From: Mesodorylaimus sp. YZB2_4 | Taxonomy: Eukaryota > Nematoda > Enoplea > Dorylaimida > Dorylaimidae | Length of the DNA stretch: 64,000 bases | Reading direction: 5' to 3' | Assembly (NCBI GenBank): GCA_030248295.1 | Contig: JASANH010001573.1 | Coordinates: 1-64,000 of the forward strand | Shown here: positions 1 to 64,000 of the stretch, piece by piece | Layout: every line of letters starts with the position of its first letter | Numbering within the stretch: the stretch's first letter is position 1 | Translations under genes and position numbers: made by a program | The notes under the pieces: model-generated | The model's input: only the letters and a program-made list of their open reading frames with translations | The model's database searches: none | Told to the model about the DNA's origin: nothing

Positions 1-158
1 GTTCGATGCAGAAAAGCGAATAAATTGCGTAAAGCGAGTAAAGTTGCGTGCAATGATCGTATCCATATCCTTTAAAAATCTCCATATACTTACTTTACTT
101 TACTTCATCAAAAAGCTAATAAAACTATCGATAATTTACTCGCTTTTCTGCATCGAAC
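1..158. mobile_element. MITE-like element with about 26-bp terminal inverted repeats
   Basis: Bases 1-26 start gttcgatgcagaaaagcga and are repeated in reverse complement at 133-158 with one mismatch. The inner 106 bases are AT-rich and non-coding. The size and perfect terminal pairing fit a miniature inverted-repeat transposable element. The left end coincides with the window edge, so the element or its target duplication may extend further left. Confidence 0.7.
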
Positions 159-318
159 GTCTTTAAATATTTATCGTCGCTCACAATTTTTCTCCGTGTC
201 GCTTGGAATGGTCCTCGCTGGCCCCATTTGCTCGCGCACACATTTTTTGCTTAGCAGCATTTCGCACGAAAAAATTTGGGTTGCTAGGCCATATAGCAGT
301 AGTAGTGAGGCCATGTAC

Positions 319-2403
319 GGCGCCTCGTATCGTGTGCGCGACACGGCCAACAAAATATTTTATATAGTCGCGGCTAACAAGAATACAACTAAGCCACACG
401 GAGAGATGTTAGAAAACTTATCTAAACTTATGTTGCGGCTGGGTACGAAATATTTCGAGAATGCGTGAATGGATCTGTGATATTTTTTGCGTCGGTTCCT
501 GTAAGATGTGCGGCTGCGTAGAGCACAAATTTCGCTGCTTCAGCTCAAAAGTACTTAAAAACTTTAGTGATGTGTTTTGGAAGTACTATATAAGTTGATG
601 AAATACTGTATATTTAGAAAGCTTCTACGGGCTGATCTAAAGAAATGGGACGGTTAGGGTGTTTTGACTCATTCTAGCAAATGTGGTATGCTACATTATT
701 CATGACAAAAGGTGCTTCTAAGTCCGCAAATAATTCGTGACGCCAAATAACAGATTATCATTTATTCAATCAACACTTTCAAGATCAGATTATAAGTTGA
801 AAAACTTATCTTTTATCATGGCTATTTGGCCTGGAGTGAGACACGCGCGGAAATTACTTGTAGCACGACGATGCGGATGGGGGCGAGTGAGACGTGGTTG
901 TTTCTCCATGGTTTGATTTGATGGGCCACATTGTTATGCATAACGATCGGTTGGCCGCAGAAGATCATTTTTGGCAGATAACAGGACATATCGATGCCAA
1001 GATCGCGCCTTTGATAATACCTCACTCAGACAATTACTTCGTAGTGCTGACACCTGCTCAGAAAGCGTTGAGAAAATGGCGGCCGACTCATGTGAACTAT
1101 AAATGCATGTGCTGCACGCGACGTTGGCGAAGGCGGCGTCGTCGCAGGTGCAATTGCACACATCTGGACAGACTTTGCAGTTGCTGTCGTTGCACCGAAG
1201 TTGGCAATCGCAGTCGTCTGTGATCAATTGAACTGCGTGCTTTCGATTTGGATGTGTTGCTGATGTCACAGTCCAAAAACCATCGCCGAGATAGGTGACT
1301 GGTGGTGACGACGTTGCCACTGACATCATTGCCAGAGCTGATCGATGTCGTTTATGCACTTCCGTCAAGCGATAAGATTTCGCAGGTCCACCACGGGCTG
1401 TCGAAACAACATATTCACGTAAATAAGTTTTTGCTACATCGCTGATCAAAATCTCGAAGTGAAGCCTAGCAGCCCGATGATCGTGTTCATAATGATCTAA
1501 ACAGCACTTCACCGCAACAGTACCGGTCGAAATAGTTGTTGAAACAACGGCAAATGCGGAACAGGTAAGCCCTGCCTCGAGAGAATAATAATTTCTTGGC
1601 AGCACGAAGCCCCTTCGATTGAGAAAGACGGAGCCCAGATCTATTGCAATACAAGTACTCGATAACGGCGGGCTTTGTCGACCTTTATCTCTGCTTTTTA
1701 AATTCGAAAGATCCACCATTTTGCGCCTCCTTTTTCCAATTTTCAAACTCTTCCACACTTTTGAACTCAAAATATTCGATGTTAGCCGCAATACCATGAG
1801 CTTCGCATTAAATGATAACATATATCTGGCATAGCCTTGACCGTGAAGGTGCACCAACCGCACTGCATAGTAGCAGGAATAAATGATTGGCTTGTCACGT
1901 TTTCATCACTAATATCCGTATCCAATTCTGATCCATTCAAATCACCATTATTTGAAGGAGCGGGCGGATTGCAAACTTTACGATGGCGATGTAATGACGG
2001 GTGATGGGCAAAAATTTTTTGACAGTAGTCACATTGATGCACCTTGCTGAGGCCGTGAACTGATTTTCGATGCAAACCAAGCGAAATTTTGTTTGGAAGA
2101 ATCTTATCGCAATAGTCGCATTTGCAAGCCATTGTATTGATACAATAACTCGTTCCCAAACTTACAGCTTACAAGGCACAATCAGCATCAAGCAACAAAG
2201 CGGGTCTTTGTACCCAACTTTCCCGCCTGAATACAATTTGAGCACCAATGCAGCCAGTGCGTCAGTTGCGGCTGCGGTGACCAGTTTTGCTGACCTCGAT
2301 AACCAACATGCTATGCTTCTCCCATGATTTTCGAAGGTAATCTGTTAGCCGTGGTTGTATAAAATATTTTGTTAGCCGTGTCGCGCACACCACAAGAGGT
2401 GCC
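319..2403. mobile_element. DNA-transposon-like element with about 60-bp terminal inverted repeats around a C2H2/SWIM gene
   Basis: The sequence at 319-380 and the reverse complement of 2342-2403 align over about 60 bases with roughly ten mismatches. They share the core tgtgcgcgacacggc followed by aacaaaatattttata and cggctaaca. Between them lies one broken zinc-finger gene on the minus strand. A 9-mer at 310-318 (gccatgtac) recurs with one change at 2401-2409 (gccatttac). This could be a MULE-type 9-bp target duplication, but it overlaps the repeat end by three bases, so it is uncertain. No catalytic transposase domain is visible inside. Confidence 0.6.
934..2132 (-). pseudogene. Decayed C2H2 / SWIM-type zinc-finger protein gene
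   Basis: Read on the minus strand from an ATG at 2132, the N-terminus has two C2H2 fingers (CDYC..H..H and CDYCQK..H..H) and the start of a third (CGWC). The reading frame then shifts by +1 near 1785 into a VEEFENWKKE motif. It meets an in-frame TAA at 1685-1687, continues as YLYCNRSG, and shifts +1 again near 1590. From there it reads CCLDHYEHDH, FWTVTSA and a Cys-rich CDCQLRC..CKVC..CNCTC segment resembling a SWIM finger whose last CxH pair is lost. This module order is known from invertebrate proteins linked to MULE-type transposons. Two shifts, one stop and the missing zinc ligands make it a pseudogene. The enclosing inverted repeats suggest it travelled in a transposon. Confidence 0.65.
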
Positions 2404-2874
2404 ATTTACTTCCGAGTCCAGAGGCGGGAGGGGGGCTACGTTATGGGCACCGAAGTTTATTGGCTTGCGCAAGACATCAAATAAAATGCGATCAATTGAT
2501 TGATCAGAAGGCTGAGGTTTCTATTCTCTATTTCTATTTTACTCTTGCCGAAGTACATAAATATGCACTCAGAATAGCAAGTACAAGGGATTCAGAACTC
2601 AAATATAAGTCCAGCTCAAATCCAACTAACTAAATCCAAATCCAACTAAATAAGTCCGACTCAACCTTATAATTTCCCACACCCAGATCACAACTTCATA
2701 ACTTCATTTGTGCATGTCTGAGCTCATACCATGCTGGAATGAAAGAATTTCTGGTAGTCTGCAATATCAAATGCTTAGTAGACTCTGCTTTGCAGACAAG
2801 GACTTTGGTTTTCATTCTACGGTATCGTCAAAAACCCTGGGCACCGCGGCGTGTTTCAACTTTTTTTTCCGAAG

Positions 2875-2970
2875 CTACGGTCGACCGTACCTGTACCCAT
2901 TTTAGTGCTGTACCGTGCCGGACCGTATCACCGGCCGTGGCACGGTACGGCACTGAAATAGGCCGGTACG
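2875..2970. repeat. GC-rich palindromic cluster built on GTACCG/CGGTAC
   Basis: The run around ctgtaccgtgccggac pairs with gtggcacggtacggcac about 20 bases downstream, flanked by ttttagtgc and cactgaaat. Several shorter GTAC-centred palindromes follow. It is non-coding and could form a hairpin. Confidence 0.55.
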
Positions 2971-3279
2971 GCCGTACCGAGTTTTATAATATTTTGTGTG
3001 TACAGCAGCGTCCATCTATGCGTCCGCACAAGCACCTCCGCACGAGGACATCCTGAACCATGGCGGGTGGGCTGTGCACCCAGTCGGTGCTAGACAGCCA
3101 GATTATCTTCTCTTTTACTTGATTGTCTACTTGATTGCCGATAATCGCACCAGTAACAATCTTAACGTTTTTTTGAATCGGGTTGTTGGCTGAACTGGGG
3201 TGAACCCAGACATAAAGCGGTTCTTGGAGATTTTTGTTCGTCGTCAGGCTGTGATAACTACGGTTGGTAAAAATATTTG

Positions 3280-3392
3280 GTTTGAATGCGTATGCGTATA
3301 CGCAAAGCCTCTTGGATGCGTATGCGTATTGCGTAATACGCAAATTGCGTACTCCACAAAGTATGCATACAAGTTTGCGTATTGCGTATTTT
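3280..3392. repeat. GCGTA-rich repeat cluster
   Basis: The hexamer gcgtat and its complement atacgc occur more than ten times in about 110 bases (for example tgcgtatgcgtatacgca and ttgcgtattgcgtatt). They form overlapping short palindromes. Confidence 0.6.
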
Positions 3393-4687
3393 TCCTACTA
3401 TAGCTAATGATGCATGTAGTCATAAACTGCAACCAACTGTATGTCAATAACCGAAATGTCAACCACCACAACAGTACAAGAGACATAAGACATCGCAGAA
3501 CTTGTCGCCGCCGCTGATGGTCAGTTCAAAAAATGTGTTCGGGGAGAAATTTCTGTTAGGTTCGATCATTGATTATTTCTCAGGGCCCCATACTGGTTCA
3601 GCCAGCAACCCGTTTGGGCCAGTTTCCCTTTCGGGCCAGTGTCGGTGGGGTTTTCGCAAGTGTTCGTGCACAGCCAGTCCCGATTCAGCCAAAATCTATG
3701 CGCAGCAAGTGCATTAGGTGGGTGGTGTTCTCTGAGCATGCCCGCACCCGCACTCATGACGTGGTTAAAAATGGTCAAAATTCCAGCAGATCATAATCGA
3801 GAGCTAAAACTGGGGGTGATTTTACAAAACGGCCATGGTGTCATCCTGCTGTGTTCTTCGTACACTAATTTGTGAGCTCTCAAAAAAAATCAGAGTATGT
3901 TATCGATGTAACGTTAGTTTGGTTCCATGCCAGGTCATGTGCTCGCCATTCATGCTCCTCTCCATGTGCTGGTGCAAGAAATTCAAGCTTACTCGGATCC
4001 TTGATTTACTAAGGGCATGTGAAGAGGGTTGAAGTAAACTTCCTTGTGAAGAATGCTTTTTTGAATGCTCCCTTTTTTCAGTGCATACAGTCCACTCCCA
4101 CACTGTAACTAATTATGTGACCCTGTTGGCAAATACATAACCATTCGGAAGACCGTAAAAGAGTCCAAGGCTGACGATGAGAGTATTGCTGGATCGTGAA
4201 TTTCGATGTTTAGTAATTCCAAAATCTTGTTTCGCATGAAGACACCTCGCCAAGTGAATTCAACCTGAGGCTTACAATAAGGAAACGAAATTCAAGAAGC
4301 TCTGCAGTGCACGACTGATCTCAGCATCCGTGAAGAAAATTGCGATTCTCACGAGTGGACAGTACTTGCCGAATTTTCTCGACATATCGGCGAGATATAC
4401 TCGTTGCACCTGGTATCTTAGTGCAGGGGCGTACTCAGGATTTGAGGTCGAGGGGGGGGGGGGGGTTGGTGGGGCGCGAAGGCAAAAAATTTGGGCTTAC
4501 AGGCTCCCAGAAATTGATTTTTTTTTATAAACTACTGGTCAAGCATAATCAATTCTCACCACTTCAACTTTTGAACGAAGTACTGGGTATGCGGAAAAAT
4601 GTGTACACGTTACATGCGTTTTAGAGCATTTCTTCTGAAGAGGGGGCTCATTTGCACCCTTGCACCCACCCTCCCTGCGTACACGCC

Positions 4688-4760
4688 TGCAGTGGTACGA
4701 CATCGGGATCGCAAGCGGAAGTTCGCGGGATCGAATCCTGGTGGGCGCGGTACATTTGCA
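4688..4760 (+). repeat. Degenerate tRNA-derived SINE-like head
   Basis: The stretch gtggtacgacatcggg, then gatcgcaagc, then gggatcgaatcctggtgg resembles a tRNA from the D arm to the B box (GGTTCGAATCC) with one changed base. No acceptor stem closes, so it is a tRNA-derived repeat rather than a tRNA gene. Confidence 0.45.
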
Positions 4761-5099
4761 CTGAGCAGCGTCACTTAAGCTGACGATGAGCCCTCTAGGG
4801 TGGCTGGTTCAGGGGTTTAGCCTCAAAGCGATCCCTTCTAGCTACGAAAGGGCATGCTGGTTAAATCCACCCATAAGGCTTCGAGGGTTATGTTACCACG
4901 CGTGCGCAACCCACTGTAGTCCAGAGTCAGAATTTGATACTCGCCTCGACTTTTGTAGAGCTCAAGGGCGGGCGACAAATGGAGCTGTCCACTGTATACC
5001 GTACTGCTTGCAGTCACAAAAGCACCTATCGTTACTGGGCTAGGCACTCATTGTCAGCATTGGTCAAGACGGGGTGTGCTGAGAATATCAAACAGAGGG

Positions 5100-5215
5100 T
5101 TACCCCAAAATCTCACAGCAATGCAAGCGTGCGTGCTGGGAATCGAACTCGAGCAACAGCCGCTTTATGGTCGGCCCCAGACGGAGAACCACCAACGATG
5201 CGACTATGGACTGGA
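5100..5215 (-). repeat. tRNA-derived SINE-like segment
   Basis: On the minus strand a B-box-like gagttcgattcccagc follows ggctgttgct, with a tRNA-like upstream half. No cloverleaf with a closed acceptor stem could be drawn, so this is read as a SINE fragment. Confidence 0.35.
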
Positions 5216-7738
5216 TAGTTCACAACAAAGGCCATGGTACAGTCGACTTCGGATAATTGCAATCGCTTGGGACGCTAAAAAGAGTTGCTATTAGCCGATT
5301 TTGCAATCATGCGGGGTGAAAAAGCATTTTTCAAAAAAAAGTTGCAATTATACGAAATTTTTTCAGGCAAGCACAGCCGAAAAATTTTTTTAAGCTATCT
5401 CAAATGCTTCTCAAATCAGTGAGACATAACCTCAATTTTACTGGCTGACTAATGCACATATGTGCTGTGGATGAACCGAAAATTCTCGCCCAGCACTTAC
5501 TGCTAAAAATAGTCAGCGATGCTGCTTTAAAATGTACAAAGCTCTTCTATACAGCATGTGCTGCACTTGACTTATAGTGGCTGATTCTTGATTTGTTATG
5601 CGCTTTGTAGCGTCGGGCCGTCATTACAGTCAGAAACAGTACCTTGTGGTCATGCTCACCCTGTTAATCATGCTTTGCCTTGGCATGGTAAACGGTTGTC
5701 TCTCTCATGCTTGCCTGCCCGACCTCTATCCTTGTGCTATAGTAAGCAAAGTCCGACTTTCTGGACGAAATTCAACTAAACTTATTGCCGTAAAAATAAA
5801 AATTGCAATCAAGCGCAGTAAAATGAGCTTTTGGTGCTAAAAAGGATCGCAACTAAGCGAAGCTGCAACTACCCGAGGTTAGAATACATATAAAACATAG
5901 CCAGCAAAATTTATGGCAGACAGGCCTATTATGTGAGCATAATAAAGGGGACCAGTAACAGAAGGCATCTGTGGGCCAGGAGCTGGTAAGAAGATACGTT
6001 AACATCTGATTGAAGTCACTTCCAATCTGGATTTCACTTTGAGAATGCAAATCCATGGGGGCGCCATACACGATATCTCAACAGCCTGATGTCGTAAGAC
6101 AATGAAATTTTGTTTCTTAGCGTAACTTTACACTACATTAAGTTCCTTCGAAGGAATTTCCAAAATCTTTATCTGTTCGGGCTCCACTCATAATGGGCGT
6201 GCTAGGACGAAGATCCCGACCGTTATTTATTTTCGCTATAACTCGCGGACCGTGCGGTTAGACCCGATGAAATTTGGTATTTTCAGGGCAAATTTTCATA
6301 GCTCAATCGAATCGAGGAGGTGCGGGAAGCAATTCCTGACCAAAAAATGTCACTTGTTACAAAAGTTAGAAGTTTTGATTTTTTTAGGGGTCCATCAGAA
6401 AAACTCAAAAATTTTGGAATGCAGAAAAATCCGCAGGATATGACTTGGTGGCTCATCGAGGAAACAGGGTCACAGGCCTCTTAGAATTTCTGTTATATCA
6501 ATATATATATAAACGAAAAAAATCTATGTCTAGTTTTTAAAATGGCGAGAAATTCAAAATGTGGGATTTGGCACTTCTTGCACATTTTGAAAGCTGTCTC
6601 TGCACAAGAATGACGATGACAGTTATACTTGAAAAGTAAAACAATACTGAAAAACTTTAAAAAAGGCGCGAAATTCAAATAAAAGAACTGAATTTAAAAA
6701 ACGGTGTTTATACAGAAAAGGCGTATATGAAGACTGACTGACAATAACAGCGGAGGTTAGAGAGACCGGTTTGCGGAAGCTCGCATCTTCCCTCATACTT
6801 TTGCGAGTTGGGCGCAAAACGGGGTCGCTGCATGAGCTTCAATATACAGCAGATACAAGAGAGAGTGAGTCTAAAATCCTGTACATGGTCATCATGCAAA
6901 AGAAGTAAAAGCATGAGACTCACAAGACTACGTAGTAGCAGCGAGCAATATTTCAAATGGGGGAATAAAAATCAGGCTAAAAATCATTTTTGACTGCTAC
7001 AAAAGCGTTCTTCCTTCGAATTGTTATTAACGAACTTTGCAATTAAACGGCGAGAATGCAGGTTATAATTAAGGATAGAGGATGCACTGAAAACGAGGTT
7101 AAAATGATATGCCGTGAATGGCAGCGTGGAAAAATTGACTAGAGATAATGCTGCAACATATTTTATAAAATTTGGTCATTTGAATACTTCTTGCTTGTCA
7201 TTTGAATACTTCTTGCTTTCTGCTTGTTACTCACCATCAAATTTGACTTGGGCACATCATGTTCATGTTCATGTTTTTCCACATCACCAAACGCTTATGC
7301 ACACTCGAGGGTGAAGGGACACATTTTACACGAAACGATTTACCGGCCCAACATGTTGAAAATCAATGAGACTGCAATAAAAGGGATCCTCATGACATAC
7401 AAAACTGACCTGATGTTTGCTGAACTCAGTCTACAGTGCAACGCCTAGCCTGAAGGAAAGTTTTTATTTCACTGAAATACCAGTACTCAGAAACGTGCAA
7501 ACGAGTGGCTAAAGTTAGCTAAGCCAGAGAGAGAGATTTAGTGGAAGACTAGTCATGGTTATCGGCCTACAAAACAATGGCCACTGATTTTAATCTCTTG
7601 CGCACGCGTTGAAGCGAATTTTGTAGAATAGTTCTATGTACAGTACTTGCACTCACGATTTCATGTGCTCGAACGCGGCCAGTCCTCGAGTGGGTATATT
7701 TGGTGGGTAGAGAAGAGTCAGGACTGAAAAGGAGTGAA

Positions 7739-9744
7739 ATTAGCAAAAAATTTATGAAACGGAACTGGGGAAGGTAGTACATTTGGTTTGATGCGCCTTC
7801 GGAGCAGGCCAGTCTAGGCTGACAAAAGGTGATCAAGAAAGATCCTGCCTGGCTCTGGCTGGTCACATGTACTCGCGGTTTTACGGGTTGACAAGTAGAT
7901 TATAACAACTAGCCTCATTTACGTCACAAGCCATGCCAGATGCTGCTCTGAGCAATGCTGATGCACCAAGATATTGTTCCAGAAGCAGCGGATTCTGCTT
8001 GATGCTTTCGTGATCGCGATAAAATCAAGCACGAGGAGCAAGTCCGGCACCTTATTTCGCATTGCCTATCCAGACATCAGGGAATGCGCAATAACGTTAA
8101 ATGGGGACTGAGACGTCATTGCCCCTTTGAATGTCCACTTGCTATCTCTGAATGCCAAGGAGATGCGAATCTGCCCCGGCGCCAGACGCTGTATCAAGGA
8201 TACAGCGTCTGGCGCCGGGGTGATGATCCCTGCAGCTATTGGCAATAGACCCCAAAAGGTGCACAGTCGTATAACTCTCCAAAAATGTCAGGGCCTCAAG
8301 AATGGGTAGCTATTGTAGATCTAGCTGGGTGGCTTCTGCTGACCAAGCGTATAAATCTCGCAGGTGCGTACCCAAGTAAAACTTTCCTGCAAAGCATAAT
8401 GGCTCAGGGACTTTAAAGGGAGCTTGTTTAACGACTTCTAAATCCTTTATAATAGACCCGATTACAAGTTCATGAAATTACAGTGTTTTAGCTTCGAGCC
8501 CCAGAGTTCACTGCGCGCTGCACCTAACAAGTACAGTATACAATAATAAAAATTGGATTATCCACTGCAAAAGGTGATATAGATTAGGGAAAGACGATTT
8601 TCCTGTCTTATCGACTCCTCACTGACACGAGGCAACAGAAGGACAACGCGCTTGCGATCTGAAAGCTGTGTCAGCAAAGGCTAGCGTGGACACATCGACA
8701 GATCCACGCGTATACACGCAAGAAATAGATCATTTCCTCATGTATAAATCATAAGATGGAGCCAACCCTCATGAGCAGTTATAATAAAAGTATTAAATTT
8801 ACTCGGCTTCAAATAGTGGTCATTACAATTTTGCTGCCTGATGTTGCATATCTCAGTTCTATGGCAATCTGGCACGCGACAGAACCTCAGCACTCACTGA
8901 CTCACGACAAAGAGCTGAAACTCTGAACGCTGCTTTTAGAATATGCCCCAACAGGGACTGAACGAGAGAAAAAAGTTTTCCAACATTAAAACTAAATTAT
9001 TATCTGCCACTATACACTTTTGTGTTCAACATTCCGGGCATGTGTTACCTAGGCTCCTTGACGTATGCTGCTTCGGCTAACTGCTGGATAATCTGCGGAT
9101 ATGTGAAGAACATCTGCAGCAGGAGAACAACCAGTGCTCACCAAATTCTACTGCAGACCCAAATTCCATCCTTTGGATGAGTCACCAAATTCATTGTCAT
9201 TTTAAAATAATATTTATAAGCACACTATCTGTTTTCTTTGGGAATGTACATGTGGTCGATGCGGTAACGCGGAGGGCGTGTATATTCTCAAAGAGAACAG
9301 GTTATAAATTCCATGAATTGGGTCAAAAGCGCCAGGCACGCAAAGCATCCCAGTGTCTGAATTTCGTTGTGCCCCATTGTTGCTAGAAGGTCTTACGAAG
9401 CTGCACATTCGTCAAAATTCCAGCCCGAGTTGGAGATCGCGCAACTGAAAGAGAGGCCTTTCCGGCAAGTATAATAACGTTTTTCACAAAACAGTCCCTG
9501 AAATATTCACAATACAAGAGCTGAAGATGTGAGGATTTTATAGCAGCACCTTCCCATGCTGGTGACATAAATGAGGCTAGTTGTTGTGGTCTACTTGTCA
9601 ACCCTAAAACCGCGAGTACATGTGACCCAGTAGCCTGGCAGGATCTTTCTCGATCACCTTTTGTCGGCCTGGCCTGGCCTGCTGAGGGCGCATCAAACCA
9701 CATGTACTACCTTTCCCAGTTTCATTTCATGAATTTTATGCTAA
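7739..9744. repeat. 2.0-kb unit bounded by about 190-bp inverted repeats
   Basis: The sequence at 7739-7936 reappears in reverse complement at 9552-9744 at high identity with a few indels (shared words: ggtagtacat, ggtttgatgcgcc, gacaaaaggtgat, gaaagatcctgcc, tcacatgtactcgcggtttt). The 1.6-kb centre has no convincing coding region but contains a perfect hairpin at 8174-8220. It could be a foldback element, or two repeat copies inserted in opposite directions. Confidence 0.6.
8174..8220. repeat. Perfect 22-bp-arm hairpin with 3-nt loop
   Basis: Left arm 8174-8195 begins ccccggcgccagacgctg. The loop is aag. Right arm 8199-8220 is its exact complement. The arms are GC-rich in an AT-rich setting. 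Nothing nearby identifies it as a known RNA gene. Confidence 0.75.
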
Positions 9745-10024
9745 TAATTGTTCAACGCCCATATATCAAGGTAACTTTTTATTACACGTGCATCATCTAT
9801 CTAGTCTGGTCAATCGGAGACTTCTCAGAGACAGCCTGCCCAATACACGAACTAAACAAAAAATGTGTGTCAAATTTGTCTCGTTGCAAAAAAGCTAATG
9901 AATCTGTGATAGAAATAGTCCTTGACAAAGGCTCCTGGAGCTGATCACTTGCATCCCTGTTTTACTGATGAGCTGGCCAGGTTCGAATGAGCCAGGACAG
10001 AAATCAGCAGTTTTCTTGCCGCTA

Positions 10025-11225
10025 GAGGCCATAGGGGTAATCCATAAAAGTCGACCGCACAATCTCGATTTTTCGACCCCCCCCCCTGACCGCATGCCGA
10101 CCACTTCTCGCGAACCCCCCTCAAAGATCGACCACTTCAGCCATACCCCCCCCCCCCTCCAAACGCAGTTATGAGAAATGTTTCATCTTATGCTTTCTTG
10201 AGCTTGACAAGGTGCCATCTCCTTCGAAGACCAATCTTTTTTGATTTATGAAGTAGATTTCTATTTTGCAAAAGCCTCCACAAACTTTCCCCACAACTTT
10301 TCCCAATACATTTTTTAAAAGTTTTGCGTGTTCGGCCGTGTCGGGCCAGTTCTCCACTGGACTTCCAATCATATTAGCTGGCCAGCAGGCATGATATGAT
10401 AAGCGCGGCTGTGAGGGATAGGTTTGGATCCCAATCCTGATCCTGACATTGAGGCATCGGGATTCTGCTGATAATTATGATATGCATAAGCATGGTCCAC
10501 TCTGATCCATTATATCTGCGATGACGCAGTAGCGATGAAGAGGCAACAGCAACATCGGCTCAAATCGATAATGATAGCAACACTGATTTTATTTAGCCTT
10601 GGCTGACCTTGCTGGACGCGCATCGACACTGCGAATGAATTTCAGCTTATTTATAATGACTGAAACTCGACCTGATAAAAAGCTTAAAAACCTGGATGTC
10701 TAAAGTGTGGTTCAGTGAGGAAAATAGACTCATCTTCTTCGTGTGTGCGAACAATGTACCACCTCAAACAAAACATCTTGATCCCGGAAAAAGGTGATCC
10801 CGACCTATCCCTAGAGGTGACCAGCTCTCATGGCAGGTTCCTTGTGTCTTCACTGGGATCACCTCCACACGAGGGCATACTGGGTGAGAAGGCGCTCGGG
10901 CTTATCGTCAGCTTAGGGACCTTATCGACTGGTGTTCGAGGACAGTTTCCCAATTCTCTGCTGCTTGGGTGGCCGTCGCCATTTGACAGTAGCAGGGGTG
11001 TCCCCAGAGCCAGGTGTTCAACGCCAACGACAAGCTGCTAAACTGCCGTCCTCCGTCGGAATAGAACCTCGGCCTCCTAGGCAGGGTTGAGGGCAAGCAA
11101 GGCGGATCGACGCCGTAATCAGCTGGGCCATCGACTCCCAACTTTTCCCTTTCAGATCAGATGCCATTCCAGTTGGGAATAAGAGTCCTGATGAACCCGA
11201 AATTGCATTATCGAGAATGCCAATT
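10025..11225 (+). repeat. Composite interspersed repeat, copy 1
   Basis: It starts near aatccataaaagtcgaccgc with long C runs and continues through unique-looking sequence. At about 10967-11220 it ends in a segment whose reverse complement has a tRNA-like, SINE-type head (gatggcccagctg). The same order is found reverse-complemented at 38915-37951 and 36724-36462, where a further element splits it. No protein-coding potential was seen. Confidence 0.7.
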
Positions 11226-11415
11226 TGCCATTATACCAATCTGCGTCAAATGAGCAAGGCAGCAAGGCTGGTCCTGGCTCAAAGGTGGTGCGCTGGCCAA
11301 AATTACCTACAGCACTCATATCATTTTGGGAATGCGAACAGACATATTTGTCCAGTTACAATTTCGGATACAGCGCCTACACGCGGAAACAAATGGCCAA
11401 CACTTTCCTACACTT

Positions 11416-11895
11416 TCATGCCTTCACGACTTTGACAACTAATGAGCAGTTCGAGCACAAAATGTAAATCACGTCGGTCACATACGATGTCATATCACAT
11501 TTATCGAAAACGAAAGATCCTCCGCATCTACAGTCCAGAACGTAACAGCCAGAATCCCCATCGTTAGGGCCAGAATCATCCAAAACTGTCCAAGTTTCGA
11601 TTAAGTCATTCACAGTTACAGTTTCATAAAGAATACAAGAGTCTTCCCGCAAAATTTGTTCCCTTAGCCAAAAATCATATTTCTGACGTGAATCTTCATT
11701 TCTTAAAATCTTCCAAGCATTGTTTAATTCGATAAAAATTGAAGAATTCGTTGATGTTGGCTCCGATGGCGAGGACGGGTCCAAGCAATAATTCTTGTCG
11801 GGATGGAATTTCCGAACAGCCCGATGATAAGCGGCTTTCAATTCTGAGAAAGAATCAGATGGATTTGCGTCGAGAACAGTGTAAAGTGTGCGCAT
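11416..11895 (-). CDS. DPH4: DPH4-type J-domain protein (diphthamide biosynthesis)
   Basis: This single-exon gene encodes 159 aa. Residues about 1-70 form a J domain starting MRTLYTVLDA, with the HPDKN motif that stimulates Hsp70. The C-terminal part has a CSL-type zinc site, CRCGG near residue 122 and CSNC about 25 residues later, the arrangement found in DPH4/DNAJC24. In that family the protein delivers electrons or iron for Dph1-Dph2, which builds diphthamide on elongation factor 2 in the cytosol. The start at 11895 is chosen because the J domain begins there; an in-frame upstream extension lacks homology. The length matches the family (about 150-170 aa). It lies 358 bases downstream of the FLYWCH gene on the same strand. 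The J plus CSL pair makes other DnaJ classes unlikely. Confidence 0.9.
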   Translation of the reverse strand: MRTLYTVLDANPSDSFSELKAAYHRAVRKFHPDKNYCLDPSSPSEPTSTNSSIFIELNNAWKILRNEDSRQKYDFWLREQILREDSCILYETVTVNDLIETWTVLDDSGPNDGDSGCYVLDCRCGGSFVFDKCDMTSYVTDVIYILCSNCSLVVKVVKA

Positions 11896-12253
11896 GGTGA
11901 AAAACTCCAAAATTTGCAACTTGAATTTTTTGGTAGCGACGAAATTTCGCGGGCAAAGCAGACTTCTGCACCCCAACCTACGCGCGGAAAATTCACACCT
12001 CGGATGATTGGGACCAATCAAGCCAGCTGGGAATTTCAGGTCAGCATCAGTCCAAGACTATTGTGCACTTTACATCTGCCATACCAATTACTTACACATT
12101 ATCCCGCCAGAAAGCGATCATAACATCGTGTACCACACAAGCAACACCCAAATCAGTGATTCCAATTACATGCAAGATTTTGAAGACAGTTCTCCACAAA
12201 AAAATGTGCAGAGTTGAAAAAAGACAACATATCAATCGGAAGTTCCTCCCTTC

Positions 12254-14344
12254 TCATTCTTGCCCCCATGAATTGTGTTGATATTGAAACATAATTTCCT
12301 GTATATCTTGGGCAGCTTTGACGGCCGATTTCACTGACAGTGATTCCAACGTTCGCGCGATATATTCGCCTAAAAATAAAGAATACGAAAAAATTCATCA
12401 ACCAACCAAACATTCTTACCAAAACTTTCCCAGCGCGTCTTTTTCTTGCAAGCTTCCATCAAAATCATGATATCCTTGTCGTTGAATCGAGATGGTCCTT
12501 GGTTCGAGCTTTCCTGGTGATTGACCGCCTGTTTACGTTTTCCTGGAATTATTTTAAAAAAGATAGGACCAGTAAGTGTAAAGACGAGGTGCAGCGTACC
12601 AATCGCTTTCAAACTCAAGCAAACTTCAGATTATTCAAAGTATAGTTAGGTAACCCTCACTTTTCTGAAACACCAATAAGAAAAAGCGCGAATTTTAAAT
12701 TTTTGTTTTTTAAACTGATGGCACTGTTCAAACCATGTGTTGTTTTTTATGATCTAAACATCATAAATAACAGCAGTTAGTCGCAACCTTTATTAGCCGA
12801 ACTGTAACGGAAAAAATGAGCGGAAATTTGAATTCGCGCGCCTTATTGCAAGAACCTTAGTAAAACAATCTACCTGTAACGTTACTCTCCTCGCGCCCGT
12901 GAAAGACTGAAATATTTAAAACTTTTGCACCTGCACCTAGTGTTTTTTTTAATGAGATGTTTTAAGATGAAACAAACTCACTTTTCGTACTGGCACCACC
13001 AAACGTGGTGACACGTCGATCAGTGGTCAAACTGGGGCCTGTCCCACCGCTCGTCCCAGCGCCACGTCTGACCTCCATCGTGTTCGAACTGCGTCCTGGA
13101 CTCGTGTATTGACGTTGGCTCCGTGCAGATTCAGCGATCGGTTGCACAGCAGCATTCAAACTTTGACTGAATCAAAAAATGAATGAATTTGTCAGAGAAA
13201 ATAACCCAGAATCGACTGATTCAACGATTTGAGTGGCACACCGGGGTATCTACCGTGCGTCTGATCCCCCCCCCCCCCCCCGAAATCCCACCAAAAGACC
13301 AGATACACTCTAGAAACGATATCGGAATATTGAAAAGAAGATTCTGATATTCAGATTAGGCATTCGAGTTTTAACTAGCGGAGGGGATGGGGTAGCCGAA
13401 ACTATGGACCGCCATCTCAAAAAGTCGAAATTGTCATTTAATGATAGCCCCAACTTTCGACTTTTTGACCTAGGTGCTTCTAAGAAATTCGGCTTCCCCC
13501 TATAACAACGTGGGTGATGAATCTAAATATCTCAATCTTTCAATATTCCGACATCGATTCTAGAGTGTACTTTGCCTTCAAGGTGTTGGTCGGTTCTCCT
13601 GTCACATTTTCTAACGAGAGGCCCGATGTGTAATAATAACGAGGATTAGAACAGCCTGGGGAAGGCATGCCACCAAACAAGAATTTAACTTTTCGGATCG
13701 GATTCAGGCTCATATTTGGAGGAAAGAGTATGACAACAACAGTACACTTACGATTCTCCTTGATGCGTGTGTGGGGTATTATCCACAGATTCATCCTGTT
13801 CAAGCCATCCGACCGCTTCTATAGCCTCTGTGTCATCCGATTCTGGCGCGTTGAACGACAAGTTGCCACCGCTAGCCATCAAGTTCTGTCCTTTTGCGGT
13901 TGCTGGGATCAATCGTGGTTTCTTGACTGTATTACTCATCGAAGCTAACGCAGTCATTCGGTGAAACTGAACCAACCGTCTTAGGCTATCCGCTTTCGGC
14001 AGATCTACACCGACAGCGGCAGGTGACGTTCCGAGAACTTCCCGAAGAATTTCGCTGACTGGAGCATTCGAACTGAGTGCCTTTTCTTTTAGAGTTTTTT
14101 TAACACGAAGAATTTCAAATTTCAAAGGAATCGGTTCGTGAATATGTTCTCCGAATTCGATAACATCGGCGCCTTCCATAGGATTGGATACTGTTTTTGC
14201 GTAGGCCAGACATAATTGTTTCCTTCGCTTTCGAGAATCACATACCCACGTCATTTCTCGGCCATTATCTCGTTTCTTCACGTAGCCGTAACCATTGTAA
14301 ACTAATTTTCGATTACCACGTTCTGTTGGTAGAAATTTTGCCAT
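12254..14344 (-). CDS. FLYWCH zinc-finger protein with a possible Myb-like segment
   Basis: Four exons (14344-13752, 13166-12982, 12542-12420, 12369-12254) join in phase to 338 aa ending at TGA. Residues about 10-75 form a FLYWCH finger: VYNGYGYVKKR, then MTWVCDSRKRRKQLC, then an EHIHEP ligand pair. FLYWCH proteins bind DNA and regulate transcription in nematodes and insects. The middle is Ser/Thr/Gly-rich. Exons 3-4 give SRFNDKDIMILMEAC, KTRWESFGEYIA and an amphipathic helix, reminiscent of one Myb/SANT repeat, but this is weak. Intron 1 carries a 265-bp MITE and an 18-base C run. The gene is divergent from PRPF6 across about 1.07 kb. Splice sites are all GT..AG (gtaagt, gtgagt, gtaaga). An upstream in-frame extension to 14638 exists but lacks domain support. 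Confidence 0.82.
13305..13569. mobile_element. MITE in FLYWCH intron 1
   Basis: The ends acactctagaaacgatatc and the reverse complement of the right end (acactctagaatcgatgtc) match and continue into cggaatattgaaa. Inside is an inverted pair, aaaagtcgaaa and tttcgacttttt. A related element lies at about 52614-52872 in intron 4 of family copy D. Confidence 0.7.
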
Positions 14345-14937
14345 GTTTCGAAATTTGCGAGAATTTATTGGCTTCTCGCAATTAAAATACGAAACTACAG
14401 CCCGAAACTTATTGACGGAGGCAATTTTCCGGGACGCGGACAATTGCCTCCCACAGACAACTGCCCCCACCGCAACACTGACTGCAGGTACACAGAGATG
14501 TCTGCTAGCGGCGGGTAAGAACGGTCGAGACGGCTGTGTTGCACGCCCGTCTTTCGGTCGATCGAGGGTGCTTAGGAGTTGATTAGTTGAGGTGGCGAAG
14601 TCACTGGGCATGGTGCGGGGCAAGTTGCAGTATCTCATGTTTTAAATTTGCGGCATGAATAGTAGAAAGTCTATATACATGTAATGCATATTTTTTGCGG
14701 CTTGTTGATTGTGGGCGGAGTGATATTGTAGGTGAATGCGTAAATCAAGGCATTGAGCACTAAGAGCGCCGTTGGTCAGGTGTTATTATGCATAGTTCTA
14801 CTTGCAGTCTCAATCTTGGGCCTAAGGGTTACCTTAGGCTTAGTCTACTTAGGGTGTTGCTCATTAAAGGCTTCAAACTGAAAAGGCGCTAGTTGCAGAT
14901 GCTTGCGAACTTGCGGCTTACACGAAAAGGCTTTTCC

Positions 14938-15142
14938 GACTGTTTTAGTCTTGGGCTTAGGAGGGATTCTTGACGTTGAAAAAGCTTAGGCTCATGCGTA
15001 GGTAATTTTTTGGGGCGGCGGCAATAGCACCGAGGCGCCGCAGGTGCAATTGCCGCCGCCCAAAGAAATTTACGCTGAGCCTAAGCCTGAAGCATTTTCG
15101 AGCCAAAAATTCACCTAAGCCCAAGCCTCAAAATCAGTCGCG
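14938..15142. repeat. Foldback inverted repeat between the FLYWCH gene and PRPF6
   Basis: The left arm reads gactgttttagtcttgggc, then cttaggctcatgcg, then ggggcggcggcaata. It pairs with the reverse complement of the right arm (gactgattttgag, cttaggctcagcg, gggcggcggcaatt). The arms are about 95 bases with scattered mismatches around a short GC-rich loop. The rest of the 14345-15415 spacer is non-coding and may hold the promoters of both divergent genes. Confidence 0.65.
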
Positions 15143-15415
15143 AGGACGCGCCGTTTTCCTTTTCATAGCTGTCAGTTGCATGTTCGCAAAATTTGAATTT
15201 CGCGCGTGGGAGGCAATTGTCCGTGAGTTCATTTTCCGTGCTTTCAATGCCGCGTCTAGCAGACAGTGCATACTGTACCTGCGTATATTACTGGTATCAA
15301 TTTGCGCCCTACTGTAGTGCGCTGCAATCGGTTCGGTTTCTCGACTGTATTGGTTTCGATTGGTTTTCGATTTCCAAATTTTTTTCCAGTCAATTATTTG
15401 AATTTTTTTTTGAAA

Positions 15416-21253
<5,838 letters not shown>

Positions 21254-21747
21254 GTCAATGTATTGTGGGTTTCCGTGTCCATCTGTTGGGCAGTGCATTG
21301 TAAAATATTGGAATGAAGCAGATAAGGATGGAGAGTGATGTCACCGGGTCGAAGCGGGGAACTCAGTGGCGAACTGTGCTGCTTTTGCATGTTACTCGTT
21401 AGGACAAATCTGTAAGGTAGGTCTCATGCAGTGGGCAAAAATCTGCAATTGAGGCAAGAATTATTTCAATTACTGTAAGGCAGACAAAGCGGGTGGCAAG
21501 GAATTAGGGTACTCGAAGCGTGTGTGGTGTATCTGCACAAACACCGCACAAAACCTGTTTGCACTCTATTTTCTTCTTGTAAACATGGAATGTCTAAAAG
21601 TGGTAGGGTGGCTGGCATGTGATAATAAGGGTGGGCCAGGCTAGTTGAGAGTGGTTACTTGTTTCTGAATCCTGTTTAGGAAGTGGCGAAGAGAAACTGG
21701 GTTAGCGAAAAACTAAACGAAGTTGGTTGTGTTTAGAGATTGGAAGG

Positions 21748-24700
21748 ATGAAACTTTTGTTGGTGCTGTTGTGTATTGGGTATGTCAGGGCCCAGCCCCA
21801 ACCACAGTCAACTCCTCCGTGGAGTGAATTCACATTTTTGCCTCGAGTACCGCCACCATTCGCAACACCACCACCATTGCCGTCCACGATTACCCCCAGT
21901 CTGCCTACCCCACCACCACTAGCCACCTTCAGTACTCGTACCTCTGTGACATGGAGGTTCTTCACGTTTGGGACTACTCCAGTGAGTGTGACCAATGAAA
22001 GTACCCATTCGACCCAGACCCCGACCCCACGCGTGGTTGGGATCACCAACACAACTGGTCACGTGACCAGGACTCCCACCACACATGGAGTAAGTGTCAG
22101 CATGTCGACTACGTCGTCGCTGGCCAGCAGTACACGTCAGTCCAGCACCAATGCTACCGCGCCTTCGAAGAGTACAAAGACCACAAAATCACCAATCATA
22201 TCCTCGAACATCACTGAAGATGACAACATGACCAGTACCCAATCGCCGAATGCCACTTCGCAGAAAGGAAAGAATAGTTGGGCCTCGAGGTGGGCAAATC
22301 GCCATTCAAACATCAACACCAGCACCACTCAGAATGCGTCCACTGCCACAGTGCCCACAACCACACCCACCACACCTGCACCACCGACCACCCTGCCACC
22401 TGGGCCCGTCATCTCCAGTGCCCAGTTCGGCGACTACGAGGAGCTGTGCCCTGACAACTTACCCCTGCGAGGATTCTCGTATCGAACGGTCGATAACGGG
22501 ACTGATAAGGATTACATTCTCAAGGCCCTGTGCTACCCCAAAGTCACGTTCTCCAATGCAAGTGTAAGTGCATGCTAATATCTTCCCTCTAGCTGCAATA
22601 GATCCCACAGCGATTCGCTGCGGAGTGTCTGTCGCATCGTTCGCAGAGACCTGAGGTATTGGCATACTGTAGCTGCTGCAGGTGCAACTCACTTGCAGCA
22701 GATCCTATCGATCAGCTAATTTCAGGGTCTGCTGTAACTTATCTATGGGTCGCTTTACACCAAATGTACGAGCGCAGCTAAGAAAGGAAGAGTGTCATTT
22801 ACAGATTGCAATCCCATAACATGAGCGCATCATGTTTTTCAGGCCCTCAACTTATCAGGTGCTGAATGCGAGTACAAGCAAGCATTTAGTGTCAACGATG
22901 ATGAGATCTACGAGAACGACACGTCTTTCATGTGCGCACCTGGCGAGTATATCAATGGGGCACAAAGTCAGTATTGGCAAGGATCGCGATTGTAAGTCGC
23001 GTATGTTTTTAAATGGGTGATTCAGTAGGTGAGAATTACGCGAACGGGTGGGGCTGGGCTGACCATCCAATCAGAACAATGGAACCACATTTTGTGATTT
23101 TTAGATACATAAATTCGTATTTTGTGCCTTTCAGGTTAAGAATCCGTTGCTGTAAAACTTCACTTCTGCACTACAGTCTGGATTACGGGTGTAATAACTG
23201 GCGCGCCGACCAGACGAATGCGGTGTTGCAGACCAAGGTTTCGCCCAAGTGTCCGATAGAAGTGCTGACTGCTGTGCGATTGGTGTCGCCGAAGGACGAT
23301 ATCGTTGTGCGGTATTGTGGGCTGGCCGTGAAAGATTCCAAGTTCAGTGCTGGTAAGTCTGGGCTGGACTGAGGTCGTGTTTGCAGGGTCTAAAGAATAT
23401 GGTGGGTCACTGTTTGGGCCGACAGCAGTTCATCCTTTGGTGATCAGATTGCTTGGGGAATCTTGTTGCGAGCTCTCCCATGGCGCTATCATTCAGTCTT
23501 ACACAGTTGAGGTTCGAAGGTGCAAAAAAAAACGGAGGCGCAAAGTGGCACTTGGGGCTAACAGAGTGCGGCGTGAGTCGACCTCTGATTTGGATATTCA
23601 CGCAAGCTTTCTCTAGTATAGTATGGTTCTCACGATCAGCGGAAAAACGAGCTGATAATGACAGAGGCGCGGGCTCAAATCCCGCTCAATGATTATGTTT
23701 GTGTATGTGTTCCAGTTGCGAGACCTCTTTCTTTTCTACAGTAAATTTTCACACAAGTTAAACATCGAGAATTTCGTTCTGGGGTCCTCATCTTTTCTTA
23801 TCATTTGGGTTTCTGATCCCAATGTCGCAATCAAGAGCCCAAATTCTGCGTTATGACCGTCAGCTGGCCCTTGCTCTTCCTGTGGGTCATACTCATCCTA
23901 TCGTCTTTGTCTTCTTTAATCTCGACTTAATCTGATCGTCGTCATTTTTTTGCAGTGTGCCAATCCGAACGACGTCAAGAACTAGATCGTCTTCGCGAAA
24001 TAAAGGCTCTGTTAGGCCCAATCCCATTCTATCAGCGTCCTCCAGAGGAAGAGCACCCAGCTGTTCAAAGACCCCGCGTGCAACCAGGAGATACAACTGG
24101 CGTGAACCAATCATTTATTTTCAACTGCAGTGACTACGAGGCCATCGACAGCGTCGAAGTTGACAACGTTGACGGAGATTTTGTGTTCCGATTTACCTGC
24201 GCACCTGTGGCCCCAACATTAGAGGTACGCGCAGCAGATACTGGTTCAAAACATGGCGGATCCTTAGCTTTTGGTTTCTGCAGTAGCGTTACACACAGCA
24301 TAGATCTCCAGTAAATCCCACGTGAACAGCATGACTGCAGACCAGACTCACAGCCAGAGTAAAGGAGCCCCACGCTGTGGCCAGAGTGCTGCGGACCATC
24401 CAGTGTAACACGGATGGATGGATGCTTTGGCCTATGAAACACGCTGAGCCATCTCATCGCTGGCTTCACGTCACTCTTTTCAGGTTCCAGTTGACTCGAC
24501 CGCAATCGACTTCCAAACCATGCCTCAATTAATCCAACGCGATGAATCGTGCGGCTATGACATGGACTATTTCATGTGCGGTGTCGATAAATACATCAGT
24601 CAAGCTGAGATGGATGGCACTCGACAACAGTCCTATGCATTTTTGTGCTGTCAGCTGCCCAATGCCGAACGGACTAGCAAAGCCCCCTTGGAAGTCAGGA

Positions 24701-24786
24701 ATGTCAGTTTCGACAGAAAGGGCCGCGCAAAGGTTCAAAGTCGACCAGGATACTTTTTAGAACAATTACACATTGTTCAAAAGTAA
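21748..24786 (+). CDS. Secreted mucin-like protein with two cysteine-rich repeats
   Basis: Five exons (21748-22563, 22843-22991, 23135-23352, 23956-24224, 24484-24786) join in phase to 584 aa. Residues 1-16 (MKLLLVLLCIGYVRAQ) are a signal peptide. Residues about 17-220 are Thr/Ser/Pro-rich with many Asn-x-Thr sites, so heavy glycosylation is likely. The rest contains two related cysteine modules: CEYKQAF, SFMCAPGEYINGAQSQYW and RIRCCK in the first; CGYDMDY, FMCGVDKYISQAEMDG and FLCCQL in the second. Each is preceded by a region with a D-rich, F.R.C-type strand. The CC pair and the F.C....I...S pattern recall dermatopontin-like extracellular proteins, but this is a weak resemblance. An extracellular matrix, cuticle or surface role is inferred. 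The final TAA overlaps a gtaagt, so another 3' exon cannot be excluded. Confidence 0.78.
23625..23695 (+). repeat. tRNA-derived SINE-like segment in intron 3 of the mucin-like gene
   Basis: A B-box-like arm, gcgcgggctcaaatcccgc, follows gctgataatgacagag. The T-stem pairs, but no acceptor stem or normal D arm is present. It resembles the segment at 56728-56790. Confidence 0.4.
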
Positions 24787-26456
24787 GTTGGTACTACATA
24801 CAATGATGGATTATGTTCAAAGTCGAACTGTCGTACCATCCTCCAGGGTCCTACTCTAGAAAACCATCTGTTGCCCCCGGGAGTTGACATTGCAGCAGTA
24901 TGCGTTTCGTTGCGGTCGCAAAACATTAACAAACCATAGTACACAAAGACAGCTTTTCGCTACTGCTACCTTTTTCAGACCAAGTTCGAAACCAATTTTG
25001 GTAACTGGTTGGTCAGAATATAAGAGTGTGAAGAATATCAGACCACGGGTGGCGAGACGCCTAACCAGCACTTCCAGCACCCATGTGATGAATTGGGCTG
25101 CTGCTGTTTTGATTCCCTATAGCATGCGTTTTTTTAATATCTAAAACTGCTTGCAGTGTGGAGCCCTGACTTTCCTGATAATAAGTAATAAATGCTGTGC
25201 ACTTCTGAATGTCAGAGAAAAATGCACGCTTAGTTAGTATCGAACCTTGATGGGAATTTTGAACATTGCAACTTTTCGATGGAGGGGAAACGTTGGAGAG
25301 AATATGCTGACAGGAGTTAGAAAAGTCGTTTCTATGTATAGCTAAGGGTGAAACATCAGCCCGACGGGTTGAGATCAATAATCCTCTCCCACTCGCCATG
25401 GCTCGCACGACAAGCTCACGATAGGCTGCTGCCTGTCGTCGTAAAGTAATAACACGTCAGAATGTCATTCAAGCTTTAGGATATTAGACGGTCGCTTGTT
25501 CAGATCCCCCTGCTAGAAGAGTAAAAACGAGCCAGAAAACCGCAAACATTTAATCTAAAACACGATATTCACCAAACAGTGTATCGTACAGCTCAAGTTC
25601 ACAAGCCTTTTATGGAGTCAGTCTGATGTCATATTTCACTTATCAGCTAACTGAGAAATTAAAAAGGCTTATTAAGAGCTTGCTGCAGTATGCCTTTATG
25701 GGATGACCTTTAATGAGTCTATTCAGAAAGCTTGCTGTTTGAGTCAAGAGTCAAGTCTTCCATTCATGCCATTCATGCCACGCTCAACCCATATAGGGGA
25801 TATGATACAAATCTGCTGCTCTTTAAACATTTTTCTTACTTCACCCACGCGAAAATTCAGGAAACTGTAAGACCAGTAATTCCCGCAGTCTTTTTACTGA
25901 AAGTTGTTGTACTGTAAGAGCCAAAACTTAAATTAAATCTCAGTTTTGAGCCTTTCATCAATAAATAGCGTCAAAGCGAGCAAAACACCCACGCACTATT
26001 GTAACTGGTCAGTTTAGTCGCATCACCCACAAAACTGTTTATATCACAAAAATATGTTGTCAAGTGCTAGGTACGAAGCCGAACTACATCACAGCAAAGT
26101 GTACAGCAGAATGTCGTAAGCACATGACGACAAGCAAATATAAAATCATAAATAAAATAAATATAAAATCAAAAATAATAAATAAGTAAAGTCAAAAATG
26201 CTAAGCTTTCAGATACTGTATCACATAATTAAGAAGCCGTAGATAAAAGCTCAAAATAAAGACTAGGAATTGCATACAATCACAAAAATAAAACATAGTC
26301 AACTAATTTGTAATAAATACCCACCACGACTAGTAACAAAAGTGATCCCATCAAAAAAAATAATCAGATGCGGCAGCTTAAGAAACCTGACTGAAGACGG
26401 CTGTAATTCGAATGTTCCCACCACCCTTAGAAACTCGGGTTTCCCACCATCCATTT
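24787..26456. other. Intergenic stretch, nothing recognised
   Basis: This lies between the plus-strand mucin-like gene and the minus-strand copy A. It is AT-rich, with simple aaataaa-type runs at about 26130-26190. No ORF has domain-like content or matched splice sites. Confidence 0.5.
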
Positions 26457-29400
26457 TTACTCAGGGTCCTCCTCCCACTTTAAACCACTTCCATCACCTT
26501 CTTCCATTTCTGCAGGCCCTGGTTCATCTTGGTCTTCACCCTCGCCAAATTCTTTCTCCATCGTTTCGTCGTCATCCTCACTTTCCCCCTTTATCTCAGC
26601 AAACTCCTCATCGGAATCCTCTGCATTGAAAGTTGAGCCGAACCTCGATATTTTATCTCTCAGCACATCTTTGATGTTTTTTTGGAACCTGGCGGTATTC
26701 TTTTGGATTCGACTTGGATCATCTGCTCGTTTGCTGGGGGCTTCGGTTCCGACCCAATAGCAGTAAGGAGCCCTGCCTCGTTCGTCGATGACGCGTGCCA
26801 GAAGGTGAGGAATATAACTGTAACTTTTGGCCATCTTGAAGAATTGAGTGGTCCAGTCGACAGTTCGTTTCAGCCATTTCCCTCGGACTTGAGGTTTCGC
26901 TGTTTTTTCATTTCGACGTATCTCTCTGTGCACACTGTCATTTTGATCAAAGGCTGCTAATATCTTCCTGAAAGAAATATTTCTGGTGAAAAAGGTGCAA
27001 AGATTTGTTTCACACAAAAATCAGTAAGGAATATCCCTCTTCAGAACTTGGAAACAGGGCAGGGCAGTACCTGATTAGCGTAGATTCGAAGGAAAAATGG
27101 AAACGTTTGTTGGTATACATGAGCGCCAAAGCATTCCAGTTTTCCAGCCGGCCAGTGTGTCTAGGAAGCAAAAATTTCAGTAGACCTTTCTTTTCTTGAA
27201 AACCTTGACTTTGATAAGCCTACCTAAAATTCAGATAATACGGAATATCGTTTTGCAGATTCTTGTCATTGATCACGCGTTCAATCGCTTTATAAGCTGG
27301 GCTATCGGCTTTCAAAGAACGAGGTTGTTTTTTCTCCTCGTTTTCATCAAGCCCATGGTGGCAAGCACCCTCAGGCCAACGATGTATTCCTAAAATAGCA
27401 AGTGATCCGATATAACACGGGCGACAGTAGATTTGGACTATACCTCGGATATGATACAAAAAACCAATCCAGAGTTCCTGAAAAGCAAACTTTTATTCAC
27501 ATGAGTATGTGCTGCAGAACACGAGACCAGAGCACTGCACTCCATGTTTCCTACCGGTCCCAAATGCCGACAGCAAAATACTTTTACCTTAAATTTGTCG
27601 TCCTTGCCATCGCATTCTTTACTGCAGTAAAACCAATGATTCTTGACGTGCCTGATCCATTTAAGAAAGACTGCCCTGTCTCCATCCTTTCCAAGTTTAG
27701 CCTGAAAAGCAGCCGATATGATAATCAAATTGCCTGACCTAATAACTCCAACTATATTGTCAGAGAAAATATTCCTTTTTAAGTTCTGCGCTGAGTTTTT
27801 AGCATACTTGCCTTTGCTATATGATCAAAGTGTCTCACATGTATGCCTTTTTTAAATATCTATTTGATAAGCAAACAAAAATGACCGGGTTTTTTTGAGC
27901 AAATAAGTTCACTTACCTTGCACAGCTCCTTCCCCATGTTTTTTGCCTGAAATCACAAAGGAAACGTGACACGTGAACGTGAACAAAGAGCTAACGTGAC
28001 AAGAATATTGTCAGTCCGGGGTGCTTACCTTGTGCCACACGTCCAATTGATGGGTTGCCTGTTCGCACGCTTCCAACATCTGATAGAAATCATTTTCCTT
28101 AACATCTTCAAATTGTTGTAACGATCGCTTCGCCTTTTTCAAAAACAGCTGGGGATCCCTCTTTGCTAGTTCTGAAAGTTGGCAAGGGTGTGAGGTATAG
28201 ATGGAAGGCTATAGCGAGAATGTGCCTTGGATGGGAAAGATCAGGATGGCATGAGAATATGTTTGGGCTAGGCTGGAATAGTATGCCAATCTGGTCCAAG
28301 CACTTGACGGTGCAGCATTGTGAACATGAGGGGTATTCGAGCAAAGATTTGCTTTTGCTCTCTGAGTACTCCTATCAAATGAATAGCCAGCCTCTCCTGA
28401 TGTTGTTCTGTAACTTACTCATAATCGATTTTATGGAACCATGGCCGTCTGTTACAATTTCGTCCAGTTCGATGCCTAGCGAGGCTAGGGACCACACCGA
28501 TCGCAGAAATCCGGCTAGTTCCATATTTGCTAAAAATATGGTGTTTATCAAGCTGGCGTTAGGTCTTCCATATCACTTCCTACTCCTGGAAAGCTCTGCA
28601 GTAGTGGTGTATGTTGCAAACTAACCTTCTCTCAATAGCTCTTACATAACTGGCTACGTAGTAAGCAATGATTGTGGCATAGTTAGCACCGTAACTACCA
28701 ATAACTATGCGCAACATAAACATGTCCCACAAATTTCCTTGCTAGCTCCCCAAATAAGTAGTTGATGATGTGGCAGCATGCGTGAAAGTGATGCTAATAA
28801 AAAATTAGACAGAATACTTCAGTCTAAGAATGCATAATTGAACTTACACGAATTAAAGTTCGTATGACGCTGATCGATCAAGTTTATTGAAATTATGTAT
28901 CTAAAAAGTTATTAAAATATGCATCGTCACAGAGAAGAACCTGGCAAAAAACTTACGCAGTGTCTTGCCATTCTTTTTTCCCCTTTTCCGTTTCTTTGCC
29001 TGTCGCCACGATCATCTGAGCGTAAGTGCAATTCAATGCTGCAGTGCCTGGAGTGTCGAATGAACCTAAAAAATAAGAAGCTTTAGCATTGGTGCAGAAT
29101 TATGCATCTGTGGTGCTAATAACGTAGGTACAGGATATGCACATCAGACATGGTAGCACAGGTGAAGTGTGATAATTGCTCCAGATCATAGAGTTAGTCG
29201 TGTCTGCTAGTCAGCCTAATGTAGTCTGTGTGGCACGGCCCTGGTGCCTAGCACACTGGGTAGCAGAGTACGGCAATGTGTTGGGGGTCTGCAGGTGATG
29301 GAGGACGGCTTGTAGAAAGCCATTACCGCTGATAATGAGACGCTTGCTGTGGACAGACAGACACCGAATACTGACCCATTAAGTACCATGCAGCTTAGAG

Positions 29401-31463
29401 CCCATCCGCGGAGTGCGGCGTGTAGCCTCGGACGCAGTAACGTGAACGCTCTGATTGGGTCCCTCAGAGGAAATCTTCCCCGAGGCAAGCCTGCATGATC
29501 TCGTTCACTTACCATCAGCGGCAGTGACGACAGAGAGTTTATTGTCCCTGAGTGTCTGGGCAATCATATTCTGTTCCTCATTCCAGCACCTTTGGACCAC
29601 TGGTGCCAGGACGCACCTTTGAATTCGTGCGTGCGAAACGTCGTTGGGTGTGCGCAAGTTAAGAGCTTTGAAAAAGAATTGTATCTTGTTCCAGTTGTTG
29701 CCAGAGACAACCACGCAAGCTGGTAACAGGACGTTGATGGTACAATAGACGGAGCGACTTTCAGTCTGATGTTGCAATCTGCGCGATGACCACCAAATCT
29801 TCTTGTGCCCATTCCGACACTGAATGGTCATTTTTAAAGCTCCACCTTCTCTCTAAAATTATAGAATCAAATAAACTGGGGCATCTGCTGATGTACATAT
29901 AAGCAAGGTCCAGCTGTGAGGAGAAATCAATTTTTTCCCGCAAGTTTTAATTTGAATTTTTATGAAAAGGTCTTTTCTCGCATTTAAAAAAGCTCTTCTT
30001 TGTAATAAGCACTAGATAAGGGCACTTATTAGTGGCGATTCATCGCTTTCTGCCTCTATCGTCTGACAAATAAGGCAGACATTGAGTACATACAGTACAG
30101 GGGCCCGAGAGTTGCCCCATCCCTGTCTGTTCCCGTAGCTGCAAGTGGATGATAGCACCAGCCTCCGCATGTAGTGACACATGATCTACAGCGCCCTTGA
30201 CAGCTCAGTGCGCGGGACAAGGCGACTTACGAGAAACTTGATATTATCCAGGTCATTTGATTCTTCGCAGTCTTTACAATAGCATTTTGGAGAGACCAGC
30301 TGTTTGAGTTGACTTAATTCGACAATCCATCGGCTGTCTTTTACGATGTCTTATTACGCGCTTATTAAATTTGCGCACTCTTCCTGTACCTTATCATTCT
30401 TTTCTTTTTTCTGCATCTTTCTCTCGGCTTGTGACGGTTTAGGCAAAAGGGCGACAGTGCCTTCTGACCACTGCTTGTAATAGCCTTCAGGGAGCAGTCG
30501 GATCGAATCGGAAAAGTCCAATGGTACTTTTTCCTTGGCTTTCTGTTTTACCAGCTTTTCCTTCCAGTCAGGTACGTATTCATGTTGAGGCTTGGGATCC
30601 TCGAATATGAGGCCAGCACAGCTGTGCAAGCTGGAAAATTTTCTCATTGAACGTGGTGCTGCGTTGGCTTGAGGCTGCGCTTGGGGTTTTTTACTGCTAG
30701 CTTTCCTCTTTCTTGGTCGCTTCGCTGAAAAAAGGATTTGATTCAAAAACAGTAATTATAAGCGGAAAATTACGGAATCGCTCTAAGCTGGCCCAAGACT
30801 ACAACTAATAACGATAGCAGCTTTTTAATCAAGTGAAATATACTTGTCTCGCACTCCGCACAGTATGAATGGGGGAGGGGCAGGTCAGAAAATGTGCAGC
30901 CTTGGTCAGCGAGGTACACATACCTGCTGTATCCTTTTTTGGCGTTTCCAGTCGTCGCTTTCCTGAATTTGACTTACTGTAATTGCACAAGAGACAGAGG
31001 CGGATGACAGGAGAGCCATACCTAGGTTCGCTCTGCATTGGTCACAAGTTCCCTGTGTGATCGGTTCGGCTCGATCACTGCTTGTCAGCCCAGTGTTATC
31101 GGCAATTCGACAGCGTTTGGATGGTGGGGGAAAGGCTCCGTCGTCACCTGCACGCGATTTATTAGTCAGGTCTGGATGAGTTTCAGCTAAATCCATAAGA
31201 ACACTAATTCGATCCAAGTCACTTGACGGTTCGCCATATTTCGCAAAGAATTCTTCAAAGCGCCGTTTCGATTCGACTAATATACGAACTCTCAACACGG
31301 TCCTTTCGCCGACTTTTTTTGGTCGACCCTTCCCCCTTTTCTGCGGAGTTGTTGTTGGTTCCTCTCGAACGATCACTACTTGCGGGCCAGTGTCTTCTTC
31401 TTGTTTGGGCGAGTTTGGGGATAAAAGGTCAGTGGAGGATGGCGGTTCCAACTTGGTTTCCAT
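26457..31463 (-). pseudogene. Kolobok-like transposase-derived gene, copy A (tandem in-frame stops)
   Basis: Fourteen exons: 31463-31022, 30962-30924, 30724-30231, 29852-29513, 29065-28957, 28900-28848, 28529-28419, 28171-28029, 27946-27917, 27701-27588, 27477-27444, 27389-27224, 27160-27071, 26967-26457. All join in phase. Exon 1 has an AT-hook-like KRGKGRPKK. Exons 4-13 give the RNase-H fold core in the order GHKKIWWSS, SFDTPG, VTDGHGSIKS, HQLDVWHK, HTGRLENWN. Exon 14 ends in an acidic tail. Exon 3 carries TAATAA in frame (30351-30356) just before DIVKDSRW, where the paralogs have one Leu or Met codon. Everything else is open. It could be a young pseudogene, a stop-containing allele, or a truncated N-terminal protein. 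Candidate catalytic residues D, D and E are retained. Family assignment is from motif order, not a search. Confidence 0.75.
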
Positions 31464-32820
31464 TCTGTGTATCGAACTAATCAGCAACGAAATTCACTGA
31501 CCAGACCTGCGCCGACCTGCAATACCCGCAACGATCTCAGACTATTTCTTACTAATTGGGCTGCAACTTACTGCACTATGCGAATTGTGAGTAATTCTAT
31601 AACGGCATCTTGAATCTATAGTTTGCAGATTTTTGGTTGGAGTACAATTTACTAGAGAAGCTAGTTATTAATATTGGCCGTAATTAGCATGCCCATCGCT
31701 TTCTTTCCAGGGAACAGCAATATACATTGCAAGCGTAAAATAGAGTTTCAGCTAAGGAGCGTACTGTACCTAGAAGCTCCATCTGTGACAGTGAACGGCT
31801 TATGGCTAATTCAGTTCTGATTATATATTCACAGCCGATTCAAAATTTTTGAGGTCTTCTTGCTTAAATGTTAAGTGCATTTCAGCTGGGTCTAACTCAA
31901 CTATAATGAGCAGAGCGCACGTATTCATGGTGAGAAACTCATAGAAGAGAAAGACTCGTACGAGCAAGCATGTGGTCATGGAATGCCATCGGCCACTCGT
32001 GAGTAAGACTAGCTAGATAGATAGCATGGCTTTTACTGCTGCAGCATACAGTAAGTCTCGGTTTTTGGTGTTTCGATAATTACAGCTACTTTTTTTCTTT
32101 TCTTTACAAAATTTTTGTGGTCAGAAATTTTATCCCGTTTTGCTTATAGCAAGCCAGCAGTCAAACCTAAGCAATTCTGTGCGGGAACCAGCTCGCACAG
32201 CAGCCTCCCCTTGCTTGTCTCCATTAGGAGCACCTCCACGCGAGGGCATCCAGGACTTGGATATCTACTTCCTCGGACAATGGCGGGCGGGTGGGCTTTG
32301 AGCCCTGATGGTGTCCAATACACGAAACGGTCTACTCGTTTGGATTCCGTCTCTCCACTTCAAGCAGCCCGACAGTGCCCGGTGAGACACCCACGGCCTG
32401 GCGTGCAAGGTCAGCGAGGGCTTATGATTCGCAAACCGACTTCAGCTGCCTGGGATTGAACACGGGCCGAGTTCAGCCACTCGCTCCCAAGCAACACAGA
32501 GAGACCGAGACCACAGAAGCTAAACGCTGCACCACCGCGGCCGCTACAGCTAATTGAAAGCCTGCTGATTTTGAACTGTGACACTGACTTTATTAAATAC
32601 ACTGTTTAGGCCTTCCTTAGGTCTAACAAGAATTTCTTCCAAGCATCCACGATTTACAGGCATACTTCATATCAATGTATTTAGAGTTTTGGATGGATGT
32701 GTTATCCTGAAATACACGTGACAGTATCACTACTGCACCAGTATTTACAATACCAATACAGACCAGATTCACCAATCCAGACTACAGTATAGGATAATAC
32801 TAATCCAGAGAAATTATCGT
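31464..32820. other. Spacer upstream of copy A with a SINE
   Basis: No gene recognised. It contains a tRNA-derived SINE on the minus strand (32205-32550). The first few hundred bases may hold the copy A promoter, but no motif can be assigned. Confidence 0.45.
32205..32550 (-). repeat. tRNA-derived SINE
   Basis: On the minus strand it opens gcggccgcggtggtgcagcg, continues with a tRNA-like middle and a B-box-like gtgttcaatccc, and runs into a body ending in the shared core cacctccacgcgagggcat. The same head starts the copy at 63948 and a close relative is at 59850-60068. Confidence 0.65.
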
Positions 32821-35800
32821 GCATTCCAGTCGACGGCTCGTTTCAGCTATTTACCTTGGACTCGCGGTTTCGCTGATTTTTTTGTCGACAAATCTCTCTA
32901 TGCACACAGTCATTTTGGTCCATTCCTGCTAATAGCTTCCTAAAAAAAGTCCTGATTGCAGCGGGTTACCACCAAACTACTGGACAATGTGTGCATGCTG
33001 TTGCCGCACAAACACTTCCTACAGAGTGCTTGGCAAGATCAAGCAGAGTAAAGTGGATGAGGCGCGAGACGAGGCCACCCGCATAAGCAAGATGCTAGTT
33101 GGTCAGTTCGGCGCGCCCTATACTTGGTATGACTGACGATGAGACAGTTCTGCGCGCCTTTATCAGAGATGAAAGTCTGAGATGAGCCTTTTCCGCGCTT
33201 TCTCAGTTTCAGTTAACGATTTCTATGAGTCAGCGTCATTTTTCTTTCGCTATCTGAGCTTTTTCTCAAAAATGAATTTCGGACATCCAGAAAAAAGCCA
33301 AGACAAAAATTTTGACCAGCGAAATGATGCGAGTGCGCAACCCGGCATTTCCCGGAACTTTTTATTTGTATCGACGAAATAAGCGATCGCATCAAGTAAA
33401 CGAAATCAAGCATGTGCGGAAAATTGAGCAATGATGAGCACGATGGTGAAACTTTAATCATGCTGACAAATCCCCTGATCAATCATCACGATCAGTGCAG
33501 TATGCAGGCGCGCGGAGCAGACTCAGATCTCTCACGGAACCTTCTCAATATGAGTGTGGCCCCAAGAACAAAGGCCCGCGGGGAACCGTCTCAGAAGTGG
33601 ACATACTGTAGTTGGGCACGCGGAACTGACACACAATCAACAAGATTGGATCTGAAAAGGCGAATTCACATCGGAGACGCACCATCCGACCGAGCCGAGC
33701 AACCGAGCCGACCGAGCCGACCATCCGAGATAGTATGCAATTGACTATGCGTCCAGTGCGTCCTGCGTCTCTTACGTCTCGCGTCTAATGCGTCTTGCGT
33801 CCAGTGCGTCTGGAGCGGCCAGCCGATGCTCTATTCACATTGACTTGCGTCCAGTGCATTTCGCTCGGTTTGCTCGGCTCGGTCGAAGTTGAGAATTTTC
33901 AACTTCTCCAACCGAGCTCACCTGTGCTTGGACTTGCAAATATTGGTATTTTGATCAGTTTTTATTCAACTTTGGCTGGAGATGCGTGGAAGTGAAATTG
34001 TTAATAGAGAGCGAGAAAAACTACATCCCCGCTACCAATGGGGATGCACTGTAATTATGGTTTTGCATGAATTGGGCATATCGCAACCTAAAACTTGCTC
34101 CCGTTCGGGCCTGAGGCGAGCCACGGCTGTACACGGCCACTGTACATACAATATATCAAGATCTAAAAATGTCAAACATTGCCCAAAATGCAAATTCCAC
34201 AAGGGGTGCATGAGCTAAGAATGATTGGGAAGCTCGGGAGAGAGCACTGAATTACCGGAGGTCAGTCTGCTTAAAAAGGACACTTTGGTGCATAGAGATC
34301 CTCTCTGTGTTGAACACTGCAGGAGCGCAGTAAAGGGGAATTTGCTTTATGATTATAGAAAAGATAGTCGACGAAGCTATCGTCGCCAATGGTTAGTCAT
34401 TTAGAATGGTTCAAGACAACGGCTGTTAAAAAAGTTTTTCGCCGGCGGCGGCGGTGGGTGTACAGTATGGTCTCGCTTCTCGCGCGAGGGGGGGGCGATC
34501 TCTCAGACCGAGCCCGCCTTGTTGCAGACAAAATAACGAAGCTCGGTCGGTCAACGCCAATGTGAATGCACCGACCGAGCCACCCGACCGCAATCGGAGC
34601 AAACCGCACGAGCAAACCGAGCTTTTCAATGTGAACATCATGCGGCTCGGTTAGCTCGGTCGTCTCTGCTCGGTTCTTGCGGCGGACGCACCAAACGCAG
34701 CAATGTGAATTCGCCTAAAGACTTCAAATGGTCCCACAAGCAAGGTCCGCTGCTGCTATCCGAATGCTGTTCTATTGCACTACCTGTACCTATGTTTGCA
34801 ATCTAACGAGCAAGTTACACCTGCATTAAATGCCTCTGTGCATAGAGTATCAAGTCCATTTGCCAGCCCCTGGTCGGAACCGAGACGAGACCGAGATCTG
34901 GGTGACTAGTTTCCTATAGTTTGCACGAGAGATTGGCGTGTGTAACCGGCGCACCCAGGCGGCGGGATATATGACAAACCGAAGTCTCTGGGACAAAAAC
35001 TGATTGGAGCAAGTTACAGTACTGTAAGTTGCGACTATGCCCGAAGCGCGGAAACATCAACTGCGAAGTGGTGACGTTTCGCAGCCAGGTATCGATTTCC
35101 CGACCGCCAGGAACTCTGGTTACACACGACTGGTTCCCTGTACCACAGCATCGCTTTTTTATAAAGCCCCTTCTCTATCGCCTGGGCAGGATAGAGTATT
35201 CTAGACGGCCCAACGAGTGTTGGGTCCTGAGGCCTTGGGTCCTGTTAGTTTGACTGGCCTAGTGGTCTTAGCGGAGTAAGCTGCCTTCAATACCAGCATG
35301 CCAACTCACGCCAGCCTACCTGGTCAGCATTGCGTCGAAGGGAAAGTGTATCCGTTTGCTGGCGTACACGAGCGTCAGTGCATTCCATTGCTTTAATTGA
35401 CTTGTATGCCTGAAACATGACCAATCAGAGTCTGGTCCAAAACATTTTTGATTAAGGAACTGACCTGAAGTTGACATAGTAAGGGATGTCATCTTGGAGG
35501 TTCTTGTCCTTCACTACGCGTTCAACTGCTTTGTAAGCCTGACCCTCGGCTTTTAATGGTTGAGGCTGTTTCTTGCTCGTGTCTCCCACTATGACGTCTA
35601 GGTGGGACGCACCACCCGGCCAGCCACGCATTCCCAGTAAAAGGCCAGTAGTGAACTCGCTGGGAAATATTGTTTAATGCATGCAGTACCTTTGATGTAA
35701 CAGAGAAGAGAATGCCCAACCAGAGTTCCTGCAAAAGATGTTCTGAGTCGCATGTAGTGAAAGCTTGCATGCCTACCTTGAACTTGTCCTCCTTGCCATC

Positions 35801-36340
35801 ACACTCCTTGGAACAGTAGAACCATTGATTCTTAATTATCCTGATCCACTTCAAGAAATTCATTCTGCCGCCATCTTTTCCTAGTTTGGCCTGAAAATCC
35901 GAATCTGAACATGAAATTTTGCTTCGCAGAAGTAAGTCACCTTGCACAGATCCTTGCCCATATTTTTTGCCTGAAAATATCGGAGTATATGGTTTATTGA
36001 TCTCAGAAGTTTTTTCCACGAAGTTTACCCTACGCCACACGTCCGATTGGTGCTGTGTCTTTTTGCATGCTTTCAGAATCTGCTCTAAATTTGCCTCTTT
36101 TATGTCTTGAAAACTTTGCAAGGACTCCTTGGCCTTGACAATAAATAGTTGCTCGTCGCTTTTTGCAAATTCCAAAATAAAAAAAATGTGCATATTGAAA
36201 CGCGAGCGCAGTTTTATTGATCAACGCACTCATAATGGACTTGACACTGCCATGGCCGTCCGTCACAATCTCAGCAAGTTCGATGCCCAATGACCACACA
36301 TTCCACATCGATCTTAAAAACCTGCCAGCTCCATGGTAGC
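32821..36340 (-). pseudogene. Kolobok-like transposase-derived gene, copy B (5'-truncated, decayed)
   Basis: Only exons 7-14 of the family plan remain: about 36334-36220, 36174-36034, 35970-35941, 35890-35777, 35728-35690, about 35627-35465, 35409-35320 and a relic at 32939-32821. Exon 7 lacks one base (GCAGGT then TTTTAA), giving a stop right after MELAGF, and its donor is lost. Exon 8 and exon 12 acceptors are mutated. Exon 11 has 39 instead of 34 bases. VWH reads VWR, and the candidate catalytic Glu in exon 13 is Lys (SQLKQWN). Exon 14 has a frameshift and a TGG to TAG change (VQGK, stop, LKRAVDW). A 1.06-kb inverted-repeat element sits between exons 13 and 14. Exons 1-6 were not found. 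Confidence 0.75.
33658..34720. mobile_element. TIR element with aggcgaattcacat ends
   Basis: aggcgaattcacat at about 33658 is repeated as atgtgaattcgcct at about 34706. The same attcacat or atgtgaat core recurs inside (about 33832, 34558, 34628) next to CGAGC/CGACC-rich blocks and repeats of gcgtccagtgcgtc. It is non-coding and lies in the last intron of copy B. Confidence 0.6.
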
Positions 36341-36461
36341 AAAAAAGGGTCAGGTGCGGTCGGGGGAGGGGGAGAGGTAGCCGCCAATGCTTGACCGCAG
36401 CAAATTTTTAAACTTTTAATGACAAAAACACCTCTTCGCTTCTTGCCTTCTCTTCTCTGGC

Positions 36462-36724
36462 CGTTCATTCTCGATACTGAAATTTTGAGTTCATCAGGGC
36501 TCTTATTCCCGACCGGAATGGCATCTGATCCGGATCGGAAAAGTTGGGAGGCGATGGCTCAGCTTGTCAAGGCTTTGATCCGGCTTGCTGGCCGGCAACC
36601 TTGATTGGGAGGCAGCCCTGTTCCGACGGAGGACGGCAGTTTAGTAGCTTGTCGCTGGCTTTGGACGCCTGGCTCCGGGCGACACCCCTGCTACTGTCAA
36701 ATTGCGGACTCCCACCCAGGGAGT
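36462..36724 (-). repeat. Composite repeat, copy 2, SINE-like part
   Basis: In reverse complement this matches 10967-11220 (shared words: ttgacagtagcaggggtgtc, actgccgtcctccgtcgga, agatgccattcc, gggaataag). It is one half of a copy split by the element at 36725-37950. Confidence 0.7.
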
Positions 36725-37950
36725 AGGGGGCCATAAAGGACGTCCACCCTAGGGGGTGAGTGGGGGTCAGAGCAAAGTGGACGGAAGTGGATGGGGGAGG
36801 GGGAGGCTGAAGCCGAATGGACGTCACCTTTACACAATTGGTGGGAGATATCTCGGAAAATTAGCAAAATTATCCTTCGTTAAAAGATAAAACATTACTA
36901 ATATTTTTAAATCGTCAAGCGTCGATACAAAGACTCTTCGTCGGGTGACTAAGATCGATTATATTCCAGTTTTTACCGCGATACTAAGATCGATTACTGC
37001 CGTCGCGCCTCCTGAACTGAACCAGGGCCAAACCGAACCAGACTGAACGAAACCAGGGCCCACCCGCGTGCCTTGTATCATTTCACACTGACTGACGGCA
37101 AAAATAGAAAAGCTTCTAGTGAAAGGACAGTCATAAATTCGGAATCGTGGGTGTCCCTTGATCTTCATTGCAATCGAACAAGCTGTTGAGCTTTGCAACA
37201 ACTTGACTGGTCCATCCTGACTAGCAGCAAGAAAGCTGCGTTTTATTTCGATCCTGATTCAAATATGGTCTGGCCCTGGTTCAGCTGCAAAAGCTGGTTT
37301 GGTTGAACCTGGCAGAGAGGAGGATCGATACTTTCCCCAGTCTCTGCTGTCCACTGGCGGCAGGGTTACATTTATTTGTTCCGTCACTGGGACGCCAGAG
37401 ACAATGCTGACATCGCCAGCATCAACTGACTGATCCGACGCTCGGCGTGGATCCCAATCTCGATGCTGCTGATGCTTCAAGAAATAAGATATAAAGGGGG
37501 TGGCATCTTTGGCGCTACACCCTCACCAACCTGTCTGCCCTCCTGCGAGCCTGTTTTCTCGCTGTCACTGTCTATGCCCACTACGAGACTCAGCAGAACT
37601 AACCTGCACCTAAAGCGGGATTCAATACCAGTTTGCGAGAAAAATGATTATTGATCAATTGTATGCTGTATGTTTGGCATTATTTGCAAGCAGAGAGGGC
37701 GAAAAATTATACGTTGCCAATCCGGCAGATGCAGCAGGCGGATCAGACTGAAGATGAATGCCCATCATTTAGGCGGATTGGTCGATGCTGGGAGAAATGC
37801 TTTTTTAGAATGAATATTGGCAAAGGAGGGGGGCCGCTAAACTGGACTTTTTAGGGGGTGGGGGGTCAAGGCGAAATGGACGGAAGGCGGATAGGGGAGG
37901 GGAGTCAAAAAAACGCGTTTTTTGGTGGACGTCCTTTATGGATGGCCCCT
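36725..37950. mobile_element. Nested TIR element interrupting the composite repeat
   Basis: The left end agggggccataaaggacgtc and the reverse complement of the right end (aggggccatccataaaggac) match, followed on both sides by gtccacc. Outside the element the two flanks align to contiguous sequence at about 10970-10980, giving a direct empty-site comparison. Both ends abut TA. The 1.2-kb interior has no recognised coding region. Confidence 0.65.
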
Positions 37951-38915
37951 AGAGAATTGGGAAACTGTCCTCGAACACCAGTCGGGAAGGTCGCTAAGCT
38001 AAGCCCAAGCCCCTTCTCACCAGTATGCCTTCGTGTGGAGGTGCTCCCAGTGAAGACACAGGGAACCTGCCATGAGAGCTGGTCACCTCCAGGGATAGGT
38101 CGAGATCACCTTTTTTCACGATCGGGATCAGGGCAAGGCCCGATTTTTTTGAGGTTGTACATTGTTTGAACACACTATGAGTCTATTTCCCTCACTAAGG
38201 CACACTTTAGTCATCCAGGTTTCTTTAAGCTTTTATCAGGTCGAGTTTCAGTCATTATGAATAAGCTGAAATTCCTTCGCAGTTTAAGCACATTCGTTGT
38301 GTCGATGCGCGTCCAGCAAGGTCAGCCGAGGCTAAATAAAATCAGTGTTGCTATCATTATCGATTTGAGCCGATGTTGCTGTTGCCCCTTCATCGCTACT
38401 GCGTCATCGCAGATATGATGAATCAGAGTGGACCTACCATTCTTATGCATATCATAATTATTAGCAGAATCCCGATGCCTCAATGTCAGGATCAGGATCG
38501 GGACTGAGAAGCCCACCTATTTCTAGTCCTCACAGCCTCGCTTATCATATCATGACTGCTGGCCAGCTAATATGATTGGAAGTCCAGTGGAGAACTGGGT
38601 CGACGCGGCCCAACCCGCACAACTTTTTAAAAAATTTGGGGAAAAGTTTGTTAGGGCTTTCACAAAAAAATCTGCTCCCTGTATCAAAAAAATGATTTTG
38701 TCTTCGAAGGAGAAGGCACCTTGTCAAGCTCAGGAAAGCATAAGATAAAACATTTCACAAAACTGCGTTTGGAAAAGGGGGGTATGGTTGAAGAGGGCGA
38801 CCATTTTTGAGGGGGGGGGAGGGTTTGCGAGAAGTTGTCGGCATGCGGTCAGGGGGGAGGGGGGTTGAAAAATCGAGATTTTGTGCGGTCGACCTTTATG
38901 GATGGCCCCTTCATA
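37951..38915 (-). repeat. Composite repeat, copy 2, main part
   Basis: This is the reverse complement of about 10025-10975 at high identity over about 900 bases (shared words: gcatgccgacaacttctcgc, caatgtcaggatcaggatcg in the copy orientation, gctatcattatcgatttgag). The outer end is again ggggccatccataaagg. Confidence 0.75.
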
Positions 38916-39241
38916 TACTCTAATTCATACAGGAAATACGCCACATCATCAACATCTCATCGATATCCTCGTGGGCATCTGATTCACAAACACGGATATT
39001 CGCACATTCCGCACTTGTACCACGAAGATGCATGTTATATCTGCAGTGAAATCATGAAAACCTGACATGATTGCCAGCTATTGTTCAAATTTCAAATATC
39101 ACATAGACCCTATACAGCGAGTAAAACAGTATTATGACACGCCATCCAGGCAATGCAAAAAAGGCCATCTGCATACTGTTGTGACTTTTTTCCTGAGAAC
39201 CTGTAAATGCTTCCCGAGTGAATTCACGTGGTTTCCAAACT
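38916..39241. other. Spacer downstream of copy C
   Basis: About 325 bases between the composite repeat and the copy C stop codon. It is AT-rich and nothing recognisable was seen. It probably includes the copy C 3'UTR. Confidence 0.4.
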
Positions 39242-42200
39242 TCAATGATTTTTATCGAAAGCATCCATGGCATTCCTGGCATCGTCCTGGATGTTTTCTT
39301 CCTCCATATCGATCAAGTCCATTGTGGTAACATCGTCTTTGTTGCCTTTGTCTTCCTGTATCTTTTCCCTTCCCTCTTTTGCATCATTCTCCTGTTGGTT
39401 CAGTTCCTGCCCTGCCTCCTGATTCGACTCCAGCTCCCGATCCTCTTGCTCTAGGTCCAGCTCCCGATCTGGTATCTTCTCTGACTCCAGTTCCTCTTCT
39501 ACTTTCTCCAGTTGCGCCTCATAATTCTCCTCGTCTTGCTCTTCCTCCTCCTCGTTTGCTTCTTCATCTTCGACTTTTTCTTCTTCTTCTTCTTCCCATT
39601 CTTCCTCGCTCGTCTCTTCTTCATCAGTCTCCCATTCTTCCTCACTTGTCTCGTCCTCTTCATCCGTCTCATGCTCGTCTTCTTCGTCCATCCCTATTTC
39701 TTCCGCGTCCTCATCCGAATCTTCTGCACGCACGACTGATCCAAACCTCGAGCATCGCTGTTTTATCACGTCTTTGAGGCTTCTTTGAAACCTTGCCTGA
39801 TTCGGTTGAACTCGCCGTGGATCATTAACACGTTTGCGAGCAGGGCACTTAAGATTCGACGAGCTCGTAATTTTGCCGCGTTCGTGAATAATTCGAGCCA
39901 AAAGATGAGGAACGTAACTGTAGGACTTTTTGACCTTCTTGGTGTGTGCCGTCCAGTCTATTGTTCGTTTCAGCCATTTTTTCTGGAACATCGGTTTTGC
40001 TGTAGCTGCATGCCGAGCAATCTCTCTGTGAACACTGTCGTTTTGATCCAGACCCGCTAAGATTTTCCTGAAAGCAAGTATCTTCGCTACGCCAGATCTT
40101 CCTGGGGTACTGTTCATGGTCACAAAACACAGATGCAAGCGTAGCAAATCGTCACCGCCATTGCTGTAAGTGGGAGCAACGCGTGATGACTGTGAATTGA
40201 ATGGGCTTTTACCTCATTAGCATCGGCTCGAAGGGCAGGTGAACCCTTTTGCTGGCATATATGAGAGTGAGTGCGTTCCAAGCCTCCAGTTGGCTAGTGT
40301 GACTAGAAGAGAAAAAATCACACTGGTTGTACCAGATCTTGAAGAATACAAGTGCTTAGTGCATTGAGCAAGATTTTCAAAGCTCACCGAAAGTTAAGAT
40401 AATACGGCAAATCTTCTTGCAAACTTTTTTGTTTTACCACTCGCTCAACTGCCTTGTATGCTTCGCTATTGGCCTTCAAAATATGAGGCTGAGCATTGGT
40501 TTTGTTTGCCTGTACCAAGCCATGACCGCAGGCCCCTCCTGGCCAGCGATGGATGCCTGCAGTGGTCAATAACACAGGTATTGCACGTACACTAGAAAGG
40601 CCAGCCTGATCTTTTCTTACCGCGTATGTGATGCAGAAGGCCAAACCACAATTTCTGAAATTATGAATTAGGTCAACCGTCGATTCGACGGTATTTACGT
40701 ACTGTACATACTTTGAATGTTTCTTCGTTCCTGCCGCATTCTTTACTGCAGTAGAACCAATGATTCTTGATATGCCTGATCCATTTTAAGAAAGCCATTC
40801 TGTCTCCATTTTTCCCCAATTTTGTCTAAAAAATGAATTTGTTGGATGAAATGAAATTGAATTTTATCCCCTACCACTTTGCACTAAATACTATAACACT
40901 CACTTTACACAAGTCTTTGCCCATGTTTTTTGCCTGAAAAGTCAGAGCTAACGCTAGAGGAAGACGAGAAAAATGCAAAATTTCACCCTGTGCCATACGT
41001 CCAATTGATGTACAGTCTTTGAGCACAAGTGCAGTGCTTGATGCAATTTTTTTTCATCAATATCTTCAAAATATTGCAAGGATTCTTTTGCTTTTTTCAG
41101 AAACTTAGTCTCGTCATTCTTTGCTAGTCCTGAAAGGCTCGAAAAATGATCGCTTTGATGTGCATCTGTGCTCTGATTCGGCAGCGAACGCGAACAGTAC
41201 GTGATGAATAACCCGTGGCGTTAATGTTTTGTAGGGGAAATGTTGTGGAAATCAACAGCATTTTCTCACGTGACAAGTTAGGGTGAGACACGGTTGATGA
41301 AGTGGGAAGTATGTATGAAGCTACAGTATAGTCGGTCACGGTGCATCAACCTCGCAGGCTATTCTCGATATGCCCCCAGCACATTGTGACTTAACAGACA
41401 CGCCGGTGTCGAATGCCCAACCATTCCAATGCCAAAGTCACCAATGTTACCAATGTCAAAGTGTATTTTTTGGTACAGTTAAAAATGGAAACATAATGAA
41501 AAACATAACCCCTGAGCGGGAGTCGAACCCGCAACTCCGAGATTACAGTGCAGTAAATTGAACGCTATTCTGTGTCCTGTTGAAAAAACATCTGCTGTGT
41601 GACATTTAGCCTCGAAAAAGTGGATAAATTTGGATACATAGATACTGGCAAAAACGATTCGAGTTATGCAGCCGAAAGCTAAAACTAGATTTTGTGACAG
41701 CGTAATAGAATATCCATCACTTTTAGACAGATTCAACGCCAAAAGTCTTATTCAATATCAATCTTTTGGGGGACATTGTCTAAATGAAGTAAGCACCAAC
41801 GGGGAAAACTAACATCTTTGCAGGCTGCATCAGCACTGATTTCAGTCTCAACCACAGACAGCGCGCTGCGCTGCAGGAGAATATTTTAAACAAGACATGC
41901 ACTTGTGTCCTTGCCTTGCGGGTGTAGATCTGACGGCAGATCAACTCCTGCAGCTTAGTATAGGATAATTCTGATTCAGTTTTCGGCATGGCTATAACCC
42001 TGAATAAGCAACTGCCATCGCCCAAAATCTGTGCAGGTTCAAGTTGGGTCAGGATGGTTTTGCAACAGAGAACAAGAACAGGTTCTCGTAGGTTGCCAAC
42101 TTGCCTACCTGTAACTAGGCATGGCAGGCATACTGTAGAAGGCAGTGTGGCCGACTAAAGTTGGCGGGACAAAAACTCCGCCTGGAGCTGGGCAAAGTAA

Positions 42201-45200
42201 GTCTCAGGATTATACCTGCGGCTGAAATGTCAACCCCAAGGGGTCGACGTCTCCCAGCCTGGGGAGCTCGATTACTCTCTCCCGGTCGTCATGGCCTAGC
42301 AGGCACAAGGGTTACATACCGGAGAAACAACGAGGTTTTTGTGGCGCGACTGATAAGATTACTCTGAGTTTTATGAGGATACTTTGACGTGACACCGGAC
42401 AAAAGGGGTGGACGGACAACCGCAAAACTTACGCATCATTGATTTGACGGAGCCATGGCTATCAGTCACGATTTCGTCCATTTTGATGCCCAACGAATGC
42501 ATGGAAATCATCGATCGCAAAAAACCAGCGAGCTCCATAGTTGCTAGGAATGTAATAAGATATGGTCAGATACAACACAGGAGACCCAGTATTTTGATCA
42601 TGAGATGCGCACTGACAGTAAAGATTAGACTCTTACGCGAATTCAGATCTGTATGCCGCTTTTCAATTAAATCGATCGAAATTACGTAACTTTAAACCAA
42701 GAAAATAAGGATATTTGCTAGAATATGCGGACTAGCAACGAACCCTGTATTTTCCCACGTTTTCTTGCCATTATCCGTTTCCTTCCCAGTGGCAGTAATC
42801 ATCTGGCTGTACGTACAATACGAAGCAGAATTGCCTGGACTGCTGAACATGCCTGAAACAGAGCACCGATAAAGAAAATTTCAAATTTGTTTCGGGGACA
42901 CAGTGGCTTAAAAGCGGATATTTCTCGCGGATAGAACCCACTTTACGCTTAACCTGTAAGTCCATTCATCCATAAAGTATGAAAATACTCTGAACGATTG
43001 AGCAAAATGTCAAAACCTCCATTTTGAGGGTCACGTGATTTTGTATCACTGTTATTTTATTTTCAGTGGCTTGCGCAAACAGTAAAGAAAAGTTGACACG
43101 GCTAGAATTGCGAACAGCCGAACTGTAGAGATCTTTTTCTGTCTCGAGCGAGTCCACATACTTTACAGGTACAGCACAGTAAATACTGTGGAATACGCGG
43201 GGAAATTCGAATCTTGAATTTTGTGGGAAAATGGAAACTGGAAAATTTCGTAAGCTTTTTGGAATTCCACGGTCTTGCAATGGTTTTTTATTCGAAACTA
43301 TCTGTACTTTGAAGATAAAGAAGACATGATTTATATTGCCCAAGCATGGAATTTACTCTTGGCAACACGGGTGTAGGGTTCTAACCTCGTACAAACCCGC
43401 TTGTGTAATTGGCAACCAGCTCTTACCATCGGCAGCAGTGACCACGGACAGATTGTTGTCTAGGAGCGTTTTAGCGATCATTTTCTGCTCCTCGAGCCAG
43501 CATTTTTCAATGACTGGCGCCAAAACTTTTGAATGAATTCGACAATTATTAGCAGAAGTGGTTATGCGCAGGTTTAATACTTCAGCAAAGAACTCAATCT
43601 TGCGCCAATTATTTCCAGATATTGCGACGGAAGCTGGGAGTAGAAGATTAATAGAGGAATATATGGAGTGTGGTTCGGACTCGTGTTGCAATCTGCATGA
43701 TGACCACCAAACCTTCTTGTGCCCTTTGTGGCAGTAAATAGTCATTTTCAGGGCTGCACCATCCCTCTGAAATGCAAGAACATTTATTGTGTGTTGGGAC
43801 ATGAGGGCTAGTGAACACAGGGATGGTATGACAATGTTGTCTGATGCAGCCAATATGACTGTTTTTCAGGCATAGTCGAGTCCGTTTAATCACCAGCTCT
43901 GGATGGGAAGAAAATGTGACAATATCCGAAATACACGCTAGAATGGCCAAAAGTTTGGACCATTTTTGTGTATTCCTAAAGAATGACGCAACGCTTTTCA
44001 GACAGTTTTTGTAATCAAAGAAATCCAAATTATGAGGATCAATTAAATCAAAGCTGCAACATAAGGTGCTATGCGCTACGGTACGCATTTTCTTGAGATA
44101 AGTCCTAAGTTTTACGATTTCAGACTGCCAAGAGTATAAATGTGACGCTTTTCTGATACATTTCCTGCTCGGCCAGGATATTTATGTGACAATAAGCGCT
44201 AGACCAAATTGAGTGTGATAATTAGCGAACCAAAAATACACACAAAGCATAGGCCAAGAATTCGGGATTTTGCAACCGTTATATAACCGGAGCGTGACAT
44301 TATTCGGTGTGACTATAAGTGGAATGGACTGTGATTGGCCCTTTTGCTTGCACTCCTGTGCAGGAGTCTGCAGGTTAAAAGTAAAAACTTACGAGAAATT
44401 CAATGTTTTCCAAATCGTTCCTTGAGTCGCATTCAATGTGATAGCATTTGGGCGAGACCAATTCCATAAGTTGGTTCAACTCGACAATCCACCGACTGTC
44501 CTGCACTATGTCCATCGCGTCAATAAAAGTTTTGCGCTTTTCTTTTGTTAAATTGACCTGTGTGGTCGGAGGCAGGTAACCCCAATTTTTCTTGCCTCGC
44601 TTTCCCGTGTGCAAAACTGTGCGGGCTCCTTTCGACCACTCTTTGTAATAGCCTTCAGGGAGGAGGCGGACGGAGTCTGACAAGTCCAGAGGAACGGATT
44701 CCTTGGCTTTCTGCTTAGCGAGCTTCTCTCGCCAGCCTGGAACGTTCGAATGTTGGGGCTTCGGGTCACCCAGCAAATGGACACTAATATCGTTGATGGT
44801 GCGCCCTTTCAGAGGTTTGGGAAGTACTTTCTTCTCAGGCTGCTCTTCTACTTGTGGCTGGTGGACTTCCTCTCGCACAGTAAATAAGATTTGCTGCCGA
44901 TCTGAAAGCAGTGACAACATACGGCGGGGCAACACATGAAGACCTATTACTTGTGCACGAAATTTGCCTGTCCCGTTCCATCACTTAAACATACAAGACC
45001 CAATGCAACATTCGTCAAATTTTTGGGTTTTTTTTCTAAAGTAGGGTAGAATGTAACCAAGTGCTAGGGTTCAAGTGGATGAACTCTAGCCAACTAAACC
45101 TTGGCTAAAACCATACCATAGCCAACTAAACCTCGATAAAAGTTTGTACACTCGAACTTATTACATTTTTACAAGTTTTGAGAGACCATAGCTTGAACTA

Positions 45201-45945
45201 TAGCAGTTTACCGCTACTGAAATTATATTTTACGCATTCGAGCAAGAATATCAGTTTCAGTTTTATCGCAGCGGCTACCCTGAGTGGGGAGTGCTTACTG
45301 CAAAGGATTGGGTGTCACAAAGCAATCTAATCCTGAGAAAGGTATTGAGATCACATCTCCACCATAAAGATCTATATAGTGTTTATAATAAAACTCATCT
45401 CATCAGTAAATTTCAGATTAGAAAATACCCAAAAGTTTGACTAGGTTGCATGGGGTTTGTACGTTTATCTGCAATTATGTAGCTTACTTGTATTTCGCGC
45501 TGGTAAGTTGAAAAGTCGACGTTTCGCTAAAAAAATGCAAAATGTAGTAGTCGTGGATCATTTTGCTCAGCAGAATTGTGTAGCACAGCGGGAAGGACAG
45601 GTTTTTATTGAAATTTAAGGCCAAGTTCCACAAAGATGTCATACCTACGTCCGGTGCCAGTTTAACATATAGACGACGTTTCCCTGAAAAATGCACCTTT
45701 TTAAAAATGATCATATCTGTGAAGAGTCTTCTTCTACCGAGGCAGCTAGGAGCTCTCCTCCTGAATGGTCCTAGCTTTTCTTCGGGTGTGTGTACGCCAA
45801 ATTTCGGTTGGGGCATTCTGGGAAATGTTACCTTCAGCCCCTCAAATGTCTTTTCTGTTGTATCGTATACGGATTTTTCTTGTTCCGTTTTTACAAACGG
45901 AAAGCTCCAAATTGAAGCCTTCGTTGGTGTCTGGTCACAATTCAT
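39242..45945 (-). CDS. Kolobok-like transposase-derived protein, copy C (open, 924 aa)
   Basis: Exons 45945-45738, 45683-45645, 44901-44393, 43766-43427, 42852-42744, 42689-42637, 42543-42433, 41129-40987, 40933-40904, 40825-40712, 40654-40621, 40556-40388, 40302-40213 and 40067-39242 join in phase with no stop. Exon 1 (about 69 aa) does not resemble the AT-hook exon of the paralogs. Exon 3 holds GDPKPQHSNVPGWREKL and LLPEGYYKEW. The core keeps GHKKVWWSS, VTDSHGSVKS, HQLDVWHR and SQLEAWN. The motif that is FDSPG elsewhere reads FSSPG, so a candidate catalytic Asp is lost. The donor after exon 5 is a weak gttcgt. Exon 14 is the longest in the family, with about 150 Glu/Asp-rich residues. A non-catalytic nuclear role is inferred. 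DNA binding is likely from family, not shown. Confidence 0.78.
41505..41575 (-). repeat. tRNA-derived SINE-like segment in copy C intron 7
   Basis: On the minus strand gttgcgggttcgactcccgc forms a clean T arm after gcactgtaatctcgga. The D arm and acceptor stem do not close. It is read as a SINE head, not a functional tRNA. Confidence 0.4.
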
Positions 45946-46060
45946 AGTAATCTAGATTGAGGATGATCCTAGAATTTATTCGAGAATCCCGCGTTCCCAA
46001 AGCAATAGTTGTTTTTCTTGGATCGTTATCCCACTTTTAAAACTAAAATGCAGTCAACCA

Positions 46061-47366
46061 TGGATCTTATGCGAATTTCCTCACCAGACAGCTGACTGCC
46101 GTAATTGTAGTGACCAGTGGTCACAAGGGTTTATTCATGGCTTCACCAGCAAAACAACAAAATCCGCCGTCCACCGCTCGCCAGCCCAGAGAGTCAATGT
46201 AAGAAATATGGTTTCAGATTCCCAGGTTTACTGTAACTGCTCACAGATCGGGTGAAAAACTGTGTAATTGCAGTATAAGTAAATGCTAAACATAAGTGAA
46301 TGCAAAACTGCTTTTTTTACTCTCATCTTCATAAATAAACGAACATTCACGGGCATTTCTTCCAGAATATTAAGCCATTCCAGCCCTCAGCGATCTTCTG
46401 TTTTCAAAGTGTCTACGCACCAAATGCAGGTTGCGCACCCGAGAGTGTCCTCTGTTTTGAAACGAATTTGAGGGGTCTAGGATCCTGTCGATGTGATTTC
46501 AAATTCATCCGAGTGTGCCCTTCCTCATACTTTCAGTCACTGAAGTAGTATGAAGCTGGAGGTTTCGCAGCACAGGTCAGCAGCTGGTAAATGCAAATAC
46601 GAACCCGGCATCAGTCTTTTAGAATTCATCCCACTCTTCATCTATCTCAGATTCCTGGTTTCGCTGCAGCTCGGAATCTCCCTGCGCTCACTCATTGATC
46701 CAGACCTGCTAATAATAATTAGGGCTGCCTAATTTGTAGCAGCGATGGCGCGCGAATCGGCGAATCGGCGATGCTAATTCGATTCATAGGCAGATCGATA
46801 TGATAAACTTTATGAGTATTTTAAAAGTGAATTTTTGAGATTTTAAGTTCGAGATTTCAGTTTCAGCTTGCTTGCTTGCCTTGTGCTTGCCCAATGACAA
46901 ACTGCCACATATGGCGTCATTGTGAGCACTGCACTGCACTGCGAACAGCTAAGGAAAACTCGCGCGGGCCCTCGTGACAGCGAGCGAGTAATTATCGATT
47001 GACCTAATTATCTGACCCGCTTTTTCAAAACAGTTCGCGGGCCCTCCTGACGCACAATCGATAGTTCATCATCATCATCATATTTACTTCAAAGAGCGCT
47101 ATAAGTCCACGAAACACTTCAAAAGAGTTATACAGAAAAAACATCAATTAAAATGAGTATCGAAAACAGTTGAACGAAAATAAGAGTAAGACGCCCAACT
47201 CGTTTCCCAGGGTACACTATTCCATAATTCAGTATACACAGTTCAGTTCAGTTCAGTTCAGTAAGTCCGTCGCTGGCTTTGCACAAGGCCATGAATAAAC
47301 CGTTGTGACCACTGGTCACTACGATTACGGCAGTCAGCTGTCTGGTGAGGAAATTCGCATAAGATC
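46061..47366. repeat. 1.3-kb unit flanked by about 85-bp inverted repeats
   Basis: 46061-46145 (ggatcttatgcgaatttcct, then agacagctgactgccgtaat, then gtgaccagtggtcacaa) is repeated in reverse complement at 47285-47366 with only about three changes. The interior contains an exon-14 relic of the transposase-like family and an agttc-type simple repeat near 47240. Confidence 0.65.
46600..46725 (-). pseudogene. Relic of exon 14 of the transposase-like family
   Basis: The minus strand reads LLLAGLDQ, matching the start of exon 14 in the intact copies (KLLAGLDQNDSVHRE). It then loses frame through REI-like and acidic residues (DEEWDEF, stop). It is short and degenerate, and points to a further lost copy between C and D. 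Confidence 0.4.
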
Positions 47367-47418
47367 CATTTGACGGTACCGGGTGGCTCTAGGCGACTCA
47401 CCCGGTACCGTCAAATGG
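47366..47418. repeat. Perfect 20-bp-arm hairpin
   Basis: The left arm is ccatttgacggtaccgggtg and the right arm its exact complement, with a 13-base loop. It directly abuts the inverted-repeat unit on its left. Confidence 0.7.
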
Positions 47419-47700
47419 CGGACGGCAAACGAGTAGAGGATTCGGAAACTGGTTCCCAAACACCAGTGGAAAAGGTCCCTCCTTTCTCGCCCAGTATCAT
47501 CCCAGGATGCTGGTGCTGGCATAGGGTGCCCTCGTGTGTAGGTGCTCCCAGTGGAGACACACATGGAAGCTGTCGTGCGATAACATGACTGCTGGCCGGC
47601 TATAGGCAAAACGGGTTGGAAGTCCCGTGGGAGAGCCGGGGTCGGCACACGGCCCAACCCACAAAAATTAAAAAAAGAAAAAAGACTTTGCTGGTTTGCA
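47415..47700 (-). repeat. Composite repeat, copy 3 (internally deleted)
   Basis: It shares ggtgctcccagtg next to a ccctcgtgtg core and then atgactgctggcc with the copy at 37951-38915. About 400 internal bases are missing. Confidence 0.6.
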
Positions 47701-49818
47701 GGGAAAAGGGGCTGTACAAATACGGCGTGGGGGGGGGGAGCCTGCTGCTCAAAAAACGATCTTGTTCGACGGGGGGAGAGGGTGGATCAGGCCAAATTCG
47801 ACGTCGTTTATGCACTGGATATTCCAATGTCATACTCCCACCTGCACAGACGCTGTTAACGGTCAGCAGGCCTTGCAATTGGTCCCAAACCCACCCAGAC
47901 CCCGTGGGTTTTTAGGTGGGTTGGGCGTTATGTCCATGGGGATGGGTTTGGGTTGGGTGGACTACTAAATTCCCAGGCTGGATTAAGCCAAAAAGCCAAA
48001 CCAAGATAAACCCAACTTTTTTAGAATCTCGGCAAATTACGCCACCCGCGGATACCATTGAAACTGTACAAAATGTTTTAAGTGATTTATTCCAATGGAA
48101 GAAGAATGAAAATTGTTTCTTCGGGTTTTTGACATTTGACTTTGAATTAAAACTGAAGATGTTATGTAAAAAATTTGGGTTGGGTTTGAATTCAATTTTT
48201 TATAATTACATAGGGCCCGGGTTTGAGGTGGCTGTGGCCCCTCGGGTCAAGCCTTGGGTCGGCGGGGTGTGGCTGGGTTAGGTTGGGTCACATTTTTGGT
48301 CCCACGCAGGGCCTGGACGGCACGTGGGTCTTTGCCAGGCATTCACTGAATGTACTTCAAAATTTTTTAACAGGTCAGAAAATTCTATACAGGTAATCTC
48401 AAAAACCAATTCTGAATGGGAGATCAAAGAAGTCTAAGCATCCCAAATACGCTCTTGCTACTTATAATGGAACATCGCCCATCAAGTCGAACTTTACAAA
48501 ACCAAAAGTCGTAGTTTGTTCCTGGGTGCAAAATTAAGCTCTGCGGAAAATATTAGATGCGTCTGGACAATTAGTCAGGAGTGATCAGCACCTGAAGTCC
48601 GACGGATATTGGAGGAGCCTGAGAATTGAGAAAAACACGCAGCGCCCTTTCCAAAATGGATTTTAGGGTTTGAGGCTTCAACTTTAAGCTTCCAACACTC
48701 GGACTCGGTGTTTTTCCTCAAAAAACCTAAGAAACAGAAATTCAGAAATTTCGCGGGACTGTAGGCGCTGAAATCAGACACCTACAGTATTATTTTCCAC
48801 TGACGTGAGCTTTCTTTTGCACCTCAGAACACATTGCAATTTTTGGTTTTGCCAAGTTCGACTTGACGGTTGGCGATGTTTCCTTGTTACTTCATCAGTT
48901 TAAAGCGTTTCGGCAGTCTAAAAATCTACCAAATTTCATATTAGAAGGCTGAGGGTGATGTTCGAATTGTTCTATCACAAATCTGCTGGACGGGGAGAGG
49001 GGTGCCCGTACGACGTAGTTTTAGGCCGTTTTGAGGGGGTCCATGAAAAAACGATTTTGCACAGCAGGGAAAAAAAGCATTTTTTGCATACGACGTCGTA
49101 TTTGTATGGCCCCAAAGTCAATTCGAGGCGCAATTTTAAACTATTATATGCTTAAAAATAAATGCTGCATGAACGTGGTCCTCTGGTTTTCATTATTCAT
49201 AACATTGCTTGTTGCAGCCTCTTTCAATGTATAGTCTGTGATATTTGACTTGCGTTCCATACCAAAAAATATTTGTGACAAGGGTCCATAAAAATGACGT
49301 AAATGCAATACAATAAAACAATTAAAGTTCCCAATACAACATTTTTCGGTGATTCCAGAATAATTACCAACGCAAGAGCTCAAAAATGTAGCACAAAGTA
49401 CAAAGATTTATCCAGGTCAAGCATATGCTGCACACACAAACACATGACTGCGGTTAAAAAAAGAATTGACCATTAAAAACAGAGTCGCCATATTATAAAA
49501 ACAATAGATCTCACCTAAGCAGACTATAAAAGCGTGTTGCAACGAGTCGAATCATACAGAAACATGCCATACAAAAATATGCCTACCACCTAATTAAAAA
49601 GGTTAAAATACAGATATGAAGTGCGAGAACTGCAAGTAAAAATCTGCTAAAAACAGTTTAAAATGGTCGCAAGACACACCAACCCACGTCGTCTCCCCTA
49701 AACATCAGCGCATCATGGTAGCGAATGATTATCAGCCTAACCTAAACTACCGTGTGGAAGAAGTAGTTATGTGCAAGGCCTAAATCACGAACTATGCACA
49801 GATACCAGACAAGCGACA

Positions 49819-52800
49819 TCATTCGAGGTCATCTTCCTCCCAGATTCCACTGTCATCAGGGCCATTGACATCTTCGTCCTCGTATGATTCGTCCAAGCCA
49901 TTGTTCTCCTCTGTCCCCATCTGAACGTCCTCGTCTAACTCATCTTTTTCTTCCACCTCGTCCAACTCCTGTTCAGAATCTTCATCAAAAGCAGCCCCAA
50001 ACCTGGACTTCTTCTTTTTCAGCACATCCTTGAGATGTCGTTGGAATTTGGCGTTGTTTTTTTGAATAAGACGCGGATTGTCAGCGCGCATTTTACGAAC
50101 TTCGTTTCTGCCCCCGAAATCCAATTCAGTTTTGCCACGTTCGTCGATGACGCGTGCCAGCAGATGAGGAATGTAGCTGTAGGTCTTCGGGATCTTGAAA
50201 GTCTGTGCAGTCCAGTCCGCCGCGTGTTTGACCCATTGGCCTTGCACTAACGGTTTAGCTGTACTTGCATTTCGACACACCTCTCTGTGCACTGCGTCGT
50301 TCTGATCTAGTCCCGCTAATAACTTCCTAACAAATATGCGCTATGAAGTTGTATGCTGTGCGGGCACCATAGAGAATTTTGTGAGCGCCTCACAAGCTCG
50401 TGTTAAACAGGCATCTTGAAACTAAATAAAGTATGCAAACCTTCTGAACAGTAAGCATTTCGTACCTCATCAGCATCTGCTCAAACGGAAAGAATACTCG
50501 CTTGCTGGCGTACATGAGCGAAACTGAGTTCCAGCTTTCCAGCTGACCAGTGTGCCTAGAACAGTTCTTATGAGACATAACCTAGTTTTCCTGCTTTCGA
50601 TGGTATTTTATGATCACTAGACCGCTTTTAAGTAGGGTCTTACCTGAAATTTAGGTAGTAAGGGAAGTCCTCTTTCAGGTTCTTGTCCTTCACAACGCGC
50701 TGGACTGCTTTGTAAGCTTCGCTGTCTGGCGCCAGAGGCTGCGGCTGATCCTTGTCTTCTTTTCCCTCTAGGCTGTGGCGGCAGCCCCCGCCCGACCAAC
50801 GGTGCACTCCTGCAAAGGTCGCTTGTATTTGTACATATATTTCAAAGGAGCAACGGAAATTATTGTACCGCGTATATGATGCAAAAGCCCATACCACAGT
50901 TCCTAAACGGCAGAAGAAACATTTGATTGTTTATTCCGCTTTGCAAAAAGTGTCAGATCATGTACCTGAAACACTTGCTCCTTGCCACCGCATTCTTTGC
51001 TGCAGTAGAACCAATGATTCTTGATTTGCCTGACCCATTTCACAAAATTCACCCTGTCGCCTCCTTTTCCTAGTTTTGTCTGAAAAAGTGCTCGTAGCTA
51101 TGACTGAATCCTGCATAAATAAGAGCTCTTACGTGACACAAGTCTTTCCCGATACTGTTCGCCTAAAGTTGAACCCTTGAGCATAAAAACACTTTTGAAT
51201 TGAACAATTTGCATACCTTGTGCCAAATATCCAGCTGGTGCAAAACCTTTCTGCAAAACTGCAAAATATTTTCGTAGTTCTCTTCTGTAATATTACCAAA
51301 ACTTTGCAAAGAGTCTTTGGCCTTCTCCAGGAAAAGCTTGTTGTTTGTCTTTGCCAGTTCTAAAGCGCGAATGTTCTTGCTTTATCGATCCTATAGCTCC
51401 CTCAAATCCAGCGAATAAGGGGGGGCCAAGGTACTTTTAACATCGTACATGACGTGATTTGCTAACTACACTCACGATCAGTGGGTGGGCTCTGTCTCTA
51501 ACGACAGCAGCGAATGATGCTGCGCTGTGCAGAGCGATAGCGATTGCAAGATGTGGACCCCAAGAGGCTTAAAAATTTCAAAATCTGCCGAAACTAGGTT
51601 TATTGCTTGTGTGTGTGCCCCAATTACTGGAACAGTGAAAAAGGTAGAATGAGCAAAGAGCCAGGTGCAAAGAAGCGGAAACTTCGGGAGTCAGACTTAC
51701 GCATTATTGATTTGATGGTAGCGTGGCTGTCGGTTACGACCTCTTCCACATTGATGCCCAGTTCATGCACGGCCAACATAGATCGCAAAAATCCAGCTAT
51801 CTCCATATTCGCTGAAAGTGTCTTTCTCTTTGCGTTTTTCAAAACTCCATAACATAAAATACATGGAAAACTTACGTGACTTCAATCCTGTATGGCGCTT
51901 TTCGGTCAGGTTAATCGAAACAATGTAACTGCAGCATGGAAAATCAGTTGACGTGCACATATATCGTAGAAATCATGTCAAAGAAGGCGAGTATTTACCC
52001 TGTCTTTTCCCAGACCTTCTTTCCTTTCGCATCTTCCTTCCCAGTGGCAACGATCATCTGGGAATATGTACAGTAGCAGGCAGAGTGGCCTGGACTATCA
52101 AACATTCCTGAATATAAATAAGTTATTAGCACAATCGCAGCTTGAGCATTATTTTGTACATTTTCTGCTTATGCTGCTTTTTCCTGTAGATCATCAAAAA
52201 TATTTATTCCATTTCACCTTCCGGACCCCTTCGATTCATCCTCGATCAGTTTCCCAAGGATTTGCTGCACCGTTCGAGCATAAATATTGTACCTATTACC
52301 CTCCCTCTCCTAACGATAAGGCCGCACTGACAGAGAAGAATTTCAAAACTACAGGAAACTGTGATAAACGAGTGGATTCAATATGCCTAAAGGTGTCTGT
52401 CCTTATCGTGGGAATAATCAAACACCTGCTGTGTGGTATATATGTTGGAACTAGACTGAGAGAGCTGTCAAATAGGACACTATCCAGCCCAAGTGTAGCT
52501 GTTCAAGGAAATGGAAGGTAGAGCACAGCGCAGTTTTGATTCACTGTCAGGTCATTGTGCTAGCGAAACTGGTTATGAAGGTAATGTTTAAAGACAAAGC
52601 ACACCGTAGATCTATATCGGGATACAGGTAGAAAAAAAAGAGTCTGATATTCAGATTCAGCACCCACGCATTATATGTTAGCTAAAAATTTTTACCACAA
52701 TCATTATTATTAAAGTCGAAATTTTCGTTTTCCAAGGGTCCCCCTAGGGGATCAAGAACTTCGACTTTTTTTGCATAGGTACTAAATGTCCCGAATTTAG

Positions 52801-55770
52801 GGCCCCCTATAAAACGTGGGTGAGAAATCTGAATATCATCTATTTTCAATATTCAAATCGATTCTAGAGTACTTCATCCTTGAATGGCCGTTCTCTCTTT
52901 TGTTTCTGATGTCATGTCACCACAGTACATCCATGGTTACAATGTTCGGATGTGAGTTATAATTACAGCTACAGTACGAGTATATGTCTGCTTCTAATGC
53001 AGCACCATGTTGACCGCGGCACTTACTGTGCCCAAAAGAAAGGCCGTGTACCTACCATCGGCAGCGGTAATAACAGACAGGTTGTGGTCCCGGAGCGTTT
53101 TGGCGATCATCTGCTGTTCATCGCTCCAGCACTTTTCAATCATGGGCACCAGAATGTTTTTCTGCAGTCGTTCATACGCATTGCCGCTGGTCATGCGCAT
53201 GTTCAAGGTTTTGAAAAAGAACTCTAACTTGCTCCAGTTGCTGCCAGATATAACAGCACTAGCTGGTATGAGAACATTGATGGATGAATATTGAGAGCGA
53301 ACTCGGTTGTTGTGACACAGCCTCCGCGAACTCCACCACACCTTCGTGTGGCCCTGTTGGCAGCGAACAGTCATTTTCAGTGCTGCGCCTTCCCTCTGAA
53401 ACGGAAGGAGGGTCAACCTTGCTGATAATGAATGAAAAGTCTCAGATAACAATATTGACTGGGTAGAATCTGTCGTTTGGGGATCGCGCCCTGGAACACA
53501 GAACTGCATTGCACAAGAACACGAAACTCGAAGTGTAAAGAATACAGACAGAAGTTTCGACCGCCCATGTCAATTATGTAAGAATAATAGTCGTATGATG
53601 CGGTCGCATACCCGTCTGTATTCTTTGTATTTCGGGCATCATGCCCTCAATATAATGCAGTTTATACCCCCAGCTATTCTAGCAAATCCTTGTTTCACAG
53701 AACAGAAATCCAGTAGCGGTCAGCAGTGCGAGATGGAAGAGATATTCTTGCGCCGTGCAGAGGAATAAATAAGCAAATACGCCAGATTCTTGTTTGAAAA
53801 TCAGCAAATATTTATTCGCTTGAAACAACACAATCTCGTCCCCTCACAATGCTGGGATGTTGAGCCGCTAGTTGTCCCGGTGAAAGGCGATCCCCAAAAC
53901 CTGATAGAAAATTGGGAGTCAACTTACGAGAAGCGCGATATTTTGCAAGTCATTGAAAGCCTGGCAGTCGAAATTATAGCACTTTGGCGAGATTAGGTTC
54001 ATGAGTTGACTATATTCGACAATCCACCGACTGTCCTTGACAATGTCCAGTGCACTGATAAAATCGTTTTGGCTCTCTTCGTCCAATTTCTGTCGCTTCT
54101 TCAGACGCAAATTTGCTCTCTCAGTCATGATTTTATCCGAGTCGCGCATGAGACGTGCCACAGCTCCTTCCGACCATTGTTTGTAATAGCCCTCTGGGAG
54201 TAGGCGAATGGAGTCTGACAGGTCCAGCGGAACAGTTTCTTTGGCCTTCTGTTTGGCGAGTTTCTCTTTGTAGTCAGCAACGTGTTCGTGCTGGGGTCTC
54301 GGCTCGTCCAGTAAAAGCCCAGTGCAGCCAGGAGGATCTTTTCTAACTCTTGTTGTTTTATATCGCTGTTCTAAAAGTAGTTTGCTTAAGGAACTTTAAG
54401 TAGTCGAGAATGGTCAGAATAGAGTGGTCTCTCAATGAAGGCTACATCATGCGTTCCCCAAAGACCAGGAGGAACCTCAAATGTACTGTCTGCTTTGCAG
54501 CTGCAGAATCTCTTGGAAACTACGAATACTGCAGCGTACAGCGTGTCAGGCACAAAGGAGTCATTTTTGATACAGATATGTTGCCCAGGAAACTGCGTAG
54601 CTTCACAGACTCGACAAAATTGAGGGGTTCAAGATCAAAATACAGCACTACCGCAGCGAAAAATTTCTGCATCACGTGAGTTGTTGATGGAAATATGGCC
54701 GTCAGCCTACCCCATGTACCTACATCATTTAGCCAATAGTATACTACAGTGCAGCTATGAGCAATCACGACAAAAATGCGCATGCAGATGTTCGTCTGCA
54801 GGGCATCCCAATGCTCTCGATCACAAGAAAATTCAAAGAGCCCACTAGGGAGGCAGCATCTGTATAGCTCCCCAAAGCATGAGTGCTGAGTGTCTGAATC
54901 GCACGTCCATGTAGGATCGGCTTATACTTTCTGTCGGCACCACCACCTAGCTTTGTGGATCAAGAAGGGTATCCGACTTTCTTATTCACACAAGTGGCCG
55001 TCAGGCAATCCCCTGCTGTATACTCTTTGAAAGTGTAAGTCAAGCCTTTGTCGCCAAGGTCTTGCTTGTATACAGAACCGTACTCACATAAGAACCTACT
55101 CCTAGTACACCCTTGCTTCAATCTTCACACCCTTCCATGTTATGGTATGCAGACCCCAGATAACTTATCGCTTCATCTGTCTGGCAAAAGGGAGGCAACC
55201 CACGTTTATTTTTGATCAGCAGACTTACTCGTGGCGCTTTCTGGGTCATCAAAAAGCCGGCGCTTGGCTAGAAACGCAAGTGTTAAAACAAAGTCGATTG
55301 TGCAGATTTAATCCACTACCTGGTCTACCCACGTTTATCTTCTTTTTTACAGGTGTTGTTTCGAGTAATTTAGGTGCGGTATCCAGAATGGGTGAAACGC
55401 AAGGTGGTTCTTCTTGGTAGTCGTCTCCTTGTGGTTCTGTTTTTGGAGTAGACGTCGCCACGGTGGTCTCTTCATAAGGTTCCATCAGATACAAGAGGAC
55501 CTCTCGTCTCGTATTCAATTTTAATCGTTGCTGAATTCTTTCAAACTGTTTCTTTTGATTAGGGTATATTACAACTGTGAACTTGATTAGTTTGATCTCC
55601 TTGGTTTTTCGGCCAGCCTTGTTACCTTTTTTTGGCTGAGCTGGCTTTTTATGTGATGTGGGCGGCTCTTTTTTGGGAGCAACAGTAATAGCTGGTTCGG
55701 AGCATACTTCATATTCGTCTATGATTGATGAAGGACCTTCCTCGTTTAATGCTGATGTTTTTATATCCAT
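49819..55770 (-). CDS. Kolobok-like transposase-derived protein, copy D (intact, 876 aa)
   Basis: Exons 55770-55320, 55267-55229, 54370-53928, 53395-53056, 52107-51999, 51928-51876, 51811-51701, 51359-51217, 51162-51133, 51079-50966, 50902-50869, 50809-50644, 50555-50466 and 50326-49819 join in phase with no stop. Residues about 50-60 are a basic AT-hook-like stretch (KKGNKAGRKTK), then an IYPNQKKQFERIQQRL motif shared with copies A and E. Exon 3 ends with a Cys pair (SPKCYNFDC) that, with RCQQGH in exon 4, may form a zinc site. The RNase-H fold core retains all candidate catalytic residues: FDSPGHSA, VTDSHATIKS, HQLDIWHK, GQLESWNS. The C-terminus is acidic (ending DDSGIWEEDDLE). No inverted repeats or TTAA duplications flank the gene, so domestication is favoured over an active element. 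Confidence 0.85.
52614..52872. mobile_element. MITE in copy D intron 4
   Basis: It shares gtctgatattcagatt, aaagtcgaaat, cttcgacttttt, aaaacgtgggtga and atcgattctagagt with the MITE at 13305-13569. Its left end is more degraded. Confidence 0.6.
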
Positions 55771-56291
55771 TTTGTCCGTTTCATGTATTTGGTGAAGTGG
55801 ATAAAAATCAGTGCCAGCTCTGCAAAAAAACGTAACGAATCAATATTGTCGCAGTATGACACTTACCGCTAGCACGAAGCTGCTTTTTCAATTTTATCAC
55901 CAGCAGTTCTTGCCTCTTTCATAAATGTATGCAAATCGGAAAGCTCTGCGCTGCGCAATTAGAAAGTGCAGAGCTGACTGCCCATTGCTGGACTGACCAT
56001 TGACCACATCAACAACGCCACTAGCTTACAAAATATAGTTTCAGATATGTTCGTGGATACTGTAACCGCTTCGATGCATTTGCGCCCATTTGTTGCAAAA
56101 TGAGGTCTTCTGACAATCTGAGGTGATGAGGTCACATTGTGAGACCTGCTAATTCAATGTTACTTCTCAAAACTTCTGCAACTTTTCAGATGGAGAGCTT
56201 CCTAAAATTTTTTGATCTTGCTCAATGGAATCATCATGGAAGATTTTTCATGGACACACGGACCACAGAAATATTGGCTAATGCTGAAAGT

Positions 56292-56392
56292 ATAGTTCGG
56301 TGCGATGCGACGTTTTAGGCACCTTTTTACATTGTCAGTTGACCCAAAAGTGTCGCATCGCACGCTCATTTGACGCATCGCATCGAACTATA
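56292..56392. mobile_element. 101-bp MITE with about 21-bp terminal inverted repeats
   Basis: tatagttcggtgcgatgcgac at the left pairs with gacgcatcgcatcgaactat at the right with two mismatches. An internal gtgtcgcatcgcac repeats the same core. Confidence 0.65.
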
Positions 56393-56727
56393 CTGCACTT
56401 TGGGCTTAATGCGAGAAAATAGAAAGCTGATAGTAAGAGGAACATTCACAATAGCAGAGCACAGCACACGTCTCGAGTTATCACAGCGATTACATACAGT
56501 ATATACAGTAAATGAGCGGCAGATTCACAAAAAGGTTTCCCCAGGTCACGAAAACTCACACAAAAACACACAAACAGCTCATGAAAAACTTGTAATCATG
56601 CTTCTAGTAAACAAAAAATCATATAATCATTCGTAATTAGTTACATTCCTACCGCCTGTCATTAGAAGACACAGAAAACCCGAGCCTTTGCCTAGATTTG
56701 GACACCACCATTATGGTGTCTGTACAT

Positions 56728-56790
56728 GTGGATAGTGTGCTGGACTGGTAACCCAGAGGCGCGGGTTCGATTCCCGCTGAGGGTTTTCTG
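56728..56790 (+). repeat. tRNA-like segment (SINE head, Thr-like anticodon loop)
   Basis: ctggactggtaacccag folds as an anticodon arm with loop CTGGTAA (anticodon GGT), and gcgggttcgattcccgc folds as a perfect T arm. The 5' half gives only a poor D arm and the ends do not pair into an acceptor stem. A tRNA-derived SINE is more likely than a tRNA-Thr gene. Confidence 0.45.
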
Positions 56791-56846
56791 ACTATTACTA
56801 CATCGAATTTTAAATATGATTGACAAATGATTTGCAGTCGGCTAAA

Positions 56847-59800
56847 TCAATCGTAGTCGTCTTCATCATAGATGCCGCTGTCGTCTGGAGCAGTAATTCC
56901 CAAATCATCTTCTTCATCCGATTCGTTTCTGATTTCCGAATATTTTTTTACCTGAGAAGGGCAATTGGTCCTATCCGCTTCCTCCTCCATCTCCTCATCC
57001 ACTTCTTCTACGTCCTCTATTTTCTCTTCTTCTTCTTCGTAAGAGGTAGAACCAAATCTTGTAGTTCTATCCTTCAGGATATCTTTTAGATTCTTTTGGA
57101 ATCTGGCGATGTTTGGTTGGATTCGACTCGGATCGTCCGGACGTTTTTCAGCTGGTTTATTTCGCCTGTCAAACACACACTTGATTTTACCGCGTTCGTC
57201 GATGATTCGAGCCAGAAGATGGGGTATGTAGCTGTAGGATTTCTCAATCTTCGTCAACGTGGCTGACCAGTCAGCAGATTGTCGTCGCCACCGACCCTTC
57301 AGCACAGGCTTGGCTGTGGACGCATTTCGCTCAACTTCTCTGTGCACACTGTCATTTTGATCCAGTCCCGCCAAGAACTTTCTATAAAGCGCAAAACTTT
57401 GGGTGTCATAGTTCGTGTAGTGCAGTTTAATTTTCAGACATTGAAGCCATCTCTCGCCTGGAAACCAGAAAACTCAAAGTCCTTACCTTATCAGCATACC
57501 AGTAAATGGGAAATAGATTCTTTTGCTGGCGTACATCAGGGACAGAGAATTCCAATTCTCCAGCTGGCTGGTGTGCCTGCAACGAACGTTGGCATCTGCT
57601 TTATATTCCTTGTTCTATAGCTTCGGGACTGAATCTTGAAGGGATTATCTCAATTAATGAATGATTTAGCTCACATCTTGACCATGATTCGTGCGATATC
57701 CTTTCAGAATCGCTTCTGGTTTCGATATTTTAATGTCCTTGTCAGTAGACCCCGGATCGGGTGGGGTCGGGTCCCTTTTTTGATAGATCGGGTGGAGCAG
57801 TAATAATCCCCTTGACCACCAATTCGCGTTACATTCCATTCCTTCATCAGTGCCAGTGGATATCAATATTTACAGTAGCAGTCACCTTTCCAACAAAGTA
57901 ACCACATGTTATGAGGATTCATGCAAGGTTTTTATCCAAGGAACTTCAGCTGCTTATAACAAATTCGGGTCAATGACTTTCGGGATGGGTCGGGCCAGGT
58001 TGACTCGACCTACGCGTTAAACCAGACCTGATCCGGTGTCTACTTGTCAGTCAGAAAGGACGGGGCCTGTCTCATGGGTACTCAAAAGTACAGTATAGCT
58101 TTGCCACTCGAGCATGCTGGAACTCACCGAAAATGCAGATAGTAATGAAAATCGTCTTCCAAGCTTTTGTCGGTCACCACTTGCTTCACAGCATTGTATG
58201 CTTCGCTGTCTACCTTCAATGAACGTGGTTTTGACTTGCTATTTTCGACATCGCTTGCATGCTCGCATGCACCACCCGACCACCGATGCACACCTGAATA
58301 GAAAATCTTGCCTTAGAAAAGACCTCTGAGCAGTTTCAGAACTGATCGTAGTTTTGATTATGCCTTTATCCCGATTCTGAAATTTATAGTCACCCACGCA
58401 ATCAGAATGTCAACGTCTCAGAAGCTTGCTCCTGCATCAGGCGAGAAGGCACGCCCTGATCTGAAAATTAAAAAAACTGATTTGCGCAGCCGTTTTTGCC
58501 CCTTTTCCTTAATTTAAGACTAATTTTAAGTCCACTTTACAGAGCTGAGTCGCCAATGACTTGTTTACCTTGTATGTGGTGTAGAAGGCCGAACCAGAGG
58601 TCCTAAAAAAACGAAGACATTTATCGCCTTTTCATACTGCTTACAGCGAGCACCGCGATTCTTAGGTTTTCACTACCCTGTTAACTGTGAAAGTCCTGTT
58701 TCGGTTCAGATTTTTCTGCTTCTCCCACGTAAGCAGATACTAAAAATAGAGAGCCGAGCTTTATAGAAATAAAGCACTTACTCTGAAGCGGTTTTCTTTA
58801 CCACCGCACTCCTTGCTGCAGTAGAACCAGTGATTCTTGATGGATCTGACCCACTTTAGGTAATTCATTCTGTCACCACCTTTCCCCAGCTTCATCTAGA
58901 TAAATTGGACGTAGAGAAATTTGCTTTGACATCAGGATTCCCAGTCTACCTTGCACAAATCCTTGCCTATGCTCTTTGCCTAAAACAATAGCTGCTGTCT
59001 TGGAAAAACTAACAAGCAGGTTACGATTTTTAGAGCCTTTCTTCACCCTGTGCCAAACATCCAATTGATGCAGAGTGTTTTTGCAGGCTTTCAAGATCTG
59101 TTCAAAATTTTCCTTCTTCATGTCGTCGAAATATTGCAAAGAATCTTCTGCTTTTTCCATGAACGACTTGCGATCTCTCCTCGCTAGTTCTGAAACAATG
59201 CACGTGCATTGCGTGACCAGGGAGGGACCCTGTGTGTGCGTACGCATAAGGGACTTGATCGTGCCGTGCCCATCGGTCACTACCTCGTCCAGCTCGATGC
59301 CCAACGAGCTCATGGACCACATTGATCGCAGAAATCCAGCCAGTTCCATCTTCGCTGAAATGTGATTTCAAGGATGATCATTTTGCACATTTCATATTCG
59401 ATATTGTGCGTCGAGGCATGTGACACACTCGAGCTCAAAATCAAAACGATTCTGACTGTCTGCCTAAGCAGAAATAATAAGAAATGCCCAAATATTCTTA
59501 CGTGAATTAAACTTTGTGTGGCGTTGTTCGATCAAATTTATCGCAACGACGTATCTGTAATTCACCGAATTTGGCTTGATCACACAAGAGCAGCCAAACG
59601 TAAGCACATCTATACCCTGTGTTTTCCCAGACTTTCTTTCCATTATCAGCGTCCTTGCCAGTGGCCACAATCATTTGGGTGTAGGTGCAGTACGAGGCTG
59701 AGTGGCCAGGACTGTCGAACATGCCTGAAAATAGAACGACTTTCTGAGCTTAACTAGAGTACGTGCAGTCATATCAAAACACTAAGGTCACACAATACTA

Positions 59801-61620
59801 AAACAGCCATTTTTGGGCCAAAACCTGTTTTACCTAGCTGCCAAACAGCCAAAGCTTAGCAAGGCTGGCACACACAGGGGCCCTCTGTGCATCTCCGCGC
59901 TGAGCACCTCGAAAGTATGTGGTGACCTCCCGCCTGGCGTGCAAGTCCAGCGTGGATTGAAGGCTTACAATCCAACCGCATCACCGGGAATCGAACCAGG
60001 GACGACCCTCGCCACTCGCTACCAAGAAATACGTACAAGAACGCTGAGCCGCTGCATCATGGCCGCAGTCCAGCGTTTCAGATGTCACTATTACCCGTAC
60101 GTACCGTCTGCAGCTGTGACCACGGACAGGTTGTTGTCCTTTATGGTCTTGGCGATCATCTGCTGTTCCTCTTTCCAACACTTCTCGACCACTGGTGACA
60201 CAATATATTTCTGCAGACGGTGATACGAACCTTCGCTACCCGTGCGAAGATTTAGCATCTTGAAAAGGAACCCGATTTTTTTGTAATTGTTGCCGGATAT
60301 AACAATACAGGCGGGTAACAGAACATTGATGGCGTTATAGACGGATAAGAGTGTGTGTTGGTGGTGCAGTCTGCGAGAAGACCACCAAATTTTCTTGTGC
60401 CCCTTGCGACACTGAATGGTCATCTTCATAGCTCCTCCTTCCACCTGAAATTAGTGTAAAGTACCTGCGTGGTGCTCATACAATGGCCAAGCCTAATTAA
60501 GGATTAATATTAGCGACATACAAAATAGTCGATGTTTTCCAAGTCATTCAATGCCTGGCATTCGAGACGGTAGCATTTTGGGGGAGCAGTTGCATCAGTT
60601 GATTGAACTCCACAATCCACCGACTGTCCTTGACAATGTCCATGGCATTGATTAAGTCCGTTGTCTCTTCCTCATTCAGCTTCTGTCGTTTTTTCTCGGA
60701 AACGTGGGTCTTGCGACGCTTAGGAGCATCGGGTGTTTGCAAACGTGCCACAGCTCTTTCTGACCACTGTTTGTAGTAGCCCTCTGGGAGTAGGCGAATG
60801 GAATCTGAGAAGTCCAGTGGTGCGGCTTCCTTTGCTTTTTGTTTGGCAAGCTTTTCTCTCCAGTCAGGAACATTCGGATGCTGGGGTTTGGGATCGTTTA
60901 ATAAGGGGGCAATAATGCACTGCAATTTGGCTGTACTTTTAGTGCGGTCCAAGGTTTTGTTAGGGGTTTGGATTTTTGAAAGAGACGGATTCGGGTCAGG
61001 TTCTTGTTTCTGCTGATCTTGAGCTTCTAGAAATAGCAATTATGTCACATTACTCTGCATCATTTGGAAGACTTACTTAAATCTTGGTTTGGGTCATCAA
61101 ACAGCCGGCGATTAGCTGAAAAGAGTTTACAGTATTCCATGCCGTCAGTCTCGAAGGAACTGTGTATAACTGTGATGTGGTCAAACATGAACATAAACTC
61201 CCGCTTACTTGACCCTTTAGGCCTTCCTCTGGGTTTTTTGACGAGCGAAAAAAAATCTTGTTGCAAATCTGTTTGTACTGAAGTTGATGTCATCGTTGGA
61301 ATCTCTCGATGAAGTTTCATCAAATACAAAGTGACCTCTCGTCTTGTTTTTAATTGTAGTCGTTGTTGAATATCAAGAAATTGTTTTCTTTCATCAGGGT
61401 ATAATTCAACTTTGAAGGTTTCAACCTTGACCGCCTTCGGCTTGCGACCACGTTTTTCAGCAGCGTTTTTTTTCTTCCTTTTCCGGGAAGTTGAAACTTG
61501 AGATGGTTTCTCCATTTCTTCTTTTGATGGCTCGCTCACTTTCTCTTCAGAACATACTCGTACATGCTGGACTTTGGTTGTTGGAGGTGCCTCCAATGAT
61601 TTTGAGGGCTGTAAGTCCAT
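56847..61620 (-). CDS. Kolobok-like transposase-derived protein, copy E (one-base frameshift in exon 3)
   Basis: Exons 61620-61209, 61115-61077, 61026-60522, 60444-60105, 59724-59616, 59554-59502, 59354-59244, 59189-59047, 58979-58950, 58895-58782, 58602-58569, 58293-58128, 57576-57487 and 57381-56847. With one base added in exon 3 they would encode about 893 aa. Exon 1 has two AT-hook-like motifs (KRGRKPK and KKPRGRPKG) around LYPDERKQFLDIQQRL. Exon 3 has 505 bases where phase requires 506. The reading frame breaks at about 60583-60592, beside a G run, before the expected SPKCY, and then hits a stop. The core is otherwise intact (FDSPGHSA, VTDGHGTIKS, HQLDVWHR, SQLENWNS). Either a sequencing slip or a recent pseudogene. 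Intron 4 contains a SINE. Confidence 0.72.
59850..60068 (-). repeat. tRNA-derived SINE in copy E intron 4
   Basis: On the minus strand it opens tgcggccatgatgcagcggc and has a B box ctggttcgattcccgg. The body shares cctggcgtgcaag with the SINE at 32205-32550. It lies wholly within the intron. Confidence 0.65.
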
Positions 61621-62912
61621 TTTGCTGATGGTCAATTTGCTTACGCAAGTTTGAAATCTGTCTTGAAGCAAATTGTGAGAGCTCCTAGACTGGAGGACCA
61701 CCTTTCCAGTTTGATATGCACAGTACTGATAAGGGCCTGGTTGCAGACCCAAAACAGCCAGCCAAACAGTCGGCTGAATGGCCACTGGTCACAACAAAGA
61801 GAGCCGCACAGCAGCCAGGATTATGAACTGTAAAATGTAGTTTCAGATGTACTGAGTGAATGACTGATTGTGATGATATCTTCCTTTGAATGAGAAATTG
61901 GTGCTGAGGTGTTTTGCGTAAAAGGCGCATTCATTGCATGACAGCATTGTGATTGGCACCTTGGGCAGGCCTAAAACAGAAGTGAGACCCCCCCCTAATT
62001 CTTTCGAAAAAATGATGAGAAGCACTCTGGCATCTGCAGCTCACTAGTCATCTAAGTACTATATGGTAGAAATCTGGAGTCATTTAAAGTACGCTCTTTG
62101 TCTTTGTTAAAAAGCATTTACAGGATGGTTCCCGTGGTAAGACGGGGACAATTGCGTAGCAGGGCATATACCGTAAGAGCTTACTTTCAATAGGCCTGAC
62201 CAGGCTTGTTGCTATGGGCAGCATATTGCTATGTTGCTACGGACTCTAAATGTACAACCTGGCAAAAAAATCATCCAAATAACAGGTCAGACGCAGGAAA
62301 AATATTCTGGTACACTAGAAAACCGCACACTCATTCAATCCATACTCCCTGTACCCATAAACGTCTCGCATCCTTCGAGTTCATGTAATTGCTAGTACTG
62401 TACTGATGGTGAGTAAAGTATGAATGAATGGACCGAACACAAAACACCGCATGAAACACAGATCAGGCAGGATGAGGGAGTCCTTACAGAAAAAGAAATT
62501 GGTGCAACCATAAAAAGGCGAAAACCATATGTACCTACTCTGGTGGGTGTTACACGAAGGAGTCTGAGGCGTCATTGCACTATTTTCCATCGCACAAAAA
62601 AGCACCTAATAACCAGATAAAACCAGATAAAAAAAGCACACCCCCCCCCCCAGATTACGCAATGACCTACCACAATGCTGAGAGCAGAAACAAGCTTATG
62701 GGTTAAAAATTGTGTGAGGACCAGTGGTCAGAAAAGAATACAAAGTTACACAATGCCTCTGTCAGACGTGCAATACGACAATGAATTTAAACGTCAAGAA
62801 TAATAGAAACAATTTTAAAATATAACGTAACTCTAACTTTGCATGGAGTGGAGTAATTTTGCAGCACAAAGGTAACGCATTCAGAAAAACATGAAAACAA
62901 AAAATGGCAGAA
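61621..62912. other. Spacer between copies E and F
   Basis: AT-rich with a C run at about 62641-62651. No gene or long repeat was recognised. A ggccactggtcacaac at about 61777 and ccagtggtcag near 62722 resemble the palindrome in the 46061-47366 repeats. Confidence 0.4.
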
Positions 62913-63447
62913 TCAATAAGTGTCATCTTCATCCCAGATACCACTGTCATTTGGGGCAGTCTTTTTAATAGCATCTTCCTCATCTGATTTGTTTCCTTTT
63001 TCTGAATCATTATTGTCCTGAGATTTAAAGTTGGCCTCCTCCTCCTCCCACTCCTCCTCCTCATCATCATCATCCTCTTCCTCTTCAACCTCTTCTTCGC
63101 AGAAAGTAGAACCAAACCTGGAAGTTCTACTTGTATCTTTCAGAATATCTTTAAGGCTCTTTTGGAACTTCGCGATATTTGGTTGGATTCGAGTTGGATC
63201 ATCTGGTCTCTTTTCACTTGGTTCACCTCTCCCTCCGAACATGAACTTGGTTTTGCCACGTTCATCGATGATTCGAGCCAACATGTGAGGTATATAGCTG
63301 TACGATTTCGGAGTTTTTAAGACCCTTGCATTCCAATCAACCGCTCCTCGTCGCCACCGACCATAAACACTAGGCTTGGCTGTGGTTGCATTCCGCACAG
63401 CTTCTCTGTGCACACTGTCATTCTGATCCAGTCCCGCCAACAGCTTT
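62913..63447 (-). CDS. Kolobok-like transposase-derived protein, copy F (last exon only)
   Basis: A terminal exon of 535 bases (same length as copy E exon 14) follows an attttgcag acceptor and reads KLLAGLDQNDSVHREAVRN, then SYSYIPHMLARIIDERGK, and ends in a long Glu/Asp tail closing SGIWDEDDTY. It is most like copy E. No exon 13 (HTxQLExWN) was found between 63450 and 64000. The upstream exons therefore lie beyond the window, or the copy is truncated by the repeats that follow. Confidence 0.7.
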
Positions 63448-64000
63448 CTGCAAAATAGCAAAACTTGTTTTTCTTTTCTTTTCATATAAGCAGATGTGGG
63501 ATGTCCCCCCCCCCTCTCCAATATTGCGCACCCATATGAATTCCCTCGTGGGGCTGATATCATGGCATCCACTTGGATTAAGCAAGGTGTTGAAGAGTTA
63601 ACGTAGCGGATGGACGCAGTAGGCAAGACCGCATTGGCGTGGTCATGGTCATGGGCAGATGACGCGCATAGGTGCACGCAGGGTCCAGTTCCAGCCCCGG
63701 CATTGACCAGCTTGACATGCGCTGGCCTGACTATTCTACAAAATTTTTAGAGTTTATACTGTAAGCTTGTCAGTAGTCGTGAAAAAGCGCTATCTGGTTG
63801 CCGGACAAGTTCCTTTGTGATACGACTGGGTCCATATTACTGGAGGGAACGCCCAGTCATAGTCGCCGGTGGAGCTTTTGCACCGCGCCAAAAACCCAGG
63901 GCAGCCTACCAAGTACATGGCTGAAACGTCACTGCGACAGGTGAGCGGCCGCGGTGGTGCAGCGGTTCGGCATTCGTCTCTCGGTATTGGTTGAGAGCGA
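63448..64000. other. Upstream flank of the copy F exon, ending in a SINE
   Basis: A C run at about 63506 and otherwise unrecognised sequence. The last 53 bases are the start of a SINE. Confidence 0.4.
63948..64000 (+). repeat. tRNA-derived SINE, 5' end, cut by the window edge
   Basis: gcggccgcggtggtgcagcg is identical to the head of the SINE at 32205-32550 and is followed by ttcggcattcgtctc. Confidence 0.6.

Follow-up and report, generated by a model that had tools for sequence, protein, structure and literature searches.

Kolobok superfamily DNA transposons (Kapitonov and Jurka 2007, as cited in PMC9587614) leave TTAA duplications, end in 5'-RR..YY-3' termini, and encode a transposase with the residue pattern D, D, DxxH, E, in which a zinc finger separates DxxH from E (PMC9587614). 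According to the sections of PMC6004289 that deal with Kolobok genes in Xenopus, a THAP domain is usual in Kolobok transposases, and the frog XKol genes include tandemly duplicated, apparently domesticated members (they are partly arranged as tandem pairs, and some appear to be domesticated). In the same sections XKol genes are taken as single long open reading frames, mostly retain THAP, and keep DDE in 24 of 38 cases in X. tropicalis and 7 of 24 in X. laevis. New nuclear enzymes arise in part from co-opted transposases, and in these sources it is in frogs that Kolobok co-option is described in detail. The nematode cluster presented here resembles XKol in being transposase-derived and tandem, but its genes have 14 exons and a different N-terminus, and the DDE residues are kept in five of five long copies; no THAP domain was found in copy D or in exons 4-14 of copy E. 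A first-pass annotation had called the architecture that of no described family, which holds in that intron-rich genes of this kind are not described in those sections on Xenopus, but not for tandem, apparently domesticated Kolobok genes as such.

The window (the whole stretch analyzed, 64,000 nucleotides of a contig from Mesodorylaimus sp. YZB2_4) contains homologous coding segments from 26457 to 63447, all in one orientation on the minus strand, as had been claimed. They make up six head-to-tail units, namely five long copies (A, C, D, E and F) and the relic B; the earlier count of six copies plus a relic is thereby corrected to six units in total, one of them (B) itself the relic. Exon 4 of E matches A, C, D and F with E-values of 4e-44 to 3e-53, far beyond chance. 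Each unit has up to 14 short exons with splice positions common to the units. The 14-exon architecture proposed earlier is found in D and E (13 introns each), and GT and AG bound every intron in the gene models built for A, C, D and E. Only the last exon of F lies within the window; its other exons come from contig C302, out to C302:70757, and a search of C302:70.8-94 kb with the exons of E and the first exons of A and D gave no further copy at E<0.05. The units are as follows.

31463-26457, minus strand: copy A, 14 exons (exon 1 starts at 31463, exon 2 is 30962-30924, the last exon is 26967-26457)
36320-35319, minus strand: relic B, exons 7-13
32938-32820, minus strand: relic B, scrap of the last exon
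45526-39242, minus strand: copy C, exons 2-14
55770-49819, minus strand: copy D, all 14 exons
61620-56847, minus strand: copy E, 14 exons
C302:70757-62910, minus strand: copy F, whole
63447-62910, minus strand: last exon of copy F, its sole exon inside the window

All five long copies have the complete series D, D, DxxH, zinc finger, E in the order known from Kolobok transposons, and the motifs listed previously (GHKKxWWSS, FDSPG, TDxHG, DVWH, HTxxLExWN, HREVxRN) do occur in that order in the copies. In copy D the key segments are these.

53056-53395, minus strand: exon 4, C..GHxKxWWSS segment and first catalytic Asp (D424)
51701-51811, minus strand: exon 7, VTDxH with second catalytic Asp (D506)
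51217-51359, minus strand: exon 8, ~30 residues missing from intronless relatives, then DxWH (D559/H562)
50966-51079, minus strand: exon 10, NHWFYCSKEC with zinc-finger Cys nos. 1 and 2
50466-50555, minus strand: exon 13, HTxxLExWN with catalytic Glu (E684)

The ~30 residues of exon 8 lie between TDxH and DxWH in the array proteins. Judged from the aligned residues, a putative zinc finger between C/DxxH and E would consist of the equivalents of C599, C603, C632 and H634, present in all five long copies. Relic B has lost four key positions (the His of DxxH, one zinc-finger Cys, the zinc-finger His and the catalytic Glu). The Asp of FDSPG, considered as a catalytic residue, is ruled out: it is Ser in copy C and is absent from intronless relatives. 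The Asp four residues before it is conserved wherever covered. The C-terminus is acidic, as first described: in each of the five long copies the final 90 residues hold 31-33 D+E and 11-12 K+R. The AT-hook assigned to the N-terminus stands for A and E, which have a clear core (GRP in a basic context), is weak in D, and fails in F, where none is seen. One of five pieces gives a weak Pfam match to the ribbon-helix-helix family RHH_9 (E 0.071); together with the residue pattern, this hints weakly at a ribbon-helix-helix-like N-terminus.

Direct Pfam searches with D (whole) and E exons 4-14 gave nothing significant, PF20700 included; a PDB sequence search gave no match (the best was Importin-9, E 0.88), and a single IMG/VR scan showed no relative. 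Intronless relatives in the same genome provide the connection. Comparison by hhalign of the array profile with these relatives (proteins of the C533, C512 and C260 types) yields 99.9% probability and E 5e-33 over 431 collinear columns. Intronless relatives, unlike D and E exons 4-14, match PF20700 (Mutator-like transposase; 12 matches in the genome) directly, three of three at E<=0.01, with L029 and L062 above the cut-off. Elements C286 and C260 have TTAA on both sides, 5'-AG..CT-3' ends, and terminal inverted repeats (TIRs) of 229 bp and at least 61 bp, respectively, and resident TTAA elements carry AGGTATCGTT ends. The mobile homologues of the array thus show the TTAA duplications and 5'-RR..YY-3' ends of Kolobok transposons. 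The array genes differ from such transposons in the 13 introns of D and E and in having no detected TIRs or target duplications. Descent of the array proteins from a Kolobok-type transposase, as the first-pass annotation had it, is supported at the level of sequence by the hhalign result, the signature residues, the TTAA/TIR relatives and the PF20700 matches of those relatives; the assignment runs through same-genome TTAA relatives and published traits rather than Repbase Kolobok sequences. Its description of the genes as THAP-associated is not supported: D, E exons 4-14 and the intronless relative L029 all lack a THAP match. The family also extends beyond the array, with at least 50 more match clusters (counting intronless relatives) on 43 other contigs. 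piggyBac (PF13843), a first guess at the superfamily, has 69 matches genome-wide, none of them on the array contig. Assignment of the genome to nematodes is based on 133 matches to Col_cuticle_N, a family not known outside them; SL1 RNA was looked for without success.

In a tree with 15 dispersed intron-rich loci, the array copies are separated from the latter by a split with 1.000 support. The split persists when four intronless proteins are added, and those proteins join the dispersed side. Provided that the root lies on the dispersed side, the array copies form a group, and their position together on one side of this split agrees with the tandem duplication proposed at the outset. Support within the array is low, E-F excepted. 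For the six of ten array pairs with computable dS, dN/dS is 0.11-0.21, as expected under purifying selection; dS is saturated in the other four and is 1.7-2.6 in five of the six. The sole pair with moderate dS is E-F (0.71), with dN/dS of 0.21. Part of the low dN/dS could reflect purifying selection that predates duplication or that acted within an active transposon lineage. E and F show no synonymous change in exon 7, and there is little constraint on exon 1 (pN 0.48). The conversion-like tract between them is the following.

58795-59362, minus strand: E exons 7-10 with introns, 86% identity to F over 580 nt

In the remaining six matches between E and F identity is 73-79%, as against 86% in the tract.

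We lean, on balance, toward reading the array as host-resident, intron-rich genes derived from a Kolobok transposase, multiplied in tandem, with later copy loss and local conversion, whose putative DNA-binding and DNA-cutting proteins would be used by the host. The ancestor would have been a transposase encoded by a TTAA-inserting DNA transposon of Kolobok type; its genes would have multiplied in place through tandem duplication, after which some copies were presumably lost and others locally converted. The encoded protein would enter the nucleus, bind DNA via a basic, ribbon-helix-helix-like or AT-hook-like N-terminus together with a Cys/His segment before the core, and be able to cut or join DNA in the service of the host rather than of its own movement. 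Retention of a complete DDE active site makes it most likely that the product would still be a DNA-binding, DNA-cutting or DNA-joining protein. If this is true, a cluster that sits beside TTAA/TIR relatives lets the path from transposase to multi-exon host gene be traced, and retained DNA cutting by a co-opted Kolobok-derived protein becomes testable.

An ancestor from another C/DxxH superfamily (MULE or P-like) is suggested by the name of PF20700, but the relatives have TTAA duplications and 5'-RR..YY-3' termini, and a zinc finger lies between DxxH and E, all of them Kolobok traits (PMC9587614), which makes such an origin very improbable. Greater weight, if still in the range of the unlikely, goes to a selfish intron-rich Kolobok lineage whose copies are or recently were mobile with decayed ends, the array having formed by local insertion or element duplication. 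The catalytic sites, complete in all five long copies, would fit such a lineage, as would the numerous dispersed intron-rich relatives, some of them ~86-99% identical to one another, with recent rearranged duplication and internal deletions. However, the array copies cluster in the tree and share a single orientation, and no TIRs were detected at them. When the 2.5-kb flanks of each of the five long copies were compared, the exact inverted pairs never exceeded the longest of 50 shuffles, in line with the absence of obvious terminal repeats noted before (an exact-word search, which diverged TIRs could escape). In C551, C567, C250 and C759 the ends of shared blocks look irregular, one falling inside coding sequence. 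TTAA is found in one of eight block-end stretches (C759, 5' side), a point for mobility, but seven have none, and in the eighth the break falls within a short repeat also present in C551 and C854. As clean transposon insertions, the dispersed intron-rich copies are unsupported in C551, C567, C250, C772 and C759 (with its one block-end TTAA).

The host-gene reading also has to be set against that of a dying gene cluster, with a functional ancestor, an array that is now mostly pseudogenes, and inherited low dN/dS. Exon 3 of A contains two adjacent in-frame stops (TAATAA), there are 1-nt frameshifts in exon 3 of E and exon 11 of F, B is a relic, and no exon 1 could be located for C. The edges of exons 2 and 3 of F are provisional: exon 2 is modelled at 64 nt rather than 39, and exon 3 lacks AG at the modelled edge. 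Given the lesions in A, E and F and the unlocated first exon of C, only D is demonstrably open throughout. Against wholesale decay, D has a frame of 876 codons open through all 14 exons, C is open across exons 2-14, and E and F combine dN/dS of 0.21 with a single lesion each in the modelled exons; assembly error may explain some of the one-base lesions. We find the dying cluster distinctly doubtful. The earlier claim of domestication gains from the low dN/dS and loses from disabling stops or frameshifts in three of the five long copies (A, E and F), and on account of these lesions we go no further than to call the array a probable old cluster of co-opted genes.

The machinery that makes the breaks in programmed DNA elimination in animals is described as largely unknown in the portion of PMC9894435 bearing on it. 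That catalytically competent Kolobok-derived enzymes make developmentally programmed breaks in this nematode, e.g. in programmed DNA elimination, seems to us a long shot. The complete active site, low dN/dS and resident family are compatible with such a role, and nothing seen is specific to it.

Of the 15 dispersed loci, where covered, C250 is without the second D, and C551 and C378 are without the D and the H of DxxH, respectively. We do not take intron 10 as a derived mark of the array: it is absent from C551-type loci, but C699 apparently lacks intron 11 instead, which makes the polarity ambiguous. The near-identical pairs C45/C699, C320/C450, C420/C378 and C512/C70 may be uncollapsed alleles.

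Minus-strand coding segments recur from 26.4 kb to the end of the window in an all-against-all comparison of open frames, on a contig (JASANH010001573.1, 103,376 bp) from a genome of 145 Mb and 1067 contigs. With exon edges defined from copy-to-copy comparison, the models of copies A, C, D, and E have GT or AG at each of their intron edges; in copy F, completed from 30 kb of the contig beyond the window, one acceptor (exon 3) is not AG. Exon 2 of A is 39 nt, equal in length to exon 2 of C, D, and E, and the A protein used in the copy models is the form without it. The head-to-tail array of the first-pass annotation holds as tandem units on one strand, while its count becomes six with the relic, B, included; no seventh unit is seen up to 94 kb of the contig.

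PMC9587614 gives D, D, C/DxxH, zinc finger, E as the order that identifies Kolobok, and the positions D, D, DxxH, zinc finger, and E are all kept in the five long copies (A, C, D, E, F), making them like Kolobok in this order. With its active site kept, the array protein could, judging from these residues, still act on DNA. Relic B, in contrast to the long copies, no longer has the DxxH His, one Cys and the His of the zinc finger, or the Glu. THAP is usual in Kolobok according to PMC6004289, but scans of D (whole), exons 4-14 of E, and one intronless relative did not find it, so the association with THAP proposed earlier is not borne out there. Pfam yields no significant family match for D (whole) or E (exons 4-14), and a profile built from four array copies finds no PDB chain at E < 0.8.

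Relatives elsewhere in the genome supply the family connection. With E as query, at least 137 exon-level matches are found, at least 111 of them outside the array contig in at least 50 clusters on at least 43 contigs, all lower bounds as 83 of 298 candidates were scored. These outside matches comprise both intron-rich and intronless relatives. The three intronless relatives aligned have frames of 526, 560, and 604 aa, and each matches PF20700 with E <= 0.01 (two are shown above the family cut-off); a genome-wide search with PF20700 flags 12 matches as exceeding the cut-off, four of which do so only jointly with neighbours in the frame. Profile-profile comparison joins the array to the intronless proteins at 99.9% probability (E 5e-33, 431 columns, 27% identity). 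No literature joining the name of PF20700 with Kolobok was found. One intronless relative occurs as two 97%-identical copies in opposite orientation on the same contig (C405, near 57.3 and 19.6 kb).

Some relatives lie within mobile elements. Inverted repeats of about 212 bp (arms 98% identical) bound the element on contig C278 and of about 229 bp (arms 97% identical) the one on C286, and in the C260 element the ends pair over 61 bp. The boundaries on C286 and C260 read TTAA-AGGTATCG and CGATACCT-TTAA, and their flanks differ, indicating separate insertions; the C278 element has TTAA at its right end, while its left end has a form one base shorter. Intronless Kolobok-type elements with ends AGGTATCGTT lie at three loci, the second and third with TTAA on both sides:

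L059, 1101-5706
L060, 286-4817
L061, about 2506-5427

PMC9587614 separates Kolobok from piggyBac by TTAA duplications and 5'-RR / YY-3' termini, and names nematodes among reported hosts. The mobile relatives fit Kolobok, resembling it in TTAA duplication (C286, C260) and in 5'-RR / YY-3' termini.

The simplest account of the array is that a single founder gene of Kolobok-transposase origin, already intron-rich before duplication, would have been duplicated in tandem, with selection then maintaining the duplicates, which would now be partly in decay. Alternatively, the array may be a selfish intron-rich lineage, a reading on which flanks, tree, and dispersed loci all bear. The absence of obvious terminal repeats, noted in the first-pass annotation, stands up to a search of 2.5-kb flanks on each side: at none of the five long copies does an exact inverted pair exceed the longest of 50 shuffles (observed pairs 11-12 nt, none for E; shuffle means about 9, maxima 13-15), a search of exact pairs that could miss diverged repeats and whose flanks overlap neighbouring copies. 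A concatenated-exon tree separates A-F, with support 1.000, from 15 dispersed intron-rich loci; the split is kept when four intronless proteins are added, and these join the side of the dispersed loci. The rows for C567, B, C759, and C320 are short, at 181-237 residues, and nodes inside the array are poorly supported, E-F (0.996) apart. The dispersed loci have intron-size gaps, putative introns, at many array junctions (C450 and C320 are without the exon 13/14 gap) and keep most covered signature positions, with exceptions in C250, C551, C378, C420, and C772. Among some of these loci mutual identity is about 86-99%, and internal deletions occur. Shared blocks end irregularly where inspected, and TTAA occurs in one of eight inspected block-end stretches, on the 5' side of C759, where the break falls within a short repeat also found in C551 and C854. 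A short repeat of about 230-280 bp (C551 32322-32590, C759 about 8942-9187, L043 about 490-766) lies within an intron in two of the dispersed copies and next to another.

A dying gene cluster is the other alternative, to be read against the state of the copies and their substitution patterns. D is open across 14 exons (876 codons) and C across exons 2-14, its exon 1 not being found. A has an in-frame TAATAA within exon 3, E a one-base frameshift in exon 3, and F a one-base frameshift in exon 11 with provisional exon 2/3 edges; B is reduced to exons 7-13 plus a fragment of exon 14. By Nei-Gojobori on exons 4-14 (without exon 11 in pairs with F), dN is 0.15-0.33; dS is infinite in four of ten pairs, while five others give 1.7-2.6 and E-F gives 0.71, leaving six computable dN/dS values, of 0.11-0.21. 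Comparison of E with F shows hardly any constraint on exon 1 (pN 0.48) and zero synonymous changes in exon 7. Over exons 7-10, introns included, the two are 86% identical across 580 nt, while their six other matches reach 73-79%; the tract looks like gene conversion. In titles and abstract openings, no intron-rich Kolobok gene array appears in literature on Kolobok domestication or on Kolobok in nematodes or introns, in work on domesticated transposases and nematode DNA elimination, or, among the matches listed, for domesticated transposases with intron gain or tandem arrangement.

The window also holds repeats. The stretch 46060-47369, upstream of C, resembles an element and has inverted repeats of 82 bp that are 98% complementary; another repeat has two inverted copies (36274-38924 and 9898-11432), the first adjoining the broken 5' side of B. 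The whole genome has 133 matches to the cuticle-collagen N-domain, with no SL1 RNA match and no exact SL1 22-mer, which together suggest a nematode without canonical SL1. Three neighbouring open frames lie in the window, the last possibly a splicing factor:

11419-12057, minus strand, DnaJ and CSL zinc finger
13751-14641, minus strand, FLYWCH zinc finger
17673-17957, plus strand, TPR/HAT-repeat segment

Between D and E, a weak tRNA-like match (56724-56777, plus strand; RF00005, 30.2 bits, E 0.028) is perhaps a tRNA-derived repeat.
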